Below are positions 1 to 55,985 of a stretch of 55,985 bases of DNA, piece after piece; the first letter of the stretch is position 1, and every line of letters begins with the position of its first letter. The translations under genes and the position numbers were made by a program. Below the pieces are notes generated by a model. The model did no database searches and was not told the origin of the DNA. It saw only the letters and a list, made by a program, of their open reading frames with translations. Origin of the DNA: Kalaharituber pfeilii (taxonomy: Eukaryota; Ascomycota; Pezizomycetes; Pezizales; Pezizaceae); contig WHUZ01000167.1 of NCBI GenBank assembly GCA_015179045.1, positions 1-55,985 of the forward strand. The letters are read 5' to 3'.

Positions 1-448
1 GCGGATCGGCAGCTATGGGTCGAGGACTACGGCGGCGGTGGCTCGGCAGCTAGGGATCACGGACTATAGCAAGGGCAGCGGCGGAGGAGTAGGAGAAACC
101 AGACGGGTCTATTGATTAACAAGATAACGGACAAGGAGAAGAAGAGCGATCTACAGAGGCGGGCTTGGGGCCCTTATACGCTGGGGAATTGATATAGAAA
201 GGGAATACAGGACTATAACGATATGAGAAAGAGAATCCAGAATGCAAGAGCAGTAATAGTGATGCTAATATTGGAAGGCATATCAATGAGCTGTCAGAGG
301 GCTAATCAACCGGACCGGGATGGCTTGTCAAGCCTTTCCGAGTCGGCTATTAGTAAGGTCTCACCTTCCGGCTTGGCACGTCGGCTCGGCTTGACTTGTC
401 GGCTGTGGAAAAGGATGATATCAATGCGTGCATAGGTGGGCTGTAACA
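1..448 (-). repeat. 3' LTR of Ty3/gypsy element A (cut by window edge)
   Basis: This is a direct repeat of 10178-10487 plus 11730-11870, with scattered substitutions. In the element's (minus) sense it begins TGTTACAGCC at 448 and lies just after a purine tract, so it is the 3' LTR of the minus-strand gypsy element whose coding relics follow. Its outer end is beyond the window, so the target duplication cannot be checked. Confidence 0.85.
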
Positions 449-464
449 GTATCCCCCCCTCTAG
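449..464 (-). other. Polypurine tract of element A
   Basis: On the minus strand this is a purine run with seven G residues directly before the TG start of the 3' LTR. That is the expected position for plus-strand priming of an LTR retrotransposon. Confidence 0.65.
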
Positions 465-484
465 GTGGCAAGCACCTGCGAGGC

Positions 485-727
485 CTAGGGCTTCGGTTTC
501 GGCTTGTTTGGATACTGCTGGTGAAAGAGTTTTACTAGGTCAGGTGCATCCTCCAAATCTGCAGCAGGCTGCCAAGAGGGCTCGTCGTAACCTTTCCACT
601 TCACCAAGTACTGCAGACGACGTCGATAGAGCCTCGAGTCCAGAACAGCCTCAACTTCCCATTCTTCTTCACCATCAATGACGACAGGCGGCAGCGGCAG
701 TTCTTGTCGAAACATGACATCCGCCAC
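485..727 (-). pseudogene. Element A chromodomain (C-terminal end of Pol)
   Basis: The reading frame contains a chromodomain core: EVEAVLDSR, then LQYLVKWKGYD, then PSWQPAADLEDA, ending FHQQYPNKP. In chromovirus-type Ty3/gypsy elements this domain sits at the end of integrase and is thought to guide insertion into marked chromatin. Here it is separated from the integrase C-terminus (1332) by about 600 bp of foreign sequence, so it is part of a broken polyprotein and not a stand-alone gene. The aromatic residues (Y, W, W) look intact. I infer that it was once continuous with 1332-2033. Confidence 0.8.
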
Positions 728-802
728 CCGTGTTCGAGCTATCTATCAACATCCGCTACCCGTATGTTGCTGTTACTAATAGATATGTTTTTTCTATTAC
801 TG

Positions 803-833
<31 letters not shown>

Positions 834-1331
834 TCACATAACCCCGCTTGCAGCGCCAAGCCATGGCAGGGTTTTCTATTACTGTTACTAATGGATACGT
901 TTCTTCCTGTTACTGTTACTAATAGTTCCCTCTAACTGCTGTTTCGTCTGTTTATTGGTTGCTGTTCTGTTCTTTCATTTAACATACACATGATCTACAC
1001 TCCGTTGCTATTATGTGTCTGAATCATGCAATAACGCCACAGTACCAACTTCACGCCACAGCGCTTACAGTAGTTGCAAGCCTTGCATTCCGTTACTTCC
1101 GCACCTGCCTGATATGTTACACCTGCCTGTCTAGTCATGGTTCTGCAGTCACGTCATGCAATGCTCATTATGTATATAATCCTGTTTGATTCTGCATCTC
1201 TTTAATCAATCAGACTTATTGGACCCAACGGTACGGACCCAACGGTATAGATCTTCTTTATTCCTTCAGAAGCTCTTTCTTGTTTTTCCTACGTGACGAA
1301 GCCCTCCTTATTCTAAGTGCGAATCCGGAAT
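728..1331. other. Intervening sequence between integrase and chromodomain
   Basis: I recognise no gene here. It is an AT-leaning insertion in element A whose boundaries I cannot fix. It contains the micro-retroposon at 805-871 and two tandem copies of a 13-bp unit (GGACCCAACGGTA) at about 1222-1247. It may be a solo LTR of another family, but I found no convincing terminal TG/CA pair with a target duplication. Confidence 0.4.
805..871 (-). mobile_element. Micro-retroposon type 1 (copy A), 67 bp
   Basis: Poly(T) followed by about 40 bp matching the terminal 40 nt of the LINE at 2034. It is flanked by a perfect 15-bp target duplication TTTTCTATTACTGTT (790-804 and 872-886). In sense orientation it starts CCCTGCCATGG and keeps the outer stem CCCTGC/GCGGGG. 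It has no coding capacity. Confidence 0.85.
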
Positions 1332-2033
1332 TCAGGGTCGACGTTCAGTCAGTTCTACCTGCCCCGGTAGCAGATCTTTGGCTGCAGGTTCCAATAAGGA
1401 TACATGGAACACGGGATGGATTTTCATCATGTGGGGAAGTTCAAGCCTATAGGCATGAGTGCCGACAGCTGCCAGCACTTTGAATAGGCCTACTTTCTTG
1501 TAGTCGAGTTTCTTGCAGGGTTGTTGAGTGCTCAGGTGCCTGCTTGATGACCAGACATGGTCTCCAGGTAGGAGCCTCGGTGCTGGGATCCTACTGCGGT
1601 TGGTGTCCTCGGCTTGCCGGAGTTGGGCATGCTGTATTTCGGCCTTTAACATCCCATGCAGCTCAGTCAGCTTGTTGACATGATCTTTGGCATTGAAATA
1701 GGCTATTCCTCTAGCGGCGGTAGCTGTAGCGGCCATGAGCATATTGTCGGGGGAGGGATCGATGAACCGTGGGTAGAACCCGAAGTTTGCCTGAAATGGA
1801 GACATTTTGGTGGACTCAGAAACGTGGTTGTTGGCTGCGAATTCGGCCATATGTAAGAACTTTAACCAATCATCTTGCTGATAGCTAACATAGGCCCTTA
1901 AGTACTGCTCCATGATGGCATTCATTCTTTCTGATTGTCCATCTGTTTCGGGGTGGTAGGCTGTCGATAGCCGAGCTTCGATGTTTAGGAGCTTGCATAG
2001 GTGTCGCCAGAATTCGGAGGTAAACTGGGGGCC
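1332..2033 (-). pseudogene. Element A integrase, C-terminal half
   Basis: This is the minus-strand frame of a Ty3/gypsy integrase. It runs from GPQFTSEFW (after the second catalytic Asp) through AYHPETDGQSERMN (with the catalytic Glu), WLKFLHMAEFAANN, and a C-terminal region ending KIHPVFHVSLLEP. Integrase cuts and joins element cDNA into the host genome. The frame is intact over about 230 residues. Its apparent N-terminal lysine run and start are artefacts of the LINE poly(A) at 2034. The other half of the integrase lies at 3643-4575, beyond the LINE, and the two pieces share the 12-bp target duplication. A stop follows near 1332, and the chromodomain is displaced to 485-727. Confidence 0.85.
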
Positions 2034-3642
2034 TTTTTTTTTTTTTTTTTTTTTTTTTGTCACATGACCCCGCATGCGGCTCTTCGCCATGGCAGGACCC
2101 CTGGGTCTAAACCCTCAAAGCCCGGAGGCAGGCTTTTCTAGCTACTTCCTCCACCGCCTCCTCTACAAACGAAACTCTCAACCCCCTCCCCGCCCCACCT
2201 CCCCGGGGCAATTGAGATAACTACATCATGCTTCCGCCGCCACCTTCATACAAACGAAAGATTCACCCCCTCCCCTTACACCTTCAGAGACCCAAAAAAC
2301 TCCTCCAGTACATCCACCGCCTCCCCATTCTCTTGCTTCTCCACCCACTTCTTTTCGTCCGCATCCTCCCACTTCTCCCACCCTTCCGGGTAGTCCACCC
2401 CGTCACACCTGAATGCCAGGTGGTCTGCCGTCTGTCTCTGGCCACACTCACACCTGCTCCCCTCCTCCGCCTTCCCTATTTTGATCTCCCACTCCTTCCC
2501 CATCCCCTTACCCGTCCTCAACCTGGTGAAGGCAGTGGCTGCTCCTCTGCCCCACCTCATCACCGAGCCCCCTCCATACCCCACTTCCCTCCTCTCCGCT
2601 GCGCGCAGTCTTTTCCACTTCTGGCGCAAACCTCCTTCTGTCACCACTGACTTCCCTATCCTGTCCGCCGCCTTTTTTGCTTCGACGTCCGCCGCCTCAT
2701 TGCCGGCAATGCCAATGTGTGCCTTCACCCACATCAACTTGACGTCCCCCCCCTTCTTCTTCCTCTCCGTGATCATCTCCATCACTCTCTTCAGGTCTCC
2801 GGTCCGTGCTTTGCCTGTCCTTCCCGCCTTCCTCACCGCCGCGATTGCTGCCTGTGAGTCGGTTAGGATGGCCAGGTTCACCGGTGCCGCTACCGCTTTC
2901 TCTATCCCCTTTCTCATCCCCTTCACTTCCCCGTCCCACACCGTCGCTCCCGTCCCCATCTCTTCTCCCCCTCCCCCGTCCCACTTCCAATAGCCTCCCC
3001 CCACTCTCCCCTTCTCAATCATACTCCCGTCTGTATATACCGCACCTCCCCCTTGCGTTGCCCAAAAGATAGAGGCCTCCCACTCCTCCCTGCCTCCTCC
3101 TTTGCGCCCCTCCAGCTCCACTTCCGCTACTTCCACTCGCGCGCACTCCCCTCCCCATGAGATTTCGTCCACCCCTTCTGGCATTACGAAACTCACTTGG
3201 CTTTGCATTCTTCCCGCCACCGACTCAAAACCGTCCCCTTTCTGCGTCGCCCACCCCGCCCCCCAATCTTTCCAGTCTCTCCCTCTCTCCTCCTCCTCCC
3301 CTTCCCCTCGGAAATCTGCGGACCACACGTCCCCGCACCCGCTCGGATCCCCCATGCTTCTTGCCACAAACCTCGCCTGCGCCGCGTCGAGGGCTGTCTC
3401 CGCGCACTCCACTCCAGCAATCCAGTTTACTTTCTGTCTTGCTGCTCCGTGGACCGCTCCTATGGCCTTTCTCAGTATCTGGTACTGGATCCTCTCCATC
3501 TCTTTTCTCCACTCCTTCTGTCCCCTCCACCCGATCTCCGCCCCCCACATCATGACCGCTCTTATCATCCCCGTGTACAGCTGGCGCCAGCTCCTCGGGC
3601 TCATCCCCCACTGCCCTGCGCCTAGCCCCATCATCGCCCCTG
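2034..3642 (-). mobile_element. 5'-truncated LINE inserted in element A integrase
   Basis: The ends are sharp. A perfect 12-bp target duplication AAACTGGGGGCC (2022-2033 and 3643-3654) brackets a unit that starts, on the plus strand, with about 25 T (poly(A) in sense) and the tail GTCACATGACCCCGC. The body encodes the C-terminal part of ORF2 (see 2276-3642). The 5' end is truncated within the region after the reverse transcriptase fingers and palm. Removing the unit would rejoin the integrase frame at the DRGPQF motif, which shows the insertion came after element A. The uninterrupted ORF suggests recent insertion. Confidence 0.9.
2276..3642 (-). CDS. LINE ORF2 fragment: RT C-terminal region, RNase H, zinc knuckle
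   Basis: An open frame of about 455 codons up to its natural stop. In order it has a post-RT region (SPRSWRQLYTGMIRAVMMWG), a type I RNase H domain with YTDGS (catalytic Asp), TVWDGEVKGM (Glu), LTDSQAA (Asp) and KAHIGIAGNEAAD (His and Asp), then a Cys/His knuckle (CECGQ...DHLAFRC) and a short acidic tail. RNase H removes RNA from the RNA:cDNA hybrid during target-primed reverse transcription. The reverse transcriptase active site is missing because the copy is 5'-truncated. The open frame runs on to 3697 only by accident, through antisense integrase of the host element. This fits the Tad1 clade of fungal LINEs by architecture, which is inference. The copy is immobile on its own but has no internal stop. 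Confidence 0.85.
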
Positions 3643-4575
3643 AAACTGGGGGCCTCGGTCTGATATAATTGAATGTGGTAGGCCATGGAGCTTCCATACA
3701 TGGTCAAGATACAGCTGGGCAAGGTCTTCGGCAGTAGCAGTTTCCGTTGTTGGGCATAGATGTCGCATCTTAGTCAGTCGGTCCACTACAATCAGGATAG
3801 CATTGAATCCCTGACACTCGGGCAATCCGATGACAAAGTCCATAGTGAGGTGCTGCTACGGCTACTCGGGTAACTCCATTAACTTCATCATTCCGTAAGG
3901 GGCGTGCCGGGAAGATTTCACTCGTCGGTAGGTGTGGCAGTTCCTGTAGTACTGTTCAACATCTTTACGGATTGAGGGCCAGGTGTATGTTCTGAGGATC
4001 AGTTCGAGTGTCTTGGCCACTCCTGGATGCCCGGCAGTAGGCAGGTCATGATGTTCTTAGATGATAGTGAGTCGGAGGGGGGCATAGTCTGGTACATACA
4101 ACCTTCCATAATGGTATAATCGATCGTTCCTTGCCTCACACTCGCTCAGACTGATGCCTGGATGTCGTCGCTGACCTTGTTGTAGAGCGGTTAGGATCTC
4201 TTGAGGTCTAGGGTCCCTTTCATAGGCCTCCCCCCATAGGGTTTGGCGATCGAGTTCCCAATGAGTTCTGGTGGCAACGACATCAACGGCGGCAATGGCA
4301 TCAATGGCGGCAACGGCATCAATGGCGGCAATGGTGGCTGAGGTCTGCTACCCCGGGGCAGGAGTTGCGGTCGACAGGGCAAGATTTTCAGGTTTTAAAA
4401 CGACTTGATTCTGGTGTTTGAGCCGTTCATCCCCTCCCTTAGGGAGGTCTCCTGACCTTCTAGTGAGTGCATTGGGCTTATCATCAGCTTTTCCAGGACG
4501 GTACACAATCTTGAAGTTGAAGCGGAAAAGGAATTCGGACTAACGAGCTTGTCAGCGGTTCAGCATTTTAGTCGT
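3643..4575 (-). pseudogene. Element A integrase, N-terminal half
   Basis: The minus strand shows the zinc-binding HHCC region (HHDLPTAGHPG... then YYRNCHTYRRVK, where the second Cys is Tyr), then MDFVIGLPECQGF (first catalytic Asp), VVDRLTKMRHLCP and SIISDRGPQF (second Asp) up to the LINE junction. An in-frame stop lies before MDFVIG near 3850, so the piece is not translatable. Upstream is the RNase H to integrase linker, with an imperfect repeat of GGCGGCAATGGCATCAAT around 4275-4340. The linker joins RNase H at the solo-LTR insertion (4576). The domain order is fully consistent with Ty3/gypsy Pol. Confidence 0.8.
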
Positions 4576-4825
4576 TGTGGTGACGACGACGGAATGGGTT
4601 AATGCAAGCTTGGCATGGATAAGGAAGGCACGTGGAGATAAGGGCAGCACGTGAGGCGATATCGTATATATAGATTTCCTGTACTCTAGCACATACAATC
4701 AACAACCTTCTTCTCTTCTCTTCTTTTCGCACTCGCACTCGCATTTAGTCGTACGTTCGTTCCGCCAGTTCTCACCGCTCCGGTCCATCGCAAGGCAGTA
4801 GTTGATACTATCTGTCTATCTTACA
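4576..4825. mobile_element. 250-bp solo LTR inserted in element A RNase H region
   Basis: It starts TGTGGTGACG and ends TATCTTACA, flanked by TCGT on both sides (4572-4575 and 4826-4829). It contains a TATA-type sequence (CGTATATATAG) followed by a pyrimidine-rich leader (CTTCTTCTCTTC...). Removing it with one TCGT restores the host motif EYFMTTKML exactly, which supports the ends. Short size and layout suggest a Ty1/copia-like family. That class call is inference. Confidence 0.8.
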
Positions 4826-4829
4826 TCGT

Positions 4830-5448
4830 CATGAAGTATTCAAGGTTCTTATGGTCGCTGAGGACCTCAATGATGCCCTTGGCAGCTTCTAGGTGCGGTC
4901 TCCATTCCTCGAAGGCTCTCACAATCGCCATGAGCTCCTTGTCATAGATCTCGTAGTTGCACTCGGCAGGCAAGTGCTTCTTTGAGAAGTATGCCACAGG
5001 GTGTAGGATGCCATCATCATCGTATTGGGATAGGACTCCGGCCGAAACATAGTCCGATGCATCCGTTTCGACGACGCACTCTCGATCAGGGTCAAAGTGA
5101 CGAAGTACAGGGGCAGTGTAAAAAGGCATGTTTAAGTTCGTCGAAAGCAGCTTGGGCCTCTCGAGGCCATTCAAACCGTTTACCTTTCCGGGTCAAGGCT
5201 GTTAGCGGGCCTGCAATCTTGGAGAACCCAAGGATGAACCGGCAGCAGAAGTTGGCGAACCCAAGGAAGGCTTGAACATCTCGGACATTCTGCGGTCTCT
5301 CCCATTCCCTGACTGCCTCAACCTTGCTAGGGTCCATGCTGATGCCGTCTGGAGATATGATCAGGCCGAGGTATTTTGTTTGTTGCGTGTGGAATTCGCA
5401 TTTTTCAGGCTTCAGGTATAACCCTGCTCGTCGGAGTTGCTCCAAAAC
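4830..5448 (-). pseudogene. Element A reverse transcriptase C-terminus and RNase H
   Basis: Two overlapping minus-strand frames cover the RT thumb (LRRAGLYLKPEKCEFH, YLGLIISPDG, VQAFLGFANFCCRFI) and RNase H ([49 protein letters not shown]). RNase H degrades the RNA template during cDNA synthesis. A frameshift lies near 5110 (around HAFLHCP). The piece is bounded by the MITE at 5449 and the solo LTR at 4825 and is continuous in domain order with 5774-7072. Confidence 0.85.
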
Positions 5449-5773
5449 TAGTGAGCGGCACGAGCTAGCTCGAGCCGAGCTGGAGGGTGAGCTCGAGCTG
5501 GCGTGGCATGAGCTCGAGCCTGGATCATAATATTGACAAACTAAACTAAACTAAGCTAAATTTTCATCTTTCTCACTACTATCAGCTAAATTGTGCATTT
5601 CGAAGTTTTTGGTAGGTCAGAATGAGCTCCAAGTCTCTAATTATTACTATAGTAGGTATTTACAGTTTATGAAACCTTGCACTGGCTAAGCATTTTAGCG
5701 AGCTGTCAAGAAAAACACAAGCATGATCTTGGCTCGTTTGAGCTCGAGCTGGCTCGGCTCGTGCCGCTCACTA
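5449..5773. mobile_element. hAT-like MITE, 325 bp
   Basis: Perfect 17-bp terminal inverted repeats, TAGTGAGCGGCACGAGC at 5449-5465 and its complement at 5757-5773, are flanked by an 8-bp target duplication TCCAAAAC (5441-5448 and 5774-5781). An 8-bp duplication with a TAGNG-type terminus is characteristic of hAT transposons. Subterminal GAGCTCGAGC motifs repeat near both ends, as expected for transposase binding sites. There is no ORF of note, so it is non-autonomous. It splits the reverse transcriptase just after VRMVL. Confidence 0.9.
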
Positions 5774-7072
5774 TCCAAAACCATTCGAACGTGCTGCTTA
5801 TGCTCCTTGAGGTTGTTTGAATAGATCAAAATGTCGTCGAGATATGCTGTACAGAACACATCGAGATAGGCCCGGAGGGTATCATTGATGAGGTGCTGAA
5901 AGGAAGCAGGTGCATTGGTAAGGCCAAACGGCATAACGGTGTATTCAAAGTGGCCATATCTCGTCCTAAATGCTGTTTTCCACTCCTCTCCTTCACCCAT
6001 TCTAACGAGGTTGTAGGCCCCACGTAGGTCAAGTTTGGTATAGTACTTGGCCTGGGAGAGGCGTGCGAGAGTCTCCTGGATCAGCGGCAAAGGATAGCGA
6101 TTCTTGATGGTGATCTCATTCAGACCTCGGTAATCGACGCATAGGCGAAGTGTTCCATCCGCTTTCTTGACAAATAGGACGGGGGCTCCTGCAGGAGATG
6201 AGCTGTGCCTTATGAAACCTTTGGACAAGTTCTCTTCAATGTATGCTTTTAGGGCCTGCAGTTCTTGGATTGTCATGCCGTATAGAGGGCCGAATGGTGG
6301 TTGTTTGCCTTCTTGTAGCGGAATGACGTGATCATAAGGTCGGTGGGGAGGCAGTTTGCTCGCCTCTTTTCCGAGAATAGGTCGATATATTCATGGTATT
6401 CCACTGGCACGAGTTCCTTAAGGTCTTTGGCAGCATGAGTGACCGCATCGATAGTGTGCAGAGATAACTGGAATATCTGCGTTGTCTTTTTACGAGCAAG
6501 GAGGGAGAAGGCCGAAGCATTGATAGCGGCGATGCGGATAGGGCTGACTTTGGCAGGGTCAACGGGTTGTTCTGGTGGTAAGATTCCAGAAACTGGTGGA
6601 TGATTCTTGGTTGTATTGCAGTGTTTGCTGCAATAATCTGACCGGAACGAGATACTGTGAGAGGCGAAGCTGATTGATACATCATGTACAGTGAGCCATG
6701 GGATCCCAAGGATGACGGGGTATTGCAGCTTCGTCACGAAGAACGGTACGATCTCTACATGATCTTGAATGGTCATTGACAGGCGGGCAATGTGGGTGGC
6801 ACTTCCTATAGGTCGGCCATCAGCAGCTTCGATGACTCGGGGTGTTTTGAGTGGGACAATGGGGATTTTATGCATGCTGACGAGGTCTTCATCAATGAAT
6901 GCGTATCCGGTAGCACCAGTATCTATGAGAGCTTCGGTGATAATCGATGTTCCATTAAATGCTAACGTAGGGCTAAGTATGAGTGGATTTCCTACTAAAG
7001 CACTCTCATTGATAGACACTGCAGATATAACAAACGAAGATGAGGGACATCGCCCCTTGCTAGTGTCAGCAT
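5774..7072 (-). pseudogene. Element A protease and reverse transcriptase
   Basis: From high to low coordinates the order is an aspartic protease (EALIDTGATGYAFID, with the DTG active site; later YPVILGIPWL), a linker, then reverse transcriptase ([63 protein letters not shown]). YLDD is a normal Ty3/gypsy catalytic motif. There is a frameshift at about 6350, just after the linker IDLFSEK, so two frames are needed to read it. The frame then runs into the MITE at 5773. The protease frame is -1 relative to gag (see 7073-7855). Confidence 0.88.
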
Positions 7073-7855
7073 CTATGCAAGGGGCCGGTCTTTTGACTGA
7101 TCAGCGGCGGATATGATAGGAGAGGCAGGAGCTGATGTATAGACAGAGGGGGTTGAAGGAACAGATGGGGGAGCAGATGAAGGGACAGGCAAAGGAACAG
7201 AATCAGAGACGGCAACATGATTAACAGCAGCAGCAGCAGGAGGGCGAGGAGGGCGAGCACGGCGGAGGGGGCATTGGGCGAGGAAGTGGCCGATTTGGCC
7301 GCAGACGAGGCAGGCACCAGTGGCTCGCCTTCGGTCCCGTTCTTCTGGAGAGAGGCGAGGTCTAGTAGCTGACAAGTCCATAGGAGCTGCCCCTCCTGGA
7401 ACATAGGAGGGATGTGAACTCGTGTTTGCAGGTCGAGAAGTCGCAGTCGTGGTACTAGTACTAGATCGAGTGGACTGTTGAGGGCGAGTGGCCTGGTTGG
7501 TAGATGTCTTGATGCGGTTCGCTCGTTGTTCAACACTAATAGCAAGGGTCGCCATCTCCTTGACTGTCTTGGGTGCAGGGTAGGCAAGCAGTCGTTCCCT
7601 CATTTCGATCGTTAAGCCTTGTTCGAACCTTTCAAGCTTACTAGTTTCCGTCCAGTCGACAAGACAGGCAAGCCGGTTGAATTCTGCATAGTAACTGGGG
7701 ATATCCTTATTACCCTGCTTGAGATTGCTGAGTTGACGGCTTGCAGTTCCCTGAGGGTCGGGGTCCCCAAACGCCTCATCCAGGACATCGAAGAGGGCCG
7801 TGATACTGGTTAAGGTAATGGTATTATTGTCGATGTAGGGTTGGACTTGGGACAC
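7073..7855 (-). pseudogene. Element A Gag, C-terminal part with zinc knuckle
   Basis: About 260 residues. They hold a capsid-type region (SITALFDVLDEAFGDPD, ASRQLSNLKQGNKDIPSYYAEFNRL, ERFEQGL..EMRERLL), a Ser/Thr-rich linker, then the CCHC knuckle CLVCGQIGHFLAQC, which binds element RNA. A TGA lies immediately upstream of the apparent start (7855) and the N-terminal half of Gag is absent, because unrelated sequence begins near 7858. The frame ends at a TAG next to the protease frame, which is open in -1 across that stop. That is consistent with programmed or mutational gag-pol frameshifting. Confidence 0.82.
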
Positions 7856-8329
7856 TCATAGTAATTTTTTGTTGTGGTATCAGGAAAATGCGCAATATCC
7901 CGGTAGTGCGCAATATCCCGGTAGTGCGCAATATCCCGGTAGTGTGCGTTAGGCAACGCATAGGGCAGAAAGATTTTTTGCGCACTGATGTAGTTGGTAG
8001 AGGCTTGCTACGCACGGATGAGGCTTGCAATATCCATGCATTACTTTTTACACTAAGTAGTCAAATACCTACTAGAAGGAACTAATTGATCATCTCTATT
8101 TCTTTAGCCCCAAATAAATAAAATAACAACACACTGTACTAGTAATTGTTTATTGCATACTTATCCATTTGCATTTTCACGACAGACATATTGGAATACA
8201 AGCTAACAACTACATATGCTCTATACTATATGCAAGGACCATAGGGCAGAAAGGTATCATGTCGGGAGGTATGTGCAACAGCAGGTAGGAGTGGTGGTAT
8301 ATGAGTGACAGTGAGTATGAATACCAGCA
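7856..8329. other. Start of a block of foreign DNA between gag and 5' LTR of element A
   Basis: No gene recognised. The sequence leaves the gag frame at about 7858 and holds a short tandem repeat (7890-7943) followed by AT-leaning sequence. The block continues to about 10140, interrupted by four micro-retroposons. I could not identify its class. Confidence 0.4.
7890..7943. repeat. Three perfect tandem copies of an 18-bp unit
   Basis: The unit GCGCAATATCCCGGTAGT is repeated exactly three times, followed by a partial GTGCG. It includes the palindrome TGCGCA at each junction. Function unknown. It lies about 30 bp beyond the point where element A gag homology stops. Confidence 0.95.
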
Positions 8330-8386
8330 ACCTCGCCATAGCCTATCAGGCGGCACGCGAGTAATGATATAAAAAAAAAAAAAAGA
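8330..8386 (+). mobile_element. Micro-retroposon type 2 (copy D), 57 bp
   Basis: The unit begins ACCTCGCCATAG, has a hairpin (outer stem CTCGC/GCGAG, inner GCC/GGC), then GTAATGATATA and poly(A). An 11-bp target duplication GAATACCAGCA lies at 8319-8329 and 8387-8397. Confidence 0.85.
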
Positions 8387-8830
8387 GAATACCAGCAGGG
8401 GGTATGAGTGATAATGTAATGGAGGTAGTAAATGTAGAGACTAAATGTAGAGAGTTACCGTCCGCCAGGCCAAAAAGATACTTGACTAGCGATGCTTACT
8501 AGTCTATTGTGTAGCTCAGATAGTACTCATTTATACGACTGCAACGCTATGGGCTATCATATATTGCTCATATCATGTTTGCATCTACCAACCGCCCGCC
8601 TATAGTTGCGGTGAGCCCATAACAGATAGCAGACGGTACTAGTGGTGCATAGCAAGTATAAGTGACAGTGCGTATGAATGATAGCAGGCTTGGAGTAACA
8701 GCTGGTATGAATAATAGCAATAATATCAACACTGTTATAGAAGTTGCAGCGCTATCATCTGGAGGAGTAGTAATCTGTTATTCTGTTATTCATTTTTCTG
8801 TTCCCTTCTCACTTATATCCTATGTTTCTA

Positions 8831-8894
8831 GAACCTCGACATAGCCCATAGGGCAGCATACGAGTAATGATATTAACAAAAAAAAAAAAAAAAA
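8831..8894 (+). mobile_element. Micro-retroposon type 2 (copy E)
   Basis: Same unit as at 8330: ACCTCGACATAGCCC, inner stem GCCC/GGGC, outer CTCG/CGAG, then TAATGATATTAAC and poly(A). I see no clear target duplication, so the left end is set by alignment to the other copies. Confidence 0.75.
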
Positions 8895-9133
8895 GATAGT
8901 TGGCTAACAATGTCCGCTAGTTCTCTGCACAATTCATAACTATGACTATCATATATGACCATCCTATCGCATACATGTACTCAGTACGTATTTGGCTGCG
9001 TACTGCCCTTATGTAAGTATTGTGCGCTCCACTCAGCACTTGCACTGGGTGAGCCTTAATATGTAATACATATTTGTAAACTCTGTTCAGCAATGTGCTG
9101 AGTGGGCCTGCCTTCAAGGTCACAGGTCATCAT

Positions 9134-9188
9134 TTTTTTTTTTTTTTTTTTCACGTGACCCCGCTTGCAGCTGTTCGCCATGGCAGGG
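9134..9188 (-). mobile_element. Micro-retroposon type 1 (copy B), 55 bp
   Basis: Poly(T), then CACGTGACCCCGCTTGCAG...CCATGGCAGGG, with a perfect 13-bp target duplication CACAGGTCATCAT (9121-9133 and 9189-9201). In sense it starts CCCTGCCATGG, the same first base as copy A at 871. Confidence 0.88.
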
Positions 9189-9345
9189 CACAGGTCATCA
9201 TAGTCATTGTAGGTAGAGTGTCAGTGAGCGTTGCATGCATAAGATATACAAGTATTATAGCAATAAGCATCACAATCAGTAACTCTATTCTTACTACTCT
9301 ATTGTTCTCATGCCCAGATAGCAACCCTATAACTTCATTATCTAC

Positions 9346-9510
9346 CGTTGGAATCGCTGGCTGAGGAAGAGGACCACGCTGGTTGAGGAGGGGAAGAAAA
9401 CCAGCTCGGCGGTTGTATACTTGGAAAAGGAGACGGATGTTGAGAGGGTGAGGCTCGGGGGACGTTGGCTCAGATCGGCCCGGTACGAGTCGGAGAGGGG
9501 ACGGAAGTAG
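9346..9510 (+). pseudogene. Possible LINE ORF1 fragment
   Basis: A short plus-strand open stretch reads WLRKRTTLVEEGKKTSS, then AVVYLEKETDVERVRLGGRW and RSARYESE before a stop at 9508. The pattern (basic helix, VVYLEK strand, then GGRWxRxxRY) resembles the nucleic-acid-binding region of ORF1 proteins of fungal Tad1-type LINEs. I know of no functional role for such a piece alone and see no start codon or poly(A) tail linked to it. It could be a truncated LINE remnant. The similarity is from memory of the family and is weak. Confidence 0.35.
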
Positions 9511-9620
9511 GAGATACCGGGACCGGGACTGCCACCCGCATCATGGAGAAGTTTCGCGGGCACTACATGTAGTTAGGAGTAGATAGTTTGGGGTTCGACT
9601 TCTTTTTTCACTTTTAATAA

Positions 9621-9681
9621 AACCTCGCCATAGCCCTTTGGGCGGCATGCGAGTATTGATATAACAAAAAAAAAAAAAAAA
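9621..9681 (+). mobile_element. Micro-retroposon type 2 (copy F)
   Basis: ACCTCGCCATAGCCC-TTT-GGGC, outer stem CTCGC/GCGAG, then GTATTGATATAAC and poly(A). This is the best-paired copy. The target duplication is ambiguous in this AT-rich context. Confidence 0.8.
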
Positions 9682-10177
9682 TAATCATTACGCAGTTCAC
9701 AACTATGGCAGAGAGTAATGTCAGGATAATTTCGCAAAAATGCAAGATTGGCAAAAAAAAATATGCAGTATTAGAATTTATAACTTAAACAAGTAATTTT
9801 CAAAAATAGCTAAGTAATGCCCGCAGGTGGCTTGAAACTAGGGCACAGACTATGTCTTGGTGATAACCACCTGTCCCTACTTGTCTAGCGTTAGGAAAAA
9901 TGCATGGGCATTGTGGGTGCTACCATTACAAAAAAATCTTCTGCACTTTCCTTCCTGTGCGTTGCCATATTACTGGCAGATCAAGTGAAAGCACTCTCAG
10001 ACAAGCGGAGGCTACCGGTATCTGGCAATTCCATGGCCAGCTCGGACTCAAACTGAGGCCTAGGCTGAGACCAGGCGATCATAAGTGGGAAAAGCGGCCA
10101 GTGTGCGTACTGGCAGAAAGTGCCTGTCCCGAGAGGTTTTGGGTTCGGCGGCTATAGGTCGAGCACTATGGCGGCGG
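9682..10177. other. Unassigned sequence before 5' LTR of element A
   Basis: No gene recognised. From about 10141 it has an imperfect tandem duplication of roughly 38 bp (GGCTATAGGTCGAGCACTATG and GGCTATGGGTCGAGGACTACG, both here in outline) that leads into the LTR. The exact inner end of the LTR and its primer site could not be placed. Confidence 0.4.
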
Positions 10178-10487
10178 TGGTTCGGCGGCTATGGGTCGAG
10201 GACTACGGGGGCGGCGGCTCGGCAGCTAGGGATCACGGACTATAGTAAGGGTAGCAGCGGAGGAGTAGGAGAAACCAGACGGGTCTATTGATTAGCAAGA
10301 CAACGGACAAGGAGAAGAAGAGCTATCTATAGAGGCGGGCTTGGGGCCCTTATATGCTAGGGAATTGACATAGAAAGGGAATACAGGACTATAATGATAT
10401 GAGAAAGAGAATCCGGAATGCAAGAGCGGCAATGGTGATGCTAATATTGGAAGGCATATCAATGAGCTGTCAGAGGGCTAATCAACC

Positions 10488-11729
10488 AGCCTGAAAGCTT
10501 CAGTGGAATGGTAGCCTCAGACCCAGACAGAGAGGGGGAGAGGGGGAGGGACTGGAGAGACTTCAGCTTGGGTTATGCTACAGACAAAAATGATGGATTT
10601 GAGTCAGTAGCTGGAAAGATTGCCAGCACTCTCGAGGTCGATGAGGAGGGGAGAGTGTCCTGGGGACGAGATGTACACCTACTGCAGGCAGACATTGAGG
10701 TCATTGACCTCAAGCTGTGCAAGGAAGACACCCCAGCCAAATGGGAAAAGGCCATCAATGAGGCTAAGAGTGACTCGGTAGCTATTTTCACAGATGGCAG
10801 CCGCAGTGCGGAAGGCGGTGTTGGTGGCGGATGGTGCTGGAGGCAGCTGGTAGCAGGTGAGTCAGAAGGGTCCCGGTGGGTAGGCACAAAAGCAACTGTG
10901 GGACGGCGAGGTCTCAGGAATGAAGAGTGCCCTTGAAGCAGTTGATGGCAGTGAAAAAGTGCTACTGCTCGCAGACTCTCAGGCAGCTATCAGTGCAGTC
11001 CAGAAAGCAGGAAAAACTGGCAAGGCAAGGACTGCAGATCTATCACGGGTGATAGAGCTGATTGCAGAGAGGCGGCAAAGGTTAAGGGAGGCGGATGCAG
11101 TGAAGCTGGCATGGGTCAAGGCCCACGTAGGGATAGAAGGCAATGAGAAGGCAGATGAGTTGGCCAAAGAGGGGGCCAAGTGCATGAGGTATGATGGGCA
11201 GGCCACTGAGGGTGGGCTGCGTCAAGAGTTAGTTCGAAAAAGAAAAGAGGAGAGGGAGCATGCAGGGTTTGGGAAGGGCAAATTCGTGAAGTGGGGCAGG
11301 AGAGCACTCACAAATTACACTTGGCTGCGGACTGGAAAAGGCGGAGCTATGTGGAGGAGGATGGTCAGTGGCGAGGAGGTACAATGTACATGTGGTGAGG
11401 CATGGAGTGCTGAGCATGTGGTGTTCAGGTGCACCGAACTGGAGCGACCCCAGAGGAAGGACAAAGATGGGGCGCATGTCACCTGGCAGTCCTGGGAGGA
11501 CCTAGAGGAGAAAGGGTGGAAGCAAGAAGGTGTGGAGGGCGACCCGGTCGAGTACTGGTTTGCCTGCCTCGATCTGGGGTAGCCGGGGATGGAGAGCACT
11601 GAGTGCTCAAGATGTGCATGTAGATTCCGTAGTTAGGTATTCCAAACCTGGCCCGGGTATATGGGTCCCTGCCATAGGCTGATAGCCTGTATGCGGGGTT
11701 ACGTGAATAAAAAAAAAAAAAAAAAAAAA
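10488..11729 (+). mobile_element. 5'-truncated LINE inserted in the 5' LTR of element A
   Basis: The unit interrupts the LTR between AATCAACC and GGACC, as shown by the uninterrupted copy at 303-320. A minimal AACC duplication is compatible (10484-10487, 11730-11733), although poly(A) makes it ambiguous. It ends with the hairpin tail CCCTGCCATAGG...GCGGGGTTACGTGA and about 23 A. The coding part is described at 10508-11582. Confidence 0.88.
10508..11582 (+). pseudogene. LINE ORF2 fragment: RNase H and zinc knuckle, one frameshift
   Basis: Two overlapping plus-strand frames (10508-10936 and 10920-11582) form one LINE ORF2 C-terminus. They have an FESVAGKI region, RNase H with IFTDGS (Asp), LADSQAA (Asp) and KAHVGIEGNEKADELAKEGA (His, Glu/Asp), a Cys/His knuckle (CTCGEAWSAEHVVFRC), and a tail TWQSWEDLEEKGW. 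A small deletion near 10900-10920 breaks the frame at the second catalytic (Glu) motif. The reverse transcriptase is missing by 5' truncation. It is homologous in order and motif to the LINE at 2276-3642 but clearly diverged in sequence, so it belongs to a different subfamily. Confidence 0.85.
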
Positions 11730-11870
11730 AACCGGACCAGGACGGCTTGTCAAGCCTTTCCGAGTAAGCTATTAGTAAGGTCTCACCTTCCGACTTGGCA
11801 CGTCAGCTCGGCTTGACTTGTCAGCTGCGGAAAAGGATGATATCGATGCGTGCGTAGGTGGGCTGTGACA

Positions 11871-12072
11871 TCAAGACTTAAAGTATATTACTATTTAACT
11901 ACTATACTTTAGTACTATATAAGTACTCTTAATACTTAAAATATATAAGCTAAAATAAAGTATTTAACTATAAATAATTAAAGTCTACTTTTAAATATAT
12001 ATAAGGTCTTTTATTTAATTAGATATAAGTATGTTACTATATTATTAAGAAGTAATTTTAATATTATACTAT
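11871..12072. other. AT-rich tract
   Basis: Extremely AT-rich, TA-dominated sequence without coding potential. It appears continuous with 12909-13059 and 13781-14149 once the two solo LTRs are removed. Probably an old repeat degraded by RIP-like mutation (inference). Confidence 0.6.
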
Positions 12073-12903
12073 TGTCACGGCCCGCTCCCTACAGTCTCCG
12101 TACACTAAGCCACGACCGCCGGCAAGCCACGACCGCCAGCAAGCCATGACCACCAGCAAGCCATGACCGTATCCCGCCTCCCAGTATAGCCCGCCTGCCA
12201 GTATGGCCCGCCTGCCAGTATGGCCCGCCTGCCAGTATAGCCCGCCTGCCAGTATAATCCACCTGCTAGTATAGCCCGCCTGCTAGTATAGCCTGCCTGC
12301 CAGTACGACCCGCCTGCTAGTATAGTCCGCTTGCTAGTATAGCCCGCCTGCCAGTACGACCCGCCGGCTAGTATAGCCAGCCGGCTAGTATAGCCCGCCT
12401 GCCAGTACAGCCCGCCTGCTAGTATAGCCCGCTCACCAGTACAGCCTGCCTGCTAGTATCGCCGCCTGCCAGTATCGCCCGCCTGCCATGAAAACTCTGC
12501 CTTCGCTACTCTGTTCTTACTGCTGCCCTCGTCGCTGCTTCTACCTTTGTATTATGCTTCTTAGGTAATAAACCTATCATGTATATATAGGCTCTATCTT
12601 GCCCTCATGTAAATAGTTCCTTCTCTCCTTGTCTGTTGTCTTGTCTCCTTAATAGACCCATATGGTTCCTCGCAGTCTATATGTTCTTGTTATTCTCGTC
12701 AATCCCTAGATCCAATTCAGTATTTGGTCTTCTCTGCCTTTTCACCATAGCCTGCCATCGCCGTTGAACTGGAACCGCTGAACTGCTCCTGTCAAACCTC
12801 TCCTGTCAAGTTTGTCAGGCCTCTGCCATTCAGCGCTTGCAAAACTACTGTTACCCTGAACCGGCCGTATCCCTTAGCAGCACCAGCTTGCCGCCGCGTG
12901 ACA
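12073..12903 (+). mobile_element. 831-bp solo LTR with internal minisatellite
   Basis: The ends are TGTCACGG and CGTGACA, with a 5-bp target duplication ACTAT (12068-12072 and 12904-12908). It contains a TATA-type site (TGTATATATAGG) and a following segment (TTAATAGACCC...GGTTCCTC) that resembles the corresponding part of the element A LTR, suggesting a related gypsy family. The 5' half is a GC-rich minisatellite (12175-12490). Confidence 0.88.
12175..12490. repeat. Minisatellite, about 17-bp unit, within solo LTR
   Basis: Around 18 imperfect copies of the unit AGCCCGCCTGCCAGTAT, with variants such as GACCCGCCTGCTAGTAT. It is strictly confined to the LTR. Confidence 0.9.
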
Positions 12904-13064
12904 ACTATTATATCATTATAGTATCAAATTATAATTATATAACTATATGGTTAAGATATAATTATAATACTATATAGTTAAGAAATAGTACCTTCTATAT
13001 ATCTAGATCTATTTTTAATAAAACTATTTAGTTTAATAGTATATTTATTCTAAGTATTATAAAA

Positions 13065-13775
13065 TGTTACGGGCGTGAGGGGCTCGGCTCCGATGGGCGC
13101 TGGAAGACACCGGATGTTACGGCTACGGAAGAGTGTATCCGGCGGGTCGGAGTCGCTACGGAGGTTTGTGTACGGCGGTGCCGGAGTCGCCACGGAAGTG
13201 TGTATACGGCGGGTCGGAATGGCTACGGAGGTGTGTATACGGCGGGCCGAATGGGCAGCTGTTGGGCGTGGAGCGCGCAGCGGACCGGAGCGATTCACGG
13301 GCGTAGAGAGGAAACGATAGGTTTCAGAGTTTATAGAGAAACTTAGAACACCGCTAGTGTCTTGATTCTTTTAACTATGCTATCGCCAGCCGGCGCTTAT
13401 ATAGACTTCAGCGCAGTCATACATAACTAGTCAACAAATGAATAAATGACTGGCAACGTAGCAATTCCTTATCAATGCCAATACCTGTGGTAATAGGCAC
13501 ACGTAACAGAAACATGCGAAAATAGTACAGACGCAAGATAATGCTATGTACTAGTGCATGTGCACATATATTAGCTTTTAATAAGCCGAGTGCATTGCAG
13601 ACCTGGAGGTCATACCAAAAGCGTTCGACACACACTTCCTTAGCACTACCCTATTCGATAAATAAATGAATCTACTGGCAAGCCTAACGGGTGATCAGTC
13701 CGGTCTAGCTGGTGTTATGTAACGATTGAGGGTAAGTGTTCCACAACGCGGGTAAGTCTTACCGTAGCCGTAACA
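13065..13775 (-). mobile_element. Solo LTR of family B (copy B1)
   Basis: 711 bp from TGTTACGGGC to AGCCGTAACA with target duplication TAAAA (13060-13064, 13776-13780). It is homologous, in reverse orientation, to the LTRs of the gypsy elements at 30332 and 47604. In minus sense it carries TATATAAG followed about 48 nt later by AGCGGTGTTC. It contains about four copies of a 33-bp repeat around GGCTACGGAGGTGTGTATAC. Confidence 0.9.
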
Positions 13776-13780
13776 TAAAA

Positions 13781-14149
13781 TATCTATACTAAAGAAACTA
13801 TTATAGTATATTAATACTATTAAGTTATATATATACTACTAAAATATATAAATATAACTATTCTATATTAAATACTATTATAGAAGATATATTCTACTAT
13901 ATATAATAGATTAGCTTTGCTACTATATAATAAGTATAATATTATAACTTATCTTACTATTATACTATATTAATACTACTATATTATGTAAATGCTACTA
14001 TATACTACTAGTACTATATATAGGAGATTAAACTTACTACAATACAATAAGTATAATACTATAACTATGACTCACCTTATTACTATACTACTATAAATAC
14101 TTAGAAGCAAACAGATACTCATAACTTAGTTTAAACCAACCTATAGTAC
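13781..14149. other. AT-rich tract
   Basis: TA-dominated low-complexity sequence with no ORF, like 11871-12072. Nothing else seen. Confidence 0.6.
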
Positions 14150-14700
14150 TGTAACAATCCAACCCGGACCCCTCGCCCAAGACCCTCCAGCTCCGGTCCT
14201 ATACTGGCAACCAACGTACTACTCGCCAGTACTCGTACACGTGCAGCTGACCCTGACACCCTTGCAATTCACCGCACTCCTTCTAGCACTCCGATATATA
14301 TCCCTGTACCTGTGAGCACGCTTAAGCGACATGGCCGGCAGCATCCCGGTCATTGCTTAACAACCCGAACCGAAGAACCTACCAGAACCTGCTAGAAGAA
14401 CCCGGATCCCCAGAACCCGCCGGAAAGCCACAGAACCTACCGGAAAGCCGTAGAACCTGCCGGAAGCTATAGAACCTGCCGGGAGCTATAGAACCTGCCG
14501 GAAAGCCGTAGAATCTGCTGGAAACAGGTATCGCCGAGCTTATTCCCGGATATTCTTGACGCTTCTACCTGCTTCCAGTCATTCCTTGGTCATCCATGTA
14601 CTTCCTGTCGTTTCCTTTGTTTTCCATGTACTTCTAGTCGCTTCTCGGTTTTCCATGTACGTCGTTTGTTTGCTTGTTTGCTTGTTTGCTTGTTTGCCTG
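14150..14700. repeat. LTR-like remnant with minisatellite and GTTTGCTT microsatellite
   Basis: It begins TGTAACAATCC and is GC-rich against AT-rich flanks. It holds a TATA-like site near 14292 (GATATATATCC), about seven imperfect copies of AGAACCTGCCGGAAAGCC at 14380-14530, and four copies of GTTTGCTT at 14658-14696. I could not find a matching CA end or target duplication, so calling it an LTR is inference from composition and the TG start. Confidence 0.4.
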
Positions 14701-14719
14701 GATTTTCCACCAGGAGGTA

Positions 14720-14917
14720 AGGCTCTAGCAGGAGGGTTTTTATAAATTTCATAAGCATCTTTTCATTATAGCAAGAAAATTTGTATGTAGTGAAATAACT
14801 TCCTCTAGATTTTTTTTCATTATACCATATGGTGTGATTTCATTATAGGAAGATCAAATTGTATGAGGATGGAAATCCGAGACCGTGGTGTGTTCATTAT
14901 AGCAAGGTCTGACTGTA
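14720..14917. mobile_element. Truncated pogo-like (Tc1/mariner) terminus
   Basis: The segment ends TTCATTATAGCAAGGTCTGACTG followed by TA, which in complement begins CAGTCAGACCTTGC. That is the typical terminus of pogo/Fot1/Tigger elements, which duplicate TA. CATTATA-type motifs repeat four times inside. The opposite terminus and any transposase are absent, so only one end is supported. Confidence 0.45.
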
Positions 14918-16030
14918 GCTTTTTGCAATTTGGGCCGGTCATCAATTGCCGGCCACAAATGGCTAGACGTACAGGGATATGAAAAGTACGAATGTTCCAC
15001 TTACCTTACCGTAGAGAATTGATAACCACCGCTATTATCTCCAATGGACGCTTGTTACTGCGGCACAGTACCTCTGACCTGACTCTTTCAGGCAGGGATG
15101 GCTAACTGCACTGCAGTTCATAGGCATGCTTAGCCGACAAATTGATCAATATCTACAAGGGTGAGCTGCGGACTAGCCCTTCGGTCCGATTTGTTCCCAC
15201 GCAAAACCCTGGCAGTAGCGTTAACTGACTTTTACCTGGAACGATATACTCAAATCTCGATCTCTCATAGCTTGGGGCTTATCGTTCTGAATATCTTACG
15301 CGCTGACCAGTTCCAGCCTTGCGATCGCCATACCCCAGGGCGGCATGCGATTCATGATATAAAAAAAAAAAAGCTAGGGCTTGCTTCGTCGCACGTAGGC
15401 TTCTGCTGTCCGATTGCGAATCAAGTGAGATTCCGGATTCACGTGCGGTCCAGTCCACGTTACATGTAGTTACAAACAAAAAAAAAGACATAAAGAAACG
15501 AAGTGTGTGGAAAATAGAACAGAGTCGAATCAACGAGGGTGTAAAGTATCCAGTTTTAGCAATGATGTAGTAAACATTTCATTTTTTAGCAGGATCAGAA
15601 CACACTATGGTAGGTATCACCAATCAAAATTCGGCGAAAGGCAAGGGGGTTTTTATTTCTTTTTTTCTTTCTTTGGGTCCCGTAACCTCGCCTATAACTA
15701 CAGGGAAGCGAGGCAAGCGGTTACCCACCCCGCTGGGAATGCTCCGGCTGTGTCTCCTCATTTTCCGGAATAACCGTTGAAAATTGGCTTGTGAGAGACT
15801 ATTATGTGGTAAGAGGCCTGCTGCCATAAGGTACTGTAGAAGCCGAACCTGCGTAGCACAATCCATGGTTATACATCTTCAGGGAAAACTAGCAAGATAA
15901 TGCGCCAGGCTTGATAATCTTAAGAGCCGCGATGGGGCTTTCACTTTAGTGTCCGCTCTCTACCAAGAAAAATATCCTCCGCTTCCTTCACGTTTGAAAT
16001 ATGACAAAATACTTAATCCAGCACATGCAA
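14918..16030. other. Intergenic sequence downstream of the GTPase gene
   Basis: Apart from the micro-retroposon at 15322-15372, I see no supported gene. Several short open frames overlap each other on both strands and show no recognisable motif. The last 80 bp lie directly after the stop codon of the minus-strand GTPase gene and would be its 3' UTR. Confidence 0.5.
15322..15372 (+). mobile_element. Micro-retroposon type 2 (copy G)
   Basis: GATCGCCATACCCC...GGCGGCATGCGATTCATGATATA and poly(A). The outer stem is ATCGC/GCGAT, a compensated version of the CTCGC/GCGAG stem of other copies. No clear target duplication. Confidence 0.72.
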
Positions 16031-17152
16031 CTATCTGTGGGTGGGGGAACGCATCCACAAAAGCACCCGTCCGAATCCTCTATAGATGAATACAAAGAGC
16101 CACAATGTATATTTCAACAATTTAAAGATCCCTTCCACGCATCGCCCCCATACCACGCGCGGCCCTCTCTCTCCTTCCCCCTTAGGATATCCCCCATCGT
16201 GAGGGGACTCATCATGTACCGGCCTGGAGATCCCTCCGTACCCCTCTCCACGGGTGTAATTCCTCGTCTCCTGCCCTTGAAGGAGAGCCACCGTATGCTC
16301 CCTCTGCATCTCCAGCTCGTTTTGTGTTTCTCGCATCTCAGCGACCTGCTTCCGCAACGCTTCCAACTCGCACTCCTGCTGCTTGGCATTCCGTATTTCA
16401 ATGGGTATCATAGCTTTCCCAGCGGCGGTTTCATACCATGACTTACCTTCCACCCCCATCTCTCGTTGTATCGCTAGTGCCACAGGTCGCTTTTCGTTGA
16501 AGAGCTGTAAGATTTGCTGCGCACTTGCACCGTTGCCATCCCATTCACTGACGTTGGCGCCTTTCGTTATCATGTCGTTCCAGAAGTCACTGCGCAGCTC
16601 CTGTAACCTCACATCCGCCACCTGTTTCTCAACACTGTCCCAGAAGGTAGTCACAATGCAAACATTTTGCATGAACTCGTCTCCACACAGTTCCTTGAAT
16701 GTCTTGAGCGCAAGCGAACCTGATCCGGTCATCCTGTCATCCGAGATGCGATGAAACCATAAAATGCCCGTTATGTTGTACTTTCCGTTGGATTGGTAAT
16801 TGTCGCATAGCCAGTTCCGTATTTGCTCAAGCGGAACCCCCCCATCGCTTTCTCGAATCACATCTAGTCCAGGTGTATCCACGATTCTCCAACGGCCATC
16901 GGCAGTATCCCCAGGGATCATTGACGCTGACATTTTATCATTTGTCTCTATCACTCAAGTGTTAGTTAGGCGCTCCTGAGAGCAGAAATGCAAGCAGTTA
17001 CCTGACCGAAGAGACCCACTTTCAAAGTCGTTCGACAGTCCTGTGACATGATGGAAAAATGAACTTTTCCCGGTTCCGGGGATTCCCATGAGCACGATAA
17101 TGGCGGGGCTATGCTCGTCATTCTTTGTCTCTGAGCTGCTCATGTTGGACAT
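16031..17152 (-). CDS. P-loop GTPase with C-terminal hydrophobic anchor (two exons)
   Basis: The model is exon 1 at 17152-17002 and exon 2 at 16947-16031, with a 54-nt intron (donor GTAACT, branch CTAAC, acceptor TAG). It gives 355 residues in frame. The Walker A/G1 motif GIPGTGKSS is at 23-31, G3 DTPGLD at 74-79, and HRISDDRMTGS at about 116-126. TTFWD at 150-154 stands where NKxD is expected in Ras-like GTPases. A coiled-coil-prone segment follows (about 225-265), then a Gly-rich linker and a hydrophobic stretch (LLKYTLWLFVFIYRGFG, about 326-342) that may anchor it to a membrane. By motif set it resembles the AIG1/septin-like (paraseptin) GTPase group that is expanded in many fungi. The cellular role is unknown. 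An upstream in-frame ATG would add 54 residues but lies outside the conserved start region. A homologue is at 19462 and a relic at 17365. Confidence 0.82.
16948..17001 (-). other. Intron of the minus-strand GTPase gene
   Basis: 54 nt, GTAACT...TAG, with branch-site context GCCTAACTAAC. Splicing joins phase-1 ends and preserves the frame into ETNDKMSAS. Confidence 0.8.
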
Positions 17153-17364
17153 CTCGTTCTTGGGGAGGGCGCAGGTCAGATTATTGCTGGGTTCTTGGTT
17201 CCGTTGCGTGGAGAAGCAAGTAAGACGAACGGCCAGAAGAATTGAATTGAATTGAACAACCAACGAGGGGGTCAGGGTTAGGTGTGCGGATGCACTGGCC
17301 TTGTGCCCACCCACTGCCTGCTAGCATAGAACACGGGATCGACGCCCGCCTGCTCTTTCAGGTA

Positions 17365-17490
17365 GGCTGTGCCAGAACCAATTTACACCTTCTGTTTATT
17401 GGAGATGAGAAAATCAGAGTTTGCTACTCGCGCGAAGGCCAAAAAGTATTGGAACGGCTCAGAGGTGATGTCTTATGTGACATATTTCGG

Positions 17491-17521
<31 letters not shown>

Positions 17522-18080
17522 CAATATCATTCATCGCTTGCCGCCCTATCGGCTATGGCGATATATTTCGGCATGCAGAGCGTTCAAATTTCAAATATTC
17601 TTGGGAGCGTCCCAATTCACAGTTTCGGTCTAGCCCGAGTCAGGTTGTTACTACTCCTGGCTTCAATCGAATTGGTACAAGCGACGTACATATCCTCTTT
17701 ACTCTCGCAACGTGGTTTGAGGAGCAATACGAGCAAGGCACACGCTGCCTGGGCTGATTTAAATGCATCGCACTGCACATGAGCGTGGAAAAAGCACAGC
17801 GGAACGCAATCTCACAATGCCTACTGGCGGGGGAAATATGAAAAATGTGATTATGGTGGTTATAAGATGAGAAACCTGTGTTTCATTTAAATGCAGACAG
17901 ATTAGTTTGTACGTCCATTAACCCGGATCGATGAAGTGCTCAATTGGAGAGCAAGGTGAACGGTCCTCCTGGACTCCCAAGCATTGTGGCATAATCTCGT
18001 CCAGAGTGACAATATCCACGGAAGATATGATGGCACCCTTGCTTATACAAATGACGGCCTCAAAAACATTTTCTGTTTTG
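17365..18080 (+). pseudogene. Decayed third copy of the P-loop GTPase
   Basis: No P-loop exon is recognisable, but ordered pieces match the gene at 19462. TPGFN with TLATWFEEQYEQG (about 17650-17740) matches DTPGFD and DLTTWLGMQYKQG. ENMKNVIMVVIR with a stop replacing Trp, then EN (about 17830-17880), matches EENMKNLVLVTTRWEN. LWHNLVQ...GRYDGTL (about 17980-18035) matches FWHTLLQ...ERYDGSL. Stops and frame changes between the pieces make it non-functional. A type 2 micro-retroposon (17492-17562) interrupts it. It is divergently oriented to the gene at 16031-17152 and tandem with the gene at 19462. The limits are approximate. Confidence 0.75.
17492..17562 (-). mobile_element. Micro-retroposon type 2 (copy C), 71 bp
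   Basis: Poly(T) of about 29, then CAATATCATTCATCGC...GGCTATGGCGAT. It is bracketed by a 10-bp target duplication ATATTTCGGC (17482-17491, 17563-17572). Stem ATCGC/GCGAT. It sits within the GTPase relic. Confidence 0.85.
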
Positions 18081-19461
18081 CTCCTACCGTGTCCAAAAAG
18101 ACCAGGCTGGTGGCCAGGACAGACCTTGAACCAAGAGCGGCATCGAGCCTACAGTCGCACAAAGAGAGAATAACCTTAATGTAGGATCGAACTGAATCCA
18201 CCCAAAGCGCTCTCAAGGATCGTAACGGACAATTACTTGACTTAGGTAATTTCGAATTCAGAGAACCGAAAAAGGGCTGTGTGGGATTACGTAGGGCACT
18301 TGCATGCAACGTAAGTCTGAGACAACGTATCTGTGCATGGTACTCTGCATTAACATGGTTTGTGTATGGCTTTGAAATACACTGCATGCCAAGATTCGAA
18401 GCCGCAAGGCGGGCCTGATTTTGTGTAACTGTTAATCATTGTGGTGGGCCTGAAGAGGGGATTGCAGTGACGTGTTCATGTCGGAGGTCACGTTGCCCCC
18501 ATACGTGCCTTACCCGCTTATAGAGCAAGCCAACAATGCGTTAAGCTTCATGGGGTCGTAGCGAGCAACCCTGTTTGTCATTGAGTGGTTGGGACACAGC
18601 TAGCCTGTTCCTTGCGCGGGACAGACTACCAAACTATGCAGTTTCAAAGTACTCATATGCTCAACCCCATTCCAGATTTCTATTGACTGCGTGAGTAATC
18701 AAATTCAATACGTATTTATCCTCGCTGATGACCATGGCTGTTGGTCAACGGGGGCACGGGGTGATCCTTTAGTAAGTAGGGCAGTCGGGGGTGAGCAACA
18801 CTTACATCTTCACTCGAAAACTGAGTGGCCTGGTTGGGCCGCCAATTCCAAATACGGGTCTGTGAGAATTGTTTATCCTTGTCCTGTTCCTTATGCCAGC
18901 TTCAGCAAAGTCGGTAGTTTTATACATTGGAGATGAGGGTTGAGCTATTTGTGCTTCGACAATTCATTATAACAGAGTTTAACCTGGCCTTTTAATTTAG
19001 AATACCTCAATGTCGACACTGTCTAATGGCAAGGGCAAGTCACATGACGCAACTGTGATTCTCACTTAGGATTCTGTTTCCGTGCGCGTACAACTTCAGG
19101 TTGGAAAGGTAATTGAAGTTTTTTTTAACTCCGCCTTGACAGCTGGTGGGACGCTGAGGGTTGCAGAGTGGCTAGCCGCAGGCGCACTTGACCTGGGATC
19201 GACATCGCCCCTAATCTTTGCAAGTGGCTGTGCATCCTCGAGTGAGCGGCGGAGTTCCCTTGTGCCCACGGGCTGCGAGCACATATAGTCCGACTTCCCC
19301 ACCGTGATTCAGCTGTCCACTGATACTCTCTTTGACCTTGTGCCTTCTTATCGCAGCAACCCTTCGTTTTTCATCCGTTTGTTCTTTCTTATATATTTAC
19401 TTGTCCCAGTGCACCTCCAGTTAGCATCGGCAAACAGACGCATTCGTAGCCAAATCAAACC
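18081..19461. other. Intergenic sequence upstream of the second GTPase gene
   Basis: No supported gene. Small open frames on both strands overlap without motifs. The last 100 bp before the start at 19462 are pyrimidine-rich (TTTGTTCTTTCTTATATATTT...), as in fungal core promoters. Confidence 0.45.
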
Positions 19462-20746
19462 ATGGTTCAAGTTACGGGAACCGGCTCGCTGTCTGAAAGA
19501 ACAGAACCGCCCATACTCATCGCGGTAATGGGCATGACAGGAGCGGGAAAGAGCACCTTTGTAAAGAAGCTTACTGGTGATGATGCCATCAAAGTTGGCG
19601 ACTCGCTCAAAAGCTGTATGCACTACAATCATTCTCATAATTCTATACTGATGCAGTTTAGGCACACAGACAATTCAAAGCGCAAAAATTCTGGACATAT
19701 CTGAATATGATATTCCGAGTTCCCACTCTCCCCAAATTCAGCTCATTGATACCCCCGGGTTCGATGATCATGATACTACTAAATCCGATGCCGACATTCT
19801 TCTCGATCTCACAACCTGGCTTGGGATGCAATACAAGCAAGGATTCAAGCTCTCGGGTGTGGTTTATTTGCACTGCATCACCGAAAACCGTATGAGGGGG
19901 ACGGCAGCACGCAATCTTGACATGCTCACTAAACTCGTCGGCGAAGAAAATATGAAAAATCTGGTTTTAGTGACTACAAGATGGGAAAACGTAGGTTCAA
20001 TCCCTCTCTGATGCAATGCTTCGCACCTGCGTTGACACTTACAGATCGAATTCTCTGTCGGAGAAAATCGTTTGAATGGGTCCCTCTTGGGATTTGGAGG
20101 TTTCTGGCACACACTCCTACAACATGGTGCATCTCACGAACGATACGACGGCTCCCTGGAGCGTGCGAAAGGTATTATTAAAACGATTGTCCGACAATCC
20201 CCTACATTCCTGCGCATCCAGAAAGAACTCGCTAGCGGTCTTGACTTGAAGGACACCGCAGCTGGGAAAACTGTGATAAGTAAGATGATGTTAGAGGCCG
20301 ACGCTCGTGCCAGGGAACTCAAAGAACTTAAACTGCAGCTGAAAATAGCAATACGGAATATGGATAAGGTAGTCGCAGACCTTGCAGAAGAGAAAAAGAA
20401 GTACCAACAGTTTGTGGAGCAACATCAGCGTGACCAAGCGGCATTGGAAAAGGCTCAGCAATGTACCCAGGATGAGCTAAACAAACGAATAAATGATTTA
20501 CAGAAACGGTTGCAGGCTCAGGAGGAAAAGCAACGGTTGTTAGAAGAGCAGAACTCGAAAAAGCAGAATGCGAAAGAGGAGAATTCGACAGAGCAGAACT
20601 CGAAAAAGCAGAAGTCGAAGAAAAAGCAGAAGTCGAAAGAGCAGAACTCGGATGAGCAGAACTCGAAAAAGCAGGAGTCGAAAAAGCCGGAGTCGAATGA
20701 GGAGAACTCGAATGAGCAGAATACAGGGTGGTGTCGGATAATGTAA
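19462..20746 (+). CDS. P-loop GTPase with coiled coil, low-complexity tail and CaaX box (three exons)
   Basis: Exons are 19462-19615, 19662-19990 and 20045-20746. The introns are 46 nt (GTATGC...TTTAG) and 54 nt (GTAGGT...TACAG). The spliced frame gives 394 residues. G1 GMTGAGKST is at 24-32, SLKSCTQTIQ at 48-57, G3 DTPGFD at 81-86 and HCITENRMRGT at about 122-132. TTRWE at 156-160 stands in the place of NKxD. A long charged coiled coil (about 245-325) follows, then a Gln/Asn/Ser/Lys repeat and the terminus GWCRIM. CRIM fits a CaaX farnesylation signal, so membrane attachment by prenylation is plausible. It aligns along its length with the gene at 16031-17152 but uses a different anchor. AIG1-like fungal GTPase is the best family description; substrate and role are unknown. 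Splice sites were chosen because only they keep the conserved motifs in frame. Confidence 0.85.
20540..20725 (+). repeat. In-frame coding repeat in the GTPase tail
   Basis: An imperfect 15- to 18-bp repeat based on GAGCAGAACTCGAAAAAG encodes EQNSKK-like units. All length changes keep the reading frame, which suggests the tail tolerates expansion. Confidence 0.85.
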
Positions 20747-22557
20747 GACAGTGAGAGTTGGGTAATAGAGTATAAGCGAGATGCTTCCTTTTACAAAAGA
20801 AAAACGAGGGGTCCATTGCTGACCTTCTATATATGATCCTTTTGCGACTTGTATAACTATTGTGTCTAAACCGTATCCAAACTTTGCTAAAAGGTGGATG
20901 TGAGAGCATGAGGTAGTAGTATGCCATACTGCAGACGTTCTTCAAGTGACTCGGTCTACCTACGATACTAGTCTAATTATTTATTTTCTTTTCTTTTTGA
21001 TCACGTAACCCCGCATAGAGGCTCTCAGCCTATGGCAGGACCCCTTTATTAACCAGGGAGAGGTCTGTGACACCGAAATATGAGCCGGAGCACTGTGGAA
21101 GGGTTTTCTTCGTTAACAAGAAATTTTGTATTGTTCAGTGTAGGTTGGTTTTCTCAGAATCTCTCGTGCGTCCCCCCTCTCATACATACATGACCTACCC
21201 TCCACTTCCCGGTTTCGGCAATCAGCCTGCTTCCGGTAACATGCTTGCACGCGGCGCCACAGACTTCCCCCCTTCGACAATTTTGAACCGCGGACTCAAA
21301 ATTGTCGAACCTGTGTGCGGCTCCAATTATACACCTCCTATCCATCACCTTACACACCCATCCAATCCTTCGCCCAATTTCATCAACCACTGTCATTATC
21401 ACCACTTGTCGCCACCTCCTCTCCGTCACTTTTGAACGCCCCCCCGTTTGCCAGTGTCCATCGCTTTCTATACCCATCCAGTCCTTTCGCCCCATTCATC
21501 AACCACTGTCATTCTCACCACTTGTCACCACCTCTTCTCCGTCACTTTTCAGCCGTCACCGCGACAACCATACCAGGAAAAAAGACAGCTGAACGAAAAA
21601 GAAGCCAGGAAAATAGCCTCCTCTCCCTCGATCGAAGACACGGCGGCTCCTGCAGCCTCCCCCACCCGATCAACGCCGACCACAACCCCCGAACCAACCC
21701 CGACACCCGACCCCGTCCCCCGGGATGTCTCCGGACAGTCCTTTTGGACTGTCCTGACTGTCCTGACTGTCCCGAAGGTTGCATAACTGACTGTCCCATC
21801 TTGCATATGGTGCGGCTGAGCTCACTGTCTTGGTGTGGCAGACTGTCTTGGTGCGGCAGATATTTTCGGTGCAGGGTAATCAGTGCGCCTAACGTGGGAA
21901 ATTTTTCTTTGATAATTCGCACTGTAGCTACTGGTTTTGAGATTTTCATTTTTGCAAGACTCCAACACAATTACAAAGGCTTCACGCACTTTACATCTCA
22001 GATATTTTCCAGCCGATACATATATTCATATAGTACTCACGAGTCCTTATTTAATTTTTCTGCCCTACACTTGCTTGGCGCTTACTAAAATGTCACTCTC
22101 CACTGCAACCAGTACCTTGGGTGCGAAACAGACCTGGACTCCACACCTGAGCCTTCCAAAGACGCTTGTTTCAGTAGTAATAAAGGTTGTAGAAGAGATG
22201 CCTGAATTATATTCTGAAGACCCTATGGATGGTGAGCAATATGCATGGCCAAATATGGCTTTAGATAGACTCCAGGACTTGTGGTAAAGAAAGGTTATAT
22301 ACGCTATGGATATGTACATCATGGCAAGCCCCGAGATACTAGAAAGCTAGATGCAAAGAATTCTGAAGGTATGTCAATATATTTTAATTAAGACTTATGT
22401 ACTAATATATATATAGTACAGTGCAGACACCAGACCAACACACAAGCCAAAGAATGTCTATGGGCAATATCTACCAATTTGTAAGTAGATATAGATAGTA
22501 GAACAGATACTTGGGTGCTTACGATATCAGATAAAATCCATACTCATCCTTTGGTAA
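20747..22557. other. Mostly non-coding stretch after the GTPase gene
   Basis: It contains a LINE tail (21001-21050) and pyrimidine-rich sequence with a roughly 120-bp imperfect duplication around 21340-21550 (blocks such as CATCAACCACTGTCATT, CACCACTTGTC and TCCGTCACTTTT recur). An open frame of 66 codons at 22090-22287 starts MSLSTATSTLG. It has no motif I recognise and may be the end of a lost gene. No other feature is supported. Confidence 0.4.
21001..21050 (-). mobile_element. LINE 3' tail fragment
   Basis: In sense it reads CCTGCCATAGGC, loop, GCCTCTATGCGGGGTTACGTGATC, the same hairpin as the tail of the LINE ending at 11729. The poly(A) has decayed (TTATTTTCTTTTCTTTTT in complement). 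No target duplication found and the 5' limit is unknown. Confidence 0.65.
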
Positions 22558-23215
22558 CTCCGACAAGCCATAAAGATACACAGGGCAAAAATCACCGAAA
22601 CAGCAGCAGAGCATGGATTCGAAATTGACCCAAACAAGTCCGAGACACTAATAATTGGGGTAAAAGGCCCTGACTATAGGCTAACCGGATTGACGGTAGA
22701 TTGGGAGCTAAAATTTACTCGACATCATAAGAAGAGACTATTTCTAGGGAAGGCAGCATGGGGAGTGGCATCGAGACTAACTCGCCTCACACCAGGCAAG
22801 AAACGACAGATATATACAAGCATCGCACGCACAATCGCCACATGGGGATGCTGGGCATGGCAGGACTACTCAAGACAGTCTCCACCAGCAACCAAGATCA
22901 AAGACATAGAAAAATGGCAATACACAGTAGCACAGAAGATTACTGCAGCCCCGTGGGGTACCAGGCGAGACGTAGTCGAAGGAATAGCCAACCTAGAATC
23001 AGCCCAAACATTCCTAGAAGGAGAACGCCAGAGGGTAGAAGCCAGGGCCCTACGGTTCCACGATGAGATAATCCAAAACAGGGATAATGAGTGCAGGTAC
23101 CTACGGGGGTCTCTCTCACACAACAACCCACTACCACTAGCCATCCTACCAGCACTGCCTGCGGACGCAGACAAGCTCGAGTTCGAGAATGCCATAGCCA
23201 ATACCGAGGACGAGG
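22558..23215 (+). pseudogene. LINE ORF2 fragment (end of RT and connector)
   Basis: The continuous plus-strand frame carries the RT C-terminal part (AAEHGFEIDPNKSETLIIG) and the post-RT connector (LTPGKKRQIYTSIARTIATWG, then IEKWQYTVAQKITAAPWG). In LINE proteins this lies between the reverse transcriptase and RNase H, as in the start of the ORF at 2276-3642. The catalytic YADD region upstream and the RNase H downstream are missing. The frame merges at about 23218 into a minisatellite, so it is truncated at both ends and lacks poly(A). Confidence 0.75.
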
Positions 23216-23218
23216 GGT

Positions 23219-23425
23219 GGAGTGGTCAGTGCCGATGTGGTCAGTGCCGATGCGGTCAGTGCCGATACAGTCAGTGCCGCGTGCCTGTGTGCGGTCGGTC
23301 TCGCGTGCGTCTGTGCGGTCGGTACCACGTGTGTGTATGCGGTCGGTGCCGCATATATGTATGTGGTCGGTGCCGTGTGCGGTCGGAGCCGTGTATCTGT
23401 ATGCAGTCGGTGCTACACGTCTTTT
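23219..23425. repeat. Minisatellite with 14-bp and about 25-bp higher-order units
   Basis: It starts with four copies of a 14-bp unit (GGTCAGTGCCGATG) and grades into about six longer units built on GCGGTCGGTGCC plus GTGTGTGTAT. Abrupt boundary with the LINE fragment. Confidence 0.85.
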
Positions 23426-23444
23426 ACTCACATAGGCTGGCCAG

Positions 23445-23640
23445 GCCTATAAGCCATTTTCTGGCTGGTGAATTATTGCAGTGGGGCATCGAACCGAGTA
23501 ATAGATCTGACTCCAGTTTGGCATTGGTATTGGGTTCGGCAGGCATGTCGATTAGCTTTCGCCTTTTTGGCGACATATGTTTGCGTAGCTTCTTGCCATC
23601 CATCCCAGTAGGAGTTCCTTAATATCATTTCTTGGGTGCG
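23445..23640 (-). pseudogene. Possible integrase N-terminal relic of element E
   Basis: Short minus-strand pieces (GWMARSYANIC, then a Cys-containing stretch) follow the RNase H relic in the right order for a Ty3/gypsy integrase zinc region. The match is weak and depends on position more than on motifs. Confidence 0.3.
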
Positions 23641-23649
23641 ATGCACGCC

Positions 23650-24960
23650 ACAGTGGCTCGCGACCTCTAGGTCTTCCTCAACGAGGTCGCCGTTGATGAG
23701 TAGCTGCCCATCTTAAGAGCTGGATTTCCAAGCCTGTCGGTTCATCACCGGACCGACCCGATATGGCGTCGGCTTTCCCATTATCACTCCGTTGCAATAG
23801 ATAATAGTAAAGTCCAGCTCGCATATCTTTATGTGCTGGTTTGCTTGCCGGGAGTTAAGCTTCTGCTTGGTGGTGATCCATATAGACATCGACATGTACA
23901 CCCTATAGCAAAGTGTACTATTTGAAGCAGTCAACGATGCGAACAGCTCCTTGTCATGGTCAGTTTCGTTCAGCTGTAGTGAGGGCTGGTGAGTGGAAGT
24001 TGACTGGGTGTAGCGTTTTAGTTCTGTTCTCCTCGTAGTATTGGGAGGGAGTGCCGGCAAAGGCTTGGTACGATGCATCGGTTTCCATAATCGTCCTCAG
24101 AGTTCTATCTCATGGGCGGAGCACTGATGTATCGGTTTCCATGATCGTCTTGAGGGTTCTATCCCATGATCGTTTCTAGGGTTCTACCCCATGATCACCT
24201 CCAGGGTTTTATTCGATGATTGCCTTCAGGGTTTTATCCCATGAGCGCCTCCAGGGTTTTATCCCATGATTGCCTTCAGGGTTTTATCCCATGAGCGGAG
24301 TACTGGGGCGAATAGGAATGCTTGCTTGAGTTCATCGAATGACTGCTATTGTACATCAACCCCATGAAAATGGTACGTTGTCCATGAGGGAGGTAAGCAG
24401 TTCGCTCTGGAGGCGGTAATGGTTCTTGATGTAACGGTGTAGTAGTTGGCCAATCGGCAATGGTGCTAAGCTTGTGGCTATTAATGGTATGGCCAAGAAG
24501 GACTATCTCCTGTACGGCTAGTCTGTGGTCAAGTGGTAGTTGTAGGACCTGTTCCACGGTCATACTACGTCAACGGTATCCTTCCAGAATTTCGTCACAT
24601 TATTTCCTGAAAACTCGTCGGTGCAAGTTCAAAAGCATAACGGTATATTTGGACAGGCCTTCGTCGCCTGACTGATTTCGAATGAGGCGTTCTAAAGGTC
24701 CAACTGGGTGAAGTGTTCACCAGGGATCTTTTTCTGAAAGGTCTGGCATAAGTGGGAGGGGGTACCGATTCGGTACCGTGATCTTGTTGAGTCCCCTCCG
24801 CAGGGCTTCATCTTCCCAGGCCATTAGGTACTTCAGCATTAGGGTCGTTAAGTGGGATCTCGTAGTCCCTGGATCGGCGGGGGTAGTAGTCTGCCTGCTT
24901 GCTTCTCAAAGAATACTTGAGCGTAACGTTTATAACGTTCGCGTATGTTAATCGTTAGTA
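23650..24960 (-). pseudogene. Element E reverse transcriptase and RNase H relic
   Basis: From high to low coordinates come RT pieces (GLNKITVPNRYPLPLM, later LLDHRLAVQ-like and LGHTINSHKLSTIADWP), then a tandem-repeat expansion, then RNase H (ETDHDKELFASL, the linker KLNSRQANQH, LDFTIIYCNG). Frames change repeatedly and there are several stops. This is a minus-strand Ty3/gypsy element distinct from A by sequence. Its 5' LTR is at 26039-26862. No 3' LTR is visible, because the element is cut at about 23430. Confidence 0.72.
24085..24298. repeat. Tandem repeat of about 30 bp within element E Pol
   Basis: Six to seven imperfect copies of the block TTTATCCCATGATTGCCTTC plus AGGG. It lies between the RT and RNase H parts and reads in places as repeated HGI-type residues, so it arose from coding sequence. 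Confidence 0.88.
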
Positions 24961-25099
24961 GTACATTGCCTTCCTCCCTCCGGGAGTCCCTTTCTAAATC
25001 CAAAACAGAAACAGGTGGTAGGAACAGAAACAGGCGGCAGAAACAGAAACAGAGACAGATGACCGAGAGTCAAACAATCTCATCATAAGGAACAACAAA

Positions 25100-25990
25100 A
25101 TCAAGGGAATCATGAACCAAATGCTGGTTTTTTGCCATTAACAGAGAGACCTTTCCTTCCCAACCAGAATAATCCCAATAACTCTTCTCTAGTCCAAACA
25201 TCCAGACATTCCGTATCAGAGTTAAATGCAGTACTAGAGATTACATTACCTGATTTATTCCGAATGCCGGAAAACACAAATGCAGTATTCAAAACCTTAA
25301 TTCCTTTCAGGGAGCTCCTGTCTCTCTGCCATACATTTACGTGTCTTTTGGTAGTGCGTTCTACCTGTCGATGTTTGCCCTTATCGGCGGAGGGCTTGGA
25401 GGAGTAGGTGGCAATGGATACAGCTTTTTTCGGCTGCTCTACCTTGGGCAGAGGTGAGCAAGACCTTGAGCGGGAATGGTGACGGCGACGGCGACAGGAC
25501 TCTGAGGGGCGGCAGGGCTCTGAGCAGCGGCGGGACTCCGAGCAGCGGGACTCTGAGCGACGGCGGGACTTCCGAGCGACGATGGGACTCCGAGCAGCGA
25601 CAGGACTTCCGGGTGGCGACGGGACTTCCGAGCAACAGCGGAAGGGTCTCTGAAAGTGGGAAGCTCACACGTAGGGCGTGCGGGGTTGGGTATGCAAATG
25701 TGGGGAGGCATGCTACCATCCGTTGAGCTTTTGAAGCTGCTTCACCTTGGGCGGAGGTGAGCAGGGCATTGTGTAGGACTGGCAACGGCGGCGGTGGGAC
25801 TCTAAAGGGCTGCGTAAGTGTTTTCGACCGTGGGGAGCTCAGATATGGGGTGTGCGGGGTTGGTAATCGGTTTCCACAAATTCTCCGGACATTGCGACAT
25901 CCGTCATCGGTGAGGAGGAGTATGCTGGGAGCGGTTGCAGTACTGGGAGTGGTGGGGAACCGACTGTTGGGGTTCCATTCGTAATAAGAG
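25100..25990 (-). pseudogene. Element E gag region with internal repeats
   Basis: The minus strand directly after the 5' LTR and its primer-site-like sequence has open frames rich in Pro/Ala/Ser (for example SPAAAQSPAAPQSPVAV), with no clear capsid or zinc knuckle. A 24-bp GC-rich unit around CGAGCAGCGGGACTCTGAG is repeated at 25500-25620, and a larger imperfect duplication links about 25440-25700 with 25740-25890. By position it should be gag. Sequence alone does not prove it. Confidence 0.45.
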
Positions 25991-26038
25991 AAATAATTAA
26001 GAGGGAGAAAAGAGAAAGAATGGGAACGAGCGGTGTAA

Positions 26039-26686
26039 TTTTAGCGTAGGCGTCGCTGGGCTCGTGAGAGTGGCACTGAAGCAACTCCGGGATTCACGAA
26101 GGCAGCGAAGCGGACGGCAAAAGGTTATGCAAGAGCATTGAGTGAGAGTTCAACTTAGAACATCGCTAGTGTCTTGATTTCTTCTAGCTATCTATTCGGC
26201 CCGTTTATATAGACTTCTGGGCTATCAACATGATATGACAATGACATGATGAATATAGATAAGATACGTAGATAAGGAAATGTAGTAGAAACATACATTA
26301 GGAAGGTCAGTAGCGTCTAATGCATGTACGCATATTACTTTGTAAACCATGTGCAGTTGCTAGTCTGTATGACTTATTGCTTGACACACACTTCTGTACG
26401 CGACCGCTGTTTCTCCCCAGAAGGCTTTAGAGAATGGGGGGATATGGGGAATAACTGGAAAAGGACAGCAGAGAATGGGGAGGAGTGGGATGAGTTAGAA
26501 AGGTTCTTCTCCGAGATCAGGTTCTAGGGCACCGTGCGGTTTGCCGTCGGGGAAGTTTGCTTGCCGGAGTGTGAAAGTGTAGAGAAGAGGGGAGGGGGGA
26601 GAGGGGGGTTTTGTTAAGCCTGTCTCCGGGCTTCGAGGGCTTGCCCAGGGACCCTGCCATGGCCACGTACTACAAGCGGGGTTATA

Positions 26687-26731
<45 letters not shown>

Positions 26732-26862
26732 GCTGTTTCTCGGGCCCAAACTGTTCCATGCGTTGCCTAGTAGTGATCAGCTACATGTTCAGCACATGGC
26801 TTATACGGGACTGGCGGTGCTTCTTGGGGCAGTATCCCATAAGTCTTACCTCAGCCGTAACA
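26039..26862 (-). repeat. 5' LTR of element E (family B-related), split by a LINE
   Basis: In minus sense it starts TGTTACGGCTGAGGTAAGACTT at 26862, like family B LTRs. It contains the TATATAAAC promoter segment and the downstream site AGCGATGTTC, and ends near 26039 just before TTACACCGCTCG. That post-LTR sequence is identical for ten bases to family B elements. The LINE at 26416-26729 is inserted in it. The inner end is degenerate, so 26039 is approximate. Confidence 0.7.
26416..26729 (+). mobile_element. 5'-truncated LINE, 314 bp
   Basis: Perfect 12-bp target duplication CCGCTGTTTCTC (26404-26415, 26730-26741). The first codons read PEGFREWGDMGNNWKR...LERFFSEIRF and stop, matching the last residues of the LINE ORF at 2276-3642 (PEGWEKWEDADEKKW...LEEFFGSLKV). 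A 3' UTR, the hairpin tail CCCTGCCATGG...GCGGGGTTATATG and about 37 A follow. Confidence 0.9.
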
Positions 26863-27000
26863 GCCATCTACAAGTTGCTACTTGAAAGTTGTTGTCAGTA
26901 ATAAGTTGCTACTTCTTATGCATATACTAGAAGATAATATAGACAGTTTAATTAATAATTCACTATACTTTTAGACTATTATAGTTAAATCCTACTATAG

Positions 27001-27053
27001 CCATATGCTATAAGTGGGGTTATATGATTTAAAAAAAAAAACAAAAAAAAAAA
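27001..27053 (+). mobile_element. Micro-retroposon type 1 (copy J), 53 bp
   Basis: CCATATGCTATAAGTGGGGTTATATGATTT plus poly(A) (given here as the full 30-nt unit in two parts: CCATATGCTATAAG and TGGGGTTATATGATTT). Flanked by the 9-bp duplication CTACTATAG (26992-27000, 27054-27062). It matches the last 30 nt of the LINE at 26416 and starts within four bases of copies A and B. Confidence 0.78.
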
Positions 27054-27830
27054 CTACTATAGTTAAGAATACTAATTTGTAATTATAACTTAATTATTGT
27101 TAACCAAAACAGTAGAAGAAAATTACTAAATATACTTCTAATATTCTTTTTACTCTAAGTAAAATTTTGAAGTGTTATTTTCATAAGTAGAGATTTCCAA
27201 AATTCTCCTCTCTTCTAGTATTAGATTGTAGGAGTAATACAGATTTCATTAATACTAAGAATAAAAAGTTTAGTACTTGTATTACCAAAAACAGTAGATA
27301 ATAAGAGCTCTGCAAGTACCAAGTATCCACTTTAAACAACCTCATTATAATAAATCTTATTAAGATGAAATTTCATGTTCTTATCTAGGTACCTATTCTT
27401 TTCTTCATTATACATACATATGTCAAAAGATTAAATATTCTTATTCTTATAATAAAAGCAATACTAGTCAATGTACTAACTAGAAGAATAAGAGTAAATA
27501 TAGTAATGTATATTTAAGAAAGGTACAAAAATAGTTGAAGTTCAGAAATAGTAGGCTAGGCAAAATTGTAGAGATAAGATAGCTGAGATATAAGAATGTA
27601 CTACTAGAAGAAGGAAAAATGACCAGCTTGGTCATACTATACTTGGAGGTAGTAATAGGTATAGACAGAGTTACGTTAGATAGGAAATAGTTAAGAACTA
27701 CTCAATACAAGCCAGACAAATAAAGGAAATAGACTGTATTGACTAGTATGTATATTTTACCTATACCATATATGAGTATTGCAGGTACTATATATATTTA
27801 GTAATAGTTAATTTTTTTTCTTTTATAAAT

Positions 27831-27883
27831 ACCTCACTATAGCTCATAGGGTACCATATGACTAATAATATAAACAAAAAAAA
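27831..27883 (+). mobile_element. Micro-retroposon type 2 (copy H), mutated
   Basis: ACCTCACTATAGCTCATAGGG, then CTAATAATATAAAC and short poly(A). It is aligned by position to the other copies; G-to-A and C-to-T changes have weakened the stem. No target duplication seen. Confidence 0.6.
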
Positions 27884-28050
27884 GTACTATAATCTGTATA
27901 TAGATAACTGTATAGGAGAATAGGAGACTATAGAAATTACTTAACTGGCTGTATAATAGATCACTATTATATTAAATCATAAGTGATTATATAGGAGGGG
28001 GAGAGAAGGTTTGCAGAAGTAATAGACTGGGCAGTAGAGTAACTAGTTAT

Positions 28051-28748
28051 TGTTACAGGCATGAGATGCTAGGCTCCAGTAGGCGCTGGAAGGCACTGGA
28101 TATTACAGCTATGGAGGTGTATACATGGTGGGCCGAAAGGACCATAGAGGCAGATATGCTGCGGGCCGGAATGGCTATGGAGGTATATATGCTGCAGGCC
28201 AGAGTAGCTATGGAGGTATATAGGTGGTGGACTGGAATAGCTTTGGAGGTATATATACAGTAGGCAGAAAGGATAGCTGTTTAGTATAGAGCATACAGCA
28301 GAGCGAAGTGATTCACGAGTGTAATGAAGAAATAATAGGTTTCAGAGCAATAGAGAACTAGAACACTGCTTGTGTCTTGATTCTTCAACTGTGCTATTGC
28401 TTGTGCTTAAATAGACTGAGCACATTATACATAACTAGGCAAGCAAATAAAGAAATGGCAGTTCAACAATACCAACAATCATAACAAAGAAACATGCAAC
28501 GTAGTACAGATGCTAGATAATGACATGTACTAGGGCATGTGTATATATTAGCTTCATAAACCAAGTACTAGGTATAAAGAATCTTACAATCAACGGTGAC
28601 ATATACTTCCTTAGTACTACCCTATTCAAATATAAAGAATCCTCTGCCAAGCCTAATAGGTAATCAGTCTAGTCTAACAGTACTAGCCTTACTAAGGATT
28701 CAGGATAAGTATTTCCCTGCTTGGGTAAGTCTTACCTTAGCCATAACA
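28051..28748 (-). mobile_element. Solo LTR of family B (copy B2)
   Basis: 698 bp, TGTTACAGGC to AGCCATAACA, with target duplication GTTAT (28046-28050, 28749-28753). It is homologous to B1 (13065) but with many C-to-T and G-to-A differences. Confidence 0.88.
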
Positions 28749-29276
28749 GTTATATTTTCACTTTATTTCCTTACTATATTTTACTATATCTTAATATATA
28801 ATACAATTTAATATACTTTCCTACTAAAACTGAGTAAATGAGACCCTATATATTTCTATAAACAGAACTTATTTTTTTATATAACCTTTCGGAGATTTAA
28901 AGTAAGTATTATTCTTTAGATCCTGTATCTTTACTTTTAAAAAAAAGTAGCTATGGATAAATTATATCTTTACATATTTGTATATAAGTTTTAGTACATG
29001 TTTTTATAGTAAAGTTGCAGATATAGGAATCTATTTACTATACCTGCAATTCATTTAATACAAATATTTAAATACTTTATTTGAGTAATTTATTCTTATG
29101 GAAATATACAGGAATAGTAATTATTAAGTTGTTCAAAATATGTTTATTCTTATAGAAATATTGTATATAAATAGTATCAGAAGAGGATCTGAAAATATAT
29201 ATCAGCATAGGAACTATATAATAGATTAAAATAGTCTAAATAAAGTCAAGTATGTTAATATATAGCTAAGAGAGAC

Positions 29277-29515
29277 TATCATGACAGTATAACATGGCAG
29301 TATGTGAGCGTACCTAGAGCAGAGCTAAAATGCAGGAAACTACGAGGTCATATGATTAGCCCACTCCTGCTATGCCTGAAGACTTAGCACGAACTGGTAC
29401 CAAGAGCTCATATGCATGGAGACTCCTATATATCCCAACTGTACTACCAGAGATTACCAGTAGTTCTACCTTTTGGTATAATAGTTTGTAAGATGGTCAG
29501 TTGCAACCTGTAACA
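29277..29515 (+). mobile_element. Solo LTR of the TRIM family
   Basis: It starts TATCATGACA and ends CCTGTAACA, with target duplication GAGAC (29272-29276, 29516-29520). It aligns with the LTRs of the TRIM at 46939: CTATATAT, then TACTACC, CAGTAGTTCTACCTTTTGGT and GTCAGTTGCAACC. The TG end has become TA, as in the TRIM's second LTR. Confidence 0.8.
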
Positions 29516-29888
29516 GAGACCCTTTAGTTCTAAGACCATGGCCATTGGTATGATAGTGCTAACAAAAAGTAGTATATTTACTTCACTAAAATAATGTATG
29601 AGAATCCCATATAAATAAATGCTAAGATATTATTACAAATTTTGCTATATTATAATTCCTTGAAAATGCATTCTTTGAGTGAGTAGAAGTATGAAATATA
29701 AAGAGTAAGTATGTATTTAGTATTTCTAAATAGTGCTTACAAAGTTCTGCTCTAGTGGTTGAGGTATATACTCTTCTGCGTAGCTAGTTTTAGTAGAAAA
29801 GTGTATTGAATTATAGTATATATCAAGATATAGTGAAACACAGTATCTGTTACTTATTTTTTCTATTGATTATTATTCATATATCTAA

Positions 29889-29945
29889 ACTCTCACCATA
29901 ACCTGCTAGATAGCATGTGAGTAATAATATGAAAAAAAAAAAAAA
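29889..29945 (+). mobile_element. Micro-retroposon type 2 (copy I)
   Basis: ACTCTCACCATAACCTGC...GCATGTGAGTAATAATATG plus poly(A). The outer stem CTCAC/GTGAG is a second compensated variant, and the inner TGC/GCA pair has replaced GCC/GGC. No clear target duplication. Confidence 0.72.
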
Positions 29946-30331
29946 TACATAAGCAAGTACATATATTACATATAGTTCACCACTGGGCTAGGTATTCATA
30001 ATTGGGCTGGCTCTGTGAAAAAGACTATATATCTTTCATAGGACTAGCTAGTTTATAAATTAGAGAATATTCATCAATAGGCCAGAACAGTTTTATGAGA
30101 TATACTATTGAGCAGATATATATTATAGATAATTATAAACTATACCTATTGTACCAAAAGATAGGATTGTTACTACTTATTAATAGTATACTGGTTATAT
30201 ATATATATAAGAATGCCTAAACAGGCAGGTTGGCTGCTCATGCTAAGTCTACTGATAGCTAAAAAATCTTAGTTCCTATAGATCTCTTCTTATACTTACT
30301 AGATTCCACTATATTATACTAAGCTATTAGG

Positions 30332-30993
30332 TGTTACGGCTAAGGTGAGACTTACCTAAGCAGCGGAATACTTAGCCTGAATCCTTAGTAAGGCCAGTGC
30401 TGCTAGACCGGACTGATCACCCGTTACGCTTGGCAGAGGATTCTTTGTGTTTGAATAGGTTAGTGCTAAGGAAGTGTGTCACCGTTGATTGTAAGGTCTT
30501 TAGGTCTGGTACTTGGTTTATGAAGCTAATATGCGCACATGCCCTAGTACATGTTATTGCTAGCATCTGTACTACGTTGCATGTTTCTTTGTTATGATTA
30601 TTGGCATGGTTAAATTGCTGTTTCTTTATTTGTTTGCCTAGTCATATATGATGCGCTCAGTCTATTTAAGCACAGGTGATAGCACAGTTGAAGAATCAAG
30701 ACACAAGCGGTGTTCTAAGTTCTCTATTACTCTGAAACCTATCGTTTCCTCATTATGCCCGTGAATCGCTCTGCTCCGCTGTGCACTCTACGCAAAACAG
30801 CTGCCCTTTCGGCCCGCCATATATACAACTCTGTAGTCATTTCGGCCTGCAGCATATACACCTCCGTAGCCTCTCTGGCCCACAGTATATACGCCTCCGT
30901 AGCGACTCCGGCCTGCCGAATATGTACCTCCGTAGCCGTAACATCCAGTGCCTTCCAGTGCCCACCGGAGCCTAGCCCCTCACGCTCGTAACA
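30332..30993 (+). repeat. 5' LTR of gypsy element B3
   Basis: TGTTACGGCT to GCTCGTAACA, with TTAGG before it (30327-30331) and TTAGG after the 3' LTR (36191-36195). It contains the TATA-like TATTTAAG (30663-30670) and the self-complementary site AGCGGTGT (30706-30713), and about four 33-bp repeats at 30801-30935. Confidence 0.92.
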
Positions 30994-31005
30994 TTACACC
31001 GCTCC
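30994..31005 (+). other. Putative primer-binding site of element B3
   Basis: TTACACCGCTCC directly follows the LTR. It lacks the TGG start of tRNA-primed sites but ACACCGCT is complementary to AGCGGTGT within the LTR, fitting self-priming. Confidence 0.55.
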
Positions 31006-31029
31006 TTCACATACCACCCCGCCTACATA

Positions 31030-32400
31030 ATGTCGGCACCTGAAGGCTCATCCGCTGTCTCCTCTTCCTCAAGTACCTCTCCCCAGAGATGTCACCAACC
31101 TCGAGCAAGCGAATACCAACAAGGAAATCAAGGACTATGTGGATCACCATTACGGCGAGCTAGAACAGCACATCGCCCAAGCCTGTGAGCGTATAGATCT
31201 CCTGGCAGAAGCGTTTCAAGGTAATGTATCCACTCCTCTCTCCCAGAGCTAGCAAGAACTGCAAAATACGATAACCCACGTTGCCCAGCTACTGGCAAGT
31301 ATGCAAGGACAGATGCTACAGCAGTCATCATTCGAACCGGTGGCTACACCATAGCCACAATGACCACAGCCCTGTGCCCATTCCGCCGGGTACTGATGGT
31401 ACGGGTACTTCTCCTACTCGTGCCCCGCCTTGCGGTTCTCGTCGAGCATGAGACCCTACGCCTCCTCGTTTTCCCTATGAGTCAATCATTGCCGTGGGGC
31501 CGTCGTCTTCCTCGTACCTCTCCTCGCGGCTCTCGCCGAGCCCGAGATCCGACGTCTCCGTCAGTTGATGCCATGATGCCTTCCTCCTCCTGCGAAGATT
31601 CCCCCTCCAGATAAGTTCGATGGGGATGCAAAAGAGCTTGACAAATCTTCTCTTCCTGGTCCATCGTTGGATTAGGAGTTCACTGATGATGACGAAACCC
31701 TTGATGTGTTCACCTCTTGCTTGAAGGGCCCTGCCCTCACCTTTTTCCGTCAGAACCTCCACTGTTATAGGCCACACCTTTCACCCTACTGTGTACAGCC
31801 TTCCAGGACTCCTCAGCCATTGCTGAGGCCGCTCGAAACATTCGGACGCAAGCAGTGGGGTAGATTGCAGGATTTCTTAACTGAAATCGACGAAGTACGA
31901 GTACAATGATGTGGCAAAGATCCCCGATCCTATCCTCATTTCCTACATTTCCGCCAGATGTCCGGAACCTTTTAGCCGGCCATCGTGAGTATCGAAGCAA
32001 CTAGAACCAATGGAAGTTTCCATTGTCGATGCCCTGGGAAAGCCTAGGATATAAGCGCTTCACTCCCTCTACCACCAAGACAAACATTACCTCCAGCAGT
32101 AGCTTCACGATACAGCCACCTCTACCTCCGAAGAACAAGAAGAACGTTGACATACCTGAAGAAATGATTCAGAAAAAAAGCAACTGATGCATCAAGTGTG
32201 TTAAGAGTGGCCATAGGGTCACCGCGGGCTGGAGAAGAAGTAGTGGAAGCGTAGGGGATGGGAGAAGACGTGGTAGCAACCCAACCGAAGCCAAAGAAGG
32301 AAGACAAAGGGGAAGTACAACGCCCTGGAGTCACGAATCTGCTCTCTCGAATCACAGATATCTCCTAGCCCAAAAGAAGACAAAGACCGACACTAGCCAC
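31030..32400 (+). pseudogene. Element B3 gag relic
   Basis: It begins with an ATG at 31030 (MSAPEGSSAVSS...), shared in position and sequence with the copy at 48382. Frames break repeatedly. A zinc-knuckle trace (CIKCVKSGHRVTAG, missing the last Cys) lies near 32190-32230. Gag would package the element RNA. No long open frame remains, and the related element at 47604 shows the same gene equally decayed. Confidence 0.7.
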
Positions 32401-32499
32401 CTCGAGATACAGGCCTTCGACGATTCCGAGAGGATCACTGAACTGTCTGACTTGGAGTACATGGGGAGCTTGCTCAGCGTGTAGGACTCCCTGTCACAG

Positions 32500-34900
32500 C
32501 GACCTCCTCAGTTGCGAGGTAAAATTCAAAACTGGGAAGACTGTTAGGGCTATTGTGGACTGTGCAGCCCCTGTGCTGATTGTTACTTTGGCAGATTGGG
32601 TAAGGAGTTGAGATTGAGGCCACGAAGCAAGGCCTGCGATAATTAAGCAAGGTGATGATATTTTATGAATACTTCATTTTCATTCTCTGGCATTCCGGTT
32701 CTCGAATCTGTTTCTTCTACTTTGGATTATGTGCATCCTATCGGTGTCCCGGGAAACCTAATACGGTCTCTGTTGATTTTATTTCGCCTTCTTTTTTGGA
32801 CTCTCACCAAGGGGGTCTGTTCTGAACTCCCGCCAGACGGTTAAGGAATTTGTTTTTGATTTGATGCCGAAGTTATGGATATCGGCGACAAGGAATGCAT
32901 CATTGGTTTGTCCTGGTTAATAGCTTTCCGATTGATTGTGTTAATGGCGTTTTGAAGCATAGTATGTTTGATGCACTTGCGTTGAATTGCTTTCTGTTCT
33001 TTTCGACGATACCCTTGAGGAGGGTGATATTGTGTTGTTATTTGACTTGGGATCATGAAATCCCTTTTGAGAACCCAAATGCGAAGCCTCCCCATAGTCT
33101 AGTATACCTGGGAAGAAGATGAGGCCTTTAGAGGCATATCGACGAACACTTACCAACAGGGAAGATACGAAAGTCAAGGTCGAAAAGCAGCTTCACCAAT
33201 TTTTTTTTTTTCGTGCGGAAGAATATGTTGAATGGAGGACGGCATTCAAATACATCCAAAGACCTATTCGAGTTCACAGTCATGCCTTTTGGACTCATCA
33301 TCGCACCCGCTTCCTTTCAAGAAAATGATGGATGAGATTCTCACCGGCATTGATGGAGTTCTTTGGTACTTGGACTCTTAATCTATGGAGGCAAACCCAA
33401 ACGAGACCATGAAAGGATAGTGGAAAGTGCTGCCAGTTGAGCAAACATGGGCTCGCGATCAACCTGGCCAAGTGCGAGTGCCAAGTGCACGAAACCATGT
33501 TCCTTGGTCGCCTTATTAATGGCCTCAAGATTAAGATGGACCTGGCCAAACTTCCTATCATTCGCGACTGGCCACAGCCAATAAAGAAAGAGGTGCAAGC
33601 CTTTCTAGGCTTTGCAAACTACTACCACCGATTCGTCCTCAACAACTACCGCCGATTTATTTTACGCTGCCACAACTCGACTGCTGACCACCTTGACTGG
33701 AAACGTACCCTTTACTTGGAGGGCAGAGCAGCAAGCTGCTTTTATGGAGCTTAAAGACAAGTTCATGAGTGTCCCCATACTGCGACAGTTCGATCGATCC
33801 CTGCCTGCGATTGTGAAAACCGACTGCTCAGACCAAGCACTCGCCGGTGTCTTGAGCCAGTACTATGATCCTTCACTCATACGATTACTACTCCCGATTA
33901 CTGACTCCTGCAAAACTACCCTATCATAATAAAGACTGACAATTTTTGATTGTCTGTACAAGAAATGAAGGATGGAGCTATTGGGAATTAAGTTCACCAT
34001 CACTGACTACCATGCACTAAAGTACTTCACCACTAAACAATGCCTCAACAGCTAGCAAGCCAACTGAAGCCAGAGACTTTCCGAATTTGACTACGTTATC
34101 AACTACGCTCCAGGAAAGCTTAATGGCAAAGCTGATGCCCTCTCATGACGAACTAAGGCAGGTGAGGCAGAGGACGTGTAGGCTGATATCCCTAGAGTCA
34201 ACTGCGATGAATGGGTAAGGACCGATCACGGCCCTGTATGGTGCCTGAGCAATATCGATAGGAAGTGTTATGACAATGCTACGATAGTGACGTGGCTACG
34301 CACTGGGGTGTGTACCGAACACAGGAACTCCTTTCTCGAAACTTCTACCAGGGTGGCTAATTATGTCACTAGTTGTGCAGCCTGTCTGAAGGCCAAAGCT
34401 GACCGACATCCGAGACAAACTAGACGTATGCCAATGTCTACTAGTATGAAGCCTTGGGAGGAGATAGCTATAGACTTTGTTGGAGAACTACCGGGGGCTT
34501 TAACGCTATTTCAGTTGTCACAGACCGGTTCATCAAATGCAATGCTATAACTAGCAAAAAACACTCGGACAACTAGAGATATCGCTAATGCCTTCAATGA
34601 CGTCTTCAGGCCACAATTCGCCTCAGCCCTCTGGAAAGAAATTACATTGGAACTCGACGTAGGACTCCAACTCAGTACCGCTGACCACACCCAGACCGAC
34701 AGACTCTCTGAACGCACGATAAAGCCTCTCAAACAGTATCTTTGCATTTACTGCCATGACTGACAGAACCGATGGGTAACTTGGCTACCTCTGGCTGAGT
34801 TCGCTTACTACTACTGCATCGACCCACGGTTACAGCCCTTTCGCTCTTTATATGGATTTGACCCTAAAGTTATTCACCTCTCAGACGACAATATTCATGT
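32500..34900 (+). pseudogene. Element B3 pol relic (protease, RT, RNase H, integrase)
   Basis: Ordered fragments are a protease trace (AIVDCAAPV in place of a D-S/T-G motif, about 32550), RT (CLGRLINGLKIKMDLAKLP-type thumb; VQAFLGFANYYHRFV at about 33590-33640), RNase H (IVKTDCSDQALAGVLSQYYD at about 33810-33870; KFTITDYHALKYF), and integrase (NYVTSCAACLKAKADRHPRQ; PWEEIAIDFVGELPG at about 34455-34500; TADHTQTDRLSERT at about 34680). Every domain of a Ty3/gypsy Pol is represented, but none is intact. A 12-T run at 33199 lies in the RT and is not an insertion. Confidence 0.8.
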
Positions 34901-34949
34901 CTCCCTAGCGGCTGAACAGCCTTTCCGAGAGCGACTTGAACCCCAAGAT

Positions 34950-35183
34950 ATAGAGATCGATGATGACAAGTTCTTCTATGTCGTCGATTCGAAATGCATG
35001 AACAGGGTAGTAAAGTACCGAATCTATTGGCAGAGCTATGGCAAAGATGATGATACTTGGGAACCGATTAAGAAACTACATAGATCGTTGGAATCTGTCA
35101 GAGAGTTCCATGACCGATATCCAAGAAAGCCACTCTACGGTCTAAATAAGACATCGATGGCGAAAGCGGAGCTACTTGGATAA
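34950..35183 (+). pseudogene. Element B3 chromodomain
   Basis: The frame reads KYRIYWQSYGKDDDTWEP, then LHRSLESVREFHDRYPRKP and a stop at 35181. This is a chromodomain-like end of Pol with the aromatic residues Y, W, Y and W in place. It is better preserved than the rest of the polyprotein. The matching domain in the sister element is at 52160-52290. Confidence 0.75.
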
Positions 35184-35471
35184 TGTGGGATGTGAGTACC
35201 TTTTCCTTACGAAGAGATTTTTCCCACTGGGTTTTTATCTTTGTTAAGGTTTTTAATGGCCTCACTGACCAATGAATGAGTGCTTGAGACACACCAGTCT
35301 CACCGTCAGCCACAGATGAGTAAATTCCTGTCAGAGGCCTTGCGCATAAGGCACGCCAATAATTGCATTAGCCACCCTTTTGACTCTCGCAAGAGAGCTG
35401 ATACATATTACTTACAATAACGATTAGTTTGGGTTACTTTTCGGTGATTGTCAGTCGAGACGACTGCCCTA
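35184..35471. other. 3' untranslated region of element B3
   Basis: No coding potential. Conserved at 52300-52600 in the sister element (for example GAGTACCTTTTCCTTACGAAG), so it is part of the element. Confidence 0.6.
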
Positions 35472-35484
35472 GAACGGGGGGTAA
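35472..35484 (+). other. Polypurine tract of element B3
   Basis: GAACGGGGGGTAA immediately before the 3' LTR. The same arrangement (AACGGGGGGGTAA) precedes the 3' LTR at 52618. Confidence 0.75.
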
Positions 35485-36190
35485 TGTTATGGCTAAGGTG
35501 AGACTTACCCGAGCAGGGGAACACTTACCCTGAATCCTTAGTAAGGCCAGTGCTGCTAGACTGGACTGATCACCCGTTAGGCTTGGCAGAGGATTCTTTG
35601 TGTTTGAATAGAGTAGTGCTAAGAAAGTGTGTGTCACCATTGATTGTAAGGTCTTTAGGCCTGGCACTCGGTTTATGAAGCTAATATGCGCACATGCCCT
35701 AGTACATATTATTATCTAGCATCTGTACTATGTTGCATGTTTCTTTGTTATAATTATTGGCATTATTGAATTGCCGTTTCTTTATTTGCTTGCCTAGTCA
35801 TGTATGATGCGCTCAGTCTATTTAAGCACACGCGATACACAAGCGGTGTTCTAAGTTCTCTATTACTCTGAAACCTATCGTTTCCTCATTACGCCTGTGA
35901 ATTACTCCGCTCCGCTGTGTGCTCCACGCAAAACAGCTGCCCTTCTGGCCCGCCGTATATACAACTCCGTAGGCATTTCGGCCCGCAGCATATACGCCTC
36001 CGTAGCCTCTCCGGCCCGCAGCATATACGCCTCCGTAGCCTCTCCAGCCCGCAGCATATACGCCTCCATAGCCGGCCCGCCGCATATACGCCTCCATAGC
36101 GACTCCGGCCTGCCGAATACGTACCTCCGTAGCCGTAACATCCAGTGCCTTCCAGCGCCCACCGGAGCCTAGCCCCTCACGCCCGTAACA
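35485..36190 (+). repeat. 3' LTR of gypsy element B3
   Basis: TGTTATGGCT to GCCCGTAACA, followed by the TTAGG target duplication. It differs from the 5' LTR by substitutions, a small deletion after TTTAAGCACA, and about six copies of the 33-bp repeat in place of four (35945-36140). Confidence 0.92.
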
Positions 36191-36195
36191 TTAGG

Positions 36196-37395
36196 GGAGT
36201 AGGTTTGCTTGGCTACATATTTTATGACTATAAGAGATATAAAATCATTAAAAATATCAGTCTAGTACCAGAATCTCTCGTACTTCTAGTAATGTCTTTT
36301 CAGTTAATATCGTAATGGCAGTAATAATAATTATAAGAATACTAGCTATACTATTAAGTTCAATGGATGGCAGCTAGTAATAATATTAATTAAAAAGTGC
36401 TAATTCTTATATCTGATCTGCTAGGTTAATCTATAAACTAAGTACTATATTGTCATATATTTCAAATATGAGTTATGCTTAATTGTAAGTTAGTTACCTT
36501 TCAGGTTGGCATTGGCTGATGGCTTACTTGAGGATTAACTGTCTGCATGTAGCTTTTACTTTTATACTAGCAGATATGAGCTGAGAAAGTATTATACAAG
36601 GCTGTTTTACTTAGTGTATTTACTCTGCTGTATAACCATAGCCATATTATATTAGGTACTGCTTTATTATAAGGTATGCAAGGTATAGACTAATATTCTT
36701 CTAAGAATATGAATAGAATATTCAAGAATTGAGTACTTCTATAATCTGCTAATTCTGAAAGCTATTAAACTGCAATGTAAACTCAAGTATATTCAATACT
36801 TATACACAACCTTTACCAATATATTTACTTTTAGATGAGTAGCTAATATAACTAAAAATAATCTCTTCACTCATTCAAGTAGTCTTACTACCTGCTATCT
36901 ATACTATTATGTATATGGCTAGTATAGTTTGTTACTTATCTTTATTTATCAGAATAAGAAGGAATATATCAAATAATATAAGTATAATATTCTAGCCTCT
37001 ATAGAAAACATTATCATAGATTTATACTATTATCTATAATATAAGCAAAAATAGTTTTGCCCTTACTACTTATAGATTGGACGCTTACAGTAGTATTCTA
37101 TTTGAGATATATTAGTCCACTCTTAGTAAACTCATAGTTGTGAGCTAATATTTTATATTTGCTAAATATATATTTACCAGACTAATATTAGCAGTGAGAT
37201 CCATAAAGTTTGTCTACCTAGTATTGATTAATCTTTTTTAGTACTGATAAAATCCATTTTCTACTTGATAGCATTATTATAGCTATAATAGCAGCCTAGG
37301 AGCTGTATAGTATAATAGGCTACTTACTAGATAATTTAAAGCTACTCCATATTCTTGCATTACTATAAATTATAAAATAGAGAAAAGACTAGAGT
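36196..37395. other. AT-rich tract
   Basis: TA-rich, no gene, no insertion with clear ends that I could find. Confidence 0.55.
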
Positions 37396-37785
37396 TTATT
37401 TGTAAGAAAAAAATACCAGACAGTGAAAAACAGACAAGCAACCCAAGCATGGTTTTCGACCAAATAACAAGAATCCAAAATCCAAGCTGTCGAGCAATAA
37501 TTTCCCGACCCAGGTCGGGAAAACAGTTTCCTTATCAAACAATTTCTTTAATATCTTGCAGCAGTCTTTTATTTTACTTGTATCTAGTTCTTCAATGAGC
37601 TGTACCACTGGTCCAAGGTCTTGTTTATAGGTGTAGGAGTATGGTTGGCATTTTCTATTTCCGCGTATGTGTTCGGTTTCGGCTTTGCTATTACTGTCGC
37701 TTGAGTCAGTTGAGATAGCTTTTTGCTTTAATATCCTGGCAATGGCTATATTTTCATCTTCACTTTCTGAAGCCACTGTTACCAA
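37396..37785 (-). pseudogene. Unrecognised minus-strand open frame, probably element D remnant
   Basis: The 129-codon frame starts VTVASESEDENIAIARILKQ, is acidic and lysine-rich at first, has LGPVVQLIEELDTSKIKDCC in the middle, and ends hydrophobic. The upstream minus-strand sequence (to about 38250) has further helical, stop-broken stretches in compatible frames (IKNQVKDCLSSLKPVECAEALI). I do not recognise a domain. Being on the same strand and 1.4 kb past the integrase of element D, it may be a transposon-carried or neighbouring ORF. A function cannot be given. Confidence 0.35.
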
Positions 37786-39185
37786 AGTTATACCATACCC
37801 TCCTGCAGGTAGAATTCGTCCCTTTTGTCCAGCTTCTAGAGTGCATAGATCTTCAGCTGTGATATGTGCTACCTTGTGAGTATCTCGAGTATTCTTTTCC
37901 TGTCGTTGCTTGATGAGATATTGTAATACTATCTCTTGCTAATCTTCATCTCTGTACTCTTGCAGTACCTAGTGGTATCATAATGATATTCTGCCATAGC
38001 CTTTAGTTTGTTAATACAAGCCATACTACTAAAGCTTTCCTTCTCAATGTCCATTGCTGACTATGGCTTATAACTCTCAATTGCTGCTAGCAGAATGGTT
38101 GCTGCTTGTCTACACTCTTGTATATTTTTCTGATTGAGTTTGCTTAGCATATTACCCATTGCAATTAAAGCTTCTGCACATTCTACCGGCTTAAGGCTGC
38201 TAAGGCAGTCTTTGACTTGATTTTTAATGTCTGTATGAGTTAGCAGTTAAAGATCCATAATGCAGTATCCTTGACTAGTTGTTAGCTGAAGCAGTCTGTA
38301 GTAGTTGAAGAGAGAAGAATCTGTTGGTTGTGCTGTGCAGGTTCTCAACATGCAAGTGCTAAATTTCCAAGACAGGAATATGTAGTAAAATCTGATCTTA
38401 ACAGCTTGACCTAGTGCAAAATAAAAGAGTTGCATCGATATACTGGTATTGTTCCCCTCCCTTCTCAGAAATTGGACTGCCTCCTAGTCCAATACAGATA
38501 AACATATATCAAAAATTACACAGCTTGACTTACAAACAAATAAACATATAGATAAACATTTATGCAAATAAATAAACTGTTAAATAAACAATTAAATAAA
38601 TAAAGAAATAATAAATATAGAGTTAAGAGATATGTTAACCAAACATGTAAGTAAGCAAACAAATTAACAAATAAACAAATGAACATATAAACAGACAGGC
38701 AAACAAGCAAACAAACTAACAAGCAGACAAACAAACAAATAAATAAACAAGCAGATGACTAATTAAACAAACAAAAACTATCATATTAATCCGCTGTAGG
38801 ATAATAAGAAAAATCGCTGGCGGGAGCTTGGTTATTTCTTGGCTTACGGTCAAGGTCTGGCTTAGTCATACGCTGGTGATATATAGGCATAGGTGTGGAT
38901 GTAGTAGGAGATGTCTAGGCAGCAGTTTTTCTCTTCTTCCTTCTATGGTATCACTTGCTATACATTGCTTATATTATATGCTATGAATTGATCGTTTTGC
39001 CTACCTTATTGCTCAGCCCACCAAGTCTAGACCCAGTCCTTTTGTGCATGCAGATGCGGTATTATTGTATATACTCTGCCTGTTCACACTGCCTCCTCAA
39101 TATAACTTTCTACTTCCCTGCTATTATTATCAGATCCATTATCACTCTTACTAGATTCCTCACTGTCCTCTGCTGATACCCCTTT
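37786..39185. other. Sequence between the unknown ORF and the integrase of element D
   Basis: Contains the tetranucleotide-type repeat at 38500-38776. Otherwise broken minus-strand frames and no recognisable gene. I did not find the 3' LTR of element D. Confidence 0.4.
38500..38776. repeat. Degenerate AAAC/AAAT tetranucleotide repeat
   Basis: A long imperfect array of AAAC, AAAT and related units (ACAAACAAATAAATAAACAA). The minus-strand Val/Cys/Leu/Phe-rich frame across it is an artefact of the repeat. Confidence 0.88.
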
Positions 39186-40388
39186 TCACATAAAAAATCT
39201 CTTGAGATATTCTCCTGGATAGTACCTCGCTACAAGCATACCGTCAAGCTCAGTTAGTTGGTATGTTCCTTTATCTTCCTTTTTCTCCAAAATAAGATAA
39301 GAACCATTCCACCGGTTATCCAACTTGTGAAACCACTGCTTATCAAGTTGACTATTATATCGCAGGACTATATCACCTTTTCGGAAAGGCTCAGGGCGAG
39401 ATCTCATCTGCTTGTCAAACCACCGCTTGTTTGCCAATCTACTCTTTTTGAGAGTCTCTCTAGTAGCAGAAATATCGTCTTTCCTGCGCTCTAGTTGTTT
39501 AGCCTACTGCGCCAATAACTCTTCCCGTGCCATATTTCTTTTCCATTCACCCACTGCCCAGCTAATCCCAGAGGTCTCTATAGGCACAATACAGTCCTGT
39601 CCATAAAGCAAACGAAAGGATGACATTCCAGTTGACCTCCGAGTAGTTATATGGTCTGCCCAAATAACAGCTACTAAATGCATATGCCATTTAAGTCCTA
39701 ACTTAGCAAGAGCATTGACAATAGGCTGATGACCTCATTCAACAAGACCATCAGACTGCGGATGGTATGCAGCTATTACGACATTATGGATTCAATATCG
39801 CTTCATCAATTGTTGAGCTGATGCTTTATTCTTAGGCCAACTATTATTGACAATCAAAGCAGATAAACCGAAGTGTGTGATCTACTCATAGATGAACTTT
39901 GCAACAGCAAGAGAATCAGCTTTAGCAAGGGCCTTTGCTTCTAACTATCCAGTAAGGTCCTCTCTCATTGCTACAATATATTGAAACCCTCCAGATCACG
40001 GCATATGTATAACATCAAGGCCAACTTTTCTCTACAGTACTGAATATAGAGTAGGATATAAGGGCTCATCAAACTTGATACTAGGGCGCTTCTGACATTG
40101 GGGGCAGGTTCACACAAACTCTTTAATATCCTTAAACATGTGTTCCCACCAGTATCGCCGGAAGATATTGTTGAAGGTTCCTTGCTGTCCCCGATGCCTA
40201 TACTCATCATGCAGAGCAACTAGAATTCGCTGCTTATCCTCTGGTTTGCAGATAACTCGCTTAGGAGGCTGCTCTTTCTTAGCACGCCTGAAGAGATGCC
40301 CCCTTGGAATAGAAATTTAGTCACCATTCCCTTGAACCAATGGAAATTCTTGGTATCAATAGTAGAGAGCTTTCAGAGCGTTGACAGA
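39186..40388 (-). pseudogene. Element D integrase relic
   Basis: The minus strand shows a recognisable gypsy integrase: KFLFQGGHLFRRAKKEQPPK, the zinc region (LHDEYRHRGQQGTF, then CPQCQKR), VGLDVIHMP, IVAMREDLTG, IAAYHPQSDGLVE, and WADHITTRRSTGMS. The C-terminal domain LANKRWFDKQMRSRPEPFRK...IVLRYNSQLDKQW...LKRFF is at 39186-39437. Several Trp/Gln/Arg codons have become stops, and the second catalytic Asp region reads NNSWPKNKA. It joins in frame, across element C, with the RT/RNase H at 55059-55985. Confidence 0.85.
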
Positions 40389-40393
40389 TATTC

Positions 40394-41031
40394 TGTTACA
40401 GGCATAATCATTCTCATGCTATAACACCGTCTTGTTTAAGTGTCATCAAAAGGTACTACCAACTATAAAGCCTACCAGTCAGAAGTTTAGCTAACCCGAT
40501 ACTAGTCAGGTCTATAGTAGTGGAACTTCTTTGGTTAAGAAGTAAGTAACTACTAAGATTAGCAATCCGGGTTACTAACTCTTCCGACAGCTTGTGTTGT
40601 ACTATTCGTTTTACGATAACCTTTTCTTATTTTCTTATATCATCGATCTTTGCATAGGGATCGGAGTTATGATAGTATTTTTAGATAGAGGCTTACATTA
40701 GAGGTTTCAAGTTCTCGTATTTGTTGTTCTAGAATTTATTGTAAGGGTTGGTCAAAAAGAAAGGCAGTCACTTAGCTTTTTTCAGGGTCTGACTTGATCC
40801 TCAGAATCCGTTCAAGCTGAATTTGTTAATAGCTTTGAAGAACTACATTTTGTATAAATAGAAGCCTGACCCACCAGAGTTTGAAGGGCAAGGACCCGGA
40901 ACTCAACCCTAACAAATATAAAGCTTTCGTACTACTTTAACTACCTTATTTTCCGTAACTTATATTTAATTATACTTCACATTGCACTTAGTTATTTAGT
41001 AAATGGCTTACCCCCAATATACCCTGTAACA
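40394..41031 (+). repeat. 5' LTR of gypsy element C
   Basis: 638 bp, TGTTACAGGC to CCCTGTAACA, preceded by the target duplication TATTC (40389-40393). It matches 54416-55053, which is also 638 bp. It has TATAAATA (40853-40860) and AACAAATATA (40911-40920). Confidence 0.93.
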
Positions 41032-41032
41032 C

Positions 41033-41042
41033 TATATTTGTT
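41033..41042 (+). other. Putative self-priming site of element C
   Basis: TATATTTGTT, one base after the LTR, is a perfect 10-nt complement of AACAAATATA at 40911-40920 in the LTR. It does not start with TGG, so tRNA priming is not suggested. Confidence 0.55.
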
Positions 41043-41289
41043 GGGTCTCGTTTCGCCACAACCTCACAAATAACCAATAATGGTATCCTACAACTTCTCA
41101 AGCTATTGACTGCTAGGAACGAACTAGTCTATTGGAGATCTAAAGATAAAGTAGATTCGGATTCCAGTGCAGAAGCAGCACAATCGACCCTCACCACCAC
41201 TTCAAGACCAGGACTCTGGCCTCGAACAAAGTTTCAGTCCCAGCAATTACGTATTGAGGACACTCAAGAACTAAATTAGATTCAGATCC

Positions 41290-43010
41290 ACCAAAGCCGC
41301 GTAGATCAATTGATCCTACAGAGACAAGAGAAGCTTACCCTTCTGATTTCTATCTTAGAGGCAGTAAATCCAAGACATATCAGCTCACTAATAGCACAAT
41401 TCTCCTCATGGGCGTAGAATTTAGTTTCACAGCTTAAAGAAGATATAGCAGATGAGCTCGAAAAAACCCGAAGCGAGATAAGCTGCCCACTACTGACAGA
41501 ACTACTGGTAGCAATGGACATTGACCCAAAAGAAGAATTAGAAGCCGAATTCCTAAAACAGGAATTTATCAATCTCCAACAGCAGCTCAAGTAAGATGCT
41601 AAGAAGTACAAGCAACATTATGAAGCACAAATCCAAGCCGAAGCCCAACTTTGGGAAACTAAGCTTCAGGAACAGCTAGGGAAGGAAAAAGCCGATCACG
41701 AAGCAAGAGTCTTAGCTGCCACCGAGGAGTACCGACTCGAAATGGAGATTGCCAAACTTAAGTGGGAGGCAGATACCACGGAAAAGATACGGAACCTAGA
41801 GCAGCAGTACACCAAGGATGCCAATGCTACTATTATCAAGACCTTAGACAAGAAAAGAGCCATGGTTGCCGTCTTGGAGTCTCAACTACAGGATGCTAGA
41901 ATCCTCTTCGACAAGCAGAAGGCCGAGTGGAAGGATCTAGAAGGAAAAATCCTATCCCAATAAGACGCTATTAGAGCTGGTCAAGGACAGGTAACAATAT
42001 TAGAAGCAGAAATCACCTCTCTCAAGAACCAGAATAAAGAGCTGCAAGACAAAATAATAGCTCTTGAAGTCAAACTTCCGCCCTCTCGACCACTAACTAG
42101 ATCACCATCTCCGTCACGAATAGTGACCACCATCCTCTCTATCCGACCAGCACCATCTCTTCCTCCAAGAAAGAAAGCCAGGCACGAAACTAGATGATGG
42201 GATTTACCAGAACCCGAACCTACTGGCTAGTACATCCCATTCGCCCGCCTCCCGACTCTAAGAACTTGGGATGGCAACCTAGACAGACTACAAGTATGGA
42301 AGTCCGAAATAATAGACTTAGTATACCTCCAAGAGCACTACTGAACCTTTGCTGAAGAAGATACCAAAATTCTGTATACATCCCAATCTCTAACCAAGGA
42401 GGCAGTGGAATGGCATAGCCAAAACAAACATATGTATATGGGTCTGAGGGCTCGGAGAGATACTACATTGGAGAAATGGATGGACGATTTGGTAGAGGGA
42501 ATGGGAATCCACATGCAAGAGCAGCAAATGCGAGATAAACTCAACACCTACATGCAGAAGGGTAAAATCATGGACTAAATTAACGCCATGAAGAAAATGA
42601 ACCACCTAGCCAATTACGATGAAAAAACGTTCAAGAACAAGGTAGTCAAAGGGTTGAAAGGAAACATTGCCCACTTCTTCCTCATATAGCCAGGAGTACC
42701 CAATGAATCCCTTGATGACTGGTGCAAACGCATAATAGCAGTTGGCATGCGGGACGAGTGAACAATGCAAGTTGTAGGTCACCATGGTAGTAACAAACCT
42801 AGTAGCCATTCAAAGGGGAAACAATCTTCAGAGAAGAAGAAGGACAGTATGGAAACTATGACCTCTAAGCCCAGCCCATACCTCCCCGGCTACTCCAAAG
42901 AACTCAGTACCAAATGGAAGGCCGATGGGAAATGCTCTCGCTGTGGAAGAAAAGGTCACACTTTCAGCAAATACGTGGCTACGAAAATCGTGAAGGAGTA
43001 GAAAACGACC
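41290..43010 (+). pseudogene. Element C gag relic with long coiled coil and zinc knuckle
   Basis: The plus-strand frame, broken by several stops, encodes a long charged coiled coil (HYEAQIQAEAQLWETKLQEQ, EKIRNLEQQYTKDANATI, LFDKQKAEWKDLEG). A Pro/Ser/Arg linker, a capsid-like region (FKNKVVKGLKGNIAHFF, SLDDWCKRIIAVG) and a knuckle CSRCGRKGHTFSKY follow, the last Cys being Tyr. The stops sit mainly at positions explicable as Trp, Arg or Gln codons changed by C-to-T or G-to-A. Gag would form the particle and bind RNA. A coiled coil before the capsid region is known in some fungal gypsy Gag proteins. Confidence 0.72.
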
Positions 43011-43204
43011 CAGGCAACTAATCAGTCGGGTAATAAGAGGAAGGGAGATGGCGACAAGAAGGAGGACAAAAAGGAGGTAAGGAAAATTAAATAAGAAAAT
43101 AAAGGAGACTCGACTGGGATATAGGCTCGCAGCCTAGTGTCACGCATCACTACTCTTGATGAATCCGAGTCGGAAAACTAGAAAGGCAGATCTCAGCCAA
43201 CGAA

Positions 43205-43640
43205 GTGTCTGCCCCTCCTCCTCCTCCAGTTGGCCTCACTCCTCCTCCAATCCTCGAAGGACCTCCAGCAAAGAAATCAATTATTCGCAAAGCCGAGCTA
43301 AAATGGAAGGAAAAGGGTATTTCAAAATCAGTAATGATTAGAGTATATATTGACCCAGGAGCAGAAATATCAATACTCTCCAACAAGCCGAAGGTATACC
43401 CTTACCAAATACTGGGACAGAGTATACCCCAAAGCTCTAAATGACTCTTATTAACAATACCAGTAAAGTTCATAAAGAACTCATCGACTTCGATATAGGT
43501 GATGGAGGAAAAGACTATGATGCACTCTTGTCAATGATATAGATGGCTAGTCACCAGCCATACATTGATTGAGACTTGGACTATATTAACCTAAATCACG
43601 CCAAATGCTCGAAACACATCAAGGCTAGGTGCTTTGAACT
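43205..43640 (+). pseudogene. Element C protease relic
   Basis: MIRVYIDPGAEISILS (about 43335-43380) is an aspartic-protease active-site region in which the usual D-S/T-G-A reads D-P-G-A. A stop follows soon after. It lies between gag and RT, as expected. Confidence 0.7.
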
Positions 43641-43689
43641 TTGTGAAGCAGAGGAACTTTACATGACAGAAGAATAGCAAGTAGGGCAA

Positions 43690-44180
43690 GTGTTTTTTGG
43701 TGGATATATGCGTATCGTGAGACGAAAAACACCCCAAGTGCGTATCTACCAAATGGAAGCTGGCAAGCAGGTGACCTTTGACCTAGCAGCATGGAAGAAG
43801 AAATTTCCGAAGGTTTTCGACCCCAAGACCACAGCAAAACTACCTCTGCACCGATCATACGACCATCGCATACCTCTACAAGGAGGACAACAACCTCCAT
43901 GGGGACCTATTTACCAATTAAGTGAGAAGGAATTGGAAATCCTTGAAGAATATATCGAACAGATGTTAAAAAAAGGAAAGATCCGACCTTCATAATCCCC
44001 GACAGGTGCACCTATCCTGTTCGTCCTCAAAAAGAATGGTAAACTACGCATATGTGTCGATTATAGAGGCCTTAACCAAATCACTATTAAGAACCACTAC
44101 CCCCTCCTACTAATGGCAGAACTCTGAGACCGACTCTGCAAGGGCAAATACTTCACCACCCTTGACTTAAAGAACGGATA
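43690..44180 (+). pseudogene. Element C reverse transcriptase, N-terminal part
   Basis: A frame with [76 protein letters not shown] and TTLDLKNG leads up to the insertion at 44181. Single stops occur (for example after KIRPS at 43995 and after LLMAEL). The first catalytic Asp (LDL) is present. It is continuous with 45028 once the TA-flanked element is removed. Confidence 0.85.
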
Positions 44181-45025
44181 CTATAGTTCACCACTTTCTC
44201 GGACACACTACTTTCCTGTACACATTTACCACCAAAACTGCGCAACTTTCGCACTCAATATCTCAACAACCATAACAGCATTTGTGAATGTGCTTTGTAT
44301 AGCTATTAGACAAACTGTAATTCTTGCTATCTAATACTTTTTCTTTATCAAAAATTGTGAGTGCAAAGGGATTATGGCTTGTCGTATTTTTGTTGGAAGG
44401 CTTGGCATTTATTTGTATAGGATCTCTATACAAATGTCACTGCCCCCGAATTCTGCATGCTACACATACAATGAATTCATAAAAAAAACTCAGACACTCA
44501 TATTCAATAGGATTACTCAGTTGGAAACTATGAGCAACGTAGTTAGGTAATACCTGTAGTGGTTGTGAAATCGTTAACAATATTCATATTTCCCATAGAA
44601 ACCATTTTTATGAGAAACTAGATAGTTGTACACCAACTCTACAATTCAACAAATGAAAGTAAACTAAATGTAGTACCTTACTATAACTCTTCAGGTGATT
44701 TTGGACATATACTATCATAGCTATTGTAATTAGCATTGAAGAGTAGGACTATATTCAAGTCTTATGAATGTTTTGTATGGAGATCCCATACAAATAAATG
44801 TCAAGCCTTCCAACAAAAATGCGATAAGCCATAATCCCTTTACACCCACAATTTTTGATAAAGAAAAAGTACTAGATAGCAAGAATTACAGTTTGTCTAA
44901 TAGCTATACAAAGCGCATTCACAAATGCTGTTATGGTTGTTGAGATATTGAGTATGAAAGTTGCGCAGTTTTGGTAGTAAATGTGTCCGAGAAAGTGGTG
45001 TGTCTGAGAAAGTGGTGAACTATAG
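44181..45025. mobile_element. 845-bp foldback element with about 255-bp inverted repeats, TA target
   Basis: The ends are CTATAGTTCACC and GGTGAACTATAG, flanked by TA (44179-44180 and 45026-45027). Roughly 44181-44437 and 44766-45025 are near-perfect inverted repeats, including TGCGCAACTTTC and ACCATAACAGCATTTGTGAA. The central 330 bp is unique. No transposase ORF is present, so this is a non-autonomous Tc1/mariner-type MITE or foldback element. Removing it with one TA restores the RT motif GYNLVR exactly. Confidence 0.92.
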
Positions 45026-46000
45026 TACAACTTGGTACGAATTGCCAAAGGGGATGAGTGGAAGACAGGCTTTAGGACTCGGTACGGCCACTACGAATAC
45101 ACAGTTATGCTATTCGGACTCTACAATGCACTGGCAACCTTTCAGGAGTTCATGAATGAAATCTTCAAAGACATGATTGATCAGAGTTTACTGGCATACA
45201 TCGATGACCTACTAATATATGCCGAAACCCTAGAAGAACATAATACAATCTTGGAGGAGGTGTTGTGCAGGCTACAGGAAAATGGTTTGGCTATACAAGA
45301 GGAAAAATACGAGTGGTACATAGAGGAAGTTGAATTTTTGAGTTATCACATCTCGGGAAAAGGAATCTTGATGTCCACCGATAAAATCCAGGCTATCCTT
45401 AATTGGGAGACTCCTAGTACTAATGAACACTCTAACTTGAAGACAGATATACAATCCTTCCTGAGATTTGCTAACTTCTACCGACACTTCATTAAGGACT
45501 ATAGTAAGATATGCTTACTTTTAACTCGACTACTCAATAAAGAGGCAAAGCTAGTCTGGGGACCTCCGTAAGAGGAAGCTTTCTAACAACTTAAGGAAGC
45601 TTTCATGACTGCTCCGATTCTAGCACACTATCATCCAGAACACGAAATCATTCTAGAAACGGATGCAAGCAACTTCGCACTTGGAGGGATCCTAAGTCAG
45701 AAGCAAGGAGACGGCAAACTATACCCAGTTGCATTCCATTCCTGGAAGTTCACCACAGCTGAAACTAACTATGACATCTTCGACAAGTAGATATTGGCTG
45801 TGGTGGAATGTATGACAGATACCTGGAGAGAATGTTGTAAAGGTGCTAAGCACAGCATCAAAGTCTATACTAACTATGACAATCTCCGAATCTTCAATAG
45901 CTATCTTGCCATCAAGCACGATGGGTAGAAAAACTTACCTCATTCGACTATACAATCATCTACCGAAAAGGAACAGTGAATGCCAAGTCAGATGCTTTAT
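45026..46000 (+). pseudogene. Element C reverse transcriptase C-terminus and RNase H
   Basis: The frame holds VRIAKGDEWKTGFRTRYG, HYEYTVMLFGLYNALATFQ, LLAYIDDLLIYAETLEEH (YIDD active site), FLSYHISGKGI, IQSFLRFANFYRHFI, then RNase H (IILETDASNFALGGILSQK, VAFHSWKFTTAETNYDIFDK, IKVYTNYDNL, where a His is Tyr). A 179-codon open frame (45032-45571) is the longest intact piece of this element. Stops at 45569 and 45788 split the rest. Confidence 0.87.
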
Positions 46001-46199
46001 TCAGATATGGTGACCACACCCTTAAGAAGGGGAGTGGACAGCGAGATCAGCAAGAAACTAAGTTCTGAGAAGAAGGAACGTGGCAGGAAGAGGAAGAAAT
46101 TTTAACTGCAAGAACAATAAAAGCTCTAAAAGTGGTAGCATTAACTGACGAATGGAGGAGCAAGCTAATCAAAGAAGAGAAAAGGACAAATGGTATACT

Positions 46200-46938
46200 C
46201 AACTTAAGGAATGCATACAGTAGAAGAACGATAACGTCGATAAACGATTCAGTATCCATGACGAACTAGTCCTACACAACAACCGGTTTATGATACCAAC
46301 GGCTCTTAGACAAGAAATACTTCAAGCAAAACATGATCACCCTCTCGCTGGACATCTTGGAATCAAAAAGACAACCGAACTCATCAGTAGGGACTTCTAT
46401 TGGCCTAACGCTCACAATGATATCACAGAATATATCGGCGCATGCTTAGAATGCCAAAAGAATAAGGCATGAAGACACAAGAAATATGGCCTTCTTCACC
46501 CTCATGAGATACCATACCAACCATGGTCCCCTATCAGCATGGACTTCATTACCGAACTCCCTCCTTTAGATGGCTTCACACAAATATGGGTAGTAGTGGA
46601 TAGGTTCACTAAGATGGCTCACTTCATCCCTCTAGCAGAACAATCCGTAGAACAATTAGGAACTACCTTCCTTTGAGAAATATGGTGACTCTACAGCTTG
46701 CCGAAGAATATTATATCGGACCGAGACCCAAAGTTTACTTCAAACTTCTGGCAGGAACTCATAAAGAAACTCAAAGTCAACCTAAATATGAGTACCACTG
46801 CATACCCGGAAACCAATGGACAAACCGAAAGAGTCAACCAAACCCTTGAAGGTTACCTCCGCAACTACATCACCTACCACCAGGACAATTGGAACCAACT
46901 CTTACTCCTCGCAGAGTTCGCATACAATAATACACAAC
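46200..46938 (+). pseudogene. Element C integrase, N-terminal and core region
   Basis: The zinc-binding region is complete (HDHPLAGHLGIKKT, then CLECQKNKA). The core has SPISMDFITELPP (Asp), VVVDRFTKMAHFIPL, KNIISDRDPKFTSNFWQ (Asp), and AYPETNGQTERVNQTLEGY (Glu). It reaches LLLAEFAYNNTQ, where the TRIM and element B4 interrupt it. The continuation is found inverted at 52977-53071 and then upright at 53446. Stops are few, so this was the youngest large element before the later insertions. Confidence 0.88.
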
Positions 46939-47597
46939 TGTCATGGCTTGGTGTGCCATGGCGGTAGAGGGAAGGTGATTACTAGTACATGTGGACATCT
47001 AAGGGAGCCAAGATTCTTGACCACATGCGCAAACGTAAGCGAGTCGCTGATGAGCCCATACGGATACTTCTATATATACCTCCCGTACTACCGGGTGGTA
47101 CCGGTAGTTGTACCTTTTGGTGCAACGGTTTGCAAATGGTAGGTTGCAATCCGTAACAGTACTACCGGTCGGGTCGCCGATTTAAACCTTGCCTGTAGCG
47201 AACGTCAGATACTGCAGGTGACCTTTGAATTTGATAAGTGGGTTACAGTCACATGCCGGTCACTGGTTATAAAGTAGTGTGGTGGTGGTACATGAAATTG
47301 AAGCCCTAAGGCAGTAACGGGTGACTGGGGGTTAATATATAGAGAGTCCGGGACGTACTCTGCCTACGGGGGAGTAATATCACGGCTTGACGTGCCATGG
47401 CAGTAGAGGGAAGCTGATTACTAGTACGTGTGGACGTCTAAGGGAGCCAAGATCCTTGACCACGTGCGCAAACGTAAGCGAGTCGCTAACCAGCCTATAC
47501 AGATACTTCTATATTTACCGACCGCACTACCGGGTGGTACCAGTAGTTCTATCTTTTGGTGCAACGGTTTGCAAATGGTCGGTTGCAATCCGTAACA
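46939..47597 (+). mobile_element. TRIM: miniature LTR retrotransposon, 659 bp
   Basis: Two direct 220-bp LTRs (46939-47158 and 47378-47597) surround a 219-bp non-coding interior. The target duplication is ACAAC (46934-46938, 47598-47602). The LTR reads TGTCATGGC...CCGTAACA; in the second copy the TG is TA. The interior ends with the purine-rich ACGGGGGAGTAA. The LTR has TATATATA (47071-47078). No protein is encoded, so it must use enzymes from another element, perhaps a gypsy family here. Size and layout match the terminal-repeat retrotransposon in miniature class known from plants. Confidence 0.92.
47161..47169 (+). other. Putative self-priming site of the TRIM
   Basis: ACTACCGGT, two bases after the first LTR, is a perfect complement of ACCGGTAGT at 47100-47108, which lies 29 nt downstream of the start of TATATATA, where transcription should begin. 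Confidence 0.5.
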
Positions 47598-47603
47598 ACA
47601 ACA

Positions 47604-48342
47604 TGTTATGGCTAAGATAGAAACTTGCCTACCACTGTAGCAAGGGGCAAGGGTTCCACTACTAATTAGCTGTCACGGCTAAAGGTGAAGACTTACCGGC
47701 CAAGGGGAAAACGCTGACTCTGCAATCGAATATAAGACTAATACTAATTGACCAGACTGATTACCCGTTAGGCTTGGCTGTTGATTCTTGCATCATTTAG
47801 ATAGGGCAGTACTATGGAAGGGTGTGTCATCTGGAATGCAGCTTGATGCATACACTTGAATTACAGAAGCTTTATTTATATACGCACATGTATTAGTACA
47901 TTCATTATCTTTGTCCCGTACTATTTTTGCATATTTTCGTTATGTGTGCCTATTACCACTGGTATTGGCATTGATAAGGAATCGTCGCAGGGCCAGCTAA
48001 TTATTCTTTTGTTGACTCCTCATGTATAGCTGCGCTGAAGTCTATATAAGCGCCAGCTGGCGATAGCATAGTTAGAAGAATCAAGACACAAGCGGTGTAC
48101 TAAGTTTCTCTATAACTCTGAACCTATCGTTCCCTCAATACGCCCATGAATTGCTCTGCTCTGCTGTGTGCTCCCCACCGAGTAGCTAGCCTTCCGGTCC
48201 GCCATATACACCTCCATAGCCATTCCGACCCATCGTATTCACACTTCCAAGACGACGCCGGCACCGCCGTTTTCCCCACCATAGCTGTAACATCCGGTCC
48301 CTTCCAGCGCCCACCGGAGCCGAGCACCTCACGCCGGTAATA
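47604..48342 (+). repeat. 5' LTR of gypsy element B4
   Basis: TGTTATGGCT to GCCGGTAATA (CA end mutated to TA), 739 bp, family B. TATATAAG is at 48043-48050 and AGCGGTGTA at 48091-48099. The preceding bases CAACA (47599-47603) pair with CAATA (inverted, 53067-53071) as a one-mismatch target duplication. Confidence 0.9.
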
Positions 48343-48343
48343 T

Positions 48344-48352
48344 TACACCGCT
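48344..48352 (+). other. Putative self-priming site of element B4
   Basis: TACACCGCT, one base after the LTR, is perfectly complementary to AGCGGTGTA at 48091-48099 in the LTR. Confidence 0.55.
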
Positions 48353-48381
48353 CCTCTTTCACCTACCACTCCGCGTCCACA

Positions 48382-49760
48382 ATGTCGGTACCAGAAGGCT
48401 CATCCGCTGCCTCCTCTTTCTCAAGGACCTCTCCCCGAAGATGTCGCCAACCTCCGTAACGAGCAAGTGTTTCAAGGTAATGTATCCACCTCTCTCTCTC
48501 AGAGCTAGCAAGAACAGCAAAACCCGATAACCCATGTTGCCTAGCTACGGGCAAATATGCATAGTCAAATATTGCAGCAGCTAGGATTCCAGCCAGCACC
48601 GACTCTGCAACGACGACAGCCAGCATAGCCTCCGTAGCCTACCCAGGTCCGAAAGGCTCTCCTCCAAAGTATTCTCTCCACCGGGTACTGATGGTGCAGT
48701 TTCCTCCGCAACCTGCAAATTTCCCCGACCCGAGTCGGCAAATCGCACGGCGCACCAAAACCTGATCTCAAAGGACCTCCTCCGCCGGGTATTGATGGTG
48801 CTGGTACTCCTCCTCCTCGTGCTCTGCCTTGCGGTTCTCGTCGAGTATGAGACCCTACGCCTCTTCGTTTTCCTAACGAGCCAAGCACTGCCGTGGGACA
48901 TTTCTCTCCTCTGCCTCCTGCAAAAATTCCCCCCTTCAGAAAAGTTTGATAGGGATGAAAAAGAGCTTGACAATTTTCTTTCCTGGTCCAACGGTGGATC
49001 AGGAGTTCGCGAATCACTGCCGATGACGAAACCTCTCGCTTGAAGGGCCCTGCCCTCACCTTTTCCATCGGAACCCCTTAGTGTTATATGCCACAGCTCT
49101 CACCCTACTACGTATGACCTTCCAGGACTCCTCAGCCATTGCTGAGGCTGCTCGAAACATTCGGATGTAAGCAGTAGGGTAGGATGCAGGATTTCTTAAT
49201 TGAAATCGATGAGTTCAACGACGTGGCAAAGACCCCCGACCCTGTCCTCATTTCCGACGTCTCCGCCAGCATTCGGAAGATGTTCGGAACCTTCTAGCAG
49301 GTCATTTTGAGTATCGAAGCAACTAGAACTAATGGAAGTTTCCATTGCTGATGCCCTGAGAAAGCCTGGGAATAAGCGTTTCACTCCCTCCACCACCATG
49401 ACAAACATCACCTCCGTCAGCAGCAGCTCTACGATACAGTCACCTCCACCTCCGAAGAATAAGAATAGCAATGACATACCTGAAGAACTGATTCAGACGA
49501 AAAGGCAACCGATGCATCAGGTATAAGATGACGTCATGCTGCGAAAAGAAGTAGTGGAAACCCAACCGAAGCCAAAGAAGGAAGACAAAGGGGAAGTAAA
49601 ATGCCTCGGAGTCACAAATCCACGCTCTCGACTAGTACAAAGAAGACGAAGACAGATTCTGGCCATCTCATAGGCCGTCGACAGGTCCGAGAGGATCACT
49701 GAACTGTCTAATTTGGAGTGGATGGGGACCCTGCTCAGCATGTAGGACTCCGCGTCATAG
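48382..49760 (+). pseudogene. Element B4 gag relic
   Basis: It starts at an ATG (MSVPEGSSAASS...) equivalent to that at 31030 in element B3. The first 400 bp include a GC-rich imperfect duplication around CTCCGCCGGGTATTGATGGTG (20-base core TCCGCCGGGTATTGATGGTG). Frames are broken throughout; no zinc knuckle survives clearly. The same region in B3 shows the parent gene layout. Confidence 0.65.
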
Positions 49761-49789
49761 CGACCTCCTCAGTTGCGAGGTAAAATTCA

Positions 49790-52110
49790 AAACTGGGAAG
49801 ACCGTTAGGGCTATTGTAGACTGTACAGCCCCTGCATCGATTGTTTCCTTTACAGACTGGGTAAGGAGTTGAAGATGAGGTCACGAAGTAAGACCTGCGA
49901 TGGATCAAGATTCTTGTGAATCTTTCGTTTTCGTTTTCGTTTTCGCTTTCGTTTTCGTTTTCTGGCATCCAGGTTCCTGATTCTGTTTCCTCCGCATCAG
50001 ATTATGCGCCTTCTATTGGAAATCTGATAAGGCATTTATTGATTTTATGTCGCCTCCTGTTTTGAACTCCCGCCAGACGGTTAAGAAATTTGTCTTTGAG
50101 TTTGAGCCGAAGCTATGGATATCGGCCCATCCATCGTTGAATGTTAGAAGCACTCATATTGAGTTGCTTTCAGTTCTTTTTAATGATACCCTTGAAGAGG
50201 GTGACATTTCATTAATTGATGCACACGAGCACTAGTACTTGCGATACGGTAATGTCTTTTTCTGAGAAACAGGTACGCCACTTACCTCCTCACCAAAGCT
50301 GGAATCATACAATCCCTTTCGAGAATTTATATGCAAAGCCTCCCCATGGTCTAGTGTACTTGGGAAGAAGATGAGGCTCTTTCGAGGTATATCATCGAAC
50401 ACCTACCAGCAGGTAAGATACGAAAGTTAAGGTCAAAAGCAGCTTCATTGACTTTTTTTCGGAAGAAAGATGGATCCCTTCGACCAGGCGTTAATTATAA
50501 GGGCACTAAATAAACTCACCACTCCAAACAAACACCCTTTGCCCTTAACGTCAGAACTCCTCAAAGATTTTATCAAACTTGATCTCGATAATGGCTACAA
50601 CGTCATGTGAATTAAGTCAGGCGATGAATGGCGGCTGTCAAACACAGCCAACGGCTCATTCGAAGTACCCAGTCATACCTCTTGGACTTATCAACATATC
50701 TGCTTCCTTCGAAGAGATGATGGATGAGATCCCCACTTGCATCGGTAGAGTTGTTTGGTACCTAGACTCTTAATCTATGAAGGCAAGTCCGAACGAGACC
50801 ATAAAAGGATAATGGAAAAGGGCTTGCCAAGATTGAGCAAACATGGGCTCCCGGTACGAGTTCTATGTGCACAAAACCATGTTCCTTGGTCATTTTATTG
50901 TTGGCTTCGAGATTAAGATGCACCCGGTCAAACTCTCTACCATTCGTGACTGGCCACAGCCGATTAAAGAAGGTGCAAGCCTCCTAAGGTTTGCAAACTA
51001 CTGCTGCCGATTCGTCTTCAACTACTACCGCCGACTTATTTGACTCTGTTACGACCCGACCACTTACAAGCCTTGACCGGAGACATACTCTTTATTTAGG
51101 GGGGGTAGAGGAGCAAGCTGCTTTTACGGAACTCTAAGACAAGTTTATCAGTGCCCCCATACTATGACAGTTCAATCGATCCCTGCCAACGATTATGAAA
51201 CCAACCGCTCAGACCAGGTACTCGCTAGCGTCTTGAGCTTAAGAATAATGTTACCACCCGTCACCCCTGCGAGTACCACTCCCGAATACTGACCCCTGCC
51301 AAACGAAAGTACCTCTATCCACGATAACGAACTCTTGGCAATCCTTGATTGTACAAATAGAGGATAGAGCTATTGGGAATTAAGTTCACCATCTTCACTA
51401 ACCACCACGCACTTCACCATCAAACAACGTCTCAACAACCAGCAATCCAACTGGAGCCAGAAACTCTCTGAATTCGATTACGTCAGCCTAACGGCAAAGC
51501 GGATGCTCCCTCTCAGACTGGTGAAGTGCAAGACGTGTGAACTAATATCCCTGAGGTCAACGGTGACGAATGGGTGAGGAACGATAACGGGTCCTAGGTA
51601 CCGAAACCAGTATTGACTAGAAGTGATAGTGATGATACCACAACAGCAATGTGGCTTGACACTGGGGTGTGCATCAAACTCCTCTCTCGGAACTTCTACT
51701 AAGTAGCCGATTATGTCGCCGGTTGTGTAGCCTGCTTGAAGGCCAAAGCTGACCAACATCCGAGGCAAACTAGACTTATGCCAATGCCTACTAGTAGGAA
51801 GCCTTGGCAGGAGATAGCTATTGACTTTGTTGGAGAACTACTAAGGGCTTTAAAACTATTTTAGTTGTCACAAACCGGTTTACCGAAATGTAGCACTGTG
51901 CTATACACCGGTAAAAAACACTTGGACAACTCGAGACGTCGCCAATGCCTTCAATGATGTCCTCAGGCAATTTGGTCTACCTCGCCACATCTTCTCTGAA
52001 CATGGACCACAATTCGCCTCAGCCCTTCGAAAAGACATTACAGAACTCTAACTCTGTACCGCTTACCACCCCTAGACCGACAAAGTCTCTGACGCGCAAC
52101 GTCTGGTATT
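49790..52110 (+). pseudogene. Element B4 pol relic
   Basis: Fragments in order are a protease trace (AIVDCTAPAS, about 49815), RT (LRPGVNYKGTK, then KLDLDNGYNVM and VIPLGLINISASFEEMMDEI at about 50670-50730; FLGHFIVGFEIKMHPVKLS at about 50880), RNase H traces (about 51190-51400), and integrase (VAGCVACLKAKADQHPRQ; PWQEIAIDFVGELL at about 51805-51840; HIFSEHGPQFAS). It is homologous to B3 throughout and equally non-functional. A TTTTCG hexanucleotide run (49923-49962) lies between protease and RT. Confidence 0.78.
49923..49962. repeat. TTTTCG hexanucleotide microsatellite
   Basis: About six units of TTTTCG with one CTTTCG. The equivalent position in B3 (about 32665-32690) lacks the expansion. 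Confidence 0.85.
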
Positions 52111-52149
52111 GCAGAGAGTGTATAATACAGACTCCCAAATAGTATCTCC

Positions 52150-52290
52150 ATATCTTCCATGACCGAACTATGGTAGAGATGACGAGACTTGGGAAACAGT
52201 TGAGAATCTTCGTAGATCGTTGGAATCTGTCAGAGAGTTCCACGATCAACATCCGAGGAAGCCTTCGGGACCCTACGGTCCAATAAAGCA
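52150..52290 (+). pseudogene. Element B4 chromodomain
   Basis: NYGRDDETWETVENLRR, then SLESVREFHDQHPRKP, nearly identical to the chromodomain of B3 at 34950-35183. The upstream half is lost in a short deletion. Confidence 0.7.
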
Positions 52291-52604
52291 TTGATGGCTC
52301 ATGGAACAGAGCATCTCGCACAAATGGGAATTCTGTGCGGCCATGCTACTCGGATAATTCGTTGACGTGAGTACCTTTTCCTTACGAAGACTTTTTCCTA
52401 CTGGGTTTTGTCTTCGGGAAGGTTTTTAATGGCTCACTGATGATGAGTGAAAGACACACCAGTCTCACCATTGGCCACGGGCAACTGCGGTTCAGCTCGT
52501 GTGTTACTTCGTGTATAAGGTACGCTGATAGCCAAAGTATAAGACCCACAATCCCAATTAGTTCGGTTTTCTATTAGTGATTGTTACTCGGGACAAGTAC
52601 TCTA
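52291..52604. other. 3' untranslated region of element B4
   Basis: Conserved with 35184-35471 of B3. No coding potential. Confidence 0.6.
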
Positions 52605-52617
52605 AACGGGGGGGTAA
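52605..52617 (+). other. Polypurine tract of element B4
   Basis: AACGGGGGGGTAA directly before the TG of the 3' LTR. Confidence 0.75.
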
Positions 52618-52976
52618 TGTTATGGCTAAGATGGAAACTTGCCTACCACTGTGGCAAGAGGCAAGGGTTCCATTACTAATTAGCTGCCATGGCTAAAGGT
52701 GAAGACTTACCCGCCAAGGGGAAAACGCTGACCCTGCAATCGAATATAAGACCAATGCTGATTGACTGGACTGATCACCCATCAGGCTTAGCTGTTGATT
52801 CTCGCATCATTTAGATAGGGCAGTACTACGGAAGGGTGTGTCATCCGAAATGCAGCTTGATGTATACACTCGAATTACAGAAGCTTTATTTATATACGCA
52901 CATGCATTAGTACATTCGTTATCTTTATCCCGTACTATTTTTGCATATTTTCATTATATGTGCCTATTACCACCGG
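52618..52976 (+). repeat. 3' LTR of element B4, first half
   Basis: It matches 47604-47966 of the 5' LTR and breaks off at TATTACCACCGG. The second half is found in inverted orientation at 53072-53445. Confidence 0.9.
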
Positions 52977-53445
52977 GGTACATTGAGGGCCTCTTCCTCA
53001 TTGATGGTATCAACAAGGGGGTAAAAGCTGTAGTTGGCGAAGAACGGTGAGGTCTTGGTGGAGCTATATTGTGTTACGGGCGTGAGGTGCTCGGCTCCAG
53101 TGGGCGCTGGAAGGGACCGGATATTATGGCTACGGTGGGGAAAACGGTGGTGCTGGCGTCGTCCCAGAAGTGTGAATACGGTGGGTCGGAATGGCTACGG
53201 AGGTGTATACGGCGGACCGGAAGGGCAGCTACTCAGCGGGGAGCACACAGCGGAGCGGAGCGATTCACGGGCATATTGAAGGAACGACAGGTTTAGAGTT
53301 ATAGAGAAACTTAGGACACCGCTTGTGTCTTGATTCTTCTAACTATGGTATCACCAGCTGGCGCTTATATAAACTTCAGCGCAGCCATACATGAGGAGTC
53401 AACAAAAGAATAATTGGCTGGCCCCGCGGCGATTCCTTATCAATG
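52977..53445 (-). other. Inverted segment: element C integrase piece plus second half of B4 3' LTR
   Basis: Read on the minus strand, 53445-53072 is the remainder of the B4 3' LTR ending CACGCCCGTAACA. It is followed by CAATA (target duplication, one mismatch to CAACA) and then an integrase frame STKTSPFFANYSFYP...DTINEEEALNVP (53066-52977). That frame is the continuation of element C integrase from 46938. So a 469-bp piece spanning the element/host junction has been flipped. Confidence 0.9.
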
Positions 53446-54020
53446 TCTCGGGAGAACTCATAGGAGAATGGAAATGGATTCACAAGAAACTGAACAAATC
53501 AATCAAACGAGTAGCTAAGTGGTATGACCAATATCATGCCCAATAGCCAAACTTCAAGGAAGGAGACAAAGTCATGCTTAATGCCAACAACATTCTGACC
53601 AAAAGACCTTCCAAGAAAGTCAACGCTAAGTTGCTCGGACCCTTCACTATCGAAAAAGCAATAGGCAAATGTTCCTTCAAGCTTAAGTTACCATACAACT
53701 TGAAGATACACCCTGTCTTTCACGTTTCACTGCTCGAACCATTCAAAACATCCACTCTCAACCCTCTACCCGACCAACTATCCCCACTAATGCAAGAAGG
53801 CGAGGAAGAATACTTCATAGCCTCCATCACCAACGTACCATAGAATAGTACCAAGAAGACACTATAGTACCTTGTGCAGTGGGAAGGTTATGGGCCCGAG
53901 AAGGCAACATGGGAAAGCCTATGCGAACTATTGATGGATGATGGATCACCAGTGGACGCACTTAAAGAATTCCGCAAACAATACTCTGATAAAGAAAAAC
54001 AAGCCGAATCAGGTCAATGA
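53446..54020 (+). pseudogene. Element C integrase C-terminus and chromodomain
   Basis: The frame resumes with GEWKWIHKKLNKSIKRVAKWYD, then NFKEGDKVMLNANNILTKRP, KLLGPFTIEKAIG, and NLKIHPVFHVSLLEP. A chromodomain follows (YLVQWEGYGPEKATWESLCEL, LKEFRKQYSD). Stops lie before NFKEGD and before YLVQW. The integrase C-terminus and chromodomain are thought to help target integration. The junction with the inverted segment upstream lost a few bases. Confidence 0.85.
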
Positions 54021-54403
54021 GGAAGAAAGAGAAAGAGAAGTTAGAAATGCAGTCAAGTTACCGACCTAACCTATGAACTTAAGTTTGTATAGTGTTAATA
54101 CTTATCCTAGATACAAGCCAAGGTATCAAACGGAAAAGTGTTCAAGGGGTCAAGACACTATCAATATAGTAGTATGTCTTATGATAAATAGGTAAAGCTC
54201 TTACCAACTACCTTCAACGTTAAAGACTAAGTAGAGGCACAGCCTATAGTTAGAATATCACGGAATATTACAATGAGTACGATCATGGCAATTAAGTTGC
54301 TAAGGTCAAGGTAAGAGATCCACTAAGGCTAAGCTGTATGGCTTATATTCCTTTAAGAAATTAAAGAGTAATAGCTAACAGGTACTCGGGACGTGTGCTC
54401 TAA
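54021..54403. other. 3' untranslated region of element C
   Basis: No coding potential seen; ends at the purine tract before the 3' LTR. Confidence 0.55.
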
Positions 54404-54415
54404 GAAGGAGAGTAC
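54404..54415 (+). other. Polypurine tract of element C
   Basis: AGAAGGAGAGTAC-type purine run directly before the TGTTACAGGC start of the 3' LTR. Confidence 0.7.
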
Positions 54416-55053
54416 TGTTACAGGCATAATTGTTCTCATGCTATAACACCGTCTTGTTTAAGTGTTGTCAAAAGGTACTACTAACTATAAAGCCTACCAG
54501 TCGGAAGTTTAGCTAACTCGATACTAGTCAGGTCTGTGGTAGTGGAACTTCTTTGTTTAAGAAGTAAGTAACTACTAAGATTAGCAATCCTCGTTACTAA
54601 CTCTTCCTACAGCTCCTGTTGTACTTTTCGTTGTACGATAACCTTTTCTTATTTTCTTATTTCATTGATCTTTACATAGGGATCGGAGTTATGATGGTAT
54701 TTTTAGATAGAGGCTTGCATTAGAGGTTTCAAGATCTCGTATTTGTTGTTCTAGAATTCATTGTGAGGGTTGGTCAAAAAGAAAGGCTGTCACTTGACTT
54801 TTTTCAGGGTCTGGCTTGATCCCCAGAATCCGTTCAAGCTGAATTTGTTAACAGCTTTGAAGAACTACATTTTATATAAATAGAAGCCTGACCCACTGGA
54901 GTTAGAAGGGCAAGGACCCGGAACTCAACCCTAGCAAATATAAAGCTTTCTTACTACCTTAACTACTTTATTTTCTATGACTTATATTTAATTATACTTC
55001 ACGTTGCACTTAGTTATTTACTAAATGGCTTACCCCCAACGTACCCTGTAACA
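54416..55053 (+). repeat. 3' LTR of gypsy element C
   Basis: 638 bp, TGTTACAGGC to CCCTGTAACA, followed by the target duplication TATTC (55054-55058). It differs from the 5' LTR by scattered substitutions. Confidence 0.93.
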
Positions 55054-55058
55054 TATTC

Positions 55059-55985
55059 GGCTATTTGCTAATATTTTTCGGTATAGTATTCTTTGTGCAG
55101 AAGCTCCTCACTTGACCTGCTTTCTATTATAGCTAATAAGGATAATAAACTATACTTCTCCAGGTATTCATACTCTTTTTCCAAGACACTAACTCTCTGC
55201 AAGCAGTATAAGTCCTGATCAATAATCTCCTCTACCTGATCAGGCTCATCTTCAGAATCGATTGGACCATTTCTCTTACGGGATAAACTATCAGGACTAG
55301 AATGTTTGCTTCCTGATACATGCTTGACTTCGAAATCGCATAACCAGATCTATGCCAACCAACGACTAACAAGAGCTCTAGGCAAATCAAATGCAGGTTG
55401 GTTCAGCTGGTAAACCAAAGTTTGAGTATCTACTTCAACAACGAAGCGAATCCCATAGAGGTAGGACTTCAATTTCTGCAGCACTTTTAACATTCCTCTA
55501 TATTCTAGTTTTCCTACATCATATTTTCTTTTCGCCGCATTCTATAGGATGCTTTCATGTTTTAATGGATAGCATTTTTTGAGATTTTCCTCTTCCTCCT
55601 ACTGTAGAATTGCACCCCATCCAGTCTGGCAAGCATTAACAGACAAAACAATTGCTCCAGTACTGGTATAGTCTAATGGCTGTAGTGCAGGCGCAGTTGT
55701 TAATGCTTGCTTTAGGTCATCTATTGCCTTTTGCTATTTGTCTCACCAAAAGAAGTCAACTATCTTGCCACCTTTTCCTTTGTGCATCAGACGGAAGATT
55801 GGCTCAACTTGAGCGGCAAAGTCCTTAATCTATATTCTATAGTATACACATACTCCCATAAAAGCTCTTGCATCATATAAGTCGATGCATAGTTTCCAAT
55901 TGACAATTGTGCTGACTTTCTTATCATCGGGGTGTCTTCCATGCTTACTATAGATGTAAGCTACAATTTTTGACGCTGGATCTAA
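55059..55985 (-). pseudogene. Element D reverse transcriptase and RNase H relic (runs off the window)
   Basis: The minus strand starts in the RT thumb (KIVAYIYSKHGRHPDDKKV, DARAFMGVCVYYR, KDFAAQVEPIFRLMHKG). It continues into RNase H (LSVNACQTGWGAILQ, where the catalytic Asp has become Asn), then weaker sequence to EYYTEKY...QIAEY at the target duplication TATTC. Reading on across element C gives the integrase at 40388-39186 in frame. Many stops. The upstream part of Pol and Gag lies beyond the window. Confidence 0.82.

What the first reader, a model, noticed from the sequence alone, without database searches (positions are those of the whole stretch)
8330..29945. Seven copies of a hairpin micro-retroposon (type 2) with covarying stems
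Units at 8330, 8831, 9621, 15322, 17492 (minus), 27831 and 29889 are about 45 nt plus poly(A), and all begin at the same place (A)CCTCGCCATAG. The two clearest have perfect 10- and 11-bp target duplications. The outer stem is CTCGC/GCGAG in two copies, ATCGC/GCGAT in two and CTCAC/GTGAG in one, so two base pairs change in a compensated way. An inner GCC(C)/(G)GGC stem is kept in most. Random 5' truncation of a LINE should not give a constant 5' end. Either this is an ultra-short SINE-like RNA mobilised by a LINE, or reverse transcription stops at this structure. Known precedent (family knowledge): stringent-type LINE reverse transcriptases such as UnaL2 recognise a 3' stem-loop.
Basis: partly seen in the sequence, partly recalled or inferred. 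Interest (0 to 1): 0.88.

Follow-up and report, generated by a model that had tools for sequence, protein, structure and literature searches.

The report
Solo copies of a LINE recognition hairpin
In this probably fungal genome a predicted 37-letter RNA hairpin that forms the end of several families of LINE jumping genes also sits alone at an estimated two thousand places, most likely because the copying enzyme often stops just after it has copied the hairpin that it is predicted to hold on to.

Summary
All seven hairpins are in the window, but they are not one short element. Genome-wide there are at least 7,893 copies against 0 for the reversed pattern. The hairpin is the 3' end of LINEs with open ORF1 and ORF2 frames and of a non-autonomous gag-like element. 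Of 184 sampled copies with poly(A) and flank, 44 are 'solo': a 9-16 bp target-site duplication ends within -2..+3 nt of the hairpin start; exchanged flanks give 0.75 per run anywhere in -45..+6. Many others run upstream into LINE sequence with scattered 5' ends. The 44 solos carry 42 different hairpins that intermix with LINE-terminal ones, so they are not one SINE lineage. A second hairpin type, on a LINE whose ORF2 is 28% identical, behaves alike. Rarer copies start inside the hairpin. I read this as target-primed reverse transcription that often ends once the recognition hairpin is copied; ready-made short RNA fragments remain a live rival. In the window two of the seven are proven solos, and the CTCAC/GTGAG 'covariation' is probably C-to-T decay.

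The parts
8331..8367 (+). type 2 hairpin, solo copy (37 nt) followed by poly(A)
   Evidence: 60.8 bits; TSD GAATACCAGCA ends 1 nt before it
8319..8329 (+). 5' target-site duplication of the solo at 8331
8387..8397 (+). 3' target-site duplication of the solo at 8331
8834..8870 (+). type 2 hairpin, probably the end of a 5'-truncated LINE
   Evidence: no TSD found; upstream resembles the tail before the hairpin of L037
9350..9622 (+). 3' part of the repeated gag-like (RT-less) element that ends in the hairpin at 9623
   Evidence: 40 further matches scored of 540 candidates, 29 of them starting at window 9350
9623..9659 (+). type 2 hairpin, terminal part of the gag-like element
15323..15357 (+). 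type 2 hairpin (35 nt, A-U outer pair), origin unresolved
   Evidence: 33.7 bits; no upstream match to other held copies, no TSD of 9 or more
17527..17563 (-). type 2 hairpin, solo copy (A-U outer pair) followed by poly(A)
17563..17572 (-). 5' target-site duplication GCCGAAATAT of that solo (its last base is column 1 of the hairpin)
17482..17491 (-). 3' target-site duplication of that solo
27832..27868 (+). decayed type 2 hairpin at the end of a longer element
   Evidence: E 0.75; 400 bp upstream 79-80% identical to three other copies; 82 of 95 changes C>T or G>A
29891..29927 (+). decayed type 2 hairpin at the end of a LINE tail
   Evidence: (47 nt upstream match the tails of L008, L017, L098)
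9151..9188 (-). type 1 hairpin, solo copy with abutting 13-bp TSD
834..871 (-). type 1 hairpin, solo copy with abutting 15-bp TSD
2060..2097 (-). type 1 hairpin at the 3' end of a 5'-truncated LINE (TSD 1,545 bp upstream)
2279..3703 (-). LINE ORF2 fragment with RNase H, upstream of the hairpin at 2060-2097
11667..11706 (+). type 1-like hairpin with longer inner stem, behind a LINE RNase H frame
10884..11579 (+). LINE RNase H frame upstream of the hairpin at 11667
26652..26689 (+). type 1 hairpin at the end of a LINE truncated to 236 bp

Best explanation
The hairpin is the 3' end of several LINE families, and its solo copies are most likely LINE insertions in which reverse transcription ended right after the hairpin had been copied. 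Shown: LINE-terminal hairpins, solos with abutting target-site duplications and poly(A) tails, and the sharp peak of 5' ends at the stem base. Inferred: the LINE reverse transcriptase holds this hairpin through a tail-binding region, starts at the poly(A) on nicked target DNA, copies tail and hairpin, and must then let go of the hairpin to go on, much as RNA polymerase leaves a promoter. Many complexes fail at or before that step and are joined to the target, giving hairpin-only copies and rarer partial ones. Those that pass go on processively, giving the thin spread of longer copies.
For: Target-site duplications: 44 of 184 copies end at -2..+3 of the hairpin start, 7 more elsewhere in -45..+6 (0.75 in total per run with exchanged flanks); 7 of the other 140 fit with mismatches (control 0.15). 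In long context, 49 of 80 copies have a TSD of 11 or more: 19 at -3..+3 (2.7 per nt), 30 spread over 8 kb at 0.2 per nt or less. Type 1: 11 of 34 have an abutting TSD, all at -3..0; 5 a distant one; 18 none found. Solos come from many sources. Copies that begin inside the hairpin, so that the template was seemingly recognised but copied only in part: 8 with TSD among 204 sites found by the 3' box, 13 of 39 loci chosen for a missing 5' part (at least one doubtful), 5 of 6 loci read of the 20. One copy joins the 3' half of a type 1 hairpin to the 5' half of a type 2 hairpin on a LINE tail, as if the enzyme had changed template there (L020). In two zebrafish LINEs a 3' stem-loop is needed and is bound by ORF2 protein (PMC4176376, passages).
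Against: No RNA or enzyme was studied. A 5' end of RNA at the stem base would give the same peak. Inside the hairpin no clean rule holds: starts at columns 19-21, within a paired arm, are about as frequent as at the apical loop, so structure does not explain every end. 18 of 34 type 1 copies and 31 of 80 long-context type 2 copies have no TSD found at the thresholds used. TSDs beyond 2 kb (6 seen, 1.8 expected from controls) may be partly chance. In type 1 the pairs do not covary. The cDNA of type 1 would carry an A-C mismatch where the RNA has a G-U pair, yet its solo share (11 of 34) is not lower, so folding of the cDNA itself is unlikely to be the cause.
Confidence: 0.5

Rival explanations
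1. The template is already short: LINE RNA is eaten from its 5' end, or cut, up to the hairpin that the bound reverse transcriptase protects, and the protected 3' fragment is then copied to its end.
For: The peak lies within about 3 nt of the stem base in both hairpin types, as expected of a protected RNA end; run-off explains the sharpness; 5'-to-3' decay would also explain the thin spread of longer copies.
Against: Copies that begin inside the hairpin would need templates that have lost the recognition structure; one probable template switch inside the hairpin.
Confidence: 0.3
2. An ultra-short SINE: the hairpin is transcribed as its own small RNA from one or a few master genes and is mobilised by the LINE.
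For: Short constant unit, TSD, poly(A), tail shared with LINEs.
Against: 42 haplotypes in 44 solos, intermixed with LINE-terminal hairpins; the same peak in a second hairpin type; both outer-pair classes (C-G 26, A-U 13 of 44) among solos.
Confidence: 0.1
3. Solos are merely the shortest members of a random 5'-truncation series.
For: A truncation series does exist, with ends from 18 nt to beyond 1 kb upstream and inside the hairpin.
Against: 2.7 ends per nt at -3..+3 against 0 to 0.2 per nt in the 200 nt before it.
Confidence: 0.06

Closest known systems
Stringent-type LINEs with a 3' stem-loop (UnaL2, ZfL2-1, ZfL2-2)
   Same: Conserved 3' stem-loop before the repeated tail; stringent LINEs share the 3' tail with partner SINEs; in the ZfL2 elements the loop is needed for retrotransposition (PMC4176376, passages)
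   Different: No report of a mode of insertions that consist of the stem-loop alone in the passages and listings seen; the requirement is untested here
MGL LINE and Mg-SINE of Magnaporthe grisea
   Same: Fungal LINE and SINE with similar 3' ends; template switching at set sites beside predicted hairpins (PMC2104539, passages); a LINE/SINE pair in the Tad1 clade is cited in PMC4176376 (passage)
   Different: There the enzyme is said to leave exactly before a GCC triplet and add another RNA; here the main end is at the base of the terminal hairpin and target DNA follows
Plant L1-clade LINE/SINE pairs with a conserved 3' hairpin
   Same: About 50 nt of shared 3' end, putative hairpin with compensatory changes (PMC3747384, passages)
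   Different: Different sequence and host; no hairpin-only copies mentioned in the passages seen

Membership tests
Stringent-type LINE 3' tail hairpin | conserved stem-loop at the very 3' end of an RT-encoding element | tested here: met
   L116 and L117: ORF1, ORF2 with endonuclease, RT and RNase H, then hairpin and poly(A)
Stringent-type LINE 3' tail hairpin | stem kept by compensatory change | tested here: met
   type 2: 2 of 9 pairs convincingly, covariation score above all 500 shuffles, but number of pairs changed on both sides (3) reached by 83 of 500 and number of pair types by 483 of 500; type 1: no covariation
Stringent-type LINE 3' tail hairpin | same tail on a non-autonomous partner | tested here: met
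   gag-like elements, in which no RT frame was seen, end in the same hairpin
Stringent-type LINE 3' tail hairpin | ORF2 protein needs or binds the hairpin | not testable with these tools
   needs a retrotransposition or binding assay
Tad1 clade of LINEs | RT phylogeny within Tad1 | not tested
   only domain order and probable fungal host fit (Tad1 architecture recalled); protein search gave 14 distant hits of 19-27% identity
SINE | own lineage descending from few master genes | tested here: not met
   42 haplotypes in 44 solos, nearest-neighbour test p 0.16
SINE | head from a tRNA, 5S or other small RNA gene before the LINE-like tail | tested here: not met
   in solos the TSD abuts the tail hairpin, leaving no head; no Rfam match at gathering score in the window, no tRNA
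SINE | TSD, poly(A), 3' tail shared with a LINE | tested here: met
Ordinary 5'-truncated LINE copy | 5' ends scattered without a preferred site | tested here: not met
   peak at the stem base

The most novel reading that the evidence does not exclude
LINE reverse transcription has a release checkpoint: the enzyme copies the RNA hairpin that recruited it, and about a quarter of insertion events end there, leaving a 37-nt fossil of each recognised hairpin. The genome thus holds about two thousand natural footprints of the RNA segment that the enzyme recognises, from many LINE families, readable by eye and by covariation.
Probability: 0.4. Interest if true: 0.75.

Novelty: new variant of a known kind. 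Interest (0 to 1): 0.62.

Why it matters
Why most LINE copies are 5'-truncated is an old open question. Here one truncation class is the commonest, precise, and tied to the likely recognition structure, with two hairpin types on LINEs whose ORF2s are only 28% identical. If the reading holds, a genome becomes a map of where target-primed reverse transcription gives up, and sequence alone predicts which RNA segment each LINE enzyme binds. It also shows a very small retroposed unit, 37 nt plus tail, that repeat finders may well miss.

Tried and rejected
Ultra-short SINE with its own gene: rejected as main reading because solos are not a lineage. Covariation in CTCAC/GTGAG: set aside as probable C-to-T decay. 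'Ends avoid paired arms, so the RNA was cut in loops': this looked good after (TSD ends at columns 9, 16-17, 23-25) but the patterns used left some columns unassayed; two added patterns found 6 and 20 further copies, and 5 of 6 loci read of those 20 have a TSD ending at columns 18-20, in a paired arm, so I dropped it. The GCC rule of M. grisea: the peaks do not lie there. Folding of the cDNA as the cause: not favoured, since type 1 has a G-U pair and no lower solo share. Similarity of the gag-like protein to ORF1: none found in the two pairs compared. Literature: the listings (titles, starts of abstracts) show no report of hairpin-only LINE copies; the library lacks most subscription papers. 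Not run: structure prediction, RT phylogeny. Rows dropped: 3 duplicate contexts of 192 hits and 5 without usable poly(A) or flank; 2 of 34 type 1 copies with a broken 5' arm before alignment; 4 of the 16 hits that looked like short deletions, all 6 and 14 of the 20 were not read. Alignment A1 holds only copies that fit a pattern with fixed core letters, so invariance of those letters is partly imposed. Copies without a found TSD are counted as non-solo, so the solo share is a lower bound.
Full report
What is there. The window lies in a 78-Mb assembly of 360 contigs. The host is probably a fungus: Gypsy-like and LINE frames, and AT-rich stretches whose changes are mainly C-to-T and G-to-A; this is inference, no call names the host. 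The motif CCTCGCCATAG occurs 3,377 times against 18 for its reversed control, and a 28-position hairpin pattern with up to 2 mismatches 7,893 times against 0 (a lower bound). A model from 64 copies finds exactly the seven copies of the finding in the window.

The hairpin. Outer stem of 5 pairs, internal loop CAUA / GGCAN, inner stem of 4 pairs, loop of 3. The copy at 8331 folds just so; the one at 17527 folds with a shifted inner stem, as RNAalifold also prefers for the alignment. Fold energies are only modestly better than shuffles (z -1.78 and -2.08, type 1 -0.58). Two of nine pairs carry the covariation: outer 2-31 (C-G 38, A-U 11, G-C 1 of 53) and inner 14-18 (C-G 38, U-A 10). The covariation score and the number of cells changed on both sides exceed all 500 shuffles; the number of pairs changed on both sides (3) is reached by 83 of 500 and the number of pair types by 483 of 500. 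Sliding the partner by 1 to 3 columns drops pairing from 95% to at most 47%. In the window a G5-C28 to A-U change sits in the block 27-31 kb (G+C 0.33), where two copies differ from relatives by 82 of 95 and 13 of 22 C>T or G>A changes; I do not count it.

Two kinds of copies. I sampled 200 kb of contig C2, the window, 20 stretches of 1.6 kb and 75 of 0.5 kb around pattern hits. Of 192 hairpins, 189 were distinct and 184 had poly(A) and flank. In 51 a duplication of 9 bp or more ends within -45..+6 of the hairpin start; 44 of these end at -2..+3 (3, 15, 9, 8, 6, 3 at -2 to +3), against 0.75 anywhere in that span per run with exchanged flanks. Seven of the remaining 140 fit with mismatches (control 0.15). 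In the 80 copies with long context, 49 have a duplication of 11 bp or more: 19 at -3..+3, the other 30 further upstream, from 18 nt to some kb; beyond 2 kb 6 are seen where controls give 1.8. The distant ones that I read are 5'-truncated LINE or gag-like sequences that end in the hairpin. Of 140 non-solos, 69 share their upstream sequence in register with another copy, against 5 of 44 solos. So the hairpin is a LINE tail, and about a quarter of sampled copies are that tail alone: 25 of 80 in the C2 tiles and window, 6 of 28 and 13 of 76 in the two sets picked by pattern. Applied to 7,893 copies, 44 of 184 gives roughly 1,900 solos, an extrapolation from a sample that was not random.

The LINEs. 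L117 holds ORF1 and an 1,151-aa open frame with endonuclease, RT and RNase H, then a type 2 hairpin with A-U outer pair; L116 holds ORF1 with zinc knuckles and a 1,248-aa frame, then a type 1 hairpin. The two ORF2 proteins are 28% identical. Type 1 hairpins (CCCUGC/GCGGGG outer stem) behave alike: of 34, 11 have an abutting duplication (all at -3..0), 5 a distant one, 18 none found. Type 1 pairs hardly vary, so covariation neither supports nor contradicts that fold.

One lineage or many. The 44 solos carry 42 haplotypes; 4 solos are identical in sequence to a non-solo; a solo's nearest neighbour is a solo in 29.2% of cases against 23.7% by shuffled labels, p 0.16. Both outer-pair classes occur among solos (C-G 26, A-U 13 of 44; non-solos C-G 104, A-U 30 of 140). 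Solos thus look drawn from the same pool as the LINE tails. This speaks against a micro-SINE with its own master gene.

Ends inside the hairpin. A search by the 3' box alone gave 204 analysed sites; 8 lacking a full hairpin have a duplication ending inside it, at columns 16, 16, 17, 17, 19, 20, 24 and 25. Genome patterns for one subfamily gave 1,236 full hairpins, 16 lacking the outer 5' arm, 19 lacking everything before the loop, 8 cut further in, 6 cut near the inner 5' arm and 20 cut near columns 20-21; all reversed controls were 0. Of 39 loci read have a duplication of 9 bp or more, ending at column 9 (3), 11 (1), 16 (3), 17 (3), 18 (1), 19 (1) and 23 (1); the one at 19 contains poly(A) and is doubtful. 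Of 6 loci read from the 20, 5 have a 12-14 bp duplication ending at columns 18, 18, 19, 19 and 20. Corrected very roughly for the letters that the patterns forbid, I put the density near 50 per nt at the stem base, 4-8 in the 5' half of the hairpin, 15-25 in its 3' half and about 1 just upstream (inference).

How it most likely works. The enzyme must see the hairpin to start, if these LINEs are like the zebrafish elements of PMC4176376 (passages). That is inference. The rival that the RNA itself ends at the protected hairpin explains the sharp base peak equally well and the inner ends less well. A single chimera in L020, whose hairpin is type 2 in its 5' half and type 1 in its 3' half behind a LINE tail, fits a change of template inside the hairpin.

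The window description was right about seven hairpins, stems and two duplications, wrong that all seven are units with the same start, and right that random truncation cannot explain the constant end. Novelty: a new variant of a known kind; the listings showed no earlier report.

Noticed in passing
L016:5750-6625 (-), L014:3842-4585 (-), L116:5219-5713 (+), window 9350-9622: Elements of about 1 to 1.6 kb carry a small conserved protein (motif like VVHGIALRKDLGKVRRWLE), no RT frame seen, and end in the same hairpin; no Pfam match for three such proteins and no similarity to ORF1 in the two pairs compared.
   Followed up: partly
L010:7432-8771 (+) and the 1,644-bp element of L016 (-): Two short elements share about 200 bp near their 5' ends (77-78% identical) but end in different hairpin types, as if tails had been exchanged.
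   Followed up: no
L020:9189-9226 (-): Hybrid hairpin, type 2 in its 5' half and type 1 in its 3' half, behind a type 2 LINE tail: a probable template switch.
   Followed up: partly
window 27000-31000: AT-rich block (G+C 0.33) with copies decayed by C-to-T and G-to-A changes, as after repeat-induced point mutation.
   Followed up: partly
G000 contig C1, 70-500 kb against the remaining 2.5 Mb: Listed hairpin copies are dense in one stretch of the contig and sparse elsewhere, as if the genome had repeat-rich and repeat-poor compartments.
   Followed up: no
L003:7233-7268 (+): One type 1 copy has a TSD that ends 36 nt before the hairpin, just before a second possible hairpin of the LINE tail; a single case.
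   Followed up: no
L016:3065-3101 (-) and L004:7677-7713 (-): Hairpin copies lie inside LINE reading frames and are translated as runs of K or F beside a recurring peptide.
   Followed up: no
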